Origin: Bacteroides sp.
GTDB taxonomy: Bacteria; Bacteroidota; Bacteroidia; Bacteroidales; Muribaculaceae
Assembly (NCBI GenBank): GCA_014802435.1
Contig: JAAVCG010000006.1
Location: forward strand, 62,001-126,000
Length of the DNA: 64,000 nt
Reading direction: 5' to 3'
Below, piece by piece: positions 1 through 64,000 of this stretch. Under the pieces are notes generated by a model. That model saw only the letters and a list, made by a program, of their open reading frames with translations, was not told the origin of the DNA and did not search any database. The translations under genes and the position numbers were made by a program. The number at the start of each line of letters is the position of its first letter. Within the stretch, counting starts at the first letter, position 1.

Positions 1-1
1 C

Positions 2-418
2 CGGGCCTTCGCCAAGGTGAAGGCTGCCGTCATGAACCTCTTCAAGGCCGACGCCAAATCGCAGGCCCTGCAACACACCCGCCATCACGTCAAGCACACC
101 ATCGAACACCGCATTGACGGGCGCTTCGCCTCAATCTCCAAGCTCGAGGAACACATGATGGACCTGGTCTATGAAATCAATCCCCGCGCCATCTATGAGC
201 AATTCTGCCGCGATTTCCACTCCTATATCCGTGATGACGACTATCCCTCGGTTCTCCGCGTCTACAATCAAAAGTCGATGCTCTCCCAGAGCAACGTCGG
301 CTCCCTGACCGGCTGCGGAGACCATCGGGCCTACATCGCCGCCATCCTCAACATCCTCAAATCCCCCTCCCCCGCCGCTGACCGCATCCGCCGCGCCCTC
401 CGCGCCCAATTCAACTAA
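2..418 (+). CDS. C-terminal part of an unrecognised protein (truncated by window edge)
   Basis: The reading frame is open from base 2 to the TAA at 416-418, so this is the tail of a longer gene whose start lies outside the window; the GTG at 17 is only an internal codon. About 138 residues are visible. They are hydrophilic and probably helical, with a segment reading IEHRIDG and another YPSVLRVYNQKSML. The layout loosely resembles the C-terminal end of DUF4435/TOPRIM-like proteins, but I cannot confirm this. Codon use is GC-rich like the core genome and clearly unlike the AT-richer genes that follow, which suggests it belongs to the neighbouring conserved block and not to the accessory patch. 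Confidence 0.6.
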   Translation, partial: RAFAKVKAAVMNLFKADAKSQALQHTRHHVKHTIEHRIDGRFASISKLEEHMMDLVYEINPRAIYEQFCRDFHSYIRDDDYPSVLRVYNQKSMLSQSNVGSLTGCGDHRAYIAAILNILKSPSPAADRIRRALRAQFN

Positions 419-427
419 AACTACTTC

Positions 428-1135
428 ATGATTATGGAGGAAGAATATAAAAAAGAAATAACCCGGAGGTTCGCCGAACTTGGAGCAGAGAGCGAGGTGG
501 AAAGCTATCTTGCTTTGTTCCCGGAGCTTAATAGCCGCCTTTCAAAGTTCGCTATCGGTATACTGAGATGGAACACTGTCGGGCTGATTGACATTTGCAA
601 TCCTGATGATGTGAGTCGTGTGCGGCTTATTCTGAAAGTCCTTGATCAAACTCCCGGATTTGACTTTTTTGACGATACTTTCAATGAGTGTAGTCCCGAG
701 ATGGTGTGCGAAATAATAGGGATGTCACCCATGGCTTTGCCCTCAGAGCAGGTGATTGAATTCAACTATACGGTCAAATATATTGGAAATTATGCCGAGG
801 CCCGTCAATACTTCGACATGACATCTTGGTGTATAGTTATTTCGGAAGAGTCATTCAATGCTTATACCGCCAATGGCAACCGTTTCTACTTCTGCGGTAA
901 CGGCGAGTGGTGGAAAGTCCCGTGCATACCCGACATGAGTTTCCCTCGCGATTGTTTCGGATATTCTCTCATTGCAGTTGAGGTCAGCCCGGAAAACAAA
1001 ATTGTTTCAATCACTTCCAGATGGAACACCTGTGGCGGCGACGACGGAAATTTCATCACCGAGGATGAATTAAAATCAATTCTTGGCAATGAGAATTACA
1101 ATAAGATCCTTTGTAAACCTACTGAAAATCACTAA
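428..1135 (+). CDS. Hypothetical protein, 235 aa
   Basis: I do not recognise this gene. It begins 9 nt after the preceding stop; the ATG at 434 is an alternative start. The protein is soluble, acidic and has no signal peptide. Its middle part has the pattern A-x-x-Y-F-D-M-T-S-W-C-I-V-I-S followed by an F and then an RFYFCGNGEWW segment. I have a vague memory of a similar W-C-I-x-S-x-x-x-F pattern in phage and mobile-element proteins of Bacteroidales. The C-terminal third has RWNTCGGDDG before a final helical tail. Base composition is AT-richer than the upstream gene, consistent with transfer. It may be transcribed with the genes at 1161 and 1820, since only 25 nt separate it from the next likely start. 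Confidence 0.65.
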   Translation: MIMEEEYKKEITRRFAELGAESEVESYLALFPELNSRLSKFAIGILRWNTVGLIDICNPDDVSRVRLILKVLDQTPGFDFFDDTFNECSPEMVCEIIGMSPMALPSEQVIEFNYTVKYIGNYAEARQYFDMTSWCIVISEESFNAYTANGNRFYFCGNGEWWKVPCIPDMSFPRDCFGYSLIAVEVSPENKIVSITSRWNTCGGDDGNFITEDELKSILGNENYNKILCKPTENH

Positions 1136-1160
1136 ATTTACTAAAATATTTCCCCAGAAG

Positions 1161-1820
1161 ATGAATAAATTGGAATACCCCGAAGTAAATCTTTATAAAT
1201 TAAGATTGCTTTCAAAAGGAGACGAATCACTGATTGTGACCCGTCAGGACGATGAGAAGCATTTCTATAACGTTTCTCTTGATATGATTGGCAGATATTA
1301 TTCTCTTGAAGAGGCGGAAGAAGCACTTAAAGGTCATCAGGAAGCTGACGGTGACGTTATTGCCTATCAGATCGTTGGACCTGAACATGGACATGGAGAT
1401 ACTTTGTTCGTAGAATCCGATGTAGATGACATGATTGACGGGATGTATGAAACCGAGGATTATGATGAATCTCCGGAATTTCAAATGGTGTTCAATGCGA
1501 ATCGCGAATTAGTATCGTCATATTTTTATGATGTCAATAATCCGGGAGGTAAAAGGCTTGAAAAAGAAACCGTCTTCAATGCCGGAGATAAGGCCTGGAT
1601 GCTCGGGAGCTGTTACCTTGGCCACGAGGAACTTCACATCCTGATACCGGTAATAATTGAAGGCTTCGCTCAGAACTCTGATGAACTTAATATAGCATCA
1701 GACGGTGTAGACATCAAGCCATTGGTAACGGTAAAATGTAATTGGGGTGAATACCCGGAGCCCGAGGGCGAACAGAGCCCGCGAATTGACCTGCTACCTT
1801 CTGAGATAATCAGTAAGTAA
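1161..1820 (+). CDS. Hypothetical acidic protein coupled to a nuclease-like gene
   Basis: The frame is open from a TTG at 1083, but the ATG at 1161 (MNKLEYPEVN) is preferred because the earlier part overlaps the upstream gene and looks like random coding. The product is about 219 aa, very acidic in the middle (a DVDDMIDGMYETEDYDES stretch) and has no signal peptide or membrane segment. No family is recognised. Its TAA overlaps the ATG of the next gene by one base (TAATG), so the two are translationally coupled and their products probably act together. An acidic partner next to a nuclease could be an inhibitor or a specificity subunit; this is speculation. Confidence 0.65.
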   Translation: MNKLEYPEVNLYKLRLLSKGDESLIVTRQDDEKHFYNVSLDMIGRYYSLEEAEEALKGHQEADGDVIAYQIVGPEHGHGDTLFVESDVDDMIDGMYETEDYDESPEFQMVFNANRELVSSYFYDVNNPGGKRLEKETVFNAGDKAWMLGSCYLGHEELHILIPVIIEGFAQNSDELNIASDGVDIKPLVTVKCNWGEYPEPEGEQSPRIDLLPSEIISK

Positions 1821-2731
1821 TGAAAAACCTGCATCCTTCTGAATATAAAGGCAAGGAGTTCGATACCCTTGTTGATGTTTTTGGATTGAAGCGCGATGAA
1901 AGGCTCAATAAGCTGTTTGAATCTGCCACTCATGGTGATGGAAATGAAATTTCAAGGATTCTTATTCCACATTCATCTTCTCTCCTGGCATTTCTCTGCT
2001 TTAGTAATGTCAGCAAAGACCATCCAATCAGAATTCTCGGAACGGAGTATGTAGACGTTATGTTTGAGGTGAAGAATGATGTCATAGAATCTCCTGACAG
2101 GTATCCCTCCAATATAGACGTTATGCTCATTGATAAATCCGGAACGCAGATTCTCTTTTTGGAGTCGAAATATACCGAATATCTGAAAAGTGGCCGAGCC
2201 TATCTTGCGAATCGATATAGGGCTTTCTATGATTCTTTATTAACCTCTAATGAAGATAAGTTCCGGTTCAAAGCCTCAGAAGTGAGGATAAACCACCGAC
2301 CGGATGAAAATCATCCCAAAGGATACTCTACGATTGAGTACTGCTTAAATAACGGTAATAAAACCTCAGAGTATCTTGAAGGAATAAAGCAGGCGTTCAG
2401 CCATCTGCTTGGAATTGCTACAGGGCCATCAGCTGTTCAGGCTAAACATAACGATAATTACACGGTTCAACTACTGGAAAGAGCTGAGAAAATCACATTT
2501 GCTTCTATTGTTTATAATTGTAACCCGGAAAAGTATAATGAGTACTTTGGTTTATATAAATCCGTATTTACAAACGACGGAATTATAAAGAAAGCCCTAC
2601 GAGAAGCTGTTCCTCACTCAAAAAATATCGATAAGCTGGTGATTCATCATGAATTGCTTACGTATCAGCAACTGAAAAAGGAAAATCCGACATGGTTACC
2701 CGATAAAGTTAAGCAGTTCTATAATTTTTAG
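1820..2731 (+). CDS. PD-(D/E)XK nuclease-like protein
   Basis: The 303-aa soluble protein has a plausible PD-(D/E)XK core: D100 in NIDVMLID, followed by a beta strand ending in FLESKY with E115 and K117 (the E-x-K of the fold). This arrangement is known from restriction endonucleases and repair nucleases, including a PGN_0703-like family of putative restriction enzymes in Bacteroidetes. After the core are helices with AYLANRYRAFYDSL and a conserved-looking glycine-rich turn, LLGIATGPS. Translation starts at an ATG overlapping the stop of the upstream acidic protein. No methyltransferase is adjacent. The nuclease assignment rests on the motif only; DNA cleavage is inferred. AT-rich codon use suggests acquisition by transfer. 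Confidence 0.6.
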   Translation: MKNLHPSEYKGKEFDTLVDVFGLKRDERLNKLFESATHGDGNEISRILIPHSSSLLAFLCFSNVSKDHPIRILGTEYVDVMFEVKNDVIESPDRYPSNIDVMLIDKSGTQILFLESKYTEYLKSGRAYLANRYRAFYDSLLTSNEDKFRFKASEVRINHRPDENHPKGYSTIEYCLNNGNKTSEYLEGIKQAFSHLLGIATGPSAVQAKHNDNYTVQLLERAEKITFASIVYNCNPEKYNEYFGLYKSVFTNDGIIKKALREAVPHSKNIDKLVIHHELLTYQQLKKENPTWLPDKVKQFYNF

Positions 2732-2750
2732 CTAACTTCATTAGCCGAAG

Positions 2751-2960
2751 CTATGGAGAGGCGGATTCCGATATATGCGAAGATACACGCCCTGACGGAC
2801 GTGCCTACGCTCTTTTGACCCGCTATGCGGGCCTTGTCAATAAGTCACGCAAGCTCCACGGACTTTGTCTCAAGAACTTATAGGGCGCCACGGAGCCCGG
2901 TGGATTTCGCCAACTCATGATTTCTGTAACACCATCGCCTGCTTTACTCTTTAACCATGA
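2751..2960. repeat. Decayed interspersed repeat, related to the 50745-51004 element
   Basis: The block starts with CTATGGAGAGGCGGATTCCG (2751-2770), which matches the terminal arm at 50745 with one change. It continues with a stretch containing ATACACGCCCTGACGGACGTG that resembles 50915-50935, and with a CGCTATGCGGG segment similar, in the other orientation, to 50796-50806. A further part (about 2913-2945, CTCATGATTTCTG and following) resembles 45212-45240. The right terminal arm is missing, so this looks like a truncated or rearranged copy. The gene-free stretch 2732-3060 holds only this repeat and the terminator at 3004. Confidence 0.6.
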
Positions 2961-3003
2961 CTTCTTTGCTGATATATCTTATATCTGAGGAGTTATGATA
3001 TAA

Positions 3004-3047
3004 CACCGGGCTTCGTGGCTGAGTGCCGCGAAGCCCGGTGAGTTTTT
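3004..3047 (+). terminator. Rho-independent terminator
   Basis: A 12-bp perfect stem (CACCGGGCTTCG at 3004-3015 with its complement at 3029-3040) is followed by AGTTTTTT. It would end transcripts coming from the nuclease gene. It also lies just past the 3' end of the reverse-strand gene at 3061, but on that strand no T-run follows. Confidence 0.75.
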
Positions 3048-3060
3048 TGGGGGGATGGGT

Positions 3061-4788
3061 TTATTTGAGGATTTTTTTGCCGTTGATGATGTAGAGGCCG
3101 GGGGCGGAGGGGTTGTTGACGCGGCGTCCCTGGAGGTCATAGACCGGGGCATCGGGGTTTTCAGCCTTGATGGCGTCGATGCTGTTTTCGGCAAGTTTAT
3201 TGATGGTGAGCTTGAAGTTGCCGGGGAGGTAGGGGGCTACGTTATAGGGGATTCCGGCGGCTTGGGCGTTCTGATAGGCTTCAAGGTTAAAGTCAGGGTT
3301 GGGGGTGACGTTGGTGTCATAGAGCGCACCGCCGCTGAGGCTCAGGTAGAGGCCGGCAGAGGGGCCGAAGGTGAGCACTCCGTCTTGGAATGAGCTGCCG
3401 CTGGAGCTGACGCCATAATACATCTCAAAGAAGTTCTTGTCGCTTTCATAGTCGTCGCTGCCCCACATCCAGATCAGGTCGGACCAGTCATGGCCCAGGT
3501 AGAGCTCGCTTTCCAGGACTTCAAGGCCCAGGGTTGAGCGCTCGATGTAGACGTTGTCGGGGTCAGAAGCGTTGATGTAGATGTGATGGTCGTGGCCGTG
3601 GCCATAGGTGAGATATTGCTCGGCTTCGGCGAATTTTTCATAAGGGTTGACCACACGGTAATAGTCCTTGCGGGTTTTATGCTTCTGGATTTCAACGGTG
3701 AAGTCGGCAGACTTGAAGAGGGTGGGGTAGAGCGAGGAGAGGAATCCTTCGGTCATCGTGCCGTCAGAGAATGTTTCCCATTGGTCGGCTTCAAATTCGG
3801 GGTTGAACACTTCAAAGTATTGCGCCTTTTTGAGGGTTCCTTCGGCATCGGCGGCCATGATGTAGACATGGGCGCAGCGGGCGGGCATTCCCTTGGTGCT
3901 GACAACGATAACGTCGTCGGGGCGGATGTTCTTGCCGGTTTGAATACATTCATCGGCGGCGACGGGATGGTCGGGCCATTCGTAGACCACTGCATAGCGG
4001 AGAACGGGGATGTTTTCATCGCCCAGAACGTAGAACTGATAATTTCCGGCCTCGGAGGGGCAATAGGCAGTCTTGGTGACTACGGAGAAGTCATAGTTGA
4101 CGGGGACGGTAGTTCCGGTGAGGACGAGCTGGAAGGAACCGTAACGGTTGCCGATGTGCCAGTCAAGATCGTCAGAATCATCGGCATTTTCGCTGATAAC
4201 GTAAATGGCCTGGCGCTCGGGGAAGGTGATAACGCCGTCAACGAGGGTTCCGCAGGCTTTATCGGCGGATTCGGCGCTGATGCCGTATTTGCCGATGAGT
4301 TCGCTCTTGCCGTAGGCGGTACAGTTGCGGTGTTGCTGCACGGTCAGCGGCGGCTGGACGTTATAGTCAGTGCTTATCGGTTCATAGACAATGCCGATTG
4401 GCGAGGGCTTGATTTTGACTTTCTCGGGATTCGTCGCGTCAATCAGGATGTAATATTCATCGCCGGTGAGGAGTTTGCCGGGATAGTCTTCATGATTTTC
4501 AATCGCGGCGCGTTCGGGCGCGGGATAGTTTTTCCAGGGGTCAACGATTCGATACATTCCGGGGTGGAGCGCATCTTCCTGAACGGTGACATTAAAAGTC
4601 TGCGCGCCGACGCTCCAGAATGTGGTGGCCAAATCGTCGGTATAGGCACATTCGCCGATGGTTTGCCAGTCAGCGGCGGTTTCGGTCTCCGGGGCATCGG
4701 CCATCATTACCGGGGCCTTATGCGGGAGCGCTGCTTGGATTGATATGGCGCCGCAGGCGAGCGCCAGGGTGAGGTAAAATTTTTTCAT
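3061..4788 (-). CDS. Secreted protein with duplicated beta-rich module and YDLQGRR tail
   Basis: The 575-aa protein has a cleavable signal peptide (MKKFYLTLALACGAISIQA). Two modules resemble each other: residues about 39-225, opening with DWQTIGECAYTDD and holding a GMYRIVDPW segment, and residues about 335-510, opening with QWETFSDGTMTEG and holding YYRVVNPY. The order W, G, T, then Y-R-[IV]-V-[DN]-P-[WY] is kept in both. The C-terminus has YDLQGRRV and ends IINGKKILK, a tail also found on three other secreted proteins here and probably a surface-sorting or processing signal. Function is unknown. A -7 box lies 43 nt upstream. The gene diverges from the secreted protein at 4997. Confidence 0.85.
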   Translation of the reverse strand: MKKFYLTLALACGAISIQAALPHKAPVMMADAPETETAADWQTIGECAYTDDLATTFWSVGAQTFNVTVQEDALHPGMYRIVDPWKNYPAPERAAIENHEDYPGKLLTGDEYYILIDATNPEKVKIKPSPIGIVYEPISTDYNVQPPLTVQQHRNCTAYGKSELIGKYGISAESADKACGTLVDGVITFPERQAIYVISENADDSDDLDWHIGNRYGSFQLVLTGTTVPVNYDFSVVTKTAYCPSEAGNYQFYVLGDENIPVLRYAVVYEWPDHPVAADECIQTGKNIRPDDVIVVSTKGMPARCAHVYIMAADAEGTLKKAQYFEVFNPEFEADQWETFSDGTMTEGFLSSLYPTLFKSADFTVEIQKHKTRKDYYRVVNPYEKFAEAEQYLTYGHGHDHHIYINASDPDNVYIERSTLGLEVLESELYLGHDWSDLIWMWGSDDYESDKNFFEMYYGVSSSGSSFQDGVLTFGPSAGLYLSLSGGALYDTNVTPNPDFNLEAYQNAQAAGIPYNVAPYLPGNFKLTINKLAENSIDAIKAENPDAPVYDLQGRRVNNPSAPGLYIINGKKILK

Positions 4789-4831
4789 TTAGAACCTGTA
4801 AAATGTGTAACTATGGATTATTTTTCGGGTG

Positions 4832-4839
4832 CAAATTTA
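4832..4839 (-). promoter_or_regulatory. Predicted -7 box (TAAATTTG) for the gene at 3061-4788
   Basis: The reverse strand reads TAAATTTG, matching the Bacteroidetes -7 consensus TAnnTTTG, 43 nt before the ATG. No convincing -33 TTTG at standard spacing was seen. Confidence 0.5.
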
Positions 4840-4907
4840 GTCAATTTTAACGAGAAAACAACCAAAATGACATAAAAATTAAACTTTTTGTGAAAAATTT
4901 TCTGATT

Positions 4908-4941
4908 TTTGTGGTTTTTTAAAGAAAATTGTGTAATTTTG
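4908..4941 (+). promoter_or_regulatory. Predicted promoter of the secreted-protein gene at 4997
   Basis: TTTG at 4908-4911 and TAATTTTG at 4934-4941, with 22 bp between, fit the Bacteroidetes -33/-7 pattern with a slightly long spacer. The start codon follows 55 nt later. Confidence 0.6.
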
Positions 4942-4996
4942 CGCCGTCAAAACCCAAATATTGCCAATAACACAATCACAAATTAAAGTTACACAA

Positions 4997-7195
4997 ATGA
5001 AAAAAATCTACACTCTTTTGACTCTCTTCGTCGCCTCGCTCCTGAGCCTGGTAGCGCAAGCCGAGACCCGCACCGTCACGTTCCACGTTGACGATGCCAC
5101 CCATCTCCAGCCCGTGCAGAGATACTCTACGGATGTCACCCTGCAATTTGACGAGAACAATGACCTCCAAGTGACCTTTGGCGAGGACTACGAGCTCCGC
5201 AGACTGATTTTCACGGCTGCAGAAGGCTATAAAATTTCCTCTATGAAGAAGGCCGATGGTTCGGCATATTCCAGTGATTATGTTCTTGAGCCTAATCCGA
5301 ACACAAATCCTCAGTCAAAGGTTGAATTCAACGGATATGATTCATATGACGGATTCTATGTTGAAGACGGCGATGTTGTCAACATTGAAACCGAAGGATT
5401 TGAGGCCAAACTCTTTACTTTCAAGGGTAATCCTGAGCATATTAATTATGCTACTGTCAACGGAAAGAAAGTCTATATGGACGAAACCGGCACGTTGACC
5501 TATGACGTTACCGACGTTTATACTTTCTATGTTTACTTGAACGATGACATCTCTCTGACCGATGTTACTGACGCCGACGGCAATAAAGTGGACTATACTT
5601 ACAATGCAAGTAATAACTATTTCTACATCAGGCCCGGCGACTTTGACGGAAGCGCAACCTTTAACATTGTAACAGCCTCAAAAGAAGACCTGCGCACCGC
5701 ATCATTCACCGTCAACATCGTTAACGGCACTGCCGATGACGTTGACTTCTATCGCGGTGGAAAGACTATGGCGCTCGAAGGAACCGAAACCGTAGTTAAA
5801 TTCGACCCCGAAGGCGAAGCGGAGTTCAAAGTGGGCCGCAACCCCTGGAGCAAGAAGCTCCATAAGGTGGAACTCGACGGCGAAGATATCCCCTATGGAA
5901 ACTATTATCACTTCTTTAACCCCAAGGATGGCTCTAACCTGGTTATCACCGTTGATGCCCCCCAGCAGCCCGTCCCCGTTAAGTTTGTGTTCACTAATGA
6001 GGGCACCGAGGGTGTGCTCAGCCGCCTGTCATGCGACGGCATTACTTATAGCGCTGAAGAATGTCTCTTTGAGGGCTTTACGCTCAATTATGGCAGCATC
6101 TTCTATCTGGAACTCAACGAGTCCGACTATGACGTAGAAGAAGTCCTCTATAACGGCGAAGACGGCTATCGCGGCGAAATTCTGACCGACGACGAGTATG
6201 TCGTAACCATCACCGCAACCAAGCGCCCGATGAAGCAAATCACTTTCAAGACCGAGGCTTGGCAACACATCGCCCTGGAAGATGACTGGTATCACGCAAT
6301 CAATCTGACCGGTGAAACAACGGTCTTTGAAGCCCTTGAGCTTCCCCAATACTTCACCATCTCAACTAAGGATGGTTACATCATTAACTCAATCACTGAC
6401 GAGGCCACCGGCGCTAACCTGCTGGAAGAAGGATACTATGGCGACTTACGCATTGTGGACTTCAAGGAAGGAATGACCATCCTGATTGACGCCTCAGAGT
6501 TTGTTCGCGATCAGGAAATGGTTATCTATCTTGAAGATGCGGAATGGGCGCGCCAAGACATCTCCCTCAATGACTGGACCTCATTTGAAAAGAGAATTTC
6601 AGTTGATAAGGGCTACAATCATGTCATGTTTGGTGAGGGCGACTTTGCAAACGCCGTCTTCTTGGTTGAGCCTCTTGAAGGCACCCCGGTAATGTATCTC
6701 AACGATGAGAAAGTAGAGATGGAAGAAGACCGCTGGGGCGACCTGGTGCCCGTAGGACTTGACGCGATTAAGGCCGGCGATGTCCTGAAGATTTTCTTGG
6801 AAGAAAAGGATACCCACACGGTTACTTATCAGATTGCCGACGATGTTAACGCCGAGGTTTATCATGACCATGTAGTAGCTGTAGAGTCACCTGCCACTCA
6901 TGCAGTTCTCCCCGGCACTGAAATCCACATCAAGCCCGCCGCAACAAAGGCCCGCAGCGCAGTCAACGGCCTGATTGTCAAGGTTAATGACCAGGTTGTC
7001 GAACCGGCAGATGATGGCGTCTACACCATCACCACCGATGGCGACAAGACCATCAACATTGCCAACGACCCGACGAGCTCAATCAGCGAAATCACCGCTG
7101 ACGAAAACGTTAAATCTTACGACCTGATGGGACGCAGAGTCAGCGCAAACCATCGCGGTCTGACGATAATAAATGGAAGGAAAGTTATGAAATAA
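4997..7195 (+). CDS. Secreted repetitive beta-sandwich-like protein with YDL-GRR tail
   Basis: The start is taken at the ATG of MKKIYTLLTLFVASLLSLVAQA, a clear signal peptide; the longer frame from 4961 adds residues unlike a signal. The mature part (about 710 aa) consists of loosely repeated units of about 90-110 residues that begin with strands such as TVTFHVDD, TASFTVNIV, ITFKTEA and TVTYQIADD, suggesting tandem Ig-like or beta-sandwich domains. It is acidic and rich in Asp and Glu. The tail has YDLMGRRV and ends IINGRKVMK, like the other tagged secreted proteins in the window. No catalytic motif was recognised; a surface or adhesion role is a guess. It is followed by a strong terminator. 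Confidence 0.85.
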   Translation: MKKIYTLLTLFVASLLSLVAQAETRTVTFHVDDATHLQPVQRYSTDVTLQFDENNDLQVTFGEDYELRRLIFTAAEGYKISSMKKADGSAYSSDYVLEPNPNTNPQSKVEFNGYDSYDGFYVEDGDVVNIETEGFEAKLFTFKGNPEHINYATVNGKKVYMDETGTLTYDVTDVYTFYVYLNDDISLTDVTDADGNKVDYTYNASNNYFYIRPGDFDGSATFNIVTASKEDLRTASFTVNIVNGTADDVDFYRGGKTMALEGTETVVKFDPEGEAEFKVGRNPWSKKLHKVELDGEDIPYGNYYHFFNPKDGSNLVITVDAPQQPVPVKFVFTNEGTEGVLSRLSCDGITYSAEECLFEGFTLNYGSIFYLELNESDYDVEEVLYNGEDGYRGEILTDDEYVVTITATKRPMKQITFKTEAWQHIALEDDWYHAINLTGETTVFEALELPQYFTISTKDGYIINSITDEATGANLLEEGYYGDLRIVDFKEGMTILIDASEFVRDQEMVIYLEDAEWARQDISLNDWTSFEKRISVDKGYNHVMFGEGDFANAVFLVEPLEGTPVMYLNDEKVEMEEDRWGDLVPVGLDAIKAGDVLKIFLEEKDTHTVTYQIADDVNAEVYHDHVVAVESPATHAVLPGTEIHIKPAATKARSAVNGLIVKVNDQVVEPADDGVYTITTDGDKTINIANDPTSSISEITADENVKSYDLMGRRVSANHRGLTIINGRKVMK

Positions 7196-7212
7196 GGTAA
7201 AAATGTGATCTT

Positions 7213-7247
7213 AGAAAAGCGGGGCTCGCGAAGGGTCCCGCTTTTCT
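7213..7247 (+). terminator. Rho-independent terminator
   Basis: An 11-bp perfect stem (AGAAAAGCGGG at 7213-7223, CCCGCTTTTCT at 7237-7247) encloses a 13-nt loop. The T-rich 3' arm serves as the release tract. It closes the secreted-protein gene. Confidence 0.75.
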
Positions 7248-7251
7248 ATCA

Positions 7252-7283
7252 TTTGCTTTTCCGCAAAAATTTTCGTAAATTTG
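7252..7283 (+). promoter_or_regulatory. Predicted promoter for the cupin-miaA pair
   Basis: TTTG (7252-7255), 20 bp, TAAATTTG (7276-7283) is a textbook Bacteroidetes promoter. Transcription would start near 7290, exactly where the short tandem arrays begin, so the arrays would form the 5' leader. Confidence 0.75.
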
Positions 7284-7290
7284 CCAAATA

Positions 7291-7391
7291 AATACAAAAT
7301 ACAAAGTACAAAATACAAAATATAAAATACAGAATAAGACTTATAAGATTTATAGAACTTATAAAACTTATAAAACTTATAAGAATTATAA
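7291..7391 (+). repeat. Two consecutive short tandem arrays in the 5' leader
   Basis: First come about seven 7-bp units based on AATACAA (7291-7339); then six 9-bp units based on AACTTATAA (7338-7391). Both are pure A/T apart from one C or G per unit. They fill nearly the whole predicted leader between the promoter and the ATG at 7424. Confidence 0.9.
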
Positions 7392-7423
7392 AACTCAAAA
7401 AAAACTTACCCCCCAAACAAAAA

Positions 7424-7852
7424 ATGGTAACAGTAATTGACGGAGAGATTTTTCGCGACCATCGAGGCGTCATCATGTCGCTCAACGACTTCCATCTGGA
7501 AGGAGTGGAGCGCACCTATACTATTCATCATCCGGATGCGTCTGTAGTGCGCGGCTGGCATGGCCATCAGCACGAACGCAAATGGTTCCATTGCATCAAA
7601 GGCGGATTCACCATGGCCTTTGTCCAGCCCGACGACTGGGAAAATCCGTCGCTCGACCTCAAGCCTGAAATCTTCCATATCTCAGACCAAAAGAGCCAGG
7701 TGCTCTGCGTCCCGGCCGGCTATGCCAACTGCCTGAAAGCCACGGAGCCGGGGTCAATCCTCCAAGTGTGGAGCGACAAGCAGTTGCCCGTGGCGTTGCT
7801 CGACTCATGGCGCTATCCGTCATCAAACTGGGTTGACTGGGATCAGTATTGA
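7424..7852 (+). CDS. Cupin sugar-nucleotide epimerase/isomerase-like protein (RmlC-like)
   Basis: The 142-aa single-domain cupin has the features of dTDP-4-dehydrorhamnose 3,5-epimerase-like and WxcM/FdtA-like sugar 3,4-ketoisomerase proteins: GVIMSLNDF near the N-terminus, the H-rich cupin strand VVRGWHGHQHERKWFHCIKG around residues 42-61, and a VPAGYANCLKA strand in the second cupin motif. Such enzymes act on nucleotide-linked sugars for surface polysaccharides. Here it stands alone, without rml or glycosyltransferase genes, and shares an overlapping stop/start (TGATG) with miaA. The exact substrate cannot be told from the sequence. Confidence 0.8.
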   Translation: MVTVIDGEIFRDHRGVIMSLNDFHLEGVERTYTIHHPDASVVRGWHGHQHERKWFHCIKGGFTMAFVQPDDWENPSLDLKPEIFHISDQKSQVLCVPAGYANCLKATEPGSILQVWSDKQLPVALLDSWRYPSSNWVDWDQY

Positions 7853-8703
7853 TGAAAGTCATTGTCCTGACTGGGCCGACGGCCTCCGGAAAGTCAGCTT
7901 TGGCCGTGAAATGGGCGCAGCAATGGGGATGTGAAATCATCTCTGCCGACTCCCGCCAGGTCTATCGCCATATGCCCATCTGCACGGCGGTGCCATCGGC
8001 TGAGGAGCGCGCCCTTGTTCCTCACCATCTGGTAGAGTTTCTGGAGCCTGCTGATTATTATTCCGCCGCCTGCTTTGAGGAAGACTCCCTGCGGCTCATT
8101 GCCGGGATGAAGCGCCGGGGAATGGACCGCGTGATTGTCTGCGGCGGCTCAATGATGTATATTGATGCCCTGACCCGCGGACTTGACTCCCTGCCCACCA
8201 TCTCCCCTGAAGTGCGCGCCGAAACGCTTCAATTCTTTGAGGATAAAGGAATTGAGGCGGTTCGCGCCGAGCTTCAGCGTCTTGACCCTATATACTATGC
8301 CGAGGCTGACCTGCAAAACCATCGGCGCCTGATTCATGCCCTGGAAATCATTCGCCAGAGCGGACGACCCGTCAGCGAGCTGCGCACGGGCCAACGCAAG
8401 CCTCGCCCCTTTGAGATTGAAAAATATGCCATAGACCTGCCTCGCGAGGAGCTTTTTGACCGCATCAATCGGCGCGTTGACTCAATGGTCAGCGCCGGCC
8501 TTGAAGAGGAGGCGCGGCGATTGCTCCCCCTGCGCGGCGAAAATGCGCTTAACACTGTGGGCTTCAAGGAGATGTTTGCCTGGTTTGACGGCCTGATGGA
8601 CCGCACGACCGCCATTGAGCGCATGAAGAAAAACACCCGCGTCTACGCAAAAAAACAGCTCACCTGGCTCAAGCGTGACCCGGAAATCCGCCGCCTCTCC
8701 TGA
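7852..8703 (+). CDS. miaA: tRNA dimethylallyltransferase MiaA
   Basis: This enzyme transfers a dimethylallyl group to A37 of tRNAs that read UNN codons. The P-loop GPTASGKS (residues 8-15) and ISADSRQVYRHM are the family signatures, and an R-rich C-terminal part with FKEMFAWFDG follows. At 283 aa it is slightly shorter than usual (about 300-315 aa). The ATG at 7852 overlaps the TGA of the cupin gene; an in-frame TTG at 7849 is a less likely start. Bacteroidetes often carry two miaA paralogues, so this may be one of two. Confidence 0.93.
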   Translation: MKVIVLTGPTASGKSALAVKWAQQWGCEIISADSRQVYRHMPICTAVPSAEERALVPHHLVEFLEPADYYSAACFEEDSLRLIAGMKRRGMDRVIVCGGSMMYIDALTRGLDSLPTISPEVRAETLQFFEDKGIEAVRAELQRLDPIYYAEADLQNHRRLIHALEIIRQSGRPVSELRTGQRKPRPFEIEKYAIDLPREELFDRINRRVDSMVSAGLEEEARRLLPLRGENALNTVGFKEMFAWFDGLMDRTTAIERMKKNTRVYAKKQLTWLKRDPEIRRLS

Positions 8704-8763
8704 CGGGGCGGGGTGTTGAAAAGTTTTTTGATTTTTTATTCGGTATTTTTCCGGAAAATTGCG

Positions 8764-8781
8764 TATCTTTGCAAGCGTATG
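8764..8781 (+). promoter_or_regulatory. -7 box abutting the dnaE start codon (leaderless promoter)
   Basis: TATCTTTG (8764-8771) ends 7 nt before the ATG at 8779-8781. Transcription starts a few bases after this box in Bacteroidetes, so the mRNA would begin at or next to the AUG. No good -33 box at 19-21 bp was seen. Confidence 0.65.
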
Positions 8782-11700
8782 GAGAAGTTTGTTCATTTGC
8801 ATGTGCATACCCAGTATTCATTGCTCGACGGCCAGGCCTCAGTTAAGGCTCTGGTCGATAAAGCTATTGCTGACGGCATGCCGGGCCTGGCGATTACTGA
8901 CCATGGCAATATGTTTGCAATCAAGGAGTTTTTCAACTATGTCAATAAGGTCAACAAGGGCCTCAAAGAGGAAGGAAAACCGGAGTTTAAGCCGATTTTC
9001 GGCTGTGAGATGTATGTTGCAAACAAGTCAATGCTTGAACATACTGACAAGAATGACCGCGGACGCCACCTGATAGTCCTGGCCAAGAATGAGACCGGTT
9101 ATCATAACCTCATCAAGCTCGTCAGCCGCGCTTACACTGACGGCTTCTATGGCCGCCCGCGAACCGACAAGACCGAACTGGCCAAGCATCGCGAGGGGCT
9201 GATTGTTGCCTCCGCCTGCATTGGCGGCGAGGTGCCCCAGCTGATTCGCGCCGGGCGCCTTGACGAGGCCGAGCAGACTATCCTTTGGTTCAAGGAAACG
9301 TTTGGCGAGGACTATTATCTTGAATTGCAACGTCATAAGGCTACGGTGCCCCGCGCCAATCATGAGTGTTACCCAATTCAGGTTGAGGTCAATAAGGTCC
9401 TCATTGACTTTGCCCGCAAGCATGACATCAAACTCATCTGCACTAACGACGTCCACTTCGTCAACGAAGAAGACGCCGAGGCCCATGACCGCCTGATTTG
9501 CATCAACTCCGGCAAGGACCTCAATGACCCGACCCGTATGCTCTACTCAAAGCAGGAATGGATGAAGACCACCGCCGAGATGAACGAGCTTTTCGGCGAC
9601 ATTCCCGAGGCCTTGGCCAATACGATTGAGATTCTGGATAAGGTTACCCCCTATTCAATTGACCATAAGCCGATTCTGCCTAACTTCCCGCTGCCTGACG
9701 GATTCACTGACAATGATGACTATCTGCGCTATCTGACCTATCAGGGAGCATATCGCCGCTGGGGCAAGGAGCTCACTGAGGAGCAGAAGGAACGCATTGA
9801 CTTTGAGCTGGACACCATTAAAAACATGGGTTTCCCGGGCTACTTCCTGATTGTGCAGGACTTTATTGCCGCCGGGCGTGCCCGTGGAGTGAGCATCGGC
9901 CCGGGGCGTGGCTCCGCCGCCGGTTCCGCCGTGGCTTACTGCCTGGATATCACTCAGATCGACCCTATCAAATATGACCTCCTCTTCGAGCGTTTCCTCA
10001 ATCCGGACCGTATCTCCCTCCCTGATATCGATATCGACTTTGATGATGACGGACGCGCCGACGTTTTGGCCTATGTGACTGAAAAGTATGGCGAAGAAAA
10101 AGTGGCCCGAATCATCACTTACGGCACTATGGCCGCCAAGAGCGCTATCAAGGATGTCGCCCGTGTGGAGCAACTCCCCCTGGCCGAGAGCAACCGTATT
10201 GCCAATCTCGTGCCCAAGCGTATGCCGGAAGTCAACGGCAAGGAGCTCAAGCCTACTCTCAAAAACTGTTATGAATACGTCCCCGAATTTAAGGACGAAC
10301 TCCGCAGCCAGAACCCCCTGGTTCGTGACACTCTCAAATATGCCCTCCAGCTTGAAGGAAACGTCCGCAATACCGGCGTACACGCCTGTGGCGTAATCAT
10401 TTGTCGCGACGCCGTCAGCGACTGGGTTCCCCTCTCGACGGCTACGGATAAGGACTCCGGCCTGAAGATGCTCGTGACCCAATATGAAGGCTCCGTCATT
10501 GAAGACACCGGACTCATCAAGATGGACTTCCTGGGGCTTAAAACGCTGTCAATCATCAAGGAAGCACTCAATAACATCAAGCTTACGCGCGACATTGACG
10601 TTGACATCGACACCATCCCCATTGACGACCCCAAGACCTATCAGCTCTACTCGGAGGGTCGAACCGTCGGCACTTTCCAGTTTGAATCGGCCGGAATGCA
10701 GAAGTATCTCCGTGAACTCCAGCCTACTACGTTTGAGGACCTCATTGCCATGAACGCCCTCTATCGTCCCGGCCCGATGGACTATATCCCTGACTTCATT
10801 AACCGTAAGCAAGGGCGCTCGCCGATTGTCTATGATATTCCCGAGATGGAGAAATATCTTAAGGATACTTATGGCGTCACCGTCTATCAGGAACAGGTGA
10901 TGCTCCTGAGCCGCCTGCTTGCCAACTTCACCCGAGGCGAGAGCGATACCCTCCGTAAGGCTATGGGTAAGAAGCTCATTGACAAGATGAACCATCTGAA
11001 AGGTAAGTTCATGGAGGGCGGTCAGGCCAACGGACATAAGCCCGAAGTGCTTGACAAAATCTGGAAAGACTGGGAAAAATTCGCCTCTTATGCCTTCAAT
11101 AAGAGCCACGCCACCTGTTATAGCTGGGTGGCCTTCCAAACTGCCTATCTCAAAGCCAATTACCCGGCGGAATACATGGCCGCCGTGCTCAGCCGCAACA
11201 AGAACGATAACGCCAAGCTGACGGTCTTCATGGACGAATGTAAGTCAATGAAAATCAAAGTCAAGGGCCCGGATATCAATGAATCGTTCAGCAACTTCGG
11301 TGTGAACTCCGCCGGCGATATCCGATTTGGAATGTCGGCAATCAAGGGCGTCGGCGAAGGAATTGTCAACGCAATCATCTCCGAGCGCCGCGCCAACGGG
11401 CCGTTTAAGGATATATATGACGTCGTTGAGCGAGTCGACATCTCCGCCGGGCTCAACCGCCGCACACTTGACAATATGGTCCTGGCCGGAGTTTTTGACT
11501 GCTTCGCTGACGATATCAAGCGTGAAGACTTCTTTGAAACCAACTCCAAGGACGAGACATTCTCCGAACAGCTCGTGCGCTATGGTCAAGCCTATCAGCG
11601 AGATAAGCAGGATCAGACCGTATCGCTCTTTGATATGTTTGGCGATGATACAAGCATCTCTCAGGCCGGACGCCCCCCAATCAAGCCCGCCGTGCCCTGG

Positions 11701-12345
11701 GTGAAGTCTGAATTGCTGGCCAAGGAGCGCGAACTCGTCGGCATGTATCTCTCATCTCATCCCCTCGAGCCTTACTATATGGAGCTTACCTATGGCTGCA
11801 CCTCAATCAAGGACTTCACAGGCGAGGACTCTACTCCTATTGAAGACAAGGAAATCCGCCTGGGCGGAATGGTCGTCGGCTTCGAAACAAGGCCCGGTAA
11901 CAAAGGCCCCTGGGGAATCCTCCGAATCGAGGACCTCACCGGAAGCACCGAGATGCGCCTCTTCGGCCAGACTTATGCGCAATTTAACAGCTATTGCACT
12001 ACCGGACAGCAAATCATTGTCACCGGTAAGTATCAGCGCCGTTATGGAGGCGAGGAATTGCGCTTCAACATCACTGACATCTCCCTGCTCAGTAACCGTA
12101 AGGGCAAGGTCGTCAGCGGAATAACCATCTTCCTCGAGACCGATACCGTCAATCCGGCGCTTGCCGAAATCCTCTCTGACGCCTCGGCTGCCTATGTTGA
12201 AGGTGAGATGGCCGCTCTGAGAATCATGCTCTATGATCCCGCCCTGAATCGCCGGTTATCATTGGCCGGCTCTAAACATATTGCCCTCAATAAGGGTTTA
12301 ATCGATAAGCTCGAATCTCTTGACATTGAATATCATATTAATTAA
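8779..12345 (+). CDS. dnaE: DNA polymerase III subunit alpha
   Basis: This is the replicative polymerase catalytic subunit (1188 aa). The start is set at MEKFVHLHVHTQYSLLDG, the conserved beginning of the PHP domain; the longer frame from 8713 overlaps the promoter. The PHP domain covers about residues 1-290. The palm contains GPGRGSAAGSAVAYCL and the catalytic PDIDIDFDDDGR. A helix-hairpin-helix region and an OB-fold (around residues 1010-1090) follow before a short C-terminal domain. All look intact. The gene stands alone at its 5' side with a leaderless-type promoter and is followed 31 nt later by thioredoxin, with no terminator between. Confidence 0.97.
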   Translation: MEKFVHLHVHTQYSLLDGQASVKALVDKAIADGMPGLAITDHGNMFAIKEFFNYVNKVNKGLKEEGKPEFKPIFGCEMYVANKSMLEHTDKNDRGRHLIVLAKNETGYHNLIKLVSRAYTDGFYGRPRTDKTELAKHREGLIVASACIGGEVPQLIRAGRLDEAEQTILWFKETFGEDYYLELQRHKATVPRANHECYPIQVEVNKVLIDFARKHDIKLICTNDVHFVNEEDAEAHDRLICINSGKDLNDPTRMLYSKQEWMKTTAEMNELFGDIPEALANTIEILDKVTPYSIDHKPILPNFPLPDGFTDNDDYLRYLTYQGAYRRWGKELTEEQKERIDFELDTIKNMGFPGYFLIVQDFIAAGRARGVSIGPGRGSAAGSAVAYCLDITQIDPIKYDLLFERFLNPDRISLPDIDIDFDDDGRADVLAYVTEKYGEEKVARIITYGTMAAKSAIKDVARVEQLPLAESNRIANLVPKRMPEVNGKELKPTLKNCYEYVPEFKDELRSQNPLVRDTLKYALQLEGNVRNTGVHACGVIICRDAVSDWVPLSTATDKDSGLKMLVTQYEGSVIEDTGLIKMDFLGLKTLSIIKEALNNIKLTRDIDVDIDTIPIDDPKTYQLYSEGRTVGTFQFESAGMQKYLRELQPTTFEDLIAMNALYRPGPMDYIPDFINRKQGRSPIVYDIPEMEKYLKDTYGVTVYQEQVMLLSRLLANFTRGESDTLRKAMGKKLIDKMNHLKGKFMEGGQANGHKPEVLDKIWKDWEKFASYAFNKSHATCYSWVAFQTAYLKANYPAEYMAAVLSRNKNDNAKLTVFMDECKSMKIKVKGPDINESFSNFGVNSAGDIRFGMSAIKGVGEGIVNAIISERRANGPFKDIYDVVERVDISAGLNRRTLDNMVLAGVFDCFADDIKREDFFETNSKDETFSEQLVRYGQAYQRDKQDQTVSLFDMFGDDTSISQAGRPPIKPAVPWVKSELLAKERELVGMYLSSHPLEPYYMELTYGCTSIKDFTGEDSTPIEDKEIRLGGMVVGFETRPGNKGPWGILRIEDLTGSTEMRLFGQTYAQFNSYCTTGQQIIVTGKYQRRYGGEELRFNITDISLLSNRKGKVVSGITIFLETDTVNPALAEILSDASAAYVEGEMAALRIMLYDPALNRRLSLAGSKHIALNKGLIDKLESLDIEYHIN

Positions 12346-12376
12346 CAAATAATTCTTAACTAACCATTAATAAATT

Positions 12377-12700
12377 ATGGCACAGACTTTTACTGACGAG
12401 AATATCCATGACATCATTGCCTCCGGCAAGCCCGTGATGATCGATTTTTGGGCCACTTGGTGCGGTCCCTGCGTCGGCATGAGCCCCGCAATCGACGCCG
12501 TGGCCGAAGAATATGCCGGCCGTGTCGAAGTTGGCAAGTACAATGTCGACGAACAAAATGACCTGGCGATGAAGTATCGCATCATGTCCATCCCCACTAT
12601 TCTGACCTTCAAGGATGGAAAGAAGACTGACCTTCGCCTCGTCGGCGCCCAGAGCATTGAGAAGCTCCGCGAAACGCTCGATGCCCTCCTCGCCCTCTAA
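12377..12700 (+). CDS. trxA: Thioredoxin
   Basis: A 107-aa single-domain cytoplasmic thioredoxin with the active site W28-C-G-P-C32 in the ATWCGPC context and the cis-proline loop MSIPTILTF. It reduces protein disulfides using electrons from thioredoxin reductase. There is no signal peptide. It is placed between dnaE and a DUF4301 gene in the same direction with short gaps, so partial cotranscription is possible. Confidence 0.95.
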   Translation: MAQTFTDENIHDIIASGKPVMIDFWATWCGPCVGMSPAIDAVAEEYAGRVEVGKYNVDEQNDLAMKYRIMSIPTILTFKDGKKTDLRLVGAQSIEKLRETLDALLAL

Positions 12701-12741
12701 ATAGAGAATCATAATTCCCTCATAACCTTAATGAAAACACC

Positions 12742-14262
12742 ATGAAATTCACTGAAACAGACCTGAAAACACTCGCCGCAAAGGGAATAACCCCCGAGCA
12801 GGCACAAGCTCAACTTGAGCGTTTCAAGACCGGATTTCCGGAGCTGACCGTAGTGGATTCCGCTACGGTTGGCCACGGAATCTGCCGCCTTGACCCCGAG
12901 GCCCAAAAGGCCGCCGAAGCACGCTGGGAACAGTATCTGGCCGACGGAGGAACCGCCTGTAAGTTCGTCCCCGCTTCAGGCGCCGCCTCGCGTATGTTTA
13001 AAGCGCTCTTTGCGTTTGTCGATGGCACTGACGAGCAGGCTAAGCCCGGCTCTGACGTGGCCGAAGTGATTACCCGCATCCATGATTTCGCGTTTTATCC
13101 CGCCCTCAATGATGTTTGCCGCCAACTCTACGGGCTGACCGTCGACGAGCTGCGTGCCACCGGACGCCAAAAGGATATTATCCGCGCCATAATCTCCGGC
13201 TCCGGGCTTAATTACGGACAGCTCCCCAAGGGATTGCTCCAATTCCACGCCTATGGGCCTGATGGCGCGCGCACTCCCGTTGCCGAACACATTGCCGAGG
13301 GCGCCGCGACGGCCGCTGCCGCCGGAGGTACGCTCAATCTCCATTTCACCGTGAGCCCCGCCCACAGAGCCTTGTTTGAGGCCGAATTGGCCAAGCTGAT
13401 TCCCGCCGCCGAGGTTAAGTATGGTGTAAAAATCAATGCGTCGCTCTCGGAGCAAAAGGCCTTTACTGACACCATCGCCGCCAATGCTGACGGTACTCCT
13501 TTCCGTGATTCCGAGGGCAAACTCCTTTTCCGCCCGGGAGGACATGGCGCTCTGATTCAGAATCTTAATGATATGGAATCAGCCGTGGTCTTCGTTAAAA
13601 ACATTGATAACGTGGTCCCTGACTCCAAGCGGGAATCAACCGTGAAATGGAAGAAAATCCTTGCCGGATACCTCGTTCAGGTCCATGACCGCATTGCCGA
13701 ATATCTTCGCGAGCTCCGCTCCGGCCATTCAACCATTGAGCGTCAGCGCGAAATGATTGCATTCCTCCATGATGTGCTCCAAGTCAGGGATTCGCGCATG
13801 AAAACCCTCTCTGATGCTGACCTTGAGCAGTTCCTCCTGACCAAGTTTGACCGTCCGCTGCGCGTTTGCGGCATGGTGGTCAATGAGGGCGAACCCGGCG
13901 GCGGACCTTACCTGACGGTCAACCCTGACGGCTCTTCATCGCCTCAAATCCTTGAAAGTCATCAGATTGCCCCGCAGTTTAAGGAGCTTATGGCCAAGGC
14001 GACTCATTTTAATCCCGTCGACCTGGTTTGCTATATTCAGGACCCTGACGGAAAGCCTTATAACCTGCCGCAGTTCGTTGACCATGCAACCGGGTTCATC
14101 TCATCCAAGTCAGCTCAGGGACGTGAACTCCGAGCCCTGGAGTTGCCCGGACTCTGGAATGGAGCCATGAGTGACTGGAACACGGTGTTTGTCGAGGTTC
14201 CCGCCTCCACTTTTAATCCCGTGAAGACGGTTAATGACCTCCTGCGCCCCGTTCATTCTTAA
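12742..14262 (+). CDS. DUF4301 family protein
   Basis: The 506-aa protein starts MKFTETDLKTLAAKGIT, followed by a QLERFKTGFP segment, the characteristic opening of the DUF4301 family found mainly in Bacteroidetes. Family members lack an assigned biochemical role. Visible conserved-looking stretches are VPASGAASRMFKALF (around residue 80), FRPGGHGALIQNLN (around 255) and CGMVVNEGEPGGGPY (around 375); the first and last are glycine-rich loops that could bind a nucleotide or sugar phosphate, which is inference. No signal peptide or membrane segment. The gene converges on the FtsX-like permease gene with only 5 nt between stops and no visible terminator. Confidence 0.85.
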   Translation: MKFTETDLKTLAAKGITPEQAQAQLERFKTGFPELTVVDSATVGHGICRLDPEAQKAAEARWEQYLADGGTACKFVPASGAASRMFKALFAFVDGTDEQAKPGSDVAEVITRIHDFAFYPALNDVCRQLYGLTVDELRATGRQKDIIRAIISGSGLNYGQLPKGLLQFHAYGPDGARTPVAEHIAEGAATAAAAGGTLNLHFTVSPAHRALFEAELAKLIPAAEVKYGVKINASLSEQKAFTDTIAANADGTPFRDSEGKLLFRPGGHGALIQNLNDMESAVVFVKNIDNVVPDSKRESTVKWKKILAGYLVQVHDRIAEYLRELRSGHSTIERQREMIAFLHDVLQVRDSRMKTLSDADLEQFLLTKFDRPLRVCGMVVNEGEPGGGPYLTVNPDGSSSPQILESHQIAPQFKELMAKATHFNPVDLVCYIQDPDGKPYNLPQFVDHATGFISSKSAQGRELRALELPGLWNGAMSDWNTVFVEVPASTFNPVKTVNDLLRPVHS

Positions 14263-14267
14263 GGCGC

Positions 14268-15455
14268 TTATTCATACCTCATTGTCTGTGCCGGCGAGAT
14301 GCGAGCAATCGTAATCGCCGGCAATATCAGTATCAGCCAGCTGAGTATCAGCGCCCCGAGATTGATGCCGATAAACCAGCCCGGGGAGAGGTTGACCGGA
14401 ACATGGTCAACATAATATGACGCCGGGTCAAGCGGGATAATGTGAGTAAAGTGCTGAATCGCTATAATCATGAGCGCCAGGAGATTACCCCATAAAAGTC
14501 CGCGGCAGACAAGGCGCTCGGCCATCAGCATGAACACATGGCGAATCATCCTGTTAGGCGCCCCTAAGGCTTTGAGCAGGCCGATGGTCTTCACCCGCTC
14601 TAAAATGATGATGAAGAGCGACGAAATCAGCGTAACCGCCGCCACTATTGACATCAGAATCAGTATTACTATGACGTTAGTGTCAATCAGGTTGAGCCAT
14701 GAAAAGAACTGACTGTCAGTCTGATAAATGTCGGTCAACGCATATGCTCCGCTGAGTCGGCCCGAATAATAAGCCGTCAGCAGCTGGGAATGAAGCTCCG
14801 CGGCAAGGGACTTGACGTCATCGGGATTGACATTGCTGAATCCGATTGTCTGCACATATCCGTCGGGCAAATTCCGCAGGCGTCCGGGCAGCAGAGGCGA
14901 GCAGTAGGCCACTTCCCGGTCATGTTCGCTGATAGTTGTGGAATAAATGGAGTCAACCCGCAGGGCGCGTACCCGCAAGCGGTTGTCAATGAAGAAATAA
15001 GCCGGAATTTTGTCGCCTACTGAAAGGTTGAGCGCCGATGCCTGCTGGCGGCTCAGAAAAAGCGAATTGAGGCTGTCGGCCGGAATGGCATTGTTCCCTT
15101 CAAGGCTGACGGCAAGGAAGTCGTCCGGAGTCTTGAGAATGCTGGAAATTGACGTATGTCCCTCGGCCTTAACCCCTTGCGGCAAGGTGATTGCTGCCAT
15201 CGGCTCTGACATTGGAAATGGCGCGGGATTCTCTTCATCGTCATAGCCCGTCAGGGTAATGGCGTCGCTCAGCGAGAAGACTTGCTGCCGGACCTCATTC
15301 TTGAATCCGCGCATGATAGCGACGGAGAGGAGCATGACGAGGATGGAAAGTGCTACACCCGCAATGGCCACTCCGACGGCGGCTGATACGCGCTTCTGTC
15401 CCGGTTGTTTCCAGGCCAGGCGCCGCGCAAGGGTCAGCTCAATTCCGTTTTTCAC
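14268..15455 (-). CDS. FtsX/LolE-like ABC transporter permease
   Basis: The protein has the LolC/E-type layout: one N-terminal membrane helix (VAIAGVALSILVMLLSVAIM), a periplasmic domain of about 200 residues, and three C-terminal helices of an FtsX domain. The start is uncertain. A GTG at 15455 gives a protein starting VKNGIELTLARRLAW, where LARRLAW matches the usual beginning of such permeases; an ATG at 15503 would overlap the phosphatase gene by 65 nt. Family members extract lipoproteins from the inner membrane together with an ATPase, which is not encoded nearby. It is the last gene of the nine-gene reverse cluster and overlaps the previous gene by 17 nt. Confidence 0.85.
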   Translation of the reverse strand: MKNGIELTLARRLAWKQPGQKRVSAAVGVAIAGVALSILVMLLSVAIMRGFKNEVRQQVFSLSDAITLTGYDDEENPAPFPMSEPMAAITLPQGVKAEGHTSISSILKTPDDFLAVSLEGNNAIPADSLNSLFLSRQQASALNLSVGDKIPAYFFIDNRLRVRALRVDSIYSTTISEHDREVAYCSPLLPGRLRNLPDGYVQTIGFSNVNPDDVKSLAAELHSQLLTAYYSGRLSGAYALTDIYQTDSQFFSWLNLIDTNVIVILILMSIVAAVTLISSLFIIILERVKTIGLLKALGAPNRMIRHVFMLMAERLVCRGLLWGNLLALMIIAIQHFTHIIPLDPASYYVDHVPVNLSPGWFIGINLGALILSWLILILPAITIARISPAQTMRYE

Positions 15456-15939
15456 TCTCCAGGCTGTTGTAGAGATTGAGGCAGGCGTCTTGAAGCAGGT
15501 CAAGGACTAATTCAAACCCCTCGGCCCCTTCATAATAGGGGTCAGGAACATGGTCATAACGTGCTCCGGGGCTGAAAAACTCGGCCATCCCGTGGATTTT
15601 CCTGGCTGCCTCTACGCTCGGAGCCTTGCGACGCAGATTGGTCAGATTCATGGAATCCATACCTATGATGAGGTCAAAATCCTCAAAATCTTCCGTAGTG
15701 ACCTGGCGGCAATGGTGAACGAGCTCCAGCCCCCGTTGGCGTGCATGAACGCGCATACGCGAGTCCGGCAGTTCGCCGATGTGGTAGCCGCCCGTGCCGG
15801 CGGAATCTACCGTGTAACGCTCCAGAGCCTGATTTTCACGCAGAATCTCAAGAAACACTCCCTCGGCTGCCGGGCTCCGGCAGATATTACCCAGGCAGAC
15901 AAACAGTATTTTGACGGGCTTTTTCTCTTGGTTATTCAT
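15439..15939 (-). CDS. Low-molecular-weight protein tyrosine phosphatase
   Basis: The start is taken at the ATG overlapping the stop of the acyl-CoA ligase gene (MNNQEKKPVKILFVCLGN). The P-loop C15-L-G-N-I-C-R21-S is the CX5R active site, and the general acid loop is DPYYEG. The protein is 166 aa, normal for the family. It dephosphorylates tyrosine or arginine side chains; in Bacteroidetes the targets are mostly unknown. Its position between an acyl-CoA ligase and a permease gives no firm hint. Confidence 0.93.
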   Translation of the reverse strand: MNNQEKKPVKILFVCLGNICRSPAAEGVFLEILRENQALERYTVDSAGTGGYHIGELPDSRMRVHARQRGLELVHHCRQVTTEDFEDFDLIIGMDSMNLTNLRRKAPSVEAARKIHGMAEFFSPGARYDHVPDPYYEGAEGFELVLDLLQDACLNLYNSLESEKRN

Positions 15940-17725
15940 ACATTTTATCAATCAGTTCTGCATAATGTTCAATTACCACTCTGCGGCGCACTTTCAGGGT
16001 GTTGGTCAGCTCGCCGCGCTCCATGCTGAAGGGCGTCGTCAGCAGCGTGAACCGCTTGATTTGCTCATGATGAGCCAGGTCTGCGGTGAGTTTCTCGATT
16101 TTCTGCATGACGTATTCATTCACCTTGGGGTTGGAGGCTAATTCCTCGCGGGTCATCACTCCCAGGTGATTGTCGGCGGCAAACTTGGCCAAGGCCTTGA
16201 AGTCAGGAACGATGAGGGCCGAAACGAACTTGCGCTTGTCTCCAATAATGGCCACCTGCTCAAAAATAGGGTCGGCGCCAAGGCGGCTTTCCAGAGCCTG
16301 AGGGGCGATGTATTTGCCGTTTGATGACTTAAACAGGTCCTTGATGCGGTCTGTGAGGAAAATGTTACCCTGGGCGTCGATGCGTCCGGCGTCGCCAGTG
16401 TGAAGCCAGCCGTCGGCGGTAAATGCTTCGGCCGAGGCCTCCGGCAGTTTGTAATATCCGGCCATGATGGTCGGACCCTTGATTTGGATTTCGTTATTGT
16501 CGCCGATGCGCACTTTCAGGCCGCTCAGGGCGGTGCCCACCGAGCCGATGGCATATTCCGTTTCCGGATAGCAGGAAACTGTGGCGGTTGATTCGCTCAG
16601 TCCGTAGCCAATGCACATGTTTATGCCGACACTCTGACAGAACTCCACGATCTCCGTGGCTATCGGGGCGCCCGCCGTCGGGAAGAGCTTGCCGTTTTGG
16701 ACGCCGATTGCCGCGCGGAGCTTGCGGAAGATGCGCCCGTTATAGAGCTGATATTCGCGTTCAAGCATGGCCGGAACTTTCAGCCCCATGCGCACATATT
16801 CAAGGTTGCGGCGCTTACCGACGGCCAAGGCGCGCTTGGCCATTGTGCGGCTGATGGTGCCCATGGCCTCGATTTTTTCCATGACGATGGTGTAGACCTT
16901 CTCCCAGAAGCGCGGTACCGCACACATGCAGTTTGGCGCTACTTCGCGCAGGGTCTGCTGAATGCGGCTCGTGTCGCGGTTAACGTAGATAGGCATCGAG
17001 AAGGTCAGGCAGAAGCAGCTCCAGGCCATCTCGAAGATATGGCTCAGCGGGAGGAAGCAGAGCGAGGTGTTGCCCGCCTTGAGCATGGTCAGGCGCTGAT
17101 GGTTCAGCTCTATGGCCGCCGAGAAGTTCCCGTGGGTCAGGATGGCCCCTTTGGGCTGTCCGGTCGTGCCCGAGGTATAGAGCAGGGTGGCGATGTCGTC
17201 AGGCATGCATTGCCCGGCGCGGAGGGTCACTTCCTTGGTCAGCTCTTCCGAGGCCTTGGCCCCGCGGGCAAGGAGGTCGGCAAAGTGAATGGAGGTGTTA
17301 TCGTCCGCATCAAACTGAATGGCCGGGTCGGCGGCGATAATTTGCTTGACCCCGACCTTGCGGGCCGTTTCATAGTGCGTCTGATTGCCGACGAGGATAA
17401 ACTTAATCTCCGCATTCTCGACGATGTACTTGACCTGGTCAAACGATGATGTGGCATAAATATTGACCGGGAAGGCGCGTAATTGCCATGCCGCAAAGTC
17501 TGTCATCAGGATTTCCGGGCGATTTTCAGAGAAGATGCCGATGGATTCCTGCACTCCGAGTCCCATCTCGGCAAGGGCGGCGGCCAGGGCCAGCACATTA
17601 TCGGCAAAATGGGCGCGGCTGACGGGGAGCCATTTTGTTTTGCCGTTGATTTCTGCCGGGAAATAGAGCGCCGTCATTTCCGGATTGGTTATATTGCGGG
17701 GTACTGAGGTCAATACGGGAATCAT
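15932..17725 (-). CDS. Long-chain fatty acid-CoA ligase (AMP-binding)
   Basis: The 597-aa protein has the AMP-binding P-loop YTSGTTGQPKGAILTHGN (around residue 185), a GYGLSEST motif, and the C-terminal hinge LHTGDAGRIDAQG with DRIKDLFKSSNGKYI. These are the features of FAA1-type long-chain acyl-CoA synthetases, which activate fatty acids with ATP and CoA. It is separated from the corC-like gene by 36 nt and its end overlaps the phosphatase start by 8 nt, so it is part of the reverse cluster. Incorporation of host or dietary fatty acids into membrane lipids is a reasonable role, but no beta-oxidation genes are nearby. Confidence 0.93.
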   Translation of the reverse strand: MIPVLTSVPRNITNPEMTALYFPAEINGKTKWLPVSRAHFADNVLALAAALAEMGLGVQESIGIFSENRPEILMTDFAAWQLRAFPVNIYATSSFDQVKYIVENAEIKFILVGNQTHYETARKVGVKQIIAADPAIQFDADDNTSIHFADLLARGAKASEELTKEVTLRAGQCMPDDIATLLYTSGTTGQPKGAILTHGNFSAAIELNHQRLTMLKAGNTSLCFLPLSHIFEMAWSCFCLTFSMPIYVNRDTSRIQQTLREVAPNCMCAVPRFWEKVYTIVMEKIEAMGTISRTMAKRALAVGKRRNLEYVRMGLKVPAMLEREYQLYNGRIFRKLRAAIGVQNGKLFPTAGAPIATEIVEFCQSVGINMCIGYGLSESTATVSCYPETEYAIGSVGTALSGLKVRIGDNNEIQIKGPTIMAGYYKLPEASAEAFTADGWLHTGDAGRIDAQGNIFLTDRIKDLFKSSNGKYIAPQALESRLGADPIFEQVAIIGDKRKFVSALIVPDFKALAKFAADNHLGVMTREELASNPKVNEYVMQKIEKLTADLAHHEQIKRFTLLTTPFSMERGELTNTLKVRRRVVIEHYAELIDKMYE

Positions 17726-17761
17726 AATTTTCTGATTTTTAGGGTGGGTAGGGGGTGGTGG

Positions 17762-19057
17762 TTATTCTGCGGAATCGTCGGCGGGAGCCGCGAGCGGAAC
17801 AACTCGGATAAGTTCAAGTTTATTGGCCGTGGAGCGGCTGATGGTGTAGACATAGGGCGCGAGTTCAATTTCGTCACCTTGAGTCGGAATAGTGCCGGTT
17901 GAGTGGAGAATATAGCCCGCAAGGGTTTGATAGTCATCGCTTTCGGGAATATCCAGTCCGAACTGCTCGCGCAAGCGGTCCACTTCAACTCGTCCGGAGA
18001 ACTCAAAGGAGCCGTCGGGCAGGCGCCGCGCAATCTCATTGGTGCGGTCATGCTCGTCCTGAATGTCGCCGAGAATCTCCTCCATGAGGTCTTCAAGAGT
18101 GACCATGCCCGCGGTGCCGCCAAATTCGTCAACGACAATGGCCAGCGAGCGCTTCTCCGTAAGCAGCCGCTTCATCATCTTGTTGGCCAGCAGGGATTCC
18201 GGCGCGAAGATAACCTCCTTGAGGTTCTCTTTCCAGTCGGTTTCCGGATTGAGCAGCTCGGAGACGTGGATGTAGCCTAAGACGGTGTCGATATCATGGC
18301 GATAGACCAGAATTTTGGAGCGCCCCGAGGAGGTGAAGAGCTGTGAGAGCTCCGCGCGACTGGTGGTGTCGATATTGACGGCGACGATTTCATTGCGCGG
18401 AATCATGCAGTCGCGCAGGTGAAACGTGGAGAAGTCTATGGCGTTATGGAAAATCTTCACCTCATTTTCAAGCAGAGAGCGCGCCGGCGCATCCGGGGCC
18501 TCTAATGTGCGCTCAATGTATTCGTTAAGCTCAACGACGCTGAGCGGCGCGTCATCATCCGTGGTCTGGCGGATGCCGGCAAGGCGCATCAGCCCACGCG
18601 AAAGAGCCGTCGTAAACCAGGATATGGGCCAGAGTATCAGGTAGAAGAGATACATCGGAGTGCCCGCAACCCGCAGCGATGCGTTAGGGTTTATGCGAAA
18701 CAGGGTCTTGGGGATAAATTCGCCCGTAAGGATGATGACGAGGGTAGTGATGATAGTTTGCACCAGCAGCACTAACAGCTCATTATGTCCCAGCCATTCC
18801 TGAAGCGAGGGCTCGATGAGTTTGGCCGCCGCCATACCGTAGATGACCAGCACGATGTTATTGCCGACGAGCATCGTCGTGATGAAGAAGTCCGGGCGCG
18901 AGAAATAGCGGTCAATGATGCGGGCGCTGAGGCCGCTCTTATGGGTGTCAAGCTCGGCGCGAACCTTGTCGGCCGACACGAAGGCTATCTCCATGCCGGA
19001 AAAAAGAGCCGAGAGTATCAGTGAAACGAGTACTATGATTATCCAGTTGATGATCAT
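17762..19057 (-). CDS. CNNM/CorC-HlyC family membrane protein (GldE-like)
   Basis: The order is an N-terminal DUF21 (CNNM) membrane domain with about four helices (residues 1-160), two CBS domains (around residues 205-330, including VVDEFGGTAGMVTLEDLMEE) and a CorC/HlyC C-terminal domain. Relatives take part in magnesium or cobalt homeostasis; in gliding Bacteroidetes the paralogue is called GldE. Its start overlaps the lptC stop by 4 nt. Substrate assignment is family knowledge, not visible here. Confidence 0.9.
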   Translation of the reverse strand: MIINWIIIVLVSLILSALFSGMEIAFVSADKVRAELDTHKSGLSARIIDRYFSRPDFFITTMLVGNNIVLVIYGMAAAKLIEPSLQEWLGHNELLVLLVQTIITTLVIILTGEFIPKTLFRINPNASLRVAGTPMYLFYLILWPISWFTTALSRGLMRLAGIRQTTDDDAPLSVVELNEYIERTLEAPDAPARSLLENEVKIFHNAIDFSTFHLRDCMIPRNEIVAVNIDTTSRAELSQLFTSSGRSKILVYRHDIDTVLGYIHVSELLNPETDWKENLKEVIFAPESLLANKMMKRLLTEKRSLAIVVDEFGGTAGMVTLEDLMEEILGDIQDEHDRTNEIARRLPDGSFEFSGRVEVDRLREQFGLDIPESDDYQTLAGYILHSTGTIPTQGDEIELAPYVYTISRSTANKLELIRVVPLAAPADDSAE

Positions 19058-19614
19058 TCTGCAAGTTTGAATTGTTGAGTGGGGATTATTCCCGTCGGCC
19101 GCCGGATGGTATAGGCCGTAATCTGCTCGTTAGAGTTAAAGCCGAAGCCCTCAAGGATGCTGCCGCTCCGCTCAATGTGGATGAATGAATCCGAATAGAC
19201 CGTATGGGCGTTCTGGTCCCAAAACATCTGTTCGGTCAGGAACTTGTCGCCCTGCAGGTTGCGCATCCTGACGTTGCCGTCAAGCTTCCATAGCTTCCGC
19301 TCCGAGAAGTAGCGGGCCGTGTCGGCCTGAATTGCCGCGTCAGGGGTCATGTTGTCATCAAACCGCTTGAGTTTGAGCCCGTCGGGGAAGAGCCAGTAGG
19401 GGTCGTCGGCTTCGTTATACATCAGCCATAGCGGCGCCTCTATATGATAGCGGGTAATTCCGGAGTCTGACACAAAGGAGTTGACCGAGTCCGTAATCAT
19501 CGTCGGGGAGACGTTGCCGTCAGGCGCATCCGGGCGCGGGCCTTCGTCGTCGTTACATGAGGCGACGGCGCCGAGGGTCAGCATTATCAATATGGCCGGA
19601 AGGGGCGAGCGCAT
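19054..19614 (-). CDS. lptC: LPS export protein LptC (lipoprotein)
   Basis: The 186-aa protein begins with a lipoprotein signal (LGAVASC with the lipid-modified Cys at residue 20) and contains an LptC/OstA-like beta region (YHIEAPLWLMYNE, then AIQADTARYFSERKLWKLDGNVRMRNLQGD). LptC hands lipopolysaccharide from the LptB2FG pump to LptA. A lipoprotein-type N-terminus in place of the transmembrane anchor of E. coli LptC is usual in Bacteroidetes. Position upstream of the CNNM-family gene and downstream of an OMP and coaX is the typical Bacteroidales order. Confidence 0.88.
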   Translation of the reverse strand: MRSPLPAILIMLTLGAVASCNDDEGPRPDAPDGNVSPTMITDSVNSFVSDSGITRYHIEAPLWLMYNEADDPYWLFPDGLKLKRFDDNMTPDAAIQADTARYFSERKLWKLDGNVRMRNLQGDKFLTEQMFWDQNAHTVYSDSFIHIERSGSILEGFGFNSNEQITAYTIRRPTGIIPTQQFKLAE

Positions 19615-19628
19615 TGTGTAGCAGATTT

Positions 19629-20873
19629 TTATCGAATCTTTGAGGGGAGGAACCAGATTTCGTTGAGCGCGATGCCCAGGGTCACCATATAATAGTTTTC
19701 CGTGACGGTCACCGCGGGCGATGAGGAGCGATGACGATATTCAAAACCGAGGTTTACGGAGGTGCGCAGCGGAGTGGGGAAGCCGAAGCCGCAGGTCAGA
19801 CCCATGTCGTTGACGTGGTTGCCGTCAATCATCATGTAGTCGCGCCCATGGAAAGCGCCTATGCGATAGCTCATGCGCTTGAAGTAGCCCCCGCGCTTTG
19901 AGGGAGTGAATTCCGCGCCGATGCTGTACTTCGTGCGGTTTGAGAATGTCTGGTCCTGGCTGAATCCTTCAATTCCCGGGAATTTGGAGTCGCTCCAGGG
20001 CTGATAAGTGAAGTCGGCGGCCACGAGCAGGCGGCTGTCAAGTTCATAGGCAAGTCCGGCACCGAGACTCCAGGGCATGGTGTAACCGGCCTTGTCAAGG
20101 TGGATTGTCGGGGTCTTGTCGGGCGATGAGGAGCCCTGAGTGACGTCATAACGGGTGCCGTAAGCCGTTCCGTGAACCTTGCGCGGAAGGGTAAACGTTG
20201 CGCCGACGCTAACATGGTTCTTATGGTTGAAGGTCAGCCCGTATTGCGCGCCGAATTGAACGTTATAGTCGCGAATCTTGTGTACGCGCTCATAGAGTGA
20301 CACTGAGCCGTTGGAGGCCGTCGCATAGACATCGTTGATGACGTTGCCGAAAAGGTAACCGCCACTCACTCCAAGGGTGAGTCCCTTCACCGGGCGTGCG
20401 GCCCAGCCAAGGTAAACCTCGCTGATTCCCCCCTGGCCCGAGTAGGACCCGATGCCGTTGGTGACTTCCTGGCCGAAGGAGTAGCCGACGGAGCTGTAAG
20501 GAAGCAGACCGACGGAGGCGCCCATCCATTTGCCGATGGGGACTTGCAGCGTGATATAGTCCAGTCCGCCAAGGGGTTTGGTGACGTGGAGGTCCTTTTC
20601 ATGAGCGAGCACCGCGCCGGCGTCAACACCCATGTCAAAGAGGAATGTCATCGAGTCGATGGCGGCGAAGCTCGCGGGGTTTTTGGCATTGATTTTGCCG
20701 CGTTGCTGAACGGCATAACCGGTGCCGCCCATGGCGCGCTGAGTGGATGAGGTGCGGTCGTTGAGCACGCCGTAGCCTATCATGGAGTAGGGCGAGACTT
20801 CCTGAGCCTGAATGCTCAGGGCGCCGCAAACGAGCATCAGCGGCATTAATATTTTATGCAAAACTTTCTTCAT
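19629..20873 (-). CDS. Outer-membrane beta-barrel protein
   Basis: The 414-aa protein has a signal peptide (MKKVLHKILMPLMLVCGALSIQA) and a long series of alternating amphipathic strands, beginning with SPYSMIGYGVLNDRTSSTQRAMGGTGYA, which recalls FadL/PorV-type barrels. It ends in a strand region with MVTLGIALNEIW. It lies between coaX and lptC in the reverse cluster, and the start overlaps the coaX 3' end by 20 nt. The transported substrate is unknown; family resemblance to fatty-acid porins agrees with the acyl-CoA ligase three genes downstream, though that link is inference. Confidence 0.85.
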   Translation of the reverse strand: MKKVLHKILMPLMLVCGALSIQAQEVSPYSMIGYGVLNDRTSSTQRAMGGTGYAVQQRGKINAKNPASFAAIDSMTFLFDMGVDAGAVLAHEKDLHVTKPLGGLDYITLQVPIGKWMGASVGLLPYSSVGYSFGQEVTNGIGSYSGQGGISEVYLGWAARPVKGLTLGVSGGYLFGNVINDVYATASNGSVSLYERVHKIRDYNVQFGAQYGLTFNHKNHVSVGATFTLPRKVHGTAYGTRYDVTQGSSSPDKTPTIHLDKAGYTMPWSLGAGLAYELDSRLLVAADFTYQPWSDSKFPGIEGFSQDQTFSNRTKYSIGAEFTPSKRGGYFKRMSYRIGAFHGRDYMMIDGNHVNDMGLTCGFGFPTPLRTSVNLGFEYRHRSSSPAVTVTENYYMVTLGIALNEIWFLPSKIR

Positions 20874-21624
20874 TGGTCTTAACTTGAAGCGAGGGATAAT
20901 TATGAATCAGGATTTGATAAAGCCCGAAGTTGACTAAGTGAGGATAAATTTCATAAGTGACGTCAGGGGGGAGGAGCGCGGCGATTTCCGGAGCCCAGCC
21001 GCCGGAGAGCATCAGCCGCCGGTTGCGCCCGAATCCGCTGTAGAGCATCAGCTCGGCTACTACTCCCTGCATGGCGCCCGAGCGCATGGCCTCTTCGGTG
21101 GTGGTGCCATAGCGGGGAATGTTTTCAAAGTGGCCGCTGACAAGGGGCAGACGCGCCGTATAATGATGCAGGGCGCGGAGCCTCATTCCCGGGCCGCAGG
21201 CAATGTTGCCGCCGAGAAATTCGCCCGAGGCCGATACGAAATCGTAGGTGCAGGCCGTTCCGATGTCGGCAACGAGCAGGTCCTCGCTCGGGCACAATGA
21301 CGCGGCGCCTACTGCCGCGGCCAGGCGGTCGGCCCCCAGGGTGGCGGGAGTGCCGTAACGGTTACGGAGCGGAACGGCCGTTGCCGGCGTCAGTTCCAGT
21401 TGGATTGGCGCGCCCGTAAGCTCCAGGAGCGCCGCAAGGTTGCCGCCCGAAACGGAACAACCGACGGCGGCGTCGATGCTCAGTGGCTCGATGGTGCGCT
21501 TGAGGGTCGACATGGCGGAGGCGCCCCGCAGAATGGCCCCGCAGGTTTCTTCGCCGCTGCGGCTGTCATAGCCGACGAGTTTCGTCGAGCTGTTGCCTTG
21601 GTCAAAAGTCAGTATCGTGCTCAT
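20854..21624 (-). CDS. coaX: Type III pantothenate kinase
   Basis: CoaX phosphorylates pantothenate, the first step of CoA synthesis. The 256-aa protein shows the ASKHA-fold motifs: DQGNSSTK (residues 8-15, phosphate 1), LGADRLAA in the middle, and IGTACTYDFVSASGEFLGGNI (phosphate 2 region, shortened here in reading). The start overlaps the stop of the upstream membrane-protein gene by 4 nt. Confidence 0.94.
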   Translation of the reverse strand: MSTILTFDQGNSSTKLVGYDSRSGEETCGAILRGASAMSTLKRTIEPLSIDAAVGCSVSGGNLAALLELTGAPIQLELTPATAVPLRNRYGTPATLGADRLAAAVGAASLCPSEDLLVADIGTACTYDFVSASGEFLGGNIACGPGMRLRALHHYTARLPLVSGHFENIPRYGTTTEEAMRSGAMQGVVAELMLYSGFGRNRRLMLSGGWAPEIAALLPPDVTYEIYPHLVNFGLYQILIHNYPSLQVKTNEESFA

Positions 21625-21989
21625 TTCTTGGCCGATTTAGAGGCGGCGATGTTCAGGGCTATGGAGCTGTAAATCTGGATTGCGGCTCCCGCCAGGGTAA
21701 ATGCAAGCCAGTCTCTGATTACCGGCGCTGAATAAAAGGCAAAAAAAGCGGCCACGCAAAAGAGCAGCGAGCTCCATGACTCCAGGCGCATCAATCGCTT
21801 GATGCGGACGGGAGTCCCGGCCGGGGCACTCGGCTCCATGAAGCGGGCTATGAGGGTCAGCGCGGCGCCGACGGCAAAGACATACCTGAACGTCATGCCG
21901 AAGGGGTTATTCGTCATTATCGGCATCAGGACTCCGACGGCTATCGTCAACAGTCCGATTATCAGCATAATGGGCGCGAATTTTTTCAT
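21621..21989 (-). CDS. Small four-helix membrane protein, unknown function
   Basis: The 122-aa protein has four predicted membrane helices (around residues 5-25, 32-50, 72-92 and 95-115) with a basic linker, VRIKRLMRLESW. I do not recognise a named family. It sits between a DivIC-like gene (14 nt gap) and coaX (4 nt overlap), so it is surely co-expressed with them. Confidence 0.75.
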   Translation of the reverse strand: MKKFAPIMLIIGLLTIAVGVLMPIMTNNPFGMTFRYVFAVGAALTLIARFMEPSAPAGTPVRIKRLMRLESWSSLLFCVAAFFAFYSAPVIRDWLAFTLAGAAIQIYSSIALNIAASKSAKK

Positions 21990-22003
21990 AAATAGTTGAT
22001 TTC

Positions 22004-22285
22004 TTAGTCAAAAATGTAGACATCCTCGCTCGGGCGCTTCATGTGGTAATGCTCCCTGACTATGCGTTCCAGCTCTTCCGGGCTGGAGTCAAGTCGCTTT
22101 GTCAGAGCCTCATAATGGCGCAATGTGTCCTCACACTGGGCTATCTTCTCCTCCAACGTGCGGATTTCCCCGGCATAGTCAATGGACTTCTTCAGGGAGT
22201 TATCGTTAAAGAACAAGACATACGTCAAAAAGCCCATGACAATGAGCAGGGGCAACGATATGTAGCGTTTGAGCCAGTTAATCAT
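22004..22285 (-). CDS. FtsB/DivIC-like septum formation initiator
   Basis: The start is set at MINWLKRYISLPLLIV, directly behind a -7 promoter box; the longer frame from 22342 runs into the promoter. The 93-aa protein has a short cytoplasmic N-terminus, one membrane helix (about residues 9-27) and a coiled coil (IRTLEEKIAQCEDTLRHYE), then a conserved-type end with REHYHMKRPSEDVYIFD. This is the layout of FtsB/DivIC, which scaffold the divisome with FtsL and FtsQ. It is the first gene of the nine-gene reverse cluster. Confidence 0.85.
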   Translation of the reverse strand: MINWLKRYISLPLLIVMGFLTYVLFFNDNSLKKSIDYAGEIRTLEEKIAQCEDTLRHYEALTKRLDSSPEELERIVREHYHMKRPSEDVYIFD

Positions 22286-22290
22286 AGGCG

Positions 22291-22298
22291 CAAAGGTA
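22291..22298 (-). promoter_or_regulatory. -7 box of the divIC-coaX-lptC cluster (leaderless type)
   Basis: The reverse strand reads TACCTTTG followed by five bases and the ATG at 22285. This places the expected transcription start on or beside the start codon. A clear -33 box is missing. Confidence 0.6.
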
Positions 22299-22373
22299 CG
22301 GAAAAAAAATGAAAAAAGAAAAATGCACCCCGAATTTTCCATTTTTTAACCAATTTTCCCCATTCTCCGACAA

Positions 22374-22418
22374 GTCTGACCGGTCTGACTGGTCCGACTT
22401 GTCTGACTTGTCAGACTT
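22374..22418. repeat. Five 9-bp tandem repeats beside the parA promoter
   Basis: Five consecutive units of GTCTGACTT-like sequence occupy 22374-22418. Two units form the inverted pair GTCTGAC-TT-GTCAGAC (22401-22416). The array ends 3 nt before the -33 TTTG of parA and lies between the divergent parA and divIC promoters, so it could influence either. Confidence 0.9.
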
Positions 22419-22421
22419 AAA

Positions 22422-22453
22422 TTTGGTCATTTCCGAAATTTTTGCTAAATTTG
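22422..22453 (+). promoter_or_regulatory. Predicted parAB promoter
   Basis: TTTG (22422-22425), 20 bp, TAAATTTG (22446-22453) is a perfect match to the Bacteroidetes consensus spacing. The parA ATG follows 34 nt later. Confidence 0.8.
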
Positions 22454-22487
22454 TGGGCTGATAACTGACTGACATTTTTATCCGATT

Positions 22488-23258
22488 ATGGGAAAAATCA
22501 TAGCTATTGCTAACCAAAAGGGCGGAGTTGGCAAGACAACAACCGCCATTAATCTCGCCGCCTCACTGGCTGCCGAGGGTAAGAAGGTGTTGATTATCGA
22601 TGCTGACCCTCAGGCCAATGCTACCAGCGGCTACGGCATTGATCCGCGCAAAGTTGCCGGCTCGATTTATGACTGCCTCGTTGACGGATATCCCGTTAGC
22701 GGTTCGCAGATGGCTACGTGTGTCGACGGTCTTGAAATCCTCGGCTCTGACATTAACCTTGCCGGCGCTGAAATCGAACTGGTCAATAAGCCTGACCGCG
22801 AATCTCTCCTCAAGCGCGCTCTCCAGCCCGTCCTTGAACAATATGATTATATCCTGATTGACTGCTCTCCCTCTCTTGGCCTGATTACGGTCAATGCGCT
22901 CACTGCGGCCCATTCGGTGATTATTCCCGTGCAGGCTGAATACTTTGCCTTAGAGGGAATCTCTAAGCTCCTCAACACTATCCGTATCATCAAGTCCAAA
23001 CTTAATCCCAACCTGGAAATCGAGGGCTTCCTCCTGACCATGTATGATGCCCGTTTGCGCCTTGCTAATCAGATTTATGAGGAACTCAAGGGGCATTTCG
23101 GCGATATGGTTTTCGATACGGTCATTCCGCGTAACATTCGCCTGAGCGAGGCGCCCAGCCATGGTCTTCCCGTGCTGATTTATGACCCCGCAAGCCGTGG
23201 CGCTACGAGCCATCAGCAGCTCGCCCGCGAAATTATCAAGAAACACGCTCAAAAATAA
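22488..23258 (+). CDS. parA: Chromosome partitioning ATPase ParA
   Basis: This is the Soj/ParA-type ATPase (256 aa) that moves ParB-bound origin regions. The deviant Walker A KGGVGKTT is at residues 11-18, followed by LIIDADPQANAT (Walker A') and ILIDCSPSLGLITVNAL (Walker B). The short N-terminus without a DNA-binding extension is the chromosomal type. It is followed 8 nt later by parB. Confidence 0.96.
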   Translation: MGKIIAIANQKGGVGKTTTAINLAASLAAEGKKVLIIDADPQANATSGYGIDPRKVAGSIYDCLVDGYPVSGSQMATCVDGLEILGSDINLAGAEIELVNKPDRESLLKRALQPVLEQYDYILIDCSPSLGLITVNALTAAHSVIIPVQAEYFALEGISKLLNTIRIIKSKLNPNLEIEGFLLTMYDARLRLANQIYEELKGHFGDMVFDTVIPRNIRLSEAPSHGLPVLIYDPASRGATSHQQLAREIIKKHAQK

Positions 23259-23266
23259 TTCTCTCT

Positions 23267-24166
23267 ATGGCAGCACCCCGACGTAACGCTTTAGGCCGAG
23301 GCCTTGATTCGCTCATCTCCATGGACGATGTGCCCGCTCGCGGCTCTTCGGCCATCAATGATATCCCCCTGGAGGCTATCAAGCCGAACCCTGACCAGCC
23401 CCGACGCTCCTTTGATTCCGAGGCCCTGGAGGAACTCGCATCCTCTATCCGTGAGCTGGGAATCATTCAGCCCCTGTCGCTGCGTAAGGTGGGCCCGGAT
23501 GAGTATCAGATTATTGCCGGTGAACGCCGTTACCGCGCCGCCGCGCTTGCCGGGCTGACCTCAGTCCCCGCATATATCCGCACGGCTAATGACACGGAGC
23601 TCACCGAGATGGCCCTCATTGAAAATATTCAGCGTGAGGACCTTAACGCCATAGAAATTGCCCTGACGTTCAAGAAACTCCTCGAGCAGTATGAAATGAC
23701 CCAGGAGCGCCTGAGCGAGCGTATCGGCAAAAAACGCGCCACGATTGCCAACTTCCTGCGCCTGCTGAAGCTCCCCGCCGAAGTGCAGTTAGGCCTGCGC
23801 GACAAGCGCCTCGATATGGGCCACGCGCGCGCGCTCCTGAGCATTGATAATCCTAAGCTCCAGCTCAAGCTCTATGGCGAAATCCTCGACCAGGGACTTT
23901 CAGTGCGCCGCGTTGAAGAGCTGGCCAAGGCCTATAACCGCGCCGATGAGCAGGGACAGGAACCCGCCTCTGAAAAGCCCGCACGCTCTAAGGCCGTCGG
24001 CGAATTCGAACAGCTCAAACGCCATCTGAGCGCCGCCTTCCAGACCCGCGTGCAGTTCACCTGCAATAAGGACGGCAAGGGCAAAATCACCTTCCCCTTT
24101 GCCAATGATCAGGAACTGGAAAAGCTCCTCGCCCTTTTTGACTCAATGAAGACGACTGCCGAATGA
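23267..24166 (+). CDS. parB: Chromosome partitioning protein ParB
   Basis: The 299-aa protein begins with a basic N-terminus (PRRNALGRGLDSLI), followed by the CTP-binding ParB/Srx domain with the NPDQPRR and AGERRYRAA motifs, an EMALIENIQREDLN arginine patch, and a helix-turn-helix (TQERLSERIGKKRATIANFLRLL). A C-terminal dimerization part follows. It binds parS sites; none was recognised in the window. It overlaps the next gene by 4 nt. Confidence 0.96.
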   Translation: MAAPRRNALGRGLDSLISMDDVPARGSSAINDIPLEAIKPNPDQPRRSFDSEALEELASSIRELGIIQPLSLRKVGPDEYQIIAGERRYRAAALAGLTSVPAYIRTANDTELTEMALIENIQREDLNAIEIALTFKKLLEQYEMTQERLSERIGKKRATIANFLRLLKLPAEVQLGLRDKRLDMGHARALLSIDNPKLQLKLYGEILDQGLSVRRVEELAKAYNRADEQGQEPASEKPARSKAVGEFEQLKRHLSAAFQTRVQFTCNKDGKGKITFPFANDQELEKLLALFDSMKTTAE

Positions 24167-24909
24167 CGTTGACCAAGAAGCTGACATCACATTCCTCCAT
24201 TGCGCGAGCCGCAGGCCGTTTGATTCTCGGTCTGATGCTCATGCTGTCGGCGCCCTCTCTGTTTGCGCAGGCTGAGGTGACTGACTCGGTGGAGGTTGTG
24301 CCCGAAGTTAAGGTTGACCTCCTCGGAATCGTCGCTCCTTCGCCCGCAGATTCTCTCCCGGCCATTACTCTTCAGCCGGATACTCTCCTGATTGCCCATG
24401 GAGGCGGAATCCGGGTGTTTAACCCTGACCCCGTGAGGGCCGTGTGGCTCTCCGCTCTCTGTCCCGGTCTCGGACAGATTTATAACCGCCGCTACTGGAA
24501 ATTGCCCATCGTCGTCGGCGGTTACATGGGCCTCGCTTATGCCACTGACTGGAATAACGCCATGCTCCGTGACTACACCAAGGCTTACCGTGACCTGATG
24601 GATAATGACCCTGATACTAAGAGCTATATGGACTTCTTTGCCCCCGGTGTCACCGAATCCCAACTCAGCAAGTCATGGCTTGAAAGTGTCTTCCAAAGCC
24701 GCCGAAATTATTTCCGCCGAAACCGTGACCTCTGCATCATCGGCATGGTCGGCGTCTATATCCTCGCCATTGTCGACGCTTATGTCGACGCCTCGCTCGC
24801 CCATTTCGACATCACTCCGGACCTCAGTCTCAACTGGTCGCCGGTCCTGATTCAGGAGACGCGCTCCCCCTTGCCCTCCGTCGGAATCCAATGGGCCCTA
24901 TGCTTTTAA
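24163..24909 (+). CDS. DUF5683 membrane protein
   Basis: The 248-aa protein has a signal/anchor helix near residues 19-36, a variable periplasmic part and a conserved block WLSALCPGLGQIYNRRYWKLPIV, which is the mark of DUF5683, with further membrane helices near the C-terminus (LCIIGMVGVYILAIVDAYVDA). The conserved neighbourhood parA-parB-DUF5683-mltD is a standard Bacteroidales order. A function in envelope biogenesis is plausible but unproven. Confidence 0.88.
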   Translation: MTLTKKLTSHSSIARAAGRLILGLMLMLSAPSLFAQAEVTDSVEVVPEVKVDLLGIVAPSPADSLPAITLQPDTLLIAHGGGIRVFNPDPVRAVWLSALCPGLGQIYNRRYWKLPIVVGGYMGLAYATDWNNAMLRDYTKAYRDLMDNDPDTKSYMDFFAPGVTESQLSKSWLESVFQSRRNYFRRNRDLCIIGMVGVYILAIVDAYVDASLAHFDITPDLSLNWSPVLIQETRSPLPSVGIQWALCF

Positions 24910-24933
24910 TTTCTATAACGACAACTATTATTT

Positions 24934-26604
24934 ATGAATAAATTCATCCGATATACGCTCCCGCTGCTCTTGGCGCTGATGCCCGCAATGGTCTCCGCCC
25001 TGAATATTCGTGACCTCCGTTATGAAATAACCGATACGGCAATCGTTTTCCCCGAATCAACCCAGACTGATGTCCATAAGTTGCAACACAATTGGTATCT
25101 TCAGAATTATACCGTGTTGGAGCGCGAAACGTCGCCTACTGCCGGTGATATGTCTGATGAAACCATAATCAAAAATCTCCAAGCGATACCGACGACTATC
25201 GAGATGCCCTTTAACTCCGTAGTCAAGAATCATATTGACCTTTACGTCAACCGCCGCCGCTCACTGGTGGAGGCAATGCTCGGAATGAGCCTATATTATA
25301 TGCCTATTTTTGAGGAGGCCCTTGAAAGGGAAGGCCTCCCTCTGGAACTCAAGTATCTCCCCGTAATCGAATCGGCGCTTAATCCGGATGCCGTCAGCCG
25401 CGCCGGCGCTACCGGCATCTGGCAGTTTATGCTCCCTACGGCCAAAGGACTCGGAATGGAAGTAACCACCTTGGTCGACGAGCGTCGTGACCCCGTCGCC
25501 TCATCTGCAGCCGCCGCCAAGTATCTTAAGCAGCTCTATGGAATTTTCAATGACTGGGGGCTCGCAATCGCCGCCTATAACTGCGGTCCCGGCAACATTA
25601 ACAAGGCCCTGAGCCGCGCCGGAGCCTCGGCTGATAACCCCAAGGATTACTGGCAGATTTATTATTATCTGCCCGCCGAGACCCGAGGCTATGTCCCCGG
25701 ATTCATCGGCGCTACATATGCCATGACCCATTATGCTGACCATGGCATCAGTCCCTCGCTGGCTCGCCGCCCGATTTTGACCGATACGGTTCACGTCAAC
25801 TCCCGCCTGCATTTCAATTCTATCTCTCAGATTCTCAATATTCCCGTTGAGGAACTCCAGGTGCTCAACCCGCAGTATCGTCAGCGCATTATTCCCGGCG
25901 ACATCAAGCCTTATGCGCTTCGCTTGCCCTCGCAGTTAGTCTATAATTATCTGCTGTTGGAGGACTCCATTATTGCTGAATCGGCCAAGTTGGCGCCCCG
26001 GAGCGTAGTTGACCTCAGTCAGCAGACTCAGTCCTCCGCCGGAGGCTCGCGTGACGTTACCAAGTGGCATAAGGTGCGCCGTGGCGAGACACTCGGGTCC
26101 ATTGCCCGCAAATATGGCGTCACCGAGCGTCAGATTCGTCGCTGGAACGGCCTGAAGTCAAGCAAGGTGGCCCGCGGTCGAAATCTCAAGATTGTGGTCA
26201 AGGAAGCGGTGCCTGAAGAGCCGAAACCGGCTCCCGCAGCTGATACTCAGGGCCAGGTTGACGTTGTCTATGAGGATCCGGACCAGCAGCCCGCTGAGGC
26301 CGAAGTGTCTGATGCCGCTGAGGCGGCCGTTGCCGTCGTGGCCGGCGCCGAGCCCTCTGAGGCTGATGTCCGGCTCGCTGATGACCCCGAACCCGAATAT
26401 GAGGAGGGCGCTCCGCAGCAGGCAGAGCCCGTCAAGGAGGCAAAACCCGCCCCGAAGACGCGAATCCATAAGGTCAGCAAGGGCGACACGCTTTACTCCA
26501 TCTCCCGCAAATATGGAGTCACTGTGCAGGCCATTCAGAAGGCCAATAATATGTCAGGCTCAGCCCTGAGCATTGACCAGCGACTGAAAATTCCCGTGAA
26601 ATAA
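24934..26604 (+). CDS. mltD: Lytic transglycosylase MltD with two LysM domains
   Basis: The 556-aa exported protein cleaves peptidoglycan glycan strands. After a signal peptide (to about residue 21) comes an SLT domain with the catalytic E146-S pair in LPVIESALNP and the motifs GIWQFM and AAYNCGPGN. Two LysM domains bind peptidoglycan at about residues 378-422 (WHKVRRGETLGSIARKYGV) and 512-556 (HKVSKGDTLYSISRKYGV), joined by an acidic, Ala/Glu/Pro-rich linker of about 85 residues. In many Bacteroidales relA follows; here a small OMP gene does. Confidence 0.93.
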   Translation: MNKFIRYTLPLLLALMPAMVSALNIRDLRYEITDTAIVFPESTQTDVHKLQHNWYLQNYTVLERETSPTAGDMSDETIIKNLQAIPTTIEMPFNSVVKNHIDLYVNRRRSLVEAMLGMSLYYMPIFEEALEREGLPLELKYLPVIESALNPDAVSRAGATGIWQFMLPTAKGLGMEVTTLVDERRDPVASSAAAAKYLKQLYGIFNDWGLAIAAYNCGPGNINKALSRAGASADNPKDYWQIYYYLPAETRGYVPGFIGATYAMTHYADHGISPSLARRPILTDTVHVNSRLHFNSISQILNIPVEELQVLNPQYRQRIIPGDIKPYALRLPSQLVYNYLLLEDSIIAESAKLAPRSVVDLSQQTQSSAGGSRDVTKWHKVRRGETLGSIARKYGVTERQIRRWNGLKSSKVARGRNLKIVVKEAVPEEPKPAPAADTQGQVDVVYEDPDQQPAEAEVSDAAEAAVAVVAGAEPSEADVRLADDPEPEYEEGAPQQAEPVKEAKPAPKTRIHKVSKGDTLYSISRKYGVTVQAIQKANNMSGSALSIDQRLKIPVK

Positions 26605-26632
26605 CGTTTCAATACCCTAAATAATTCATTAA

Positions 26633-27280
26633 ATGCTTATGAAAAAGTTTATTACCGGCGCACTCCTGGTTTGCGCCATGCTTCTGGCAACTCCCGCCGC
26701 TCAGGCTGCCGGATTCAAGTTCGGCCCCAAGGTAGGCCTCAACGTCAACAAGTTCTCTATGGATAAGAGCACTCTCAGCTCTGACAATCGCTGTGGCTTT
26801 ACCGCCGGTGTCGCCGCTCAGTTTACCGTGCCCCTGATTGGAGTGGGCGCTGACGTCAGCGTGATGTACACCCGCCGCAACAATGAAGCAAGCATCCCTC
26901 AGATTGACAACGTGTCTGCTATAAAGGAAATGCTCACCAGTAAGACTCATTACGACTACATCTCAGTGCCCGTACACCTGATGTATAAGCTCGAACTTCC
27001 CGCCGTCAGCCAAATCGTTGCTCCTTACGTCCTGACCGGTCCTGACTTCTCGTTCCGTGTCAGCAAAGAAATCATGGACGACTTCAAGGCTAAGAAATGC
27101 AATGTCGCATGGGACTTCGGTCTGGGCGTCGAGCTCATCAAGCACCTGCAGATTAGCGCTACTTATAGCCTCGGCATGAACAAGGCCGTAAAATATGTCC
27201 CCGTAGCCGGTATTAACACCGATTCCGGCATCAAGGGTAACACCAACGGCTGGACCGTTTCCGCCGCCTGGATGTTCTAA
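26633..27280 (+). CDS. Small porin-family outer-membrane beta-barrel
   Basis: The 215-aa protein (or 213 aa from the ATG at 26639, which begins MKKFITGALL) has a signal peptide ending APAAQA-like (TPAAQA), then an eight-stranded-type barrel: FKFGPKVGLNVNKF, CGFTAGVAAQFTVP, YISVPVHLMYKLEL and a last strand WTVSAAWMF ending in Phe, as expected for BAM recognition. It matches the OMP_b-brl_2 type. The function is unknown. A strong terminator follows. Confidence 0.88.
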   Translation: MLMKKFITGALLVCAMLLATPAAQAAGFKFGPKVGLNVNKFSMDKSTLSSDNRCGFTAGVAAQFTVPLIGVGADVSVMYTRRNNEASIPQIDNVSAIKEMLTSKTHYDYISVPVHLMYKLELPAVSQIVAPYVLTGPDFSFRVSKEIMDDFKAKKCNVAWDFGLGVELIKHLQISATYSLGMNKAVKYVPVAGINTDSGIKGNTNGWTVSAAWMF

Positions 27281-27291
27281 AATTTAAACTT

Positions 27292-27330
27292 AAAAGCGGG
27301 CGAAAACATCCTTTCGCCCGCTTTTTTTTA
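27292..27330 (+). terminator. Rho-independent terminator
   Basis: A 14-bp perfect stem (27292-27305 with 27312-27325, core GCGGGCGAAA) with a 6-nt loop runs into a T-tract. It closes the OMP gene before the tRNA promoter. Confidence 0.92.
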
Positions 27331-27358
27331 ATCAAATTTGCAAAATTTTCTCAAAAAA

Positions 27359-27390
27359 TTTGCATATCTCAAAAATTGTGCGTAACTTTG
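27359..27390 (+). promoter_or_regulatory. Predicted promoter of the tRNA-Glu/rpsT unit
   Basis: TTTG (27359-27362), 20 bp, TAACTTTG (27383-27390). The first tRNA begins 20 nt after the -7 box. Confidence 0.75.
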
Positions 27391-27410
27391 CACTCGCATT
27401 TGAGCCTCAT

Positions 27411-27482
27411 GGCCCATTCGTCTATCGGTTAGGACGCAAGATTTTCATTCTTGAAAGAGGAGTTCGACTCTCCTATGGGCTA
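27411..27482 (+). tRNA. tRNA-Glu (anticodon UUC), copy 1
   Basis: The 72-nt cloverleaf has acceptor arms GGCCCAT and ATGGGCT (with a G-U at the end) and discriminator A, an anticodon stem CAAGA/TCTTG around loop TTTTCAT, giving anticodon TTC, and a T arm containing GTTCGAC. The CCA end is not encoded. It is identical to the second copy at 27804. Confidence 0.95.
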
Positions 27483-27525
27483 CTAATTATAAAAGAAACT
27501 GATTAAATTATCCGAAACTTTAAAA

Positions 27526-27783
27526 ATGGCAAACCACAAGTCATCTATTAAGCGTATCCGCCAGACTGAAAGCCGTCGCCTGCGCAACCGCTACTACGAG
27601 AAAACAGCCCGTACCGCCGTTCGTCGCATCCGCAAAATGACTGACAAGGCTGAAGCTAACAAAGCTTTCTCTGCTTTGACCGCTCTCCTTGACAAGCTGG
27701 CTCGCAAAAACACCATCAGCAAAAACAAGGCTGCCAACCTGAAGAGCTCGCTCCAGAAGCACATCAACTCTCTCGCTGCTTAA
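27526..27783 (+). CDS. rpsT: 30S ribosomal protein S20 (bS20)
   Basis: The 85-aa, very basic helical protein starts [18 protein letters not shown] and ends in [13 protein letters not shown], which is typical S20. It binds 16S rRNA in the small subunit. It lies between two identical tRNA-Glu genes in the same direction with gaps of 43 and 20 nt, so all three are probably on one transcript ending at 27910. Confidence 0.97.
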
Positions 27784-27803
27784 GCCTTACACCGTTTTAG
27801 AGC

Positions 27804-27875
27804 GGCCCATTCGTCTATCGGTTAGGACGCAAGATTTTCATTCTTGAAAGAGGAGTTCGACTCTCCTATGGGCTA
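27804..27875 (+). tRNA. tRNA-Glu (anticodon UUC), copy 2
   Basis: This copy is base-for-base identical to 27411-27482 over all 72 nt. It starts 20 nt after the rpsT stop and is followed 4 nt later by a strong terminator hairpin. Confidence 0.95.
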
Positions 27876-27879
27876 CCAC

Positions 27880-27910
27880 GGCACATTCTATCTGTAGAAT
27901 GTGCCTTTTT
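27880..27910 (+). terminator. Rho-independent terminator
   Basis: An 11-bp perfect stem (GGCACATTCTA at 27880-27890, complement at 27895-27905) with a TCTG tetraloop and five T residues. It ends the tRNA-rpsT-tRNA transcript. Confidence 0.92.
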
Positions 27911-27923
27911 AATTTTTCAGGTT

Positions 27924-28649
27924 ATGCACTCTACCATCCGCATTATCCCTCTCAAACTCATCCCTCACTCGGACCGAACGGCTATCCTTGCGGCTTATTC
28001 CCGCGAATTGGGCCGCGTGAGCTTCGCCGTAAACTCCGGCGCCGGAGCGGCCGCGGCTCGTCGCCGTGCATTGCTCATGCCCCTGAATCCACTCGAAGTG
28101 GTATCATCCGCGCGCCCCGGACGCGATTTGCTCACGATGCGTGAGCCGCGCGCCCTGATGCCCCTCCATCAGATTATCTCCTCGCCGGAACGCTCTGCCG
28201 TTGCCCTGTTTATAGCCGAAGTGCTTGAGCGTGTCCTCCGCCAGTCTGAACCCGAGCCATTGCTCTTTGACTTCATAATTGACGCCATCAGCCGGCTGAA
28301 TTCCCCCTTGACGCCCCCGGCCAATTTCCATCTCTGCTTCATGATTCGCTTGGCGGAAATGCTCGGCATTGCCCCTGACCCCTTTGACTTCCGCCCCGGA
28401 ATGGTCTTTGACATGGCCGACGGAATTTTCCGCCTCTCCGCGCCCCTCCATGGACGCAATCTGTCAGCCGCCGACTCAGCCATTGCCGCGTCAATCCTCA
28501 GAATGACCTGGCAAAACCAAGCGGCGTTCAGACTTGACCGCAACGCCCGCAATCAAATCCTCGAAAAAATCCTTGATTACTACTCCCTCCATCTCACCGA
28601 CCTCTCAACCCTCCGCTCCCCCTCAATCCTCCACTCCATCTTCATCTGA
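27924..28649 (+). CDS. recO: DNA repair protein RecO
   Basis: The 241-aa protein has an N-terminal OB-fold region (TIRIIPLKLIPHSDRTAILAAY-type opening) and a C-terminal helical domain (HLCFMIRLAEMLGIAPD, then FRLSAPLHGR). RecO loads RecA onto SSB-coated single-stranded DNA with RecR. The zinc-finger cysteines of many RecO proteins are missing here: only one Cys is present. The start follows the terminator by 13 nt, so its promoter must overlap the terminator region or it relies on readthrough. It converges with the C10 peptidase gene 10 nt later. Confidence 0.88.
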   Translation: MHSTIRIIPLKLIPHSDRTAILAAYSRELGRVSFAVNSGAGAAAARRRALLMPLNPLEVVSSARPGRDLLTMREPRALMPLHQIISSPERSAVALFIAEVLERVLRQSEPEPLLFDFIIDAISRLNSPLTPPANFHLCFMIRLAEMLGIAPDPFDFRPGMVFDMADGIFRLSAPLHGRNLSAADSAIAASILRMTWQNQAAFRLDRNARNQILEKILDYYSLHLTDLSTLRSPSILHSIFI

Positions 28650-28659
28650 GCGAGCGCTC

Positions 28660-30924
28660 TTACGGGCGGAGGAGTTTGCCGGAGCGGATGTAGATGTGGC
28701 CCGGCTGAAGGGTGGTTACCCGGCGCCCTTGGAGGTCATAGACGGCGCCGGAGGTCGCTTCCGGGGTCAGTTCGTTGATTTCAGTGGTTTGTTCGGCGTA
28801 AGTGAACGTGGCTTGTTGCTGCCTTTTGGCGTCATAATATAATGCGCCGGAGTATGTGCCATAGTCCAAGTTGCTCATTGGAATTTCAACGCTGAACTGT
28901 TTGCTCTCGCCCTGGTTGAGATATGGGGCGATGTTATGCTCGGATTTGATGCGGTCGCCGCTATCGAGCAGGAAAAGGGTCATTTCATCGTCATAATAGC
29001 CCTCGGTGCAGCTTACTGTCCATGAGAACTTGGCGATGTCGCCCGGAAGGATGCCGTCAAACTTGAAGTCTGTAACCTCGATGGAGGTTCTAACGGGACG
29101 TGCGGCCAGGGTAACAGGCACAGGGTCACAGATGGCGCGGTTTGATTGCTGACTGTAGAAATAGAGGCGATAGGAGCCGGGCTCGAGTGTGGTGTTTGCC
29201 GCGGCTGAGAGAGTGCCTGTATACTCAAACTCCGTAGTTTCATTGCCGGTCAGCTCGACGCCGACGCTTGAACCCCAGCCGACCAGGTCGTCAGAGTCGC
29301 TTTTGATGATTCGCGGAAACATGCTGCCGATATATTCCGTGGCCGTTTTGTTGGTCAGGGTCATCGGCAGGCTGAATTTGGTGCCGATGTAGATGGTGCG
29401 ATCTTCCGGGAGGTCGGCGATGGTGAATCCCGGTTCATTGTCGGCCGTGAAGACGGCCTTTGAGTCGGCTACGGTTACTGTCAGCAGGCTGTTGTTTGAC
29501 AAGGGGAACAATACGGGTTGCCATTCTCCGCCGGGCACTTTGAAGACGAGTCGCGCCGCATAAGTGCCGTCGGCCAATGTTCGGGGTAGCAGGGCGTTGA
29601 TGGATGGATAACCAACGGTCGGTTTAATCTCCGGAGTCGTCGCGCAGGTAATGTAGACGGGTTCGCCGGCATCGGTCGGGGTCAGTTCAATGTCGATTTG
29701 AGTTTGAGCCGGAATCGGGAGCGCACCGATGTTTGAAACCATGCAGTTGAAAATTGCGTAGCCCCCTAATTGAATGGTCTCGTTGCTCGGGCGGAAGTCA
29801 TCTGACGAACTGAGCATATAGGCCGGTTTAGAGCCCTCAACCGGAGGCTGAACTCCAAGGGTGGCGTTCTGATTCAGGTTATATCCGCCTTCAAATCCGC
29901 CCGTGCCTTGCACTGCAGGGTTGAGCGCATTGAGCCGGAAGTAACCGTCGCTCAGGCCGCCCCAGCCCCAGTTGAAATGGAAGAAACCGTCGGCGGAATA
30001 GCCGTCGCAGACAAACTGATGGCCGCCCGCCTCGCTTTGTCCGCCGTAAATGACCGGGCGCCCGGCGGCAAGGTCGGCGTATATCAGGTCTTCCCATTGG
30101 TCAAACTCATAAAAATCCCGGCGCTCTTGGCGGATTCCTTGGTCATATTTGAAATACTCAATCAGGGCGCCGCCAATGCGCACGGCGTTGGCTCCGGAGC
30201 CGGAGGTTGAATAGTCCATCCTGACGGAGTAGCCGCAGGCTTTCATCAGAGTGGCTACGGCAAGGTTCTGCTCCTCAGTGGTCGCGGAGTTATAGGTATT
30301 GTCCATGTTATCCCAGTCGAAGGTGACTTCGCTGAAATCCATTGAGAGCTGCTGATTGCCATTAGTTGTCCAGGAATAAGTGATAGAGCCTTGGCCCTGA
30401 GAGGGATAGTTATAATATTTCATCACCTGGGCCATGGCCGTGGCGACGCATCCGGTGTCACATTTTCTGCCGTAAAGGGTCGGCGCCAGGTCGTTATAAG
30501 GCGAGCCCTGGTCCCAGGTAGTTTTGAGCAATGGCTCAATCGGTTCGCGCTCGTCAGCGGGAGTATCAGCCTGAGGGGATATTCCTGCCGCGGCGGCTGA
30601 GGCTATCTGCTCGGAGTAAGTTGAGAGCCACCATTTCAGCGCGGGAATCTCTTCCGGGCAGAACTTCCCGAAGTCAACATAGGCCAGGATTGGAAGGGCT
30701 ATGTCGTCGGCCGGGAGAACCATATATCCCGGTCCGGTTGAAAACACGTAGAGCTCCGGCAGGGTGGCTATCAGCTGCGGGATGCCCATGGTTTGGCGAT
30801 TGATGATTTTGCGCGCTGCGGAGTTCGTTTGCAGTCGTGAAAGAGCCTGGGAGGGGGTAAGTTCGGCTGCCGAGCCGCTTGCTGCGGCAAGGAGTGAAAT
30901 CAGGGCGATAAGAGGTTTTTTCAT
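28660..30924 (-). CDS. C10 (streptopain-like) cysteine peptidase, secreted
   Basis: The 754-aa protein has a signal peptide (to about residue 20), a Spi-type propeptide, and a SpeB-like catalytic domain: catalytic Cys159 in DTGCVATAMAQVMKYYNYP and His302 in GGHQFVCDGY, followed by FHFNWGWGG. After residue about 365 come Ig-like beta domains and a tail with YDLQGRRV and IYIRSGK. C10 peptidases are known from Streptococcus SpeB and Bacteroides/Prevotella relatives, where they cut host or dietary proteins after activation. The gene begins 30 nt after rodA, so it may be read through from the mreD-mrdA-rodA unit. Confidence 0.92.
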   Translation of the reverse strand: MKKPLIALISLLAAASGSAAELTPSQALSRLQTNSAARKIINRQTMGIPQLIATLPELYVFSTGPGYMVLPADDIALPILAYVDFGKFCPEEIPALKWWLSTYSEQIASAAAAGISPQADTPADEREPIEPLLKTTWDQGSPYNDLAPTLYGRKCDTGCVATAMAQVMKYYNYPSQGQGSITYSWTTNGNQQLSMDFSEVTFDWDNMDNTYNSATTEEQNLAVATLMKACGYSVRMDYSTSGSGANAVRIGGALIEYFKYDQGIRQERRDFYEFDQWEDLIYADLAAGRPVIYGGQSEAGGHQFVCDGYSADGFFHFNWGWGGLSDGYFRLNALNPAVQGTGGFEGGYNLNQNATLGVQPPVEGSKPAYMLSSSDDFRPSNETIQLGGYAIFNCMVSNIGALPIPAQTQIDIELTPTDAGEPVYITCATTPEIKPTVGYPSINALLPRTLADGTYAARLVFKVPGGEWQPVLFPLSNNSLLTVTVADSKAVFTADNEPGFTIADLPEDRTIYIGTKFSLPMTLTNKTATEYIGSMFPRIIKSDSDDLVGWGSSVGVELTGNETTEFEYTGTLSAAANTTLEPGSYRLYFYSQQSNRAICDPVPVTLAARPVRTSIEVTDFKFDGILPGDIAKFSWTVSCTEGYYDDEMTLFLLDSGDRIKSEHNIAPYLNQGESKQFSVEIPMSNLDYGTYSGALYYDAKRQQQATFTYAEQTTEINELTPEATSGAVYDLQGRRVTTLQPGHIYIRSGKLLRP

Positions 30925-30954
30925 GGCAGGGAAACGTGATTTTTCGGGTGGCGA

Positions 30955-32430
30955 TCAGTGGCGGATGCGTTTGCGGGCGGAGTCTAATCTCAACAGGATA
31001 AAGAGCAGAATCGTGAAGCCCCAGAGCGAGGAACCGCCATAACTGAAAAACGGGAGCGGGATGCCGATGACCGGACATAGCCCGATGACCATCCCGACGT
31101 TAATACACAGATGGAAAATGAAATAGGAGGCCACGCAGTAGGCATAGACGCGACTGAATGTGGCCGGTTGCCGCTCGGCAATGTGGATTATTCTCAAAAT
31201 CAGAATCAGGAACAGGAGGATGACGGATGTTGTTCCGATGAAGCCTTTTTCTTCACCTATGGTGCAGAAAATGAAGTCTGTATGCTGTTCGGGGACGTAT
31301 TTGAGCTTGGTTTGCGTGCCGTTGAGGAATCCTTTCCCTTGGATTCCGCCGGAGCCGATGGCTATCATTGACTGGTTGACGTTATATCCGGCGCCGCGCG
31401 GGTCAGCCTTGATTCCGAAGGAAACGAGGATACGGTTTTGCTGATGGGGCTGCAGATGGTCAAAGAGCACATTGACCGAGAAGCTGAACGCGATGGCCCC
31501 GACGGCGAAGATGGCGCAGACATAGAGCTTGGGGAGATGGTTGCGCAGGCCGTTGAGAGTCATGTAGACCGCTGAGAGGATAATGACGCCGACAAATATC
31601 CAGAACCAGGGCAAGTGGAGCCCCAGGGCATTGAGCCCGAAAGCGAGCCCTATGAGGCCGCCGAAGCCTAAGAACAGATTCCGCATAACCTCAAATGAGC
31701 GCGCATGGATGCCCGCCATCAGTGTGGCCGTCAGCATGGTCAGCACGCTGACAATGAACTGACCCTTGGCCATGCCGAGCCCCATCGGCTCTGTATACTT
31801 GACGGCGACGACGAAGATCACCACTGCCGCCAGTGCCGCAAGCAGTATCAGGCCACTCATTCCTTCGCGATAGAGCACAAAAAACAGGGCCAGGAAGACA
31901 AGCGCCGAGCCGGTTTCTTTCTGGAGGATAATCAGGATGATGGGCGCGATGATGATGCCGACGGCCTTGAAAAAGTTTGAGGGAGGCGAAGTGAGCTTAA
32001 ACCCGTAGGAGGAGATGAGTTTGGCAAGACACAGGGCTGTGGCACACTTGGCGAACTCGGCCGGCTGCAGGCTCATAGGTCCGAATTTAAGCCAGGAGTG
32101 GGAGCCTTTGGTGTCAGGGGCGATGAAGATGGTGACCGCCAGAAGCAGCAACATGAAGATATAAAACGGATAGGCATACGTTTCATATATCCTATAGTCA
32201 CTCAGCAAGATAACCAGGCCGATGACCAGCGCAAGGCCTATCCAGCGAAACTGTTTGCCGGAAAATTCCGCAAAGGAGAAAATGGACGCATGGTCAAAGT
32301 CATAACTGGCGGCATAGATGCTGATTGCGCCGAGCACTACCAGCAGAAGGTAGAGCCCGACCGTGAGCCAGTCAAGAGTGCGGAAGACGGAGTCGTTGGC
32401 GTTATTGCTTGGGCTTAAGTTTGATGACAC
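30955..32430 (-). CDS. rodA: Rod shape glycosyltransferase RodA
   Basis: A SEDS-family peptidoglycan polymerase with about ten membrane helices (491 aa). Typical motifs are present: FGPMSLQPAEFAK in the first half, and AIGSGGIQGKGFLNGTQTK with VPEQHTDFIFCTIGEE in the large loop (the latter carries the conserved catalytic Asp region), and a final IPLPFFSYGGSS. It is longer than E. coli RodA because of an insertion in the middle (around residues 220-300), usual in Bacteroidetes. The start overlaps the mrdA end by 29 nt, indicating close coupling with its partner PBP2. Confidence 0.95.
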   Translation of the reverse strand: MSSNLSPSNNANDSVFRTLDWLTVGLYLLLVVLGAISIYAASYDFDHASIFSFAEFSGKQFRWIGLALVIGLVILLSDYRIYETYAYPFYIFMLLLLAVTIFIAPDTKGSHSWLKFGPMSLQPAEFAKCATALCLAKLISSYGFKLTSPPSNFFKAVGIIIAPIILIILQKETGSALVFLALFFVLYREGMSGLILLAALAAVVIFVVAVKYTEPMGLGMAKGQFIVSVLTMLTATLMAGIHARSFEVMRNLFLGFGGLIGLAFGLNALGLHLPWFWIFVGVIILSAVYMTLNGLRNHLPKLYVCAIFAVGAIAFSFSVNVLFDHLQPHQQNRILVSFGIKADPRGAGYNVNQSMIAIGSGGIQGKGFLNGTQTKLKYVPEQHTDFIFCTIGEEKGFIGTTSVILLFLILILRIIHIAERQPATFSRVYAYCVASYFIFHLCINVGMVIGLCPVIGIPLPFFSYGGSSLWGFTILLFILLRLDSARKRIRH

Positions 32431-34264
32431 GATTTCCGAGGGTATTGGCGTTCAACATGTTTGTTTCAATATACTTTCTTGCGGGCGAAATCTCGCCGTT
32501 GAGATAGCGTTCAATAATCAGCGAGCCGATGGGAACACCGTAAGTGGCGCCGAAGCCGCCGTTTTCAACGTAGACGGCCACTGCAATCTGCGGGTCCTCA
32601 TAAGGGGCGAAGCCGATGAATGCCGAATGGTCCTTGCCATGAGGGTTTTGTGCCGTACCCGTCTTGCCCGCCACTTGGATGTCAGGGAGATTTGCCGTGC
32701 GGCAGGTACCTCCCGTGACGGCCATACGCATCCCCTCGGCAACGGCCTCAAACCAGCGGTGTTCAATGTCGGGGGTGCGCACGTCAAGCAGCCCTGAGGG
32801 CATGATGGTGTCTTCAATCGCCTTGACCGCATGGGGAGTGATGAAGTGCCCGCGATTGGCTATCGTGGCACACAGATTGGCCATCTGCAGCGGTGTGGCA
32901 AGAATTTCGCCCTGGCCGATGGAGACGGAGATGATGGTGTTGGCGCTCCAGTGGCCTTCGCCGTAAAACTTATTGTAGAACTTGGCGTTAGGGATGAATC
33001 CGCGTCCTTCGTTGGGAATGTCTACTCCGAGTTTATAGCCGTAGCCCAACTGCACGAGATGGTTTTTCCATACTTCAAAGGCGTTGGCGCTTGAGCCATA
33101 CTTGGAGCGTTTGTCAACCAGGTTTTTGAATCCCCAGCAGAAAAAGGCATTGCATGAGGTTTGCAGCGCGGGCTTGACGGGGATAGGCGACCCATGGCCG
33201 TGGCAGCCCACTTTGAGGCCGCCGTTGATGTAGCCGTGATAACAGGGATAAGCCGTGTTGAGGTCAATGATTCCTTCCTGGAGAAGAATCAGCGCCTGCC
33301 CGGGCTTGAAGGTGGAGCCGGGTGGGTAGGCGCCCATCAGTGCGCGGTCAAAGAGCGGACGGTCCTCATTGGCGGCAAGCATCTGATAATTCTTGCCTCG
33401 CTCGCGACCTATCAGCAGAGTAGGGTCATAAGTGGGCGACGACACCATGCAGAGAATCTCGCCCGTCTTCGGCTCGATGGCCACTACGGCGCCAATCTTG
33501 TTGACCATCAGGCTCTCCGCATATTGCTGGAGCTTGATGTCGAGGCTCAGGGTCAGGTTGCGCCCGGAATGAGGCGCAATGTCCATCGAGCCGTCCTCAT
33601 AGCGGCCCTGTATGCGCCCGTAGGCATCACGCATCAGGATTTCAACTCCCTTTTCGCCGCGCAGATATGGCTCATAGCTTTTCTCTACTCCAAGGTCACC
33701 GGTGTAGTCCCCCGGGCTGTAATAATCGTCATTGTCAATGTCGTTCTGATTGACCTCGCGGATGTTGCCCAGGATGTTGGCCGCCGTCTTGTAGTTATAT
33801 TGCCGGAGGATTCGCTTCTGAGTGTAAAATCCCGGATAGCGATAGAGTTTTTCCTGTAGGCGCCCGTAATCGCTCGCCGACAGATGTGACATAAACCGCT
33901 GAGGGGTATAGACCGAGTAGCCCGGCTGACGCTTCATCTCCGCTATGCGGTTATCAAACTGCTCGCGGGTAATCCCGATGGTTTTGCAGAAGTCGAGAGT
34001 GTCAACGCCCTTCATGTCGCGCGGAATCATCATGATGTCGTAGGCCGGCTGATTGAACACAACCAACTCGCCGTTGCGGTCATAAATCAACCCGCGGCTC
34101 GGATACTGAATCTTGCGCAAAAAGGCATTGTTTTCCGCAAATACCTTATATTTATCCTCGGCAACCTGGAGCGTAAACAGGCGCACAATGAAAATTAACG
34201 CAATGACGACCACAAAACCGCCAACTACGTATTTCCGCTTCTCAAGATTATAATCCTTTCTCAC
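32402..34264 (-). CDS. mrdA: Penicillin-binding protein 2
   Basis: The elongation-specific transpeptidase (620 aa): one N-terminal membrane helix (about residues 13-33), a pedestal domain with RGLIYDRNGE, and a transpeptidase domain with S317-T-F-K320, SxN in TSCNAFF and KTGTAQN near residue 540. All three catalytic motifs are intact. It works with RodA, whose gene overlaps downstream, and overlaps mreD by 4 nt upstream. Confidence 0.96.
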   Translation of the reverse strand: MRKDYNLEKRKYVVGGFVVVIALIFIVRLFTLQVAEDKYKVFAENNAFLRKIQYPSRGLIYDRNGELVVFNQPAYDIMMIPRDMKGVDTLDFCKTIGITREQFDNRIAEMKRQPGYSVYTPQRFMSHLSASDYGRLQEKLYRYPGFYTQKRILRQYNYKTAANILGNIREVNQNDIDNDDYYSPGDYTGDLGVEKSYEPYLRGEKGVEILMRDAYGRIQGRYEDGSMDIAPHSGRNLTLSLDIKLQQYAESLMVNKIGAVVAIEPKTGEILCMVSSPTYDPTLLIGRERGKNYQMLAANEDRPLFDRALMGAYPPGSTFKPGQALILLQEGIIDLNTAYPCYHGYINGGLKVGCHGHGSPIPVKPALQTSCNAFFCWGFKNLVDKRSKYGSSANAFEVWKNHLVQLGYGYKLGVDIPNEGRGFIPNAKFYNKFYGEGHWSANTIISVSIGQGEILATPLQMANLCATIANRGHFITPHAVKAIEDTIMPSGLLDVRTPDIEHRWFEAVAEGMRMAVTGGTCRTANLPDIQVAGKTGTAQNPHGKDHSAFIGFAPYEDPQIAVAVYVENGGFGATYGVPIGSLIIERYLNGEISPARKYIETNMLNANTLGNRVIKLKPKQ

Positions 34265-34785
34265 TTTGCTGCTGAAAAATGAGAGCGTGAAAAGATAAAG
34301 TCAATAACCATGATAGTCATTGACGTCAGCAGAGTGGACCCCAAGGCGCGCTCAACCATCAGCAACGGATGGCGGAACGCAAAGGATTCAATCAGCGTTA
34401 TCATGATGCAATAGAGCAGCGACATGGTCAGGACATACTTCGCAAACACAGCCCAACCAAGTGACGCAATGCCCGGAATCCGATGGATTACGTCGTCCTC
34501 GCGAGGAACGTAAAGACGCAAAATCGTGTGGCGACACGCGCCCAAACACGTGCACGCCAGCGAATTCATTCCCGGAGTGTCTGAAAAAACGTCTACACAA
34601 AAGCCGATGAGAAACGAGAAGAAGATTACCTTCGACGAACTGATATTCATCGGCAACTTGATGATAAAATATATGAAAACGAAGGCGAGTGCCACGGAAA
34701 ACAGCACCAAACGATTGCAGATGACGGCCTGCAGAAGAACCATCACCACAAACATCACCGAAAACTGCAAAAAAGTCTTTGACAT
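34261..34785 (-). CDS. mreD: Rod shape-determining protein MreD
   Basis: A 174-aa membrane protein with about five helices, basic-acidic loop CVDVFSDTPGMNSLACT and the gene order mreD-mrdA-rodA, which supports the name more than primary sequence does. In most Bacteroidales mreB and mreC lie directly upstream; here the upstream neighbour is a divergent DUF4143 ATPase gene, and mreD has its own -7 box (reverse TAAATTTG, 34797-34804) 11 nt before the ATG. Confidence 0.85.
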   Translation of the reverse strand: MSKTFLQFSVMFVVMVLLQAVICNRLVLFSVALAFVFIYFIIKLPMNISSSKVIFFSFLIGFCVDVFSDTPGMNSLACTCLGACRHTILRLYVPREDDVIHRIPGIASLGWAVFAKYVLTMSLLYCIMITLIESFAFRHPLLMVERALGSTLLTSMTIMVIDFIFSRSHFSAAK

Positions 34786-34796
34786 AATTTAATATG

Positions 34797-34804
34797 CAAA
34801 TTTA
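34797..34804 (-). promoter_or_regulatory. -7 box of the mreD-mrdA-rodA unit
   Basis: Reverse strand TAAATTTG ends 11 nt before the mreD ATG. No matching -33 at usual spacing was found; an A/T-rich stretch and the 23-bp array follow on the other side. Confidence 0.5.
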
Positions 34805-34853
34805 CAAAAAATAAATGAAAAACCCGCACCATCACCCAAAAAACTTTTCCCAA

Positions 34854-34945
34854 CCTCAAAAACCCGCAACAAAACCCCTCAAAAACCCGCAACAAAATCC
34901 CTCAAAAACCCGCAACAAAACGCCTCAAAAACCCGCAACAGCTTG
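34854..34945 (+). repeat. 23-bp tandem array (four units) upstream of a DUF4143 ATPase gene
   Basis: Units starting CCTCAAAAACCCGCAACA begin at 34854, 34877, 34900 and 34923 (period 23). The last unit ends in CTTG (34942-34945), the predicted -33 box of the ATPase gene. No spacer sequences are present, so it is not a CRISPR array. Confidence 0.92.
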
Positions 34946-34973
34946 TTTTTCTCAAAAATTTTTTTTAACTTTG
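34942..34973 (+). promoter_or_regulatory. Predicted promoter of the ATPase gene at 34996
   Basis: CTTG (34942-34945), 20 bp, TAACTTTG (34966-34973). The ATG follows 22 nt later. The -33 box is the end of the last tandem unit. Confidence 0.7.
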
Positions 34974-34995
34974 CGACGTTATTAAGAGCTTTTTT

Positions 34996-36288
34996 ATGAA
35001 ATACTTACATAGAATTGTTGACAAGCAGCTCAAGCAAAGATTGAGTTATATGGGAGCCGTCTTAATTGAGGGCCCGAAATGGTGTGGAAAAACTACTACT
35101 GCCGCACAGCAGGCCAAAAGTATACTCAGACTTCAAGACCCTGATATGAGAGAGGCCTATTTGGTGACGGCTCAGACTCGCCCTTCAAATCTTTTGCAAG
35201 GAGCAACTCCCAGGCTGATAGATGAATGGCAGGATGCTCCTATGATATGGGATGCGGTTCGCACTGTGGTTGATGAGCGAGGAGGAGAACCGGGCCAGTT
35301 TATTCTGACAGGAAGCAATTCAGTGGACGATAGCCTCATTATGCATAGTGGGACGGGACGCATTTCCCGGATGAAGATGTATCCGATGAGCCTTTATGAG
35401 TCCGGGGAGTCAACCGGAGCCATATCTCTGCTGAAATTGTTTGATAATCCATTGATGGATATTGACGGCATAACGTCTGAAATGGGTGTTAATGATCTGA
35501 TTCGCGCGGCATGTCGTGGCGGTTGGCCTGCATCGCTAAGGGTTGCGAATACTCCTGAGGCGTATAGGATTGCTCGAGATTATGTTGAGGGGGTTGTGAG
35601 AGCTGATGTTTCTAATATTGATGGTGTTCAGCGCGACCCGGCATTGGCATTGGCCATCATTAGAAGTTATGCGCGGAATCTGTCGACTTTGGTAAAGAAG
35701 TCGAATTTGTTAAAGGACGTCAATGCCATTACAGAGAGCTGTTCGGAGCGTACGTTTGATAGTTACGTCAAGGCTTTGACTCAGTTATTTGTTATTCAGG
35801 ATATATCAGCGTGGTCGCCGGCTGTCAGATCCTCTACGGTTATCCGTCGTACGCCTAAACGAGGACTTGTCGATCCGTCCATAGCAGTGGCAGCTCTTGG
35901 CTTATCGCCTCAAATGCTTGAAATGGACCTTAAGACGTTCGGTTTCATATTTGAATGTATGGCCATACGTGACCTTAGAGCTTATACTCAGGGCGTTTAT
36001 GGCGAAATATCGTATTATCATGACAGATATGACCTTGAGGCTGATGCTGTTCTTCATCTGGATGACGGGCGCTATGCGCTGATTGAGTTCAAGCTTGGAA
36101 GTGCTGAAATTGAACTGGGCGCAAAGCATCTGCTTGAGGTTAAGGAACTCGTGAAAAAGTATAACGAGAAAGAAGGTCAGATTAAACTTCGGGAGCCTGA
36201 CTTGCTGATGGTTATCACCGGGGGAAAAATGGCTTATCGTAGGCCGGATGGCGTTTTGATTGTTCCTCTGGCCTGCCTTAAGGATTAA
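34996..36288 (+). CDS. AAA+ ATPase with DUF4143 domain (locus 1)
   Basis: The 430-aa protein has Walker A GPKWCGKTT (residues 26-34), a Walker B-like PRLIDEWQ, an LTGSN sensor, and a C-terminal DUF4143 region with a PD-(D/E)XK-like pattern EADAVLHL and ALIEFKLG (E-x-K). Such proteins are common in Bacteroidales and archaea; their role is not established, with suggestions ranging from ATP-driven nucleases to defence or toxin-like functions. Codon use is AT-richer than in neighbouring core genes. It converges on the reverse cluster with a 4-nt overlap at 36285-36288. It is the first of three domain-level relatives in the window. Confidence 0.88.
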   Translation: MKYLHRIVDKQLKQRLSYMGAVLIEGPKWCGKTTTAAQQAKSILRLQDPDMREAYLVTAQTRPSNLLQGATPRLIDEWQDAPMIWDAVRTVVDERGGEPGQFILTGSNSVDDSLIMHSGTGRISRMKMYPMSLYESGESTGAISLLKLFDNPLMDIDGITSEMGVNDLIRAACRGGWPASLRVANTPEAYRIARDYVEGVVRADVSNIDGVQRDPALALAIIRSYARNLSTLVKKSNLLKDVNAITESCSERTFDSYVKALTQLFVIQDISAWSPAVRSSTVIRRTPKRGLVDPSIAVAALGLSPQMLEMDLKTFGFIFECMAIRDLRAYTQGVYGEISYYHDRYDLEADAVLHLDDGRYALIEFKLGSAEIELGAKHLLEVKELVKKYNEKEGQIKLREPDLLMVITGGKMAYRRPDGVLIVPLACLKD

Positions 36289-36656
36289 CCGTTAGCATCC
36301 GGGGAAAGGTCGGTTAATTGCGGTTTTCTGTGCCGGTCAAAGTGGCGCAGAATCTGATGAACGGTTGAAATGTTTTGTTGATGTAGCGCCCTGTACTGAT
36401 TGAAGAAATCATACGGTTCGCTGAGGGCAGGAATCAGTGAACTGAAATACTTATGAAGTCGGCGCAGATTTGCTTCGGTTTTTGCAAATTTGTTTGTAAA
36501 TGCAGTTAGCTCATCGTCTGATGAGAATCTGCCTGGGTTTGAGAAGTTATTGAATTCATCCTGAGCTTGCTTGCTGCGTTTGATTGTGGCCTGTATATGA
36601 GCATATATACTGCCGCAAGCAATTAGCAGGAAGCAGATTATGAGGAATGGGGTCAT
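36285..36656 (-). CDS. Small hypothetical membrane-anchored protein
   Basis: The 123-aa protein has one N-terminal membrane helix (PFLIICFLLIACGSIYAHI) and a helical, charged remainder. No family is recognised. Its start overlaps the stop of the polyprenyl synthase gene by 4 nt, and its end overlaps the ATPase gene's stop on the other strand, so it is the last gene of the pta-ackA-ddh-surE cluster. Confidence 0.65.
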   Translation of the reverse strand: MTPFLIICFLLIACGSIYAHIQATIKRSKQAQDEFNNFSNPGRFSSDDELTAFTNKFAKTEANLRRLHKYFSSLIPALSEPYDFFNQYRALHQQNISTVHQILRHFDRHRKPQLTDLSPDANG

Positions 36657-37657
36657 TTGTGGCGGGCGAGGATGTGGGTGAGGAGGGCGAGGAGGTTGGT
36701 GCGGGCGGGGGAGTCCGGGAAGGCGGCGGTTAGGGTTTGGGCGGCGGTTTGGGCGAGGGTTTGGATTGTTTGCCGGGCGCGGGTGATGCCGTTGTTTGCG
36801 ATGGCGAAGTCGATGAGTTCGCGGATTTGGTCAGGGGTGAGGCTGTCGCGGGTGACGAGCGCGCGCATCCGGTCTCGTCCTTCAACCGTGGGGTCAAGGA
36901 GCACGCTGAGCAGCGGGAGAGTCACTTTTCCTTCGCGGAGGTCATTGCCGGTGGGTTTGCCGATGGTGTCGGCCTCGGTGGAGTAGTCAAAAATATCGTC
37001 GGTGATTTGGAAGCAGAGGCCCAGGAGGCGGGCAAATTCGCGCAGTGCGGCCAGTCGGGGGTCATCTGTCTGACATCCGGCGGCGAATGCTCCCATCTCA
37101 GCGCAGGCAATGAAGAGGGAGGCTGTCTTGCGCTCGATGGTGCGCATATAAGCGTCGATTGAGAGGAGATGATAGCGGGCGTTATAGATTTGGTCGAGTT
37201 CGCCCATTGCGAGCTGTCGGCCTAAGGATGCGAGTGAGCCGATGATTCGGATGTCGCCGGTTTCGTTGGCGAGTTGGAGTGAGGTTGAGGTGAAGAAGTC
37301 GCCGACGAGTACGGCGATGTGGTTGTCCCAGATTCCGTTGACGGTCGGTTCGTTGCGTCGCATTTTTGATTCGTCGACGACGTCGTCGTGAATCAGAGAG
37401 GCGTTATGAAGCATCTCGACGGCGGCAGCCGTTGAGATGACATGGTGAGAGGTTTGAGCGCTGAAGAGTTGGGCGCAGAGAATTACCGTAATGGGGCGTA
37501 TTTGCTTGCCTTTTTGCCGCAGGTATTCCGCAATGATGCCGTTCATCATTTCGTTTGATGATTGGAGCGACAACATTATGCGCTGATTGAGTTGCGTCAG
37601 TTGAGGCGCAATGGCTTTGGCGATGGAATCAAGTGAGGCGGCGGATTGTTGAGGCAT
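36653..37657 (-). CDS. Polyprenyl diphosphate synthase
   Basis: The 334-aa trans-isoprenyl synthase carries both Asp-rich motifs: DDVVD at residues 91-95 and DDIFD near residue 215, plus GKQIRP for substrate binding. It extends allylic diphosphates with IPP, most likely to the menaquinone side chain (octaprenyl/solanesyl type), in keeping with menG in this window. The chain length cannot be read from sequence with certainty. It lies 26 nt after surE. Confidence 0.92.
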   Translation of the reverse strand: MPQQSAASLDSIAKAIAPQLTQLNQRIMLSLQSSNEMMNGIIAEYLRQKGKQIRPITVILCAQLFSAQTSHHVISTAAAVEMLHNASLIHDDVVDESKMRRNEPTVNGIWDNHIAVLVGDFFTSTSLQLANETGDIRIIGSLASLGRQLAMGELDQIYNARYHLLSIDAYMRTIERKTASLFIACAEMGAFAAGCQTDDPRLAALREFARLLGLCFQITDDIFDYSTEADTIGKPTGNDLREGKVTLPLLSVLLDPTVEGRDRMRALVTRDSLTPDQIRELIDFAIANNGITRARQTIQTLAQTAAQTLTAAFPDSPARTNLLALLTHILARHK

Positions 37658-37683
37658 CTATTCGGTGGAATTGGGGGGTGGGA

Positions 37684-38445
37684 TTATTCAAAAGAGGATT
37701 TGAGCGAGGGGATGATGTCAAAGGCTGTTTGGTCCGGGCGGATGGGGGTGATTGTGACATAGTCGCGACGGAGCCAGTAGTTATCGCCTGCGGGGTCATC
37801 CGGGGCGAGGTCGACGTATTGGCCGGTGAGCCAGTAGAATTTGCGGCCGAAGGGGTCTTGATAGTCAGCATATTCTTCGGTCCAGCGTCCTTTGCCGCAG
37901 GTTGTGACTTTAATGCCCTTGGGTTGCACTCCGGCGGGCATATTGACGTTGAGGCAGACTCCTTCAGGGAGTCCGGAGTTGATGACGCGGCTGATAATCT
38001 GCTCCATAGCGGGGCCGCAGGGAGTAAAGTCGGCGTCAGGGCGGAAGTCAAGGAGTGAGAATCCGATGGCGTTGATGCCAATCATGCAAGCTTCCATAGC
38101 GGCGCCCATGGTTCCGGAATAGATATTTGAGTTTCCGGAGTTAGAGCCGTGGTTTACGCCGCTGAGCATCAGGTCAGGGGCGGCGGGAAGGATTGCGTGC
38201 ATGGCGAGTTTGACGCAGTCAACGGGAGTGCCGGTAACTGACAGCATCCGGGCACCGTTATAGTCCGGATGCGGGATGATGGAGAGGGGAGAGTTGACGG
38301 TGATTGCGGAGCTTTGGCCGGAGCGGGGGCCGTCAGGGGCCACGGCATAGATCTCGGCCTCGGGCGCCACGGCGCGCATCCTGTCAATCAGGAAGCGCAG
38401 ACCCGAGGCTTGGATACCGTCATCATTAGAGATTAGGATGATCAT
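37684..38445 (-). CDS. surE: 5'/3'-nucleotidase SurE
   Basis: The 253-aa phosphatase dephosphorylates nucleoside monophosphates. Family signatures are ILISNDDGIQASG (metal-binding D8-D9) and LSGVNHGSNSG. The start overlaps the ddh stop by 4 nt. Length is typical. Confidence 0.95.
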   Translation of the reverse strand: MIILISNDDGIQASGLRFLIDRMRAVAPEAEIYAVAPDGPRSGQSSAITVNSPLSIIPHPDYNGARMLSVTGTPVDCVKLAMHAILPAAPDLMLSGVNHGSNSGNSNIYSGTMGAAMEACMIGINAIGFSLLDFRPDADFTPCGPAMEQIISRVINSGLPEGVCLNVNMPAGVQPKGIKVTTCGKGRWTEEYADYQDPFGRKFYWLTGQYVDLAPDDPAGDNYWLRRDYVTITPIRPDQTAFDIIPSLKSSFE

Positions 38446-39332
38446 ACGAGGTGGGCAATCAGTTCTTCACGGTTGCCGGGAAGGAGGTCAATTACGGGGA
38501 TTTCAACCATGGTGTAGGCTCCGGGGGCCTGGCGCATGGAGGCTCTGGCGGCGCCGACGAGAATCTGGGCGGTCAGGGCCGGATTATTGATGGCCATGTT
38601 GAATTCCAGGCGCTGGGAGGGGGTGCGTCCGGAGGTTCCTTTGCGGGTCATGTTGACGCCATGGCCCATATCGCGGACGGCATCAACCGAGGGAACTTCA
38701 AAGACGTGGGTCTCGTCAGAGGCAAAGTAGGGGTCGGCCTTTACTGCGGCGGCCACTTCTTCAATCTTGGCTCCGGGGAGGAGTTCGACGTAGACCATGC
38801 GGCGATGGATTCCGGTGCCCAGGGGGATTGTCATCGAGATGGCATCCTTTACTCCTTCCTTGGAGCGGACACAGACGCTATGGCCCATGCTCATTCCGGG
38901 GCCGAAGTTGGTGTAGGTCACTCCCTTGGGCGCAGCGGCTTCCATCAGGGCACGGACAATGGAGTCACTTCCGGGGTCCCATCCGGCGGCAATGATTGCC
39001 ACACGGCCATTCATGCGGGCTACGTCGCTGAGATGGTGACGCAGGTCGACGATGCTTGAGTGGATATCAAAGGAGTCAACGGTGTTGATTCCGGCGGCAA
39101 GATATTTTGCGGCGTTTTCTTCAACATGGCGAGTTGGAGTGGCAAGGATGGCAACGTCGACATGGCCCAGCTCGGCAATGTCAGTAACCACCTTGTATTG
39201 GCTCAGTTCGGCAGGGACTTCGGCCACGGAGCGGCGGACGATGCCGGCCAGTTCCATGTCAGGAGCCTCAAGGACTGATTCGAGGACGTAACGGCCAATG
39301 TTGCCGTAGCCTACGATTGCAACTTTAATCAT
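38442..39332 (-). CDS. ddh: meso-Diaminopimelate dehydrogenase
   Basis: The 296-aa NADPH-dependent enzyme makes meso-diaminopimelate from tetrahydrodipicolinate in one step, feeding lysine and peptidoglycan synthesis. The Rossmann motif GYGNIGRYV is at the N-terminus; further typical parts are ILATPTRHVEENA, AGWDPGSDSI and FGPGMSMGHSV. It lies 8 nt after ackA in a run of five overlapping or close genes. Confidence 0.94.
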   Translation of the reverse strand: MIKVAIVGYGNIGRYVLESVLEAPDMELAGIVRRSVAEVPAELSQYKVVTDIAELGHVDVAILATPTRHVEENAAKYLAAGINTVDSFDIHSSIVDLRHHLSDVARMNGRVAIIAAGWDPGSDSIVRALMEAAAPKGVTYTNFGPGMSMGHSVCVRSKEGVKDAISMTIPLGTGIHRRMVYVELLPGAKIEEVAAAVKADPYFASDETHVFEVPSVDAVRDMGHGVNMTRKGTSGRTPSQRLEFNMAINNPALTAQILVGAARASMRQAPGAYTMVEIPVIDLLPGNREELIAHLV

Positions 39333-39340
39333 ATTTCTTC

Positions 39341-40543
39341 TTAGAGGTGTGAGACAATTTCTTTGGTGTCGCGGGCAATGGTGAGTTCTTCGTCAGTGGG
39401 GACGACGACAACCTTTACTCGTGACTGCGGGGTGGAGATTATGGTTTCAGTTCCGTGAACCTGGTCATTGACCTGCTTGTCAATTTCAACTCCGATGAAC
39501 TTCAGGGGAGCGCAGACGTTTTCACGCACATCGGTCTGGTTTTCGCCAACTCCGCCGGTGAAGACGATGATGTCAACTCCGCCCATCTCGGCTGCATAGG
39601 CGCCGATATATTTGGTGATGCGGTTTTCATACATGTCGAGGGCCAGGGCAGCGCGTTCGTTTCCGGCCTGATAGGCGGCTTCCACTTCACGCATGTCGTT
39701 GCTGATTCCGGAGATTGCGGCCACACCGCTTTCCTTGTTGATTACTCGCTTGAGGTCTTCAACGGTCCAGCCGTATTTTTCCATCAGATAGGTGAGCGCG
39801 CCGGGGTCAACGTCGCCAACACGGGTGCCCATCATGAGGCCTTCAGTGGGGGTGAGACCCATTGAAGTGTCGATGCTCTTACCGCCGTCGATGGCCGTGA
39901 TTGAGCCTCCGTTGCCAATATGACAGGTGATGATTTTCTGAGTTTTGATGTCCACTCCGAGGATTTCACAAACGCGCTGGGAAACATAGCGGTGGCTGGT
40001 GCCGTGGAAGCCATAGCGGCGCACTTCGGCGTCGGCCAGCAAGTGATAAGGGAGGGCATACATATAAGCCTTCGGGGGCATGGTCTGGTGGAAGGCTGTG
40101 TCGAATACGCCAACCTGGGGCACTGAGGGCAGGAGGTCCTCAATGGCCTTGACGCCGGTCATGTTTGCGGGGTTATGGAGCGGGGCCAGGGGAGTGCATT
40201 CGCGCACTTTTTCCTTGACTTCCTCAGTGATGAGCACTGAGGAGGCAAACTTGGTGCCGCCATGAACCAGACGGTGGCCAACGGCGCCGATTTCATCAAA
40301 GGTCTTGATGCAGCCAACTTCCGGGTCGGTCAAAACGTTGAGCACACCCTTGATTGCGCCTTCATGGTCAACATGGCCCAGTTCGCGCACGGCCTTGGAG
40401 CCGTCGGCGAGCTTGAATTTCAGGAACGCATCGGGGAGCCCGATTTTTTCTACTCCACCTTCGGCCAGGACTTTCTCCGTTTCGGAGTCAATGAGTTTAT
40501 ATTTAACGGAAGAGCTTCCGCAGTTGAGTACGAGAATTTTCAT
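39341..40543 (-). CDS. ackA: Acetate kinase
   Basis: The 400-aa ASKHA-fold enzyme makes ATP from acetyl phosphate. Motifs: VLNCGSSSVKYKL at the start, GHRLVHGG, FHGTSHRYVS and HIGNGGSITAIDGGKS. It follows pta by 26 nt; together they form the acetate-producing branch of fermentation. Confidence 0.97.
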   Translation of the reverse strand: MKILVLNCGSSSVKYKLIDSETEKVLAEGGVEKIGLPDAFLKFKLADGSKAVRELGHVDHEGAIKGVLNVLTDPEVGCIKTFDEIGAVGHRLVHGGTKFASSVLITEEVKEKVRECTPLAPLHNPANMTGVKAIEDLLPSVPQVGVFDTAFHQTMPPKAYMYALPYHLLADAEVRRYGFHGTSHRYVSQRVCEILGVDIKTQKIITCHIGNGGSITAIDGGKSIDTSMGLTPTEGLMMGTRVGDVDPGALTYLMEKYGWTVEDLKRVINKESGVAAISGISNDMREVEAAYQAGNERAALALDMYENRITKYIGAYAAEMGGVDIIVFTGGVGENQTDVRENVCAPLKFIGVEIDKQVNDQVHGTETIISTPQSRVKVVVVPTDEELTIARDTKEIVSHL

Positions 40544-40569
40544 TTAATGTCAGGTAGTGTTTTGGGGTA

Positions 40570-41565
40570 TTAGTTTTGGTTACAAGTCATGATGATGGTC
40601 TTGTAAATATCGTCTACTGAGGCGCCGCGGCTCAGGTCATTGACGGGCGCACCGAGGCCCTGGAGCACGGGACCGATTGCTTCAACTCCGCCCAGACGCT
40701 GAACGAGTTTGTAAGCAATATTGCCCACTTCCAGTGAGGGGAATACCAGGACGTTAGCTCGGCCGGCAACAGAAGATCCGGGGTCCTTCTTGGCGGCAAC
40801 GGAGGGCACTAAGGCAGCATCGGCCTGCATTTCGCCATCAACAATCAGAGAGGGGTCAGCCTCGCGCACAAAGCGGGTTGCGGCAATGACTTTTTCCACT
40901 TTTTCATGTTTGGCAGAGCCCTTGGTTGAGAATGAGAGCATTGCGACACGGGGCTCAATGCCGGCGATATCACGCGCGGTCTGGGCTGATTCCAGGGCAA
41001 TCTGAGCCAGCTGGTGAGCGTCAGGGTCAGGAACCACGGCGCAGTCAGCAAACACGAGGATGCCGTTGGTGCCATAAGGAGACCCTTCAGGCAGCACCAT
41101 CAGGAACGCGCCGGAAACGGTGTCGATGCCCGGGGCGGTCTTAATTACCTGGAAGGCAGCGCGAAGCACATTGCCGGTGGTGTTTTCCGCTCCGGCAACC
41201 ATGCAGTCAGCCTCTCCGGCCTTAATCATCAGGCAGCCCAGATAAAGAGGATCGGCGGCAGTCAGTCGGCTCTGTTCTTCAGTCATACCCTTTGACTTGC
41301 GCAGGTCAAGGAGAATCGGCGCATAACGGTCAATGACGGCCTCATCGGCGGGATTGACAATAGTTGCGGCAGAAATGTTTTTCAGGTTATTTTCAAGGGC
41401 CAAAGAGTTGATGTCATCAGGGTTACCGATGAGGGTTACTTTGGCGAGTCCGTCGGCTATAATGCGGTCAGCCGCGCTCAAGGTGCGGATTTCTGTTCCT
41501 TCCGGCAGAACTACTCGGCGCTGACGTTCGCGCGCCGTAGCGGTCATTTTCTCAAAAAGGTTCAT
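40570..41565 (-). CDS. pta: Phosphate acetyltransferase
   Basis: The start is set at [23 protein letters not shown]; the earlier frame from 41595 overlaps the promoter. The 331-aa short-form Pta (no N-terminal DRTGG domain) converts acetyl-CoA to acetyl phosphate. Motifs include [10 protein letters not shown] and [17 protein letters not shown]. It is the first gene of the pta-ackA-ddh-surE unit, and a reverse TAAATTTG at 41593-41600 lies 27 nt upstream. Confidence 0.96.
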
Positions 41566-41592
41566 TACTTGAATTATTTGTTTTGTTTGGTG

Positions 41593-41600
41593 CAAATTTA
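41593..41600 (-). promoter_or_regulatory. -7 box of the pta-ackA unit
   Basis: Reverse TAAATTTG, 27 nt before the pta ATG. Candidate -33 boxes on the reverse strand are at nonstandard spacings of 15 or 23 bp. Confidence 0.5.
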
Positions 41601-41710
41601 CGTATTTTTTCTGAACAAAACCGCAAAAAATCTTCCCAAATTTGAAATTTCCCTTTTTTAGACTGAAATCCCCCCATCTTTTGCCTCTCTCTCATCTGCC
41701 GGCGCAGAGG

Positions 41711-41745
41711 ATAAAAAGGCCGCCAACCCATCGCGGGCTGACGGC
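41711..41745 (-). terminator. Rho-independent terminator
   Basis: On the reverse strand an 11-bp stem with two G-U pairs (41735-41745 with 41719-41729) is followed by TTTTTAT. It ends the 1048-aa secreted-protein gene before the pta promoter region. Confidence 0.8.
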
Positions 41746-41806
41746 TCACATAGTCCAAAATAAACTTTAAAGTTATATAATAAAAGTTTTCTTCACTTGG
41801 AAAAAT

Positions 41807-44800
41807 TTACTTGACCAGGACTTTACGGCCATTGATGATGTTGAAGCCCTTGGCGGGAGCGGCAAGTTTGCGTCCTTGCAGGTCATAAACCTCGGTAGTG
41901 GCGCCGGCGGTCACTACGGCGTCAATGCCGGTGGTGTTAACCGTAGCAGAGCGGACTACTCCCTTGAAGTTTGATTCAGCATGGTAGGCGTAGTATTCAA
42001 TATTGCCGTTGGGAACGCGGATTGTGTGTACGTTAGTTCCTTCCTGATGTTCGGCAAGGGTATAGCCGGAGTGGTCAACGGCGGCAGCTCGGCGCTGAGG
42101 AGCGGCGGGGGAAGCTGTCGTAGTGTGCTTATAGTAAACGTCATAGTCATTGGCGGGAGTGGTGAGGGTGATGATGAGCATCGTCGGGTCTGATTCGTCG
42201 ATAGCCGTGGTGTAACCCTCATTGTCCTGCAAGGGTACCATCGTGTTGGGGTTGATGGTGTAGATGGGGAAGAGCTTCTCTTCGCCGTCGGCAAGGGCGG
42301 GAACCTCGTCTAAGTAAGCCTTGAATCCGGGAATATACTGAGCGTTCGGGTCAAACTCTTCATAGACGCGGAAGTTATTGTTAGTAGAGGCATGGAGGGT
42401 GAAGATCTCCTTGTTGTCATCGTTGGCAAACGCGCAGAAGCCGGCTTTGAGGTTGCCTTTGATTTCGCCGTTTGATTCCCGGTCAAAGACTACGGGAAGA
42501 TTGAGGTAGACAATATGGCTGCGGTTTTCATCGTCAGCGCCCTGCTCGAGGTTGGGGTTATTTTCCACGTCAACTTTGCCGTCATAGAAAATCAGGGCGG
42601 GCTGATTGGCGGGGATGATTACTTTACCTTCGTCGTTAGGTTCGATAGGAGTTGCGAGAACGTGGTTAACGTCGTTCTTGCCGGTATAGTCAGCGTCGTC
42701 AAATTCGCCGGTGTAAGCGGTGGTATGAGTGTATTTAGCGGGAATTTCCAGAGCTACGGGAGAATAAACGGAGGTCCAGCCTTCGTTGTCGTTCTGACCG
42801 AATACGTTATAGAAAGTGAGCGGAAGTTCTTCAACGAGTTCAACATACCATTGATGTTCGTCGGTCGCTGAGTTGCCGGAAACGTTAACGGCGCCGGGGG
42901 AATTGCTGACATTGCCTCCGCCATGCAGGTGACGGTGAGCGCCGTTGACAGATGAGCAGAGGATACATCCGCCCAGGTGCTGGTGTTGAATCTTGAAGAC
43001 GTGGCCGGCATTGTCAGCGTCCGTGAGCATCGGAACCCAGTTTGAGGTGGTGCTGTCAAAGTCAGGAATGACGAGTCCGGTTTCAAAGCTGACGAGAGTA
43101 TATTCGCCATTGGTTGTGCCGTCAAGATAGAAAATGGTGTTGGGATAAGTTGCCTTATCTTCGTCAACCAGTTTCATCAGGTTGTAGGTCTTTCCGTTTT
43201 GTTCAAGCTGGCCCCAAGCGTCAGACGACAGGTATTTTCCGCTTTTTTTGTTCTTGAAGCGATAGAACTTTCCGGGTTCGATTTCCTTGAACTGGAGGTT
43301 GCGGAAGTCAATGTCTTCAACGGCTTGCAGGGCAACGGATTCTTCAATCTGCTGTCCGGCGTCAATCTGACTCTGCAGCTGGCGTGCATTGGCCAGTTTT
43401 TCAAGGAAGTCGTTGGTTTCATTATTGAATCGGCCGGGCTGCCAACCAATCAGGTCCTCGCCGCCCCAGTAGCCGATACGGCGCAACGCGGCGGCAATGT
43501 TTTTGGCATTATAGTCTTCAACGGCCTTGAGGAACTCCTCATTTTCAGCTGAGGGGATGGTGTTTTCGGGGAGCCCGAGAGCCTCCATATCGCGAGCTTC
43601 CAGGGGGAAAATCTGGAGGATGCAGTTTTCGTCAGGGTTGGAGGTATGGTAGATTGAGAAGTAACCGTTGTTGGCATAGTCATTTACGTAGGCATCTGTA
43701 GTGCCATCAATCTTGAGATAGAACTGATTGTCAGTTGAGTTATGGACAAGATTGAAGTAAGTAACCTCTTCGCCATAGACTGCTTTTGCGTTGTTATAGC
43801 TGCCCTGAGCGTTGGGGGTAAAGGATACGGCCCATTCGGGCTTGTAGAGGTTATGCAGCGAGAAGGTGTTTAACTTTTCTCCCGGCTTGAAGAACCAGAG
43901 ACGCTCGGGAATCAGACGGCTGAGTGTTTCGTTGCCGCCGATATTGTTGCGGATTTCTTCAGCGTCGAGCATATAGCGCAGAGCCGTAGGAGAATCGCCG
44001 GGCTTGAGGCTTATGCGGTAAACTATGTTTGCCTCGAAGTCATACTTCCAGTTGCCCGTAACGGTAAACTCCTTGTTAGTGGCTGAAACGATGAGGTCAG
44101 AGCCATTGACGGAAGAGACCGTAGCCTCTTCAATGCCGCCATATTCTTGAGCAAGTTCAAGAATGTAAGGCTCGGCACTCTGTCCTTCATAGGCTTGAAC
44201 CTCCAGGGTCATCCCAACTCCGTTCCAGTCAGGGAAATTAACCGTGATAGGAGTTGATTCCGAGGCCTTGACGGGATAGAAAACCACTTGGGCAGTTTGG
44301 TTGCCGGTAGTCATCTTCTGATAAGAGACGAAGGCGAAGCTTGCGCTTGAAACGGGGTCTTTTTCATTGTAGCTTTGCCAATAAACGGTATTAGAACCGT
44401 CGTTGGCAAACGTAGCATTCGTCATCTTAATAAGATAACGGTTATCCTTCAGGGGGTCATCGTCTTTCAAGATTGAGGCATCAGTCTTGTCGGCGACGGT
44501 GAATTGGCCGATTGTCAGCGGGCGGCCGCCGATAGCGCCGGTGCCGTCAGTGGCCTGAGCGTTGTGTTGGCCGGTGTTTGCACGTCCCTGAATTGAGATG
44601 TAGTGATTTGAATAGAGATTTTGAACGGTGAAATTGTCCGTTCCGTCAACAAACTCGAGCCTGAAAATCTTGTTTGCGTTTGCTTCGCCGGCGGGGCTCA
44701 TTGCGGTAACGCCGTCATAATTCCAGTGGAACTGTTCGCTTGACGTGTTGGCCGAATAGAGGAAACCGGAGCGGGGAGCCTCTTGCTTGTTAAACTGGAG

Positions 44801-44953
44801 GCAATAAAGGGCACCCGGGTGAGCTTTCATCTTGGAGATGACCTCAGCGGCGGTTCCGCTTAAGGGTTCTCCATCCTGAAAATAGCGGACATCGGCCCAG
44901 GCGGTGGAGACGCACATGAGGGTCGCCGCACTTAAGAGTAAATGCTTTTTCAT
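41807..44953 (-). CDS. Large secreted protein with YDLQGRK tail
   Basis: The 1048-aa protein has a signal peptide (MKKHLLLSAATLMCVSTAWA). Parts resemble carbohydrate-binding beta-trefoil/ricin-type repeats, for example NLYSNHYISIQGRAN near residue 115 and GKFYRFKNKKSGKYLSSDAWG near 595, the latter ending EHQWYVELV. The C-terminal part reads as Ig-like. The tail has YDLQGRKL and ends IINGRKVLVK. No hydrolase active site was recognised. A glycan-binding surface protein is the best guess. A reverse TAAATTTG at 45031-45038 may be its -7 box, 77 nt upstream. Confidence 0.82.
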   Translation of the reverse strand: MKKHLLLSAATLMCVSTAWADVRYFQDGEPLSGTAAEVISKMKAHPGALYCLQFNKQEAPRSGFLYSANTSSEQFHWNYDGVTAMSPAGEANANKIFRLEFVDGTDNFTVQNLYSNHYISIQGRANTGQHNAQATDGTGAIGGRPLTIGQFTVADKTDASILKDDDPLKDNRYLIKMTNATFANDGSNTVYWQSYNEKDPVSSASFAFVSYQKMTTGNQTAQVVFYPVKASESTPITVNFPDWNGVGMTLEVQAYEGQSAEPYILELAQEYGGIEEATVSSVNGSDLIVSATNKEFTVTGNWKYDFEANIVYRISLKPGDSPTALRYMLDAEEIRNNIGGNETLSRLIPERLWFFKPGEKLNTFSLHNLYKPEWAVSFTPNAQGSYNNAKAVYGEEVTYFNLVHNSTDNQFYLKIDGTTDAYVNDYANNGYFSIYHTSNPDENCILQIFPLEARDMEALGLPENTIPSAENEEFLKAVEDYNAKNIAAALRRIGYWGGEDLIGWQPGRFNNETNDFLEKLANARQLQSQIDAGQQIEESVALQAVEDIDFRNLQFKEIEPGKFYRFKNKKSGKYLSSDAWGQLEQNGKTYNLMKLVDEDKATYPNTIFYLDGTTNGEYTLVSFETGLVIPDFDSTTSNWVPMLTDADNAGHVFKIQHQHLGGCILCSSVNGAHRHLHGGGNVSNSPGAVNVSGNSATDEHQWYVELVEELPLTFYNVFGQNDNEGWTSVYSPVALEIPAKYTHTTAYTGEFDDADYTGKNDVNHVLATPIEPNDEGKVIIPANQPALIFYDGKVDVENNPNLEQGADDENRSHIVYLNLPVVFDRESNGEIKGNLKAGFCAFANDDNKEIFTLHASTNNNFRVYEEFDPNAQYIPGFKAYLDEVPALADGEEKLFPIYTINPNTMVPLQDNEGYTTAIDESDPTMLIITLTTPANDYDVYYKHTTTASPAAPQRRAAAVDHSGYTLAEHQEGTNVHTIRVPNGNIEYYAYHAESNFKGVVRSATVNTTGIDAVVTAGATTEVYDLQGRKLAAPAKGFNIINGRKVLVK

Positions 44954-45030
44954 TGTGTTTTTTTGATGGATTGTATTTTTTTGATGGATTGATAATTATT
45001 TGCAAAATTATGAAAAAAATCTCACATCCG

Positions 45031-45038
45031 CAAATTTA
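45031..45038 (-). promoter_or_regulatory. Possible -7 box for the 1048-aa protein gene
   Basis: Reverse strand TAAATTTG, 77 nt before the ATG. Between them lies a direct repeat of TTTTTTTGATGGATTG (about 44958 and 44977). Confidence 0.45.
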
Positions 45039-45284
45039 AGTCAAATTTTTGACTGAAATTCATCCAGACCCGCTTCCTGAGTTCTGCGATAAAGATGCAT
45101 ATACACCTATTAATAATATGGCACTTGACTTATTAAGTATGTCGCAAACACATGACCGGGCACCGTGGCGCCCTCGCCACGGTGGCGCGTTAGCGCCATA
45201 ATTTCCGCTAAATCATGAGTTCTGCAACACCTTCGCCCCTGATTGTTGAAATGATCGGGTGTCCTGCTTTTCGGTCTTTGCGAA

Positions 45285-45314
45285 GGCGGCGGATCGGAAT
45301 CCGCCTTTCCATAG
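45285..45314. repeat. Terminal arm of the interspersed repeat family
   Basis: The 30 bp at 45285-45314 match the right terminal arm of the 50745-51004 element exactly and stop at the same CCATAG end. Sequence to the left (about 45150-45284) contains a GC-rich inverted stretch around GGCGCCCTCGCCACGGTGGCGCG and a segment (45212-45240) shared with 2925-2950. The gene-free stretch 44954-45490 holds this repeat, the 33-bp array and two predicted promoters. Confidence 0.75.
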
Positions 45315-45369
45315 TTTTATGTCGCATATTTCAATCTGCGAGTCGCTGAACAGCCCGAAAAAAAGCACA

Positions 45370-45468
45370 TTCCTTTGGATTTTCCCAGAAAACGGGCAAT
45401 TATTCCTTTGGATTTTCTCAGAAAACGGGCAATTATTCCTTTGGATTTTCTCAGAAAATGATTATCTT
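45370..45468 (+). repeat. 33-bp tandem array (three units) forming a promoter
   Basis: Units beginning TTCCTTTGGATTTTC start at 45370, 45403 and 45436 (exact 33-bp period). Each carries a TTTG; the last unit's TTTG (45440-45443) is the predicted -33 box, and the last unit diverges after CAGAAAATG into the -7 box. Confidence 0.93.
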
Positions 45469-45470
45469 TG
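45440..45470 (+). promoter_or_regulatory. Predicted promoter of the ATPase gene at 45491
   Basis: TTTG (45440-45443), 19 bp, TATCTTTG (45463-45470); the ATG is 20 nt downstream. The -33 box is inside the third tandem unit. Confidence 0.78.
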
Positions 45471-45490
45471 CAGAAAATAATTGAAAGAAT

Positions 45491-46888
45491 ATGGCATATC
45501 TTGCAAGAAACATAGATGGTGAACTTCTAAAATGGAAGGATTCATCGCGTCGAAAGCCTCTCATTGTACGTGGCGCCAGACAGGTTGGTAAGTCTCGGGC
45601 AATAAGACACTTGGGCGAAAAATTTAAATACTACCTCGAGATTAATCTTGAGGAGGAGAAGGATTTGTGTAAACTATTTGAGGAAATCACAGATGTTAAA
45701 GTCCTCAGTCAGCGTCTTGGGGCGATACATAATGTGCAGGTTATTCCCGGAGAGACACTCCTGTTTATAGATGAGATTCAGAACTGCCCGGCTGCCTTGA
45801 AAAGTTTGTGGTTTTTCAAGGAAAATTATCCAGAGCTGCATGTCGTTGCAGCCGGGTCGCTTTTGGAGTTTACGCTGAATGAGATGCCATCATACGGCGT
45901 TGGACGTGTCAGGTCTGTGTTTATGTATCCGATGTCGTTCAAGGAATTTCTGATGGCACGGGGTAAAGATGTGTGGTTGCAGGAAATAGCAAATGCAAAC
46001 TGGACCAATCCGGTTGAGGAAAGACTTCATTCACGTCTTGTATCGGAATTGAGGTCGTTCCTGATGGTAGGAGGTATGCCCGCGTGTGTTTCCGCATGGG
46101 TTGAAACTCAGGATTATTCTGCTTGTCAGGATGAGCAGAACGATATACAGCAAAGCTATTATGATGATTTTGCCAAATATGCAAAAACGGTTGACCCGCG
46201 TCTGCTCCGCAACACGTTGGCAGCCGTAGCAAGTCAATCCGGCCATAAGTTTGTTTATAGTAAAGTCGAGGGGGGATATCCGTCAGAGAAAGTCAAGGAA
46301 GCCCTGAGGCTTCTTTGTGATGCCGGGCTTATAATACCGGTGCAGATGTCAGCCGCCAATGGTCTACCATTAGGGGCGCAAGTGAATCCCAAGTTTGTCA
46401 GATATGATTATATTGATACGGGTTTGTTGCTGCGTGTGTTAGCAATGAATTATGATGATGACAAGGAATTGACCAGACTGATACTCGCCGGAGAAGCACC
46501 TGATCTGGTAAACAAAGGAATAGTGGCAGAGCTGACCGTCGGACTTGAGTTAATTAAATCTTCCAACCCACAGAGTAAGTATGATCTCTTTTATTGGGAA
46601 AACCTGGATAGAAACGCAACTTCTGAGGTTGAATATGTTATTGCAAAAAATGCGACGTTGCTACCCATAGAGGTGAAGGCCGGGGTGTCCGGGAAGATGA
46701 AGAGCCTGCGACTTTTCATGAACAAGAAAGGGATTACTGCCGGCATCCGCACTTCGTTAGAAAATTTCGGTCTGCTGGAAGTTTCAGACTCTGATAGTGA
46801 CGGCCAATCTATCCGGCGTGACATCGGAATTCTCCCGATTTATGCGGTGTGGCGGCTTGCGGATTTGTCGCTTCCGGGGTCGGTGTAG
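45491..46888 (+). CDS. AAA+ ATPase with DUF4143 domain (locus 2)
   Basis: The 465-aa protein is the classic form of the family: Walker A GARQVGKS (residues 28-35), Walker B LLFIDEIQNCP, sensor VVAAGSLLEF, the conserved MYPMSFKEFL, and a C-terminal DUF4143 nuclease-like region with EYVIAKNATLLPIEVKAG (E-x-K). The role is unknown. It differs enough from the genes at 34996 and 52213 that recent duplication is unlikely. It stands alone, AT-rich, behind a minisatellite promoter and a fragment of the interspersed repeat. Confidence 0.92.
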   Translation: MAYLARNIDGELLKWKDSSRRKPLIVRGARQVGKSRAIRHLGEKFKYYLEINLEEEKDLCKLFEEITDVKVLSQRLGAIHNVQVIPGETLLFIDEIQNCPAALKSLWFFKENYPELHVVAAGSLLEFTLNEMPSYGVGRVRSVFMYPMSFKEFLMARGKDVWLQEIANANWTNPVEERLHSRLVSELRSFLMVGGMPACVSAWVETQDYSACQDEQNDIQQSYYDDFAKYAKTVDPRLLRNTLAAVASQSGHKFVYSKVEGGYPSEKVKEALRLLCDAGLIIPVQMSAANGLPLGAQVNPKFVRYDYIDTGLLLRVLAMNYDDDKELTRLILAGEAPDLVNKGIVAELTVGLELIKSSNPQSKYDLFYWENLDRNATSEVEYVIAKNATLLPIEVKAGVSGKMKSLRLFMNKKGITAGIRTSLENFGLLEVSDSDSDGQSIRRDIGILPIYAVWRLADLSLPGSV

Positions 46889-46929
46889 GTCCGGTTAAAG
46901 TGTTCCTTCGATGGTCTAATTTGTAAAAG

Positions 46930-46952
46930 TGTTCCTTCGAAGGAACATTTTT
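46930..46952 (+). terminator. Terminator-like perfect palindrome
   Basis: TGTTCCTTCGAAGGAACA (46930-46947) is an 18-bp perfect palindrome followed by TTTTTA. A partial copy of its left half, TGTTCCTTCGA, occurs at 46901. It lies 42 nt after the ATPase stop. Confidence 0.65.
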
Positions 46953-47006
46953 AGGTTGAGTTTGGGTTTGGAAATAAGATTCCTTTGTGGGTCTTCGGGT
47001 TTTTGT

Positions 47007-47045
47007 ATTGAAAATTCGGGAGAAATTGCGTAACTTTGCGCTATG
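47007..47045 (+). promoter_or_regulatory. Leaderless-type promoter of manA
   Basis: ATTG (47007-47010), 20 bp, TAACTTTG (47031-47038), then only four bases before the ATG at 47043. The expected transcription start falls on the start codon. Confidence 0.7.
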
Positions 47046-47921
47046 ATATTTAAGTTTGAACCGATATGGGTCCCGAAGCCTTGGGGCGGAGAGTCGTGGC
47101 TGATCAGTGCAGTCGGTGACCGTCTTTCGGTCGTTGCCGAGGGCGACGATGCCGGATTGACCTTGCCTCAGCTGATTGAGCGTTATGGCGCCTCACTGGT
47201 GGGCGAGCGCATCTATCATGAGTTCAACGGCAAGTTTCCATTGCTGTTGAAAATCATCGTGGCCGATGAGGATTTGTCGGTTCAGGTCCATCCGAATGAT
47301 GCTGCCGCCAGTCGCCTCGAGGGGCTGGGAGCCAAGGGAAAGACTGAAATGTGGTATGCCACGGAGACTGCCCCGGGGTCGACTATTCTTTCCGGGTTGC
47401 GCCCGGGAGTTACCCGTCAGCAATATCTTGAGGCGGAGGGCACGGACACAATCATGGAGTTGCTTAACCGTTATGACGTTCATGAAGATGACGTGTTTTT
47501 CCTGCCGGCGGGGCGAGTTCATGCCATCGGGGCAGGCTGCCGCATGATTGAGATTCAGCAGAGCAGCGATATCACTTATCGCATCTATGATTACGGGCGC
47601 CCGCGCGAGTTGCATCTTGAAAAGGCGCGGGAGGCAATCACCTGGCCGCCGCGAGGCGATTACCGGGTGCCGATGGACCATACGGCGGAGCGCACTAACT
47701 TAGTGGTCTGCAATAGTTTTGTGGTTGACCGATATATATTGACCGAGCCGACGAGAGTCAGGGGCGTTGACGGTTCTTTTTCCATCCTGACGATGCTTAG
47801 CGGCGAAGTTGATGCCGACGGGGTCAACGTGCGGGCCGGCGAATCGGTTCTTGTGAGCCCTGAGGGCGCGTTTATCACCCCTCTCTGCGGCAAGGCGATT
47901 ATTTTGCTGACGTCGGCTTAA
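47043..47921 (+). CDS. manA: Mannose-6-phosphate isomerase, class I type
   Basis: The 292-aa zinc enzyme interconverts fructose-6-P and mannose-6-P. Visible motifs are WVPKPWGGESW at the start, the zinc ligands in SVQVHPND (Gln, His), KTEMWY (Glu) and GRVHAIGAG (His). It is a compact bacterial form, shorter than E. coli ManA (391 aa). Its last 23 bases overlap the end of menG on the other strand. Confidence 0.93.
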   Translation: MIFKFEPIWVPKPWGGESWLISAVGDRLSVVAEGDDAGLTLPQLIERYGASLVGERIYHEFNGKFPLLLKIIVADEDLSVQVHPNDAAASRLEGLGAKGKTEMWYATETAPGSTILSGLRPGVTRQQYLEAEGTDTIMELLNRYDVHEDDVFFLPAGRVHAIGAGCRMIEIQQSSDITYRIYDYGRPRELHLEKAREAITWPPRGDYRVPMDHTAERTNLVVCNSFVVDRYILTEPTRVRGVDGSFSILTMLSGEVDADGVNVRAGESVLVSPEGAFITPLCGKAIILLTSA

Positions 47922-48651
47922 CTGCAGTGTAGATTGTGCAGACCCCGAAGGTCAACGGGCGGAAGGCTGCGTCCGTGAATCCGGCGGCTTCCATCAGGGC
48001 AAGCATTTTTTCGCGCTGTGGCACTGCCTCAATGCTTTCCGGCAGATAAGAATAAGCGCGGGTGTCTTTGCTTACGAGTCGTCCCACCAATGGGATAACT
48101 CCGCGAGTATAAAGCCGATAGAGCGGCTTGACTATGGGGTTGACGGGAGTTGAAAGTTCAATGATGCAGACCATCCCTCCGGGGCGGATTACGCGGTTCA
48201 TTTCTTTGAGTCCGGCGGGAATGTCGGCAAAGTTTCTGACTCCGTAGGCCACTGTCAGCGCGTCAAATTCGTCATCCTGAATGGGGAGGTCCAGACAGTT
48301 TGCCGCCTCAAGGGTTATGCGGTCAGTGAGCCCGGCTTTGAGGATTTTTTCGCGGCCGACGGCAATCATTCCCTCCGAGAGGTCAACTCCCGTAATCATG
48401 CAGTCAGGAATAGCGCGGGCCAGCGTCAGGGCCAGGTCGCCGGTGCCCGTAGCCACATCGAGAATCTTCTTCGGGACGGTGCGGGCCACCATTTTGACGG
48501 CTTTTTTGCGCCAGATTTTGTCAATGCCCAGGGTCATGGCGCGGTTCATGAAATCATAAGCGGGAGCAATGGAGTCAAACATTTGCTCCACTTGCTCCCC
48601 CTTGGATAATTCAGTCCCGTAGGGCGTGATTTTTTCAACCTCCTCGTTCAT
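47899..48651 (-). CDS. menG: Demethylmenaquinone methyltransferase
   Basis: The 250-aa UbiE/MenG-type SAM-dependent enzyme does the last step of menaquinone synthesis. Motifs: [16 protein letters not shown], the SAM loop [11 protein letters not shown], and TVAYGVRNF. The start overlaps the purC stop by 4 nt. Its 3' end overlaps manA by 23 bp (convergent). Confidence 0.95.
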
Positions 48652-49598
48652 TGAGCGAGTTGGGTCAGGCAGTCTGTAACGTTAACGGCAATGCGGTCTT
48701 CGAGGTTCGTTTCAGGTGCGGGCACGAAGGTTTTGCCGGTAATGTGTTCGTAGAGTTCGATATAGCGCTTGCTGACGCTGTCAACGAATTCGGGAGTCAT
48801 TTCGGGGACCTGCTGTCCGGCCTTGCCCATGAATCCGCGTTCAATGAGCCATTGGCGCACGAATTCCTTGCTGAGCTGACGCTGAGGTTCGCCCTTTTCA
48901 AAGCGTTCCTGATAGCCGTCGGCATAGAAATAGCGGCTTGAGTCAGGAGTATGGATTTCGTCAATGAGGATAACCTTGCCGTCAAGGAGGCCGAATTCAT
49001 ATTTGGTGTCGACGAGAATCAGGCCCTTATCGGCGGCCATCTGGGAGCCGCGTTCAAAGAGGGCGCGGGTGTAGGCCTCGACCTGAGCATAATCCTCAGC
49101 GGAGACGAGTCCTTGGGCAATGATTTCTTCGCGCGAGATGTTTTCGTCGTGTCCGGCATCAGCCTTGGTAGTGGGGGTGATGATGGGCTCGGGGAATTTC
49201 TCGTTTTCGCGCATTCCGTCAGGGAGTTTAACGCCGCAAATCTCACGACATCCGGCGGCATATTCGCGCCAGGCGCTTCCGGTCAGGTAGCCGCGGATAA
49301 TCATTTCTACGCGCAGACCTTCGGCTCGGCGGCCTACGGTCACCATCGGGTCAGGCGACGCCAGCTTCCAGTTGGGGACAATGTCGGCCGTGGCGTCAAG
49401 GAAATATTCGGCAATCTGGTTGAGCACCTGGCCTTTATAAGGGATACCCTCGGGGAGAACAACGTCGAAAGCCGAGATGCGGTCAGTAGCAATCATGACC
49501 AGCAGGTCAGGGTTGACCGAGTAGACGTCGCGGACTTTGCCGTGGTAAACGTTAGTTTGTCCGGGGAAATGGAAGTCGGTGGTAAGTAATGCGGGCAT
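48648..49598 (-). CDS. purC: Phosphoribosylaminoimidazole-succinocarboxamide synthase
   Basis: The 316-aa enzyme joins CAIR and aspartate in purine synthesis. It is the longer form of SAICAR synthetase with [35 protein letters not shown] and DTKYEFG. Placed 21 nt after phoH and overlapping menG. Confidence 0.96.
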
Positions 49599-49619
49599 TG
49601 GTTATTTTGGTTAAAGGGG

Positions 49620-50588
49620 TTAATTTTCAGGTTCAGAGGGGCTTTCAGAGTGCTCCTTGTCATATTTTTCGTAGGCCTCGACAATGCGTTGCACGAGCTT
49701 GGCGCGAACAATGTCTTTCTTGTCGAATTCCACTCGGCCAACACCGTCAACGTTGCGCAGGACGTTCAGGGCGCGGATGAGTCCGGAGGCCGTTGAGCGC
49801 GGGAGGTCAATCTGAGTGACGTCGCCGGTGATCACCATCTTGGCGTTCATGCCCAGTCGGGTCAGGAACATCTTAATCTGATGAGTAGTAGTGTTCTGCG
49901 CTTCGTCGAGCACTATGATGGCGTCAGAGAGCGTGCGGCCGCGCATAAAGGCCAGCGGGGCAATCTGAATCACCTTTGACTCCATGTATTCCTTGAGCTT
50001 GGCCGCGGGAATCATGTCCTCCAACGCATCATAAAGCGGCTGAAGATACGGGTCAATCTTATCCTTCATGTCGCCGGGAAGGAATCCGAGTTTTTCGCCG
50101 GCCTCAACCGCCGGGCGGCTCAGGATAATCTTGCGCACTTCTCTATTTTTCAGGGCTCTGACGGCCAGGGCGATGGCAATGTAAGTCTTGCCCGTGCCGG
50201 CCGGGCCGAGGGCAAAAGTGAGGTCATTTTTCAGGAAGGTGTCAACCAGCTCCTTCTGATGCTGGGTGCGCGCCTGAATGGGCTTGCCGTTGATGCCGTA
50301 AATTATTGCCTCGTCGGGCTTTAAATCTGAGGGCTGTTTGCCTTGGAGAATGTCGAGGATTGATTCCTCCGTCAGCTTATTATACTTTATGCAGTGCTGC
50401 TCAAGCTCATGAATAGCCTTTTCAAAACGCTCTGTTTCAGCGTCTTCCCCAATCACCTTGATGACGGAACCGCGCGCGGCGATTCTCAGTTTGGGGTGTA
50501 AATTCTTAATCAGCTGCAAGTTGCAGTTGTTCACCCCATAGAAGCTAACCGGATCAACTCCGTCAATAATTATTATTCTTTCAATCAT
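49620..50588 (-). CDS. PhoH-like ATPase
   Basis: The 322-aa protein has Walker A GPAGTGKTYIA (around residue 132), a Walker B FIVLDEAQN-type segment (IIVLDEAQNTTTHQIKMFLTR), and a final conserved GVGRVEFDKKDIVR. PhoH/YbeZ proteins are linked to RNA metabolism and ribosome maturation, often together with YbeY, which is not in the window. First gene of phoH-purC-menG with a leaderless-type promoter. Confidence 0.93.
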   Translation of the reverse strand: MIERIIIIDGVDPVSFYGVNNCNLQLIKNLHPKLRIAARGSVIKVIGEDAETERFEKAIHELEQHCIKYNKLTEESILDILQGKQPSDLKPDEAIIYGINGKPIQARTQHQKELVDTFLKNDLTFALGPAGTGKTYIAIALAVRALKNREVRKIILSRPAVEAGEKLGFLPGDMKDKIDPYLQPLYDALEDMIPAAKLKEYMESKVIQIAPLAFMRGRTLSDAIIVLDEAQNTTTHQIKMFLTRLGMNAKMVITGDVTQIDLPRSTASGLIRALNVLRNVDGVGRVEFDKKDIVRAKLVQRIVEAYEKYDKEHSESPSEPEN

Positions 50589-50593
50589 ATGTG

Positions 50594-50625
50594 CAAATTT
50601 ACGAAAAAAAAGTCATCCCTCCAAA
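50594..50625 (-). promoter_or_regulatory. Leaderless-type promoter of phoH
   Basis: On the reverse strand TTTG (50622-50625), 20 bp, TAAATTTG (50594-50601), five bases, then the ATG at 50588. Both boxes match the consensus. Confidence 0.78.
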
Positions 50626-50744
50626 CAAAAATTTTATTAATCATACCAAATAAAACTTGAAATTTTGCGATTTTATTTGCTATGATTAACAAAATTCGCC
50701 CTCCCCGGCAATTTAGCGCAAGCCACGAAGCCCGGACGGACACC

Positions 50745-51004
50745 CTATGGAAAGGCGGATTCCGATCCGCCGCCACCGTCTATGCAGGACGTTGAGGCTC
50801 GCGTAGCGGGTCATAAGGGCCTGTTAATGAATCGGGAAGTCTATCTTGTGAGCTCCGTGGGAACGACATATCTGTCGCAGCTATGCGGCTCTGTTGTTGG
50901 TTACGTTCTCGCAAATACACGCCCTGGCAGACGTGACTAAGTTCTGGCGACTGCGCTACGGACTATTTGACGGTGGCGGCGGATCGGAATCCGCCTTTCC
51001 ATAG
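50745..51004. mobile_element. MITE-like element with 33-bp perfect inverted termini
   Basis: The 33 bases at 50745-50777 (starting CTATGGAAAGGCGG) are the exact reverse complement of 50972-51004 (ending CCGCCTTTCCATAG). The 260-bp element encodes no transposase. A 37-codon frame (50827-50940, MNREVYLVSSVGTTYLSQ...) lies inside. No flanking target duplication is visible. Related arms at 2751 and 45285 end at the same CTATGG/CCATAG border, which supports these as true ends. It occupies most of the gene-free stretch 50589-51022 and ends 18 nt past the ATPase gene stop. Confidence 0.75.
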
Positions 51005-51022
51005 GGGGAAGCCGGTAATTTT

Positions 51023-52213
51023 TTAGTAGAGGAAGCCGAAGAGCCAGAGGGGGATTTTGTTACCGATGCCGCAGTCTAACTCGTCGGCAGCGATGAAGCT
51101 GTCAGGGATATCCTTGATTTGGTCAAAACTTTTTCGTGCACCCCCAACTTCAAAGAGATAGCGGTTGTCAACAATCAAATCTCCCGCTTTAGGATACGCA
51201 ATATCATGATTCTCAGCCATCATTGCTGCAAAAAAGGTCTCCCGGACTTTTCCCGTGTCGGCATATCCCAAGGCGTAGAGAAGCGAGGAATTGTTAAACA
51301 AAACCTTTTGAGGTTTGGCCATGGAATTGGGGTTACGCTCAGATTTATAGTAAAGCAGGCGCAAAATTTGTGAGCGCTCCAGAAGTGATAGAATCTTGAT
51401 TAACTGGTTGGTAGACACATCTAACATCTCGGAGGTTCGTTTTGCATTGAGGGGCGATGGCGTTTGTGTCGCAATAATGGTCAGCAGATGTTTGGCCTTG
51501 AGGAGAGTTGCATATTCGATTTTTTCCACAGTGGGAATATCGTTGTCAATCACCGAAGAAATCATGTTGTTGACTCGAATCAAATAGTCTGTCTCCGTTT
51601 CTGTTGTGTAAAACGGATAGAAGCCATGTTTCAGATATTTGCGAAACTCAGGCAGTACATTGATTTCTTGTGAGATTCCTGAAGCGAGCGTTAAATGATT
51701 ATGCAGAATATCCGTAAGTTCAATTCGCTCAAAGCGTTTGCCTTGAAATTCCAGATATTGGCGGAATGAAAGTCCCGGGAGCGTATAAATCAGGGCACGG
51801 CGTGAAAGATCAGCCACTGAGTGATCAATCTCCAGCAGTGAGCTTCCGGTGAATACTACGTGGATGTCCGGAAAAAAATCATAGAGATTCTTTATTTGTC
51901 GTTCCCATTGGGGCAGGCGGTGAACTTCATCAATGAAAAGATGGGTTATTTCCTGTTTCGAGGCCATTTCTGCCAGGTCAATGAGGGAGTGGCTTGCGAA
52001 CCAAACGTCGTCAAGCGATACGTAGAGTGCTTTTTTTGGGTCAGGGAAGGCCAACTTAATGCGTTGTAGCATCATCGTTGTTTTCCCAACTCCACGTGCG
52101 CCTTTTATTCCAATCAACCTTGCATTCCATGAAATTGTATGGTATAAATCGCGAATAATCTCCGTGGAGGTCAGTCGAAGCAGTCGTAGATATAGTCTTT
52201 TTAAGGTATCCAT
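51023..52213 (-). CDS. AAA+ ATPase with DUF4143-like C-terminus (locus 3)
   Basis: The 396-aa protein has an N-terminal helix, Walker A GARGVGKTT (residues 38-46), Walker B HLFIDEVHRLPQWE, sensor VVFTGSSLLEI, the PGLSFRQYLEFQG block, a winged-helix-like middle (SEMLDVSTNQLIKILSLLERSQ) and a C-terminal DNRYLFEVGGARKS (an E-x-G variant in place of E-x-K). It resembles a different subfamily from the genes at 34996 and 45491. Function unknown. AT-rich compared with its neighbours. Confidence 0.88.
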   Translation of the reverse strand: MDTLKRLYLRLLRLTSTEIIRDLYHTISWNARLIGIKGARGVGKTTMMLQRIKLAFPDPKKALYVSLDDVWFASHSLIDLAEMASKQEITHLFIDEVHRLPQWERQIKNLYDFFPDIHVVFTGSSLLEIDHSVADLSRRALIYTLPGLSFRQYLEFQGKRFERIELTDILHNHLTLASGISQEINVLPEFRKYLKHGFYPFYTTETETDYLIRVNNMISSVIDNDIPTVEKIEYATLLKAKHLLTIIATQTPSPLNAKRTSEMLDVSTNQLIKILSLLERSQILRLLYYKSERNPNSMAKPQKVLFNNSSLLYALGYADTGKVRETFFAAMMAENHDIAYPKAGDLIVDNRYLFEVGGARKSFDQIKDIPDSFIAADELDCGIGNKIPLWLFGFLY

Positions 52214-52238
52214 GTTTTTGTAAATATTTATGAGAGTG

Positions 52239-52269
52239 CAAAGTTACAAAAAAAAATCATCTTTGCAAA
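52239..52269 (-). promoter_or_regulatory. Predicted promoter of the ATPase gene at 51023-52213
   Basis: On the reverse strand TTTG (52266-52269), 19 bp, TAACTTTG (52239-52246), then 25 nt to the ATG. The -33 box is inside the gene-proximal tandem unit and inside a palindrome. Confidence 0.72.
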
Positions 52270-52340
52270 GATGATTTTGAGAAAATGATTATTGCAGAGA
52301 TGATTTTGGGGGAATGATTATTGCAGAGATGACTTTTGTC
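52253..52340. repeat. 29-bp tandem array with an adjoining 26-bp palindrome
   Basis: Units starting TTGCA[AG]AGATGA begin at 52263, 52292 and 52321 (period 29; about 2.7 units). The first overlaps a 26-bp perfect palindrome (52253-52278, centre CTTTGCAAAG). The last unit runs into the end of prfA (stop at 52339). Confidence 0.9.
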
Positions 52341-53424
52341 AGGCTTTGAGGTCGCGTTCGGCAATGGCGAGGTGCTCGAGGAGGTCGGTGAGGTCGCCGC
52401 CGAGAACGCCGGGGAGGTTATAGACCGTATAGTTGATTCGATGGTCGGTGATTCGGCCCTGGGGGAAATTATAGGTGCGGATTTTGGCAGAGCGGTCGCC
52501 GGTGGAGACGAGGGTCTTGCGGCGGGAGGCTATGTCGTCGAGATATTTTTTGTGTTCGCGGTCGTAGATAAACGTGCGCAGGCGGCTCAGGGCGCGTTCC
52601 TTGTTCTTGGGTTGATCACGCGTCTCCGTACATTCGATGAGAATTTCCTCGCTTTGTCCGGTCAGGGGGTTACGCCACATGTATCTGAGTCGGACTCCGG
52701 ATTCCACTTTGTTGACGTTTTGTCCGCCGGCGCCTCCGGAGCGGAAGGTGTCCCATTTGATTTCGCCTTCGTTGATTTCAACGTCGAATTCCTCAGCTTC
52801 AGGGAGCACGGCCACTGTGGCGGCCGAAGTGTGGACTCGGCCCTGGGTTTCCGTAGCGGGGACTCGCTGAACGCGATGCACTCCGCTTTCATATTTCAGA
52901 GTGCCGTAGACGTCTTCGCCGCTGATTGCCAGGACTATTTCCTTGAATCCGCCCATAGCGCCTTCGCTCTCGGAGCTGACGGTTACTTTCCATCCTTTGG
53001 ATTCGCAGAATTTGAGATACATCTTAGTCAGGTCGCCGGCAAAGAGGGCGGCTTCGTCGCCTCCGGTACCGGCGCGAATCTCCAGGATGGCATTTTTGGA
53101 GTCCTCGGGGTCAACGGGAATCAGCAGGGTCTTCAGCTCTTCTTCAATTGCTTCGATTTCAGTTGTTAAAGATTCAAGTTCCTCCTTTGCCATGGCGCGC
53201 ATTTCCGGGTCGGTTTCCGTTTCAATCAGTTCGCGGGCCTCTTGGCGTCCGTTCAGGGCACCTTTGTATCGGCCGACGACGGCGGAGAGCTTTTCCAGCT
53301 GTTTATATTCGCGGGTAAGCTCAACGTAGCGCTTGCGGTCAGCAATCACTGCGGGGTCAGTAATCAGCGTCGATACCTCGGCAAAGCGATCGTCGACGCC
53401 CTCAATCTGCTCTATGAGTTCCAT
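52339..53424 (-). CDS. prfA: Peptide chain release factor 1
   Basis: The start is set at MELIEQIEGVDDRFAEV, directly behind a -7 box; the frame from 53460 runs into the promoter. The 361-aa factor has the GGQ hydrolysis motif (GGAGGQNVN, near residue 235) and the PAT tripeptide (RVPATETQG), which reads UAA and UAG, so it is RF1 and not RF2. Confidence 0.96.
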   Translation of the reverse strand: MELIEQIEGVDDRFAEVSTLITDPAVIADRKRYVELTREYKQLEKLSAVVGRYKGALNGRQEARELIETETDPEMRAMAKEELESLTTEIEAIEEELKTLLIPVDPEDSKNAILEIRAGTGGDEAALFAGDLTKMYLKFCESKGWKVTVSSESEGAMGGFKEIVLAISGEDVYGTLKYESGVHRVQRVPATETQGRVHTSAATVAVLPEAEEFDVEINEGEIKWDTFRSGGAGGQNVNKVESGVRLRYMWRNPLTGQSEEILIECTETRDQPKNKERALSRLRTFIYDREHKKYLDDIASRRKTLVSTGDRSAKIRTYNFPQGRITDHRINYTVYNLPGVLGGDLTDLLEHLAIAERDLKA

Positions 53425-53429
53425 GGGCA

Positions 53430-53461
53430 CAAAGTTACGAAAAAAAAGAGCCCGGAGCAAG
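53430..53461 (-). promoter_or_regulatory. Leaderless-type promoter of prfA
   Basis: Reverse strand CTTG (53458-53461), 20 bp, TAACTTTG (53430-53437), five bases, ATG at 53424. The -33 region lies within the asdA terminator hairpin. Confidence 0.7.
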
Positions 53462-53477
53462 TGCTTCGGACTCTTTC
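53441..53477 (-). terminator. Terminator of aspT-asdA
   Basis: On the reverse strand AAAGAGTCCGAAGC and GCTCCGGGCTCTTT pair (one U-G, one mismatch) around ACTT, followed by a T-run that abuts the prfA -7 box. It lies 19 nt after the asdA stop. Confidence 0.8.
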
Positions 53478-53495
53478 TGCTGAGTTGAGAGTTTT

Positions 53496-55118
53496 TTATT
53501 TGGTTTCTTTAGCCTTGAGGTAGTCTTGATGATATTCGTCGAGAATCTGACGGATGGCGGCGCCGATTTTGAGATAGTCAGTATCGTTAAGGTTGGCCAG
53601 TGAGGCGCGGACGCTCCATTCGGGACCATCAAATCCGTCGCCATTGAGCAGGACTATTGCCGTTTGCTTGGCCAGGCGGATGACGAAGTCAAGGGGCTGA
53701 TAAGTTTTCTGCATGTAATCGGCAAATTCTTCGCCATAGAACTTCTTGGCCCAGACCATCATGTCGATTTCGCTATAGTATCCGGCACGGTTGGGGTCAG
53801 GACGGAGGGTAAATCCGGCGGTGCTCCAGAGGTTTTCCAGGCGCTTATGAATCATCTGAATCAGTTTGGGCTGAATGTCAGAGTGATGCAGATAAGCAAA
53901 GGCGGAGAAGAGTGCCATCTGGATTTGCTGAGGAGTTGAAAGTCCGGCGGTATGGTTCAGGGCCACAGCGCGGCTATCGGCCACCAGACGGTCAATGAAT
54001 TTCAGCTTTTCCGGTTCGAGAGTCAGTGAAGAATAGCGCTCGTTGAGCTGCTTTTTCTCTTCATCAGAGAGTTGGGTCAGACGATAGTCAAAGACGTTGT
54101 CAGGACGCAGGGCCATTGCGGCTACTCGCCATCCGGTAGCGCCGAAATATTTTGAATAAGAATAGAGGCAGATGGTGTTATAGGGCAGGACGTACATCAG
54201 TGACTTGAAGCCTTCGATGAAAGTTCCATAGACATCGTCAGTGATAATCATCAGGTGGGGATTATCGTTCTTGACCACGTCGACCAGCTGCTCCAGCACC
54301 TGCTTTGACAGGGCAACTGATGGCGGGTTTGAAGGATTGGTGATGCAGACGCATTTAACTGCGGGGTCCCTCAGCTTGTCAATCTCCTCGGGGGGATATT
54401 GCCAGTCATGATATCCGTTTTCGCCGACATCATTTGCGCTGACGTAGACAATTTCGAGGTCATATTCCTTCAGCTTTGGAATCTCCAGGTAGGGGGTGAA
54501 GCAGGGGGTCAGCAGGGCAATCTTATCGCCCGGCTTCATCAGGAAGTTGGCCTTCAGCGAGTTGAACATATAAACCATTCCGGCGGTGCTTCCTTCGGTG
54601 GCAAAGAGGTCATACTCGGTCATGTCGTTTCCGCCGCCCATGGCCCAGCGCAGATATTCCTGAGTTATTTTTTCGGTGTATTTGAGAATTCGGGGCGGAG
54701 TGGGGTAATGGTCGCCCGTAATGCCGTCGACGAGCTCAAACACAAACTCGTCAGGGTCAGCGCCCAGGTCCTGAGTTACGTGAGTGAAGAAGTGGCGGAG
54801 CACTTTGGCGCCGACTTCATCGCGGTGGCGGTTAAGGAAGTCGCGGAAGCGCTCGGCAATGCCTTCCTGTTCCGGAGAGGCGACGATGCCCCATTCGGCC
54901 ACGTAAGGTTTCAGTTCGGCCTCCTCCATTGCAAACTCGCCCAGGAGGAAGAATGCACGGCGGGGATAGGTTAGAATCCAGTTAGGGTTACCGCGCCCGG
55001 CATTGAGGAAGGTGTGGGTTGAGCGGCGAGCGTTTTTTTCGGCCATGTCAATCAAGGTGCCCTTGATTTCAAACGGACTCATTGCCGACAGCTGTTTTTC
55101 GAATTCATTGGTGTTCAT
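53496..55118 (-). CDS. asdA: Aspartate 4-decarboxylase (bifunctional aspartate aminotransferase)
   Basis: This PLP enzyme (540 aa) converts aspartate to alanine and CO2. The aminotransferase class I fold is seen in LNAGRGNPNW, CVCITNPSNPPS, and the PLP lysine in YSYSKYFGATGWR. Its length and the N-terminal extension match AsdA and not ordinary aspartate aminotransferases. It lies 33 nt after aspT, which exchanges the product alanine for aspartate. Confidence 0.94.
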   Translation of the reverse strand: MNTNEFEKQLSAMSPFEIKGTLIDMAEKNARRSTHTFLNAGRGNPNWILTYPRRAFFLLGEFAMEEAELKPYVAEWGIVASPEQEGIAERFRDFLNRHRDEVGAKVLRHFFTHVTQDLGADPDEFVFELVDGITGDHYPTPPRILKYTEKITQEYLRWAMGGGNDMTEYDLFATEGSTAGMVYMFNSLKANFLMKPGDKIALLTPCFTPYLEIPKLKEYDLEIVYVSANDVGENGYHDWQYPPEEIDKLRDPAVKCVCITNPSNPPSVALSKQVLEQLVDVVKNDNPHLMIITDDVYGTFIEGFKSLMYVLPYNTICLYSYSKYFGATGWRVAAMALRPDNVFDYRLTQLSDEEKKQLNERYSSLTLEPEKLKFIDRLVADSRAVALNHTAGLSTPQQIQMALFSAFAYLHHSDIQPKLIQMIHKRLENLWSTAGFTLRPDPNRAGYYSEIDMMVWAKKFYGEEFADYMQKTYQPLDFVIRLAKQTAIVLLNGDGFDGPEWSVRASLANLNDTDYLKIGAAIRQILDEYHQDYLKAKETK

Positions 55119-55151
55119 AAGTATCAGGATTTATAAGTTTTTTTGATTTTT

Positions 55152-56855
55152 TTAGCTAATTAATACGAGCGCGACACCCATCAGGATGAGTAGAGTATTG
55201 CCGATTGCATAGGTGACGGTATAGCCCATTGCGGGGACGGTGCTTCCCAGTGCGTCCTGGATAGCTCCGAGGGCGGCGGTGGTAGTTCTTGAGCCGGCGC
55301 AACATCCAAGGTTGATTGCCGGGCGGAATTTAAACACTTTGTCGCCAAGGAAGATACAGATAATCAGGGGGAGCGAGGTTGCAACGACGCCTACGACGAA
55401 AATCATCCATCCAACCTGCTGCAGACCGCTGACAAATGAGGGTCCGGAGGTGATGCCGATAACGGCGATAAACATGTTCAGGCCTAAGTTATTGAAAATC
55501 CAGAGGGCTGACTTTGGTATGCGGCCAAAGGTGGGGTGCTTGGAGCGCAACCATCCGCAAACGAGGCCGGAAATCAGGGCGCCGCCACTGGTTGAGAGGC
55601 TGACGGGAACAGAGCCGAAGCGGATTGAAATCAGGCCGACGAGACAGCCGACTACGATGCCCAGGCCGACGAGAATCATATCGGTGGCCGTCGACGGGCG
55701 GTCAGCGTAGCCCAACTGAGGGGCGGCTTCATTGACTTCCCGCTCCAGGCCGACGATGGTCAGAGTGTCGCCGGCAAGGATTTTTGTCTTGGCAAAGACG
55801 GGGATGTTGACTCCGCCGCGGTTGATGCTCTTGATGGTGATTCCATACATGAATTTCTTTGAGCGGAGGTCATTGATGGTGATTCCGTCTTTTCCGACGC
55901 TTTTCTTTGTGACCATGACGTCAATCTGCTCGGCGGGGAAGTTGAGCAGCTCGGCATCGTTGATTTCCGGGCCGATCCATTGCTCATCGCCAATGATGAA
56001 TTCGCGGCGTCCGGAAAGTACAATTTCATCGCCGGAGGCAACTTTGACATTCGGGGAGATTTCAACAATTTCGCCTCCTTGGCGCAGGCGCTCAACGAAG
56101 AGGCGCTTGCCCTGGTCCATCAGGTGCTGTTCAATCTCAGCAATGGTTCGGGGAGTTTGGAAGAAATCGTCAGTGGCCTTATAGGCACGGAAGGCTACGG
56201 GGCGGTTAGCGTTGACAAATCCGGGGTCAGTGGTGACGCTGCCGGAGTTCATCTCCTTTTCCAGGGCCTTGGTGTCTTCCTTGACCTTCTTGATTCCGCC
56301 GAGCATCTTGGGGCCTAACCAGCTGAGAATCCATGCTGAGCCGATTGTGCCGAAGACGTAGGTCACGGCATAAGCCACGGGAATCACGTCAGTCCACTGC
56401 TTGACCTGCTCGGCCGAGGCTCCTTTTGAGCCTAAGGAGTCAATTCCGGCACCGATGGCGGCGGAGATTGTTTGCGAGCCGGCAAATACGCCCAAGGTTT
56501 CGCCAATGTTATAACCCATCAGCTTGCAGGCAGTCCAGGTCACGGCCAGGACTATCAGACATTCAACGACGGCAAAGCCAACCTGCTTGAGCCCGTCGCC
56601 GCGAAGGGCGCGGAAGAATTGAGGGCCAACGCTATAGCCGATGGCAAACAGAAAGAGGAGGAAGAATACGTTCTTTATCGGGCCGGGAATCTCAATGTTC
56701 ATTTGCCCGACGAGAACGCCGACCAGAAGCACGGAGGTTACAGTCCCTAAAGAGAAGCCCTTAAACTTAAGTTTTCCGAGGTAAAAGCCAACCCCGATAG
56801 TAAAAAACAGTGGTATTGCCGGATTTTCCCGACAAGCATTAATTAGCCAGTCCAT
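55152..56855 (-). CDS. aspT: Aspartate-alanine antiporter
   Basis: The 567-aa AAE-family transporter has about five membrane helices at each end and two TrkA-C domains in the middle (around residues 215-375, e.g. VKVASGDEIVLSGRREFI). AspT swaps aspartate in for alanine out; with AsdA the cycle builds a proton gradient because decarboxylation consumes a proton in the cell. A 12-bp inverted repeat lies 11-51 nt before the start. Confidence 0.95.
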   Translation of the reverse strand: MDWLINACRENPAIPLFFTIGVGFYLGKLKFKGFSLGTVTSVLLVGVLVGQMNIEIPGPIKNVFFLLFLFAIGYSVGPQFFRALRGDGLKQVGFAVVECLIVLAVTWTACKLMGYNIGETLGVFAGSQTISAAIGAGIDSLGSKGASAEQVKQWTDVIPVAYAVTYVFGTIGSAWILSWLGPKMLGGIKKVKEDTKALEKEMNSGSVTTDPGFVNANRPVAFRAYKATDDFFQTPRTIAEIEQHLMDQGKRLFVERLRQGGEIVEISPNVKVASGDEIVLSGRREFIIGDEQWIGPEINDAELLNFPAEQIDVMVTKKSVGKDGITINDLRSKKFMYGITIKSINRGGVNIPVFAKTKILAGDTLTIVGLEREVNEAAPQLGYADRPSTATDMILVGLGIVVGCLVGLISIRFGSVPVSLSTSGGALISGLVCGWLRSKHPTFGRIPKSALWIFNNLGLNMFIAVIGITSGPSFVSGLQQVGWMIFVVGVVATSLPLIICIFLGDKVFKFRPAINLGCCAGSRTTTAALGAIQDALGSTVPAMGYTVTYAIGNTLLILMGVALVLIS

Positions 56856-56865
56856 GTCGCGTGAG

Positions 56866-56906
56866 TGTGTGTTAAAAAAATAAATATTACTTTATTTTAA
56901 CACACA
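56866..56906. promoter_or_regulatory. 12-bp inverted repeat upstream of aspT
   Basis: TGTGTGTTAAAA (56866-56877) and its exact complement (56895-56906) are 17 nt apart, between the phosphatase stop (56922) and the aspT start (56855). No T-run follows, so an operator is more likely than a terminator. The binding protein is unknown. Confidence 0.6.
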
Positions 56907-56921
56907 TCGCGCGCCATATGT

Positions 56922-58121
56922 TCACGACATGAGGAAAGCGCGGAGGCGGGGCCAGGGGATGTAAGTCATGCCGTCAATTGAGATGGGGCGCTCGTTGAGG
57001 TCAATGCGGACGTAATAGTTCCCGGACTTAGGGCTATAGAAGAGTATCATCTGGAGGTTTGAGGCCATGGGGACGACATTCCAGGTCTGCCAATGGGAGC
57101 TCACCGTGTCAAAATAATGGGTCAGATAATAGCATCCGGGCAGACGCATCAGCGAGAGCAACGGCATGAGGGTTTCAGCATGGCCAAAGCGGAGATTGAC
57201 GGTTGATTTCAGTCGCCCGGCAATGAAATCGTCAGTGGTTTGAATCAGGTCATTGAGCAGCGGGGCGGCAATCTCGGCGGGGAGGGCGGAGACTGTAGTT
57301 GCCGTTCGTGAAAAGTATTGGCGGAGATTGTCAATTTCCCATAGGCGGTTCATCTCCTCCGGGGTCATCAGCTCCATGGCCGTTGTGCCCAGGCCCATGG
57401 CTCCTTGGGTTGAGAGGCAATAATAAACGTCGGCGGCAAATTTCACGGGGTCGAGCCCTTCAGGGCGCTTCTTGAAGATGCGGTCACAGAGGGTCTCGGC
57501 GGGAGTTGTCCGGTCAGTGAAGTCTTTCAGTTCGGGGGAGTAGGGTTTCTCCTTGGCCCACTGAACATAGGCCGAGTCGACCTGGAAGAAGCGCACGAGG
57601 TCATTAAACTGCTCTCCGGAGGCGGTTTGCAGGGAGCCTAATCCGCTCTGGAATCGCTTGACGGTTTGAGTGAAGGCATCCATTGAGGCAATGCAGCGGC
57701 CAACGTAGCTGCTGATGGCCCGAACGTCCTGGCCAATGACTAATTGGGGGTAAGTCATGCACAGGCGGCGCGCAATTCCCTGCTGTTCGGCTTGGCCCAG
57801 GGAGTCAAGGTCGCCCCAGTGGCCATCAGTCAGGGTGACGGCATTATTGACGCTGTCAAGAACCTTGCGGCCTAAGGGAGTCAGCTGGGCGCCGGTCATG
57901 ACGTCAACAACGTCGGCAAAATGTTTGGGCGATGTGGCATACCGGGCGCCATGGCGGCCTACATGGTTAATCATGACGGCTATCAGCGAGTCAGGCGCGC
58001 TAATCAGCGAGTCCGGTTCCGGATAAGGCATGCGGCTGCCTTGACATTCATTTGCGGGGCGGAGCTCAGCCGAGGCTAACAGGGGCAGCGCCGCTAACAG
58101 GAGGAGAAAAATCTTGCGCAT
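56922..58121 (-). CDS. Histidine acid phosphatase of the MINPP (phytase) type
   Basis: The 399-aa exported enzyme has a signal peptide (MRKIFLLLLAALPLLASA), the catalytic R56-H-G-A-R60 motif and a HAE triad in RFGHAETLMPLLS. HAE in place of HD is the mark of multiple inositol polyphosphate phosphatases, which in gut Bacteroides degrade phytate. Location in the periplasm or on the surface follows from the signal. Its own promoter was not found; a terminator separates it from pepT. Confidence 0.88.
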   Translation of the reverse strand: MRKIFLLLLAALPLLASAELRPANECQGSRMPYPEPDSLISAPDSLIAVMINHVGRHGARYATSPKHFADVVDVMTGAQLTPLGRKVLDSVNNAVTLTDGHWGDLDSLGQAEQQGIARRLCMTYPQLVIGQDVRAISSYVGRCIASMDAFTQTVKRFQSGLGSLQTASGEQFNDLVRFFQVDSAYVQWAKEKPYSPELKDFTDRTTPAETLCDRIFKKRPEGLDPVKFAADVYYCLSTQGAMGLGTTAMELMTPEEMNRLWEIDNLRQYFSRTATTVSALPAEIAAPLLNDLIQTTDDFIAGRLKSTVNLRFGHAETLMPLLSLMRLPGCYYLTHYFDTVSSHWQTWNVVPMASNLQMILFYSPKSGNYYVRIDLNERPISIDGMTYIPWPRLRAFLMS

Positions 58122-58136
58122 ATGTTTTCTTGGTAT

Positions 58137-58183
58137 TAAAAAGATAGCTAAAATAGCTATTCGGGCTATCTTAGCTATCTTTT
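58137..58183 (-). terminator. Terminator of the uppS-bamA-ompH-pepT cluster
   Basis: A 19-bp stem with one mismatch (58165-58183 with 58139-58157, built on GATAGCTAA) and a T-run on the reverse strand, 14 nt past the pepT stop. Confidence 0.88.
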
Positions 58184-58197
58184 ATGGGGTTAAGGAA

Positions 58198-59418
58198 TTA
58201 ACGCTCTGCGACGAGCTTGATGATTTCAACGATAACTTCGGCGGCCTTGACCATGCTGGGCACGGGCACGAACTCGTAGCGGCCATGGAAGTTGAGTCCG
58301 CCGGCAAAGATATTGGGGCAGGGAAGACCCTTGAAGCTGAGTTGGGCGCCGTCAGTGCCGCCGCGAATGGGCACCACCTTGGGAGTCAGGCCAACGTTTT
58401 TCATGGCTTGTTCGGCCACTTCAACTATATGGCTTACGGGCTCAACCTTCTCGCGCATGTTGTAATATTGGTCCTTGATTTCGAGCGAGGCACATCCGGG
58501 GAATTCCTTGTTGATTTTGCGCACGAGGTGTTCAAACTCCTTTTTGCGGCGTTCGAAACGGTCGCGGTCAAAGTCACGGATAATGTAAGTGAGCTCGGTT
58601 TTTTCAACCGTTCCCTGCATGCCGACGAGGTGATAGAATCCCTCATAGCCTTCAGTGTGTTCGGGAGTCTCCCAGCGGGGGAGCATGATTGCAAACTGAG
58701 TGGCTACTCTCAGGGAGTTAATCATCTTGTGTTTGGCATAACCGGGATGGACGTTACGGCCCAGGAAGGTTATCTTGGCGCTGGCGGCATTGAAGTTTTC
58801 ATATTCAAGTTCGCCCACTTCGCCGCCATCCATGGTGTAGGCCCATTCACAACCGAATTGCTCGACGTTGAAGCGATGGGCTCCGCGGCCAATTTCTTCA
58901 TCGGGGTTGAAGGCGATGCGCACGTTGCCATGTTTGATTTCCGGGTGTTGCTGAAGATACTCAACGGCGGCCATGATTTCGGCAATGCCGGCTTTATCGT
59001 CGGCGCCGAGGAGGGTGGTGCCGTCAGTAACGACGAGGTCCTGGCCCAGATAATGTTCCAGTTCCGGAAATTCGCGCGGCGAAAGGATGATACCCTCGGC
59101 CTCATTGAGGGTGATGTCACCGCCGGGATAGGCGCTGACAATGCGGGGGTTAACGTGGCGGCCGCTCATGTCCGGGCTCGTGTCCATATGGGCGATGAAG
59201 CCGATAGTGGGCAGGGGCTTGTCGGTGTTGGCCGGGAGAGTGGCCATGAGGTAGCCGTTTTCGTCGAGGGTAATATCCTGCAGGCCCATCTCGCGGAGTT
59301 TGCCCTGAAGATATTCGGCAAACTTATATTGACCGGGAGTTGAGGGCCAGAGATTAGTCAGTTCGTCACTTTGAGTGTCGAACTTGACGTAGTCCAAGAA
59401 TCGGTCAAGAACGTTCAT
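58198..59418 (-). CDS. pepT: Peptidase T (tripeptidase)
   Basis: The 406-aa M20-type zinc aminopeptidase removes N-terminal residues from tripeptides. Metal-site motifs: [31 protein letters not shown] and [11 protein letters not shown]. Its ATG overlaps the TGA of the second ompH gene (TGATG), so it is coupled to an envelope cluster with which it has no obvious functional link. Confidence 0.95.
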
Positions 59419-59909
59419 CAGATGCCGAGTTTGGCCTTGACGGCGTCAGTGATGTCAATGACGTCAGTGCCCGTGTAGAGCGACATTCCGTTGGGGAACA
59501 CCATGGTGTATTGACCTTCGGCGCCAACTGACTTGATAGCGTTGAGAAGTTTTTCCTGAATGGGCTGCAGGAGCTGCATGTGCTGACGTTCCAGATCCTG
59601 CTGGGCCTGCTGCTGGAAGCGCTGAACCTTTTCAGCGAGTTCCTGGATTTCCTGCTGGCGGCGTTCCTTGATGCTGTTGGGGGTGTCTTCGGGCAGGGCC
59701 TGATATTCAGCGTATTTCTTGTTGATTTCTTCGTTGAGCTTATCAAACTCGTCCTGATAGGTCTTGGATGACTGCTGGATTTTTTCTTCGGCAGCCTTGG
59801 TTTCAGGCATGGCGGTCATGATGGTTTCAGTGTCGACAACGGCGAACTTCTGAGCAAACGCCATTGAGGGGAGAGCGATGGCAAGAGCCACGAGGATTTT
59901 CTTAATCAT
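59418..59909 (-). CDS. OmpH/Skp-like periplasmic chaperone (copy 2)
   Basis: The 163-aa protein has a signal peptide (ending SMAFA), a [10 protein letters not shown] strand and a long coiled coil rich in Gln and Glu (residues about 30-110), the jellyfish-like Skp layout. It keeps outer-membrane proteins soluble for BamA. It follows a paralogous ompH gene by 53 nt. Confidence 0.92.
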
Positions 59910-59962
59910 AGCTTTTTCTTCGTTTTTTTTGTGTTTTATTTGGTTATTTTATTTGATTTTTC

Positions 59963-60478
59963 TTATTTGGAGTAACCGAGTTTATCAAGCACATCATTTG
60001 AAATGTCGATTCGGGGAGAGGCATAGACGATGTTGGCCGACGATGCGCGGTCAAAGATGCATTGATAGCCTTTTTCGTCAGAAATCTTCTTGATAGCGTT
60101 ATAGATTTCGTCCTGAATGGGTTGCATCAGGGTTTGACGCTTTTGGTAGAGTTCGCCTTCGGGGCCGAAGTATTTGTATTTGAGCTCCGTGGCCGCTTTT
60201 TCGGAGGCCATGATTTCCTTTTCCTTAGCTTTCTTTTGGTCATCGGTCAGGAAAACCATGTCGCTCTGATAGTTCTTATAGAGATTCTCAGCTTCAGCGG
60301 CTTTGGCTTCCACTTCGCGCTGCCAGCGCTGGGAGAGCTGATTGAGCTGTTCGTTTGCCATTTCATACTGAGGATAGTTTTTCAGGATATATTCCATATC
60401 CACCAGAGCAAACTTCTGGGCAGAGGCGCCGGCGGCACATGCTACCGCCAAGAGCACGAATGTCAGTATTTTTTTCAT
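59963..60478 (-). CDS. OmpH/Skp-like periplasmic chaperone (copy 1)
   Basis: The start is taken at MKKILTFVLLAVACAAGASA (an ATG two codons earlier at 60484 is possible). The 171-aa protein shows FALVDMEYILKNYPQYEMAN, the typical Skp start, and a coiled coil. The paralogue at 59418 differs in the tip region, so the two may hold different clients. Confidence 0.92.
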   Translation of the reverse strand: MKKILTFVLLAVACAAGASAQKFALVDMEYILKNYPQYEMANEQLNQLSQRWQREVEAKAAEAENLYKNYQSDMVFLTDDQKKAKEKEIMASEKAATELKYKYFGPEGELYQKRQTLMQPIQDEIYNAIKKISDEKGYQCIFDRASSANIVYASPRIDISNDVLDKLGYSK

Positions 60479-60528
60479 ATTCATTAGTATTTAGGTTTAA
60501 TGTATAGACAAATAAACGGGCAAAAGGT

Positions 60529-63174
60529 TTAGAATTCCTGACCGAGGACAAAGTGGAAGTGGCTTCCGCCAATCTTGTTGTTGGCGATATCGCGGTCAAA
60601 TCCGTAGCCCCAGTCAATGCCGAGCATGCCGACCATTGGCAGATAGACGCGCAGGCCGACGCCGGCAGAGCGCTTAACCTGGAAGGGGTTGAAATTCTTC
60701 ACTGTGGTCCAGGCATTGCCGGCTTCGGCAAAGGCCAGGCCATAGATAGTGGTGGTAGGCTGCAGGAGGAAGGGGAAGTGGAGCTCGACGCCAAAGCGGG
60801 TGTAGGCATATGAGGCCTCATATCTGGGGGTCAGGGCGCCGTTTTCATAGCCGCGCAGGGCAATGGTTTCCGTCGCATAGGTATAAGAGCCTGACATGCC
60901 GTCGCCGCCGACATAGAACGTTTCAAACGGGGTTCTCAGATATTTGTTCCATGAGCCGATAAGGCCGAAGTCGGCGCGGGTCATCAGCACGAGCGTATAT
61001 TTTCCGTCGGGATTGGTCAGCGGGGTGTAAGTGCGGGAGTTGAAGCGGAGTTTCCAGTATTCAATCCATTTATAGAGTTGCTTCTTGGAGGCCTCGTCAT
61101 CTTTCTCGGCGAGCTTCGCCCAGTTTGTTTTGGGCATGAAGAGTGATGCCGGGGGAGTCATTTGCAGGGAGAGCTGGAAAGTGGAGCCGCGGCGGGTGTA
61201 GAGCGGGTTGTCAATGCTGTTACGCGCCAGGCTCAGGCCGAGCACTACGGAGTGAGACGAGCCGTTCTGCATATAATAGAGGTAGGGCCAGTTTTTCAGT
61301 CCGTAATAGTTATAAGTCAGGTCAGCATTGAAGGTGAAATAGTCGTCGGGCCAGTTCAGACGCTTACCGAAGCCGACGGTGACACCGGCCATCTGGAGCC
61401 ATTTGTTGGGGTCATAGGCATCCTGATAGAGCGAGTTGCTGTCGCCATAACCGTAGCCGTAGCTTCCATAACCGTAGTTGTAGCCGTAGCCATAGTTATT
61501 GATTGCGTTCATGTAGTTTTTGCCATAGAAGCGCTCGGAGATGCCGGTGGTGCGGCTATAGAAGGCCGTTACGGAGAACGCATTGGGGCGTTTGCCGCCA
61601 AACCAGGGATCGAGGAAGCTGATCTGATAGGCCTGATAGTAACGGGCGTTGGTTTGCACGCTCAGCGAGAATGTCTGGCCGTCGCCCTGAGGAATCAGTC
61701 CCTTATAAGTTGAGGGATGGAAGAGATTGCGGATTGAGAAGTTGGTGAATTTCAGGCCTACCTTACCAATGAGGCCGGTCTGGCCCCAGCCCAGCGAGAG
61801 TTCAATCTGGTCATTGGCCTTGGAGACGAGGTTCCAGTTGATATCGACCGTTCCGTCGTCCTGATTGGGTTGAACGTCGGGGTTGACGCTTTCGGGGTCA
61901 AAATGGCCCATCTGCATGATTTCACGGGCGGAGCGCATCAGGTCATCGCGGCTGAAGAGCTGGCCGGGCTTGGTGCGGAGTTCGCGGCGCACTACTTTTT
62001 CATACAGTCGGTCATTACCGTTGATATTCACGGCGTTGATTCGGGCCTGCGGACCTTCAATCACACGCATTTCCAGGTCAATGGAGTCGCCATCAATGGT
62101 GCGTTCAACCTCGTCGATGTGTGAGAAGATGTAGCCCTGATTATAGTAGGCGTTGCTGACGGCGTCTTCATCCTCGCGCAGGCGCTTGTTGAGCAGCTTC
62201 TGGTTATAGACGTCGCCGGGCTTCATGTCCAGGGCCTGCTGCAGGCGGTCACTGGGATAGACCGTGTTGCCGACCCAGGTTATGTCGCGGATATAGTATT
62301 TTTTGCCTTCATCGAGGCTGATGTATATGTCAACCTTGCCGTTTTCGTTGGGCACTACGGAGTCAGCCGTAATCGTTGCGTCGCGATAGCCGTGTTCGTT
62401 ATATTTTTCAAGGATTCGGTCAAGGTCAGCTTCATAGTCGGCCTCGGTAAACTTCTTTTGGCTGAAGAGCTTGATGAGGTCGCTGCTCAGGTTGGTCTTC
62501 TTCATTGCGTTGCGGAGCTGGCGGTCAGTGAAGACTTCATTGCCGGTGAAAGTGATTGAGTTGACTTTGACCTTGTTAGACTTATCAACGGTGATGTTGA
62601 CAATCTGTTCGTTAGGCGCATTGAGCGCGTCAACGAGCTGGACGTCGATTTTGGCGTTATTGTAACCTTTTCCGCGATAATACTCGCTGATTTTGTTCTT
62701 GATAAGGTTGACAATATCAGGTGTAATCTGGTTTCCCTTGGTCAGATGGAGTTTTTCAATGATGTCGTCGCGCTCATTCTTTTTCATGCCGTAATAGTTC
62801 ACTTCATGAATTCGGGGCTGCTGGCGCAGGGCGTATTCAAGCCATACTTCATTGCCTACGGTCTTGGTAATCTTGACTTTGACCGTTGAGAAGAGCTTCT
62901 GGTCCATCAGGCGCTTGGCGGCATTGGTCAGTTCCGTTCCGGGCACTTCAATGCGGTCACCGACTTTCAGTCCGGCATAGTTCTTGACTATTTCGGGCAG
63001 ATAATTGTCGGCGCCGGTAACTTCAATGCCGGCAATGGTGTAGACCTTGGGCATTGCAGTGTAGATCACTTGCGGATTGAGAATCGTGTCATTCTGAGCG
63101 GCGGCTCCGAGAGCGGCTGTCAGGGCTACGGTCAATATTAAGGATAAGCGTTTGAGCATATGCGGAATGTTCAT
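60529..63174 (-). CDS. bamA: Outer membrane assembly factor BamA
   Basis: The 881-aa Omp85 protein has a signal peptide, five POTRA domains (about residues 40-440; YTIAGIEVTGADNYL opens the first) and a 16-stranded barrel ending in FHFVLGQEF with terminal Phe. An unusual Tyr/Gly-rich stretch in the barrel (about residues 553-580) has YG repeated many times and is likely an extracellular loop. The start overlaps the uppS stop by 4 nt. BamA inserts barrel proteins into the outer membrane. Confidence 0.95.
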   Translation of the reverse strand: MNIPHMLKRLSLILTVALTAALGAAAQNDTILNPQVIYTAMPKVYTIAGIEVTGADNYLPEIVKNYAGLKVGDRIEVPGTELTNAAKRLMDQKLFSTVKVKITKTVGNEVWLEYALRQQPRIHEVNYYGMKKNERDDIIEKLHLTKGNQITPDIVNLIKNKISEYYRGKGYNNAKIDVQLVDALNAPNEQIVNITVDKSNKVKVNSITFTGNEVFTDRQLRNAMKKTNLSSDLIKLFSQKKFTEADYEADLDRILEKYNEHGYRDATITADSVVPNENGKVDIYISLDEGKKYYIRDITWVGNTVYPSDRLQQALDMKPGDVYNQKLLNKRLREDEDAVSNAYYNQGYIFSHIDEVERTIDGDSIDLEMRVIEGPQARINAVNINGNDRLYEKVVRRELRTKPGQLFSRDDLMRSAREIMQMGHFDPESVNPDVQPNQDDGTVDINWNLVSKANDQIELSLGWGQTGLIGKVGLKFTNFSIRNLFHPSTYKGLIPQGDGQTFSLSVQTNARYYQAYQISFLDPWFGGKRPNAFSVTAFYSRTTGISERFYGKNYMNAINNYGYGYNYGYGSYGYGYGDSNSLYQDAYDPNKWLQMAGVTVGFGKRLNWPDDYFTFNADLTYNYYGLKNWPYLYYMQNGSSHSVVLGLSLARNSIDNPLYTRRGSTFQLSLQMTPPASLFMPKTNWAKLAEKDDEASKKQLYKWIEYWKLRFNSRTYTPLTNPDGKYTLVLMTRADFGLIGSWNKYLRTPFETFYVGGDGMSGSYTYATETIALRGYENGALTPRYEASYAYTRFGVELHFPFLLQPTTTIYGLAFAEAGNAWTTVKNFNPFQVKRSAGVGLRVYLPMVGMLGIDWGYGFDRDIANNKIGGSHFHFVLGQEF

Positions 63175-63932
63175 TTCGTGTTCAAGGTTACTTGGTCGCC
63201 GGTCAGGCCGAAGCGGCGCTGGCGAAGCTGATACGTTAGTATTGCGTCAAGAAATTCTTCTTTGCCGAAGTCGGGCCAGTAGAGCGGCGAGAAGTAGAGC
63301 TCCGAGTAGGCCAGTTGCCAGAGCAGATAGTTTGAGATTCGGCAGTCGCCACCGGTGCGGATAAGCAGGTCAGGGTCAGGCATTTCCGGGGCGGCCATTG
63401 CGGCGCTGACGGTTTGGGGGGTAATGTCGTCGGGGTTGAGCAGTCCGGCGGCGGCTTCCCGAGCCAGTTTGCGCACGGCCTCGGTTATTTCCCAGCGGCT
63501 GGAGTAGCTGATGGCAAGGTTCAGTTGAAGCCCGGTGCAATGGGAGGTTGCTTCAATGCAGCCGTCAAGCATGGCGCGGGTTTCAGAGGGGAGGCGGTCA
63601 AGGTCGCCCATCATCGTCAGGCGGACGTTGTTTTTAATCAGGTCAGGCGTTTCGCGCGCAATGGCGATGCCAACCAGGGCCATCAGCGCGTCAACTTCAG
63701 CCCGGGGGCGATTCCAGTTTTCAGTGCTGAAGGTGTAGAGCGTCAGGTGTGTAACCCCGATTTTAGAGGCGATTTCAGTGATGCTGCGAACGGTGTCGAC
63801 GCCGCGAACATGACCCTCGCTGCGGTCAAGTCCGCGCGACTTGGCCCAGCGGCCGTTGCCGTCCATGATGATTGCTACATGGGCGGGGATTCTGGTGGGG
63901 TCTATCTGATTTCTCTTTTCTTCGAGACTCAT
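63171..63932 (-). CDS. uppS: Isoprenyl transferase (undecaprenyl diphosphate synthase)
   Basis: The 253-aa cis-prenyltransferase makes the C55 carrier lipid for peptidoglycan and O-antigen. Signatures: IIMDGNGRWAKSRG (Asp24 catalytic), GHVRGVDTVR, TLYTFSTENWNRP and LLIRTGGDCRISNYLLWQLAY. It is the first complete gene of the uppS-bamA-ompH-ompH-pepT cluster. Confidence 0.96.
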   Translation of the reverse strand: MSLEEKRNQIDPTRIPAHVAIIMDGNGRWAKSRGLDRSEGHVRGVDTVRSITEIASKIGVTHLTLYTFSTENWNRPRAEVDALMALVGIAIARETPDLIKNNVRLTMMGDLDRLPSETRAMLDGCIEATSHCTGLQLNLAISYSSRWEITEAVRKLAREAAAGLLNPDDITPQTVSAAMAAPEMPDPDLLIRTGGDCRISNYLLWQLAYSELYFSPLYWPDFGKEEFLDAILTYQLRQRRFGLTGDQVTLNTK

Positions 63933-63961
63933 TTTCTGTGGGTTATAATGATTTGGTGGGG

Positions 63962-64000
63962 TTAATCAACGTAATGACAGGTTGAACAGCGGCGACCAAA
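63962..64000 (-). CDS. End of a gene cut by the right edge (tentative)
   Basis: On the reverse strand the frame from base 64000 reads FGRRCSTCHYVD and then stops at 63962-63964, 29 nt before the uppS start. In Bacteroidales a DUF6089-type outer membrane protein often precedes uppS and bamA, so this could be its tail. Two other frames are also open over this short stretch, so the reading is uncertain. Confidence 0.3.
   Translation of the reverse strand, partial: FGRRCSTCHYVD

Follow-up and report, generated by a model that had tools for sequence, protein, structure and literature searches.

Iteron-like repeat arrays at the promoters of DUF4143 ATPase genes and their likely recognition by the encoded proteins

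Three genes for DUF4143 ATPases in the window (the whole 64,000-nucleotide stretch of contig JAAVCG010000006.1 that was analyzed) each have a tandem repeat array adjoining the promoter. Such iteron-like arrays (about 2–8 units) are likely bound by the predicted winged helix of the ATPase whose gene they precede. They would serve in autoregulation of this gene, most likely by repression. This reading is drawn from comparisons of sequence.

The first-pass annotation placed tandem arrays ahead of the genes starting at 34996, 45491 and 52213, and TRF recovers all three, with periods of 23, 33 and 29 bp (Table 1). The three arrays are real and beyond chance. In the promoter consensus of Bacteroidetes, TAnnTTTG is the −7 box and the −33 box begins 23 bp upstream of it. 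The −33 box was said to lie within the gene-proximal unit in every case; this is so for two of the three genes (2 and 3), but in gene 1 the TTG (34943–34945) is outside of the array, which ends at 34940. When the genome is searched with up to 3 mismatches, all matches to the array 1 unit (4/4) and to the searched core of array 2 (3/3) are at the gene's own promoter. Neither the gene 1 unit nor the gene 2 unit has an exact match in the viral contigs searched.

Table 1. Repeat arrays, predicted promoters and ATPase genes in the window
Feature	Position	Strand	Remarks
Array 1, operator-like	34854..34940	+	TRF: period 23, 3.8 copies, 95% matches; unit CCTCAAAAACCCGCAACAAAACC
Predicted gene 1 promoter	34943..34973	+	−33 TTG 34943–34945 just beyond array; −7 TAACTTTG 34966–34973; read by eye
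Gene 1, AAA_14 + DUF4143 STAND-type ATPase, 23-bp clade	34996..36288	+	Predicted recognition helix = residues 251–263
Array 2, operator-like	45369..45458	+	TRF: period 33, 2.7 copies, 98% matches; unit ATTCCTTTGGATTTTCTCAGAAAACGGGCAATT
Predicted gene 2 promoter	45440..45470	+	−33 TTTG 45440–45443 within last unit; −7 TATCTTTG 45463–45470; read by eye
Gene 2, AAA_14 + DUF4143 STAND-type ATPase, 33-bp clade	45491..46888	+	
Array 3, operator-like	52263..52338	-	TRF: period 29, 2.6 copies, 89% matches
Predicted gene 3 promoter	52239..52269	-	−33 TTTG 52269–52266 within last unit; −7 TAACTTTG 52246–52239; read by eye
Gene 3, AAA_14 + DUF4143 ATPase, T32 clade	51023..52213	-	Pfam DUF4143 30.7 bits, cut-off 28.1; PADLOC PDC-S01

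All three window proteins show an AAA_14 and a DUF4143 domain above the Pfam cut-offs, and all three match the PADLOC models of PDC-S01 (best E-values 2.4e-57, 1.1e-129 and 5.2e-26). By these matches they are members of the candidate defence family PDC-S01. The available part of the source describes this family as a single gene encoding an ATPase and a PD-(D/E)XK-superfamily domain, and as the fourth most common defence system across prokaryotes, without experimental proof (PMC12988326). The gene 3 protein has in addition a sub-threshold Pfam match to ResIII. Two structure models display a STAND/NLR fold, with the NTPase, helical and winged-helix domains that characterize the STAND type; the predicted winged helix-turn-helix (wHTH) is placed between the ATPase and DUF4143. 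The C-terminal domain carries a PD-(D/E)XK signature, identified as a motif only: E379, E394 and K396 are invariant and D381 is present in at least 90% of 27 aligned proteins, and in 11 proteins E348, D350, E364 and K366 are invariant (here also as a motif only). The accessible parts of the PDC-S01 papers found in a literature search give no account of a working mechanism and do not describe a promoter array, an operator or a recognition code.

As the first-pass annotation proposed, arrays are a property of the gene family, adjoin the promoter and appear selected. In the genome of the window, upstream DNA is available for 10 DUF4143 genes, and all 10 reach an array score of at least 20 (an 11th gene is cut by a contig end). 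The comparison with other genes, suggested at the outset, was made in this genome and 12 related ones, and the arrays withstand it. A score of 13 or more is reached by 62 of 90 DUF4143 genes vs. 38 of 776 other genes in the same stretches (Fisher p = 5e-46). The 90 genes derive from 107 profile hits, less those with under 200 bp upstream or with a sequence already represented, and 12 of 788 background genes were dropped, their window overlapping part of a DUF4143 array. With periods restricted to 22–24, 32–34 or 40–43 bp, a set picked after the foreground was seen, the counts are 58/90 and 10/776. One background match, L067|10 (MutL by sequence reading), is head to head with L067|9; its array is probably a foreground array, since L067|9 sits at a PF13635 match missed by the profile. 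The PF09820 family has no member in the window's genome and is therefore unusable as a control. Many DUF4143 genes are without a detectable array: none above threshold was found in 28 of the 90 genes above, or in 31 of 68 scored genes outside Bacteroidota, these 68 being only part of the matches listed. Among other open reading frames of the non-Bacteroidota stretches, which are not gene-called and some of which share the same arrays, 25/418 reach the threshold. No direct array was found upstream of TT_P0211 of Thermus.

The array period follows the protein clade and is 23, 32–34 or ~40 bp, i.e. about two, three or four helical turns. Period labels placed on a quick tree (low-scoring arrays included, 15 of 87 rows unlabelled) require 9 changes vs. 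21.3 in shuffles, and 0/200 shuffles are as low. Six clades, drawn by hand from the same tree, contain 78 of the 90 genes. In one clade all 11 arrays have a period of 23 bp. A wider set of its relatives comprises 80 loci, of which 63 are titled Bacteroidota and 17 are titled Clostridia, Bacillales, Treponema, Deltaproteobacteria or methanogenic or other Euryarchaeota. Here the period is 23 in 68 of 78 and 46 in 3, with 6 below threshold and 1 masked (two loci with under 80 bp upstream were omitted). R33-type genes of Bacteroidales have a period of 32–33 bp in 39/59, or 37/55 without four counted earlier. In 17 non-Bacteroidota genomes, arrays over threshold display 23 bp in 13/15 of the K23 type (the others 24 and 46), 32–33 bp in 9/9 of the R33 type and 40–42 bp in 5/6 of the Q40 type. 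The same period rule is present in records titled as bacteria (including Clostridia) and as archaea.

Array position relative to the promoter was also compared. R33 arrays end 2–12 bp from the TAnnTTTG box in 11/24 genes (box not found in 7), and U33 arrays in 6/8 (box not found in 1). The −33 region is consequently overlain by the last unit of these 33-bp arrays, an arrangement that suits repression. For 11 genes of the 23-bp clade, the distance from the array end to the −7 box downstream is 6–41 bp, a position that would also suit activation.

The bases of the repeat unit were examined in the 23-bp clade. Unit similarity tracks protein similarity (Mantel rho 0.61, 0/999 permutations as high, n = 86). 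Of the 106 aligned proteins, 97 were used for the residue code, and 81–82 once those at least 95% identical were removed. Left out were L181, L183, L186, L188 and L189 (array or register unconvincing), L193 (a duplicate), and L028, L004 and L209 (poor register); L004 and L028, one of them in the window's own genome, have 23-bp arrays that fit the clade register badly. The variable unit positions 7–12 covary best with residues 251–265, which rank 1 of 416 windows (n = 81), the unit having been split into a variable middle and the rest after its profile was seen. Only 1/200 within-cluster shuffles is as high, and 0/200 when position 14 is added. If the whole unit is used in place of the middle, window 361–375 comes first in the larger set, and not the recognition helix. 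The other segments also have best windows, given here with the number of shuffles that do as well: positions 0–6 with residues 362–376 (23/200 shuffles), positions 13–19 with residues 275–289 (87/200) and positions 20–22 with residues 20–34 (54/200).

Mutual information is highest between residue 252 and bases 11 and 12, residue 251 and base 9, and residue 235 and base 9. P252 occurs with A11 in 25/26 and with A12 in 26/26, K252 with G11 in 17/17, and D252 with G12 in 9/11. The 23-bp protein encoded in the window itself has R252, for which no base rule emerges. Among 44 pairs that are phylogenetically disjoint, 28 agree and 16 differ both in residue 252 and in bases 11–12, with 0 exceptions; of 278 columns, residue 252 does best. 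When close pairs are excluded, exceptions number 3/37 at a distance of at least 0.1, 3/29 at 0.3 or more and 1/20 at 0.5 or more. For residue 282 and base 1, disjoint pairs give no significant association (p = 0.095). Unit bases in the 23-bp clade covary with the predicted recognition helix of the winged-helix domain. As the letters of the repeat shift with one spot on the protein, the repeats of a gene are likely read by its own product, and self-control is predicted. The units, originally termed unrelated, rather follow the protein (Mantel test, residue 252), and co-evolution of array and encoded protein is a better term for what was taken for convergent selection.

In the 33-bp class covariation between residues and bases is only suggestive, the code being resolved in the 23-bp clade only. 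An unregistered test (n = 41) puts windows 85–103 first and 270–284 seventh. The registered test, in a measure that favours variable columns, puts windows starting at 248–259 of the L008 protein first (the predicted helix of this protein is 265–277), and the best residue-base pairs scatter.

The model proposed from these data is as follows. The encoded ATPase would bind its own array directly through the predicted winged-helix domain, with neighbouring sites on one face of the DNA helix occupied cooperatively. The bound ATPase would repress its own promoter and would be released once it changes state or is drawn off to foreign DNA. Since an NLR-like ATPase with a PD-(D/E)XK-type domain could harm the cell, low and self-limited expression would suit it. 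Sites reserved for a single copy would allow one cell to contain as many as dozens of paralogues, and this suggests how they may coexist in a genome. A more tentative reading, which is rather doubtful at present, is that the array is an assembly address: the NLR-like STAND ATPase-nuclease would assemble on its own gene, stored and licensed on phased copies of a private DNA word. It would be triggered when foreign DNA or a phage protein pulls it off, and its loss from the array would both free the nuclease and switch on the gene. If true, a short residue code in one winged helix would place this family among the most widespread in bacteria and archaea that bind DNA by a self-address.

Autoregulation by the encoded ATPase has to be weighed against other explanations. 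There is turnover of array copy number, which ranges between about 2 and more than 8 units (L009 has 3, L086 at least 5), and unit copies are near-identical inside many arrays. At 85–95% protein identity, array length differs by at least half a unit in 13/25 cross-species pairs; these pairs share members, and the scanned window or N truncates some of the arrays. These data agree with the original proposal of slippage-prone minisatellites that make the expression of defence or surface genes phase-variable. A minisatellite would have a period and unit independent of the encoded protein, but here the period follows the clade (11/11; 68/78), even across domains, and the unit bases follow residue 252. 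Arrays are also present in archaeal records, where promoters differ, and at 95% protein identity or more only 1/16 cross-species pairs differs in length by half a unit or more. Ten copies of one DUF4143 gene on Bacteroides, Parabacteroides and Phocaeicola plasmids have 0–2 differences over 250 bp upstream, though this gene has just two sites, spaced by 66 bp as read in L272, which the tandem score missed. Free slippage is now quite improbable and was dropped as the main reading. Still less probable, at a very small chance, is that a different, housekeeping regulator binds all arrays. The arrays do occupy promoters, the usual place of regulator sites, and covariation demonstrates linkage, not contact. 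This candidate is rejected because the genome has the gene 1 and gene 2 units at their own promoters and at no other place, and because unit cores vary by gene and follow residue 252 of the gene's own protein.

Positive autoregulation, in which a triggered ATPase binds phased upstream sites and activates its own gene in the manner of MalT, is possible but on balance unlikely. MalT is a STAND ATPase that acts on repeated sites; it binds DNA by a C-terminal LuxR-type HTH and has no nuclease-type domain, whereas here the predicted wHTH is between the ATPase and DUF4143. The STAND fold of the structure models favours activation, as does hit 4 of the structure search, 8bob (entry title "negative regulation of the maltose system"), whose chain is presumably MalT. 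The spacing in the 23-bp clade is open to an activator, and a Thermus DUF4143 gene, itself without an array, is up 6.6-fold with plasmid in Ago+ cells, according to the accessible part of the report (PMC4406477). Against activation are the R33 and U33 arrays that cover the −33 region, and no ligand or trigger is known. That array and ATPase form a selfish iteron module for replication, partition or transposition is improbable. The number of listed matches varies from 0 to 48 per genome (the 48 include at least 2 contig duplicates), DUF4143 genes are also found on plasmids and in a few viral contigs, and a period of 23 bp resembles plasmid iterons, given as 17–22 bp in the text available (PMC4980987). 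However, the three window proteins have no Rep, transposase or recombinase domain (Pfam, E ≤ 0.001), and the arrays adjoin the gene's own start instead of a separate origin or element end. Two G318 pairs that resemble recent copies show no difference wherever their sequences can be compared and for this reason are likely contig duplicates. Other G318 matches are mainly coding sequence with ~70%–77% identity; at least one (L244/L248) reaches ~80 bp into the upstream array, and no mobile element boundary was found among them.

The proposed autoregulation by private sites has parallels in systems that are described in the accessible parts of the papers cited here. Iterons of the plasmids RK2, F, R6K and pPS10 are direct repeats bound by winged-helix domains of Rep, and a half-turn separation of two sites abolishes cooperativity (PMC4980987). 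Alike are the phased direct repeats matched to an encoded winged-helix protein, here by covariation. Unlike Rep iterons, the present arrays accompany a STAND ATPase with DUF4143 in which Pfam displays no Rep family, shift in period by clade to 33 or 40 bp, and are found beside the gene's own promoter. In the AbiE toxin-antitoxin defence system, AbiEi binds repeats in its own promoter (PMC7319586). This is also a defence-linked protein on its own promoter repeats (binding being predicted here), but there an antitoxin is on inverted repeats and here a predicted effector-type ATPase would be on rows of direct repeats. In geminiviruses, iterons upstream of the gene match its own Rep and differ between relatives (PMC12548392). 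The match of upstream iterons to the gene's own protein is shared; the viral Rep is unrelated, its iterons are short (5–6 nt) and their role is in replication.

The self-matched private array and the residue-to-base code are a first handle on PDC-S01. The array points to the DNA that is likely read by each protein, and specificity may be predictable from sequence. Among winged-helix proteins, the family may represent a further and simple class that bears a code.

Array 3 has several properties of its own. Its period of 29 bp is unlike the 32–33 bp of its clade, and TRF also fits periods of 14–15 bp. It starts immediately past the stop codon of an RF-1/PCRF gene (52339–53460, a neighbour by Pfam), and its gene-proximal unit contains a perfect inverted repeat, AAATCATCTTTGCAAAGATGATTT.

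TRF recovers each of the three arrays that the first-pass annotation had placed upstream of genes 1, 2 and 3 of the window. These genes encode AAA_14 + DUF4143 proteins, each above the Pfam cut-offs.

Tandem repeats and adjoining open reading frames in the window
Feature	Position	Strand	Period (bp)	Copies	Method
Array 1	34854-34940		23	3.8	TRF
Gene 1	34996-36288	+
Array 2	45369-45458		33	2.7	TRF
Gene 2	45491-46888	+
Array 3	52263-52338		29	2.6	TRF
Gene 3	51023-52213	-
Adjoining arrays, AAATACA and ATAAAACTT	7290-7402		7 and 9	6.7 and 6.9
GTCTGACTT-type repeats	22366-22418		9	~5
ORF	22004-22342	-
ORF	22488-23258	+
ORF	41807-44953	-
18-bp repeat	44952-44991		18	2.2

The genome containing the window (2.48 Mb, 45 contigs) displays 11 DUF4143 matches. 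Apart from one match cut by a contig end, all (10/10) have a direct tandem array adjoining the start (scores 20.5-56.5), and the unit is different for each gene. The family is present with 1 to 29 matches in 12 of 13 genomes (this genome and 12 related ones); G004 has zero. Arrays were scored by self-shift over the 200 bp preceding each gene and the adjoining 20 bp of the gene, with a threshold of 13, in stretches fetched from these genomes; gene calls are our own open frames starting at first ATGs, and at least one member (L067|9) escaped the family profile. That arrays are a property of DUF4143 genes and not of random genes, a check named in the first-pass annotation, is borne out: 62/90 DUF4143 genes reach the threshold, compared with 38/776 other genes after removal of 12 background genes that have their array in common with a DUF4143 gene. 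At scores of 20 or more the figures are 45/90 and 13/776, and for periods of 22-24, 32-34 or 40-43, a set picked after the foreground was seen, 58/90 and 10/776. The arrays are family-wide and not due to chance.

Array period goes with protein clade. On a quick tree of 87 proteins, with period labels that include low-scoring arrays, there are 9 label changes as opposed to 21.3 in shuffles, and 0/200 shuffles are as low. Six clades, drawn after the labels were seen, cover 78/90 genes. In the K23 clade, where most members have the Walker A sequence GxKxCGKT, 11/11 arrays are at exactly 23 bp. Above-threshold arrays are at 32-34 bp in 22/24 of R33, at 32-33 in U33 (8/8), S32 (4/4) and T32 (4/5, the exception being the 29-bp array 3 of the window), and at 40-41 in 4/5 of Q40. 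Unit sequences vary between clades and paralogues, but the spacing keeps close to a whole number of turns of the helix (two, three or four; with 10.5 bp to the turn, 23 bp makes 2.2).

The same relationship is found in records of other phyla and of archaea. A species-genome scan yielded at least 590 K23 relatives. The best 80 (48%-75% identity) are by record title 63 Bacteroidota and 17 others (Clostridia/other Firmicutes, Treponema, Deltaproteobacteria, Methanobrevibacter, Methanobacteriaceae, Methanomassiliicoccaceae, Euryarchaeota), names that rest on binning because most records are MAGs. Of these, 78 have 80 bp or more of upstream sequence: 68 score best at period 23 and 3 at 46 (2 x 23), 6 are below threshold, and one is N-masked with 23-bp units visible alongside. 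Scoring in the 17 non-Bacteroidota genomes covered 68 DUF4143 genes, a subset of the matches listed (from 30 loci and 40 G318 regions); 37 are above threshold and 31 below, versus 25/418 other ORFs (not gene-called) in the same stretches. Grouped by Walker-A type, arrays are present in 15/19 K23 (13 at 23, one 24, one 46), 9/17 R33 (all 32-33), 6/11 Q40 (four at 40, one 42, one 12), 2/6 S32 (14 and 33) and 5/15 remaining genes (three 23, one 39, one 46). An R33-alignment search of 60 Bacteroidales genomes gave 59 scored genes, with period 33 in 30, 32 in 9, another in 4 and none in 16; leaving out four genes of the first set, 37/55 are at 32-33. Plasmid arrays are of 23 bp in Bacteroides uniformis pBUN1 and 32 bp in Segatella copri and Criblamydia. 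Array length turns over between species: it differs by at least half a unit in 13/25 overlapping between-species pairs at 85%-95% protein identity and in 1/16 at 95% or more.

K23 units align in one 23-bp frame, CnCAAAA-nnnnnn-AATnAAAnnC, with conserved flanks and a variable middle. Unit identity correlates with protein identity (rho 0.61; 0/999 permutations as high; n = 86). With overall protein identity controlled (n = 81), residues 251-265 (gene 1 protein numbering) show the strongest covariation with the middle (positions 7-12), rank 1 of 416 protein windows (1/200 within-cluster shuffles as high; 0/200 with position 14 added). These residues take in the last of the three helices (215-227, 235-245 and 251-263) of a winged helix predicted by AlphaFold2 (pLDDT 92). 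Within-cluster shuffles gave no significant protein window for the outer parts of K23 units. Counting against a recognition-helix link, the whole unit gives 246-265 as the best protein window in a smaller set but 361-375 in a larger one. Single-column covariation places 252 (0.38) and 235 (0.30) foremost, the next being 0.15. Background-corrected mutual information is highest for 252-base 11 (z 11.4), 252-base 12 (10.2) and 251-base 9 (7.9), followed by 235-base 9 (5.6), 251-base 8 (5.3), 282-base 1 (5.3) and 234-base 7 (5.0); lower ranks are spread across the protein.

At the sequence level, a residue-to-base code is shown for one clade, the 23-bp (K23) clade (n = 82, three proteins having been dropped for poor register, including L004 of the window's genome). 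P252 pairs with A at 11 (25/26) and at 12 (26/26), K252 with G at 11 (17/17), and D252, N252 and S252 with G (9/11), C (6/9) and T (4/5) at 12. No clear base rule was found in this set for T252 or for R252, the residue of the window's own 23-bp protein. Kinship was controlled with path-disjoint pairs on a tree of 97 proteins built without residues 230-300. At bases 11-12, 28/28 same-residue-252 pairs are alike and 16/16 different-residue pairs differ (p 2.4e-12), the best of 278 columns (next 254, 5.9e-6). Agreement is 34/37, 26/29 and 19/20 at pair distances of at least 0.1, 0.3 and 0.5, and 252 is still best of 419 columns with minimum distances imposed. In disjoint pairs 235-base 9 (p 6e-6) and 234-base 7 (p 4e-5) also hold, 251-bases 8-9 are weak (p 0.025) and 282-base 1 is not significant (p 0.095). 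For the 33-bp class the residue-base test is suggestive only.

The first-pass annotation read the arrays as free to change size by slippage, for variable expression. A period that goes with the clade and is near-integral in helical turns fits a protein seated repeatedly on one helix face better than free slippage, and that reading is not supported. The most economical reading appears to be self-binding with control of the own promoter: each ATPase would seat on its own array through the predicted winged helix, cooperatively across phased sites, and so control its promoter, with release perhaps through an ATP-driven change or capture on foreign DNA. At up to 3 mismatches, the searched units of arrays 1 and 2 are found nowhere else in the genome (4/4 and 3/3 matches lie in the own array), which makes a wider regulon unlikely for genes 1 and 2.

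Bacteroidetes promoters have TAnnTTTG at -7 and a TTTG beginning 23 bp upstream. By this consensus the -33 box lies within the gene-proximal unit at genes 2 and 3, as first annotated, but just beyond the array edge at gene 1. In 11/24 R33 and 6/8 U33 arrays the end is 2-12 bp from the TAnnTTTG box, so that the last unit would cover the -33 region; repression is therefore favoured as the probable sign of regulation. Arrays of the 23-bp clade end 6-41 bp upstream of the box, which would also suit a possible activation of the own promoter in the manner of MalT.

Some arrays lie close to the upstream gene. By eye, the distal unit at L009 (contig C41 of the window's genome) overlaps the end of a presumably uvrC-like gene, with the stop codon inside the repeat, and at L001, L010 and L011 the array begins within a few bases of the upstream stop codon.

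In Thermus, no direct array was found upstream of TT_RS11170 (L355:14854-16074), which we take to be TT_P0211; a short inverted repeat, TGAATGACTATCATTCA, is immediately before the start. The DUF4143 gene TT_P0211 is reported to rise 6.6-fold in Ago+ cells when plasmid is present (PMC4406477). L058 ORF 12, a truncated ORF of 112 aa, may be what is left of a related kind of ATPase; upstream of it a 54-bp unit stands in two copies, with the inverted repeat TGCGCTAACC...GTTAGCGCA.

The archaeal MAG G318 (Methanomassiliicoccaceae, 1.6 Mb; record of L166, loci L225-L264) has 48 DUF4143 matches listed, a remarkably high number given its small size. At least 2 of these are identical contig duplicates. 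Ten Bacteroides/Parabacteroides/Phocaeicola plasmids (L272-L281; 36-139 kb, rep_cluster_1702) have one DUF4143 gene in common with near-identical upstream DNA, and in all nine annotated records the opposite strand carries an HTH gene upstream of it; in L272 two sites have a spacing of exactly 66 bp, twice 33 bp. In viral contigs, 33-bp repeats are upstream of 4/8 R33-type relatives (L286, L288, L289, L292; scores 15.5 to 28).

Within the window, the adjoining 7-bp and 9-bp arrays end about 20 bp before an ORF at 7424, apparently no DUF4143 gene. The GTCTGACTT-type repeats lie between the two divergent ORFs of the table. The 18-bp repeat, between gene 2 and the reverse-strand ORF preceding it, is right at the start of that ORF, which encodes 1048 aa with a sub-threshold ricin-lectin match.
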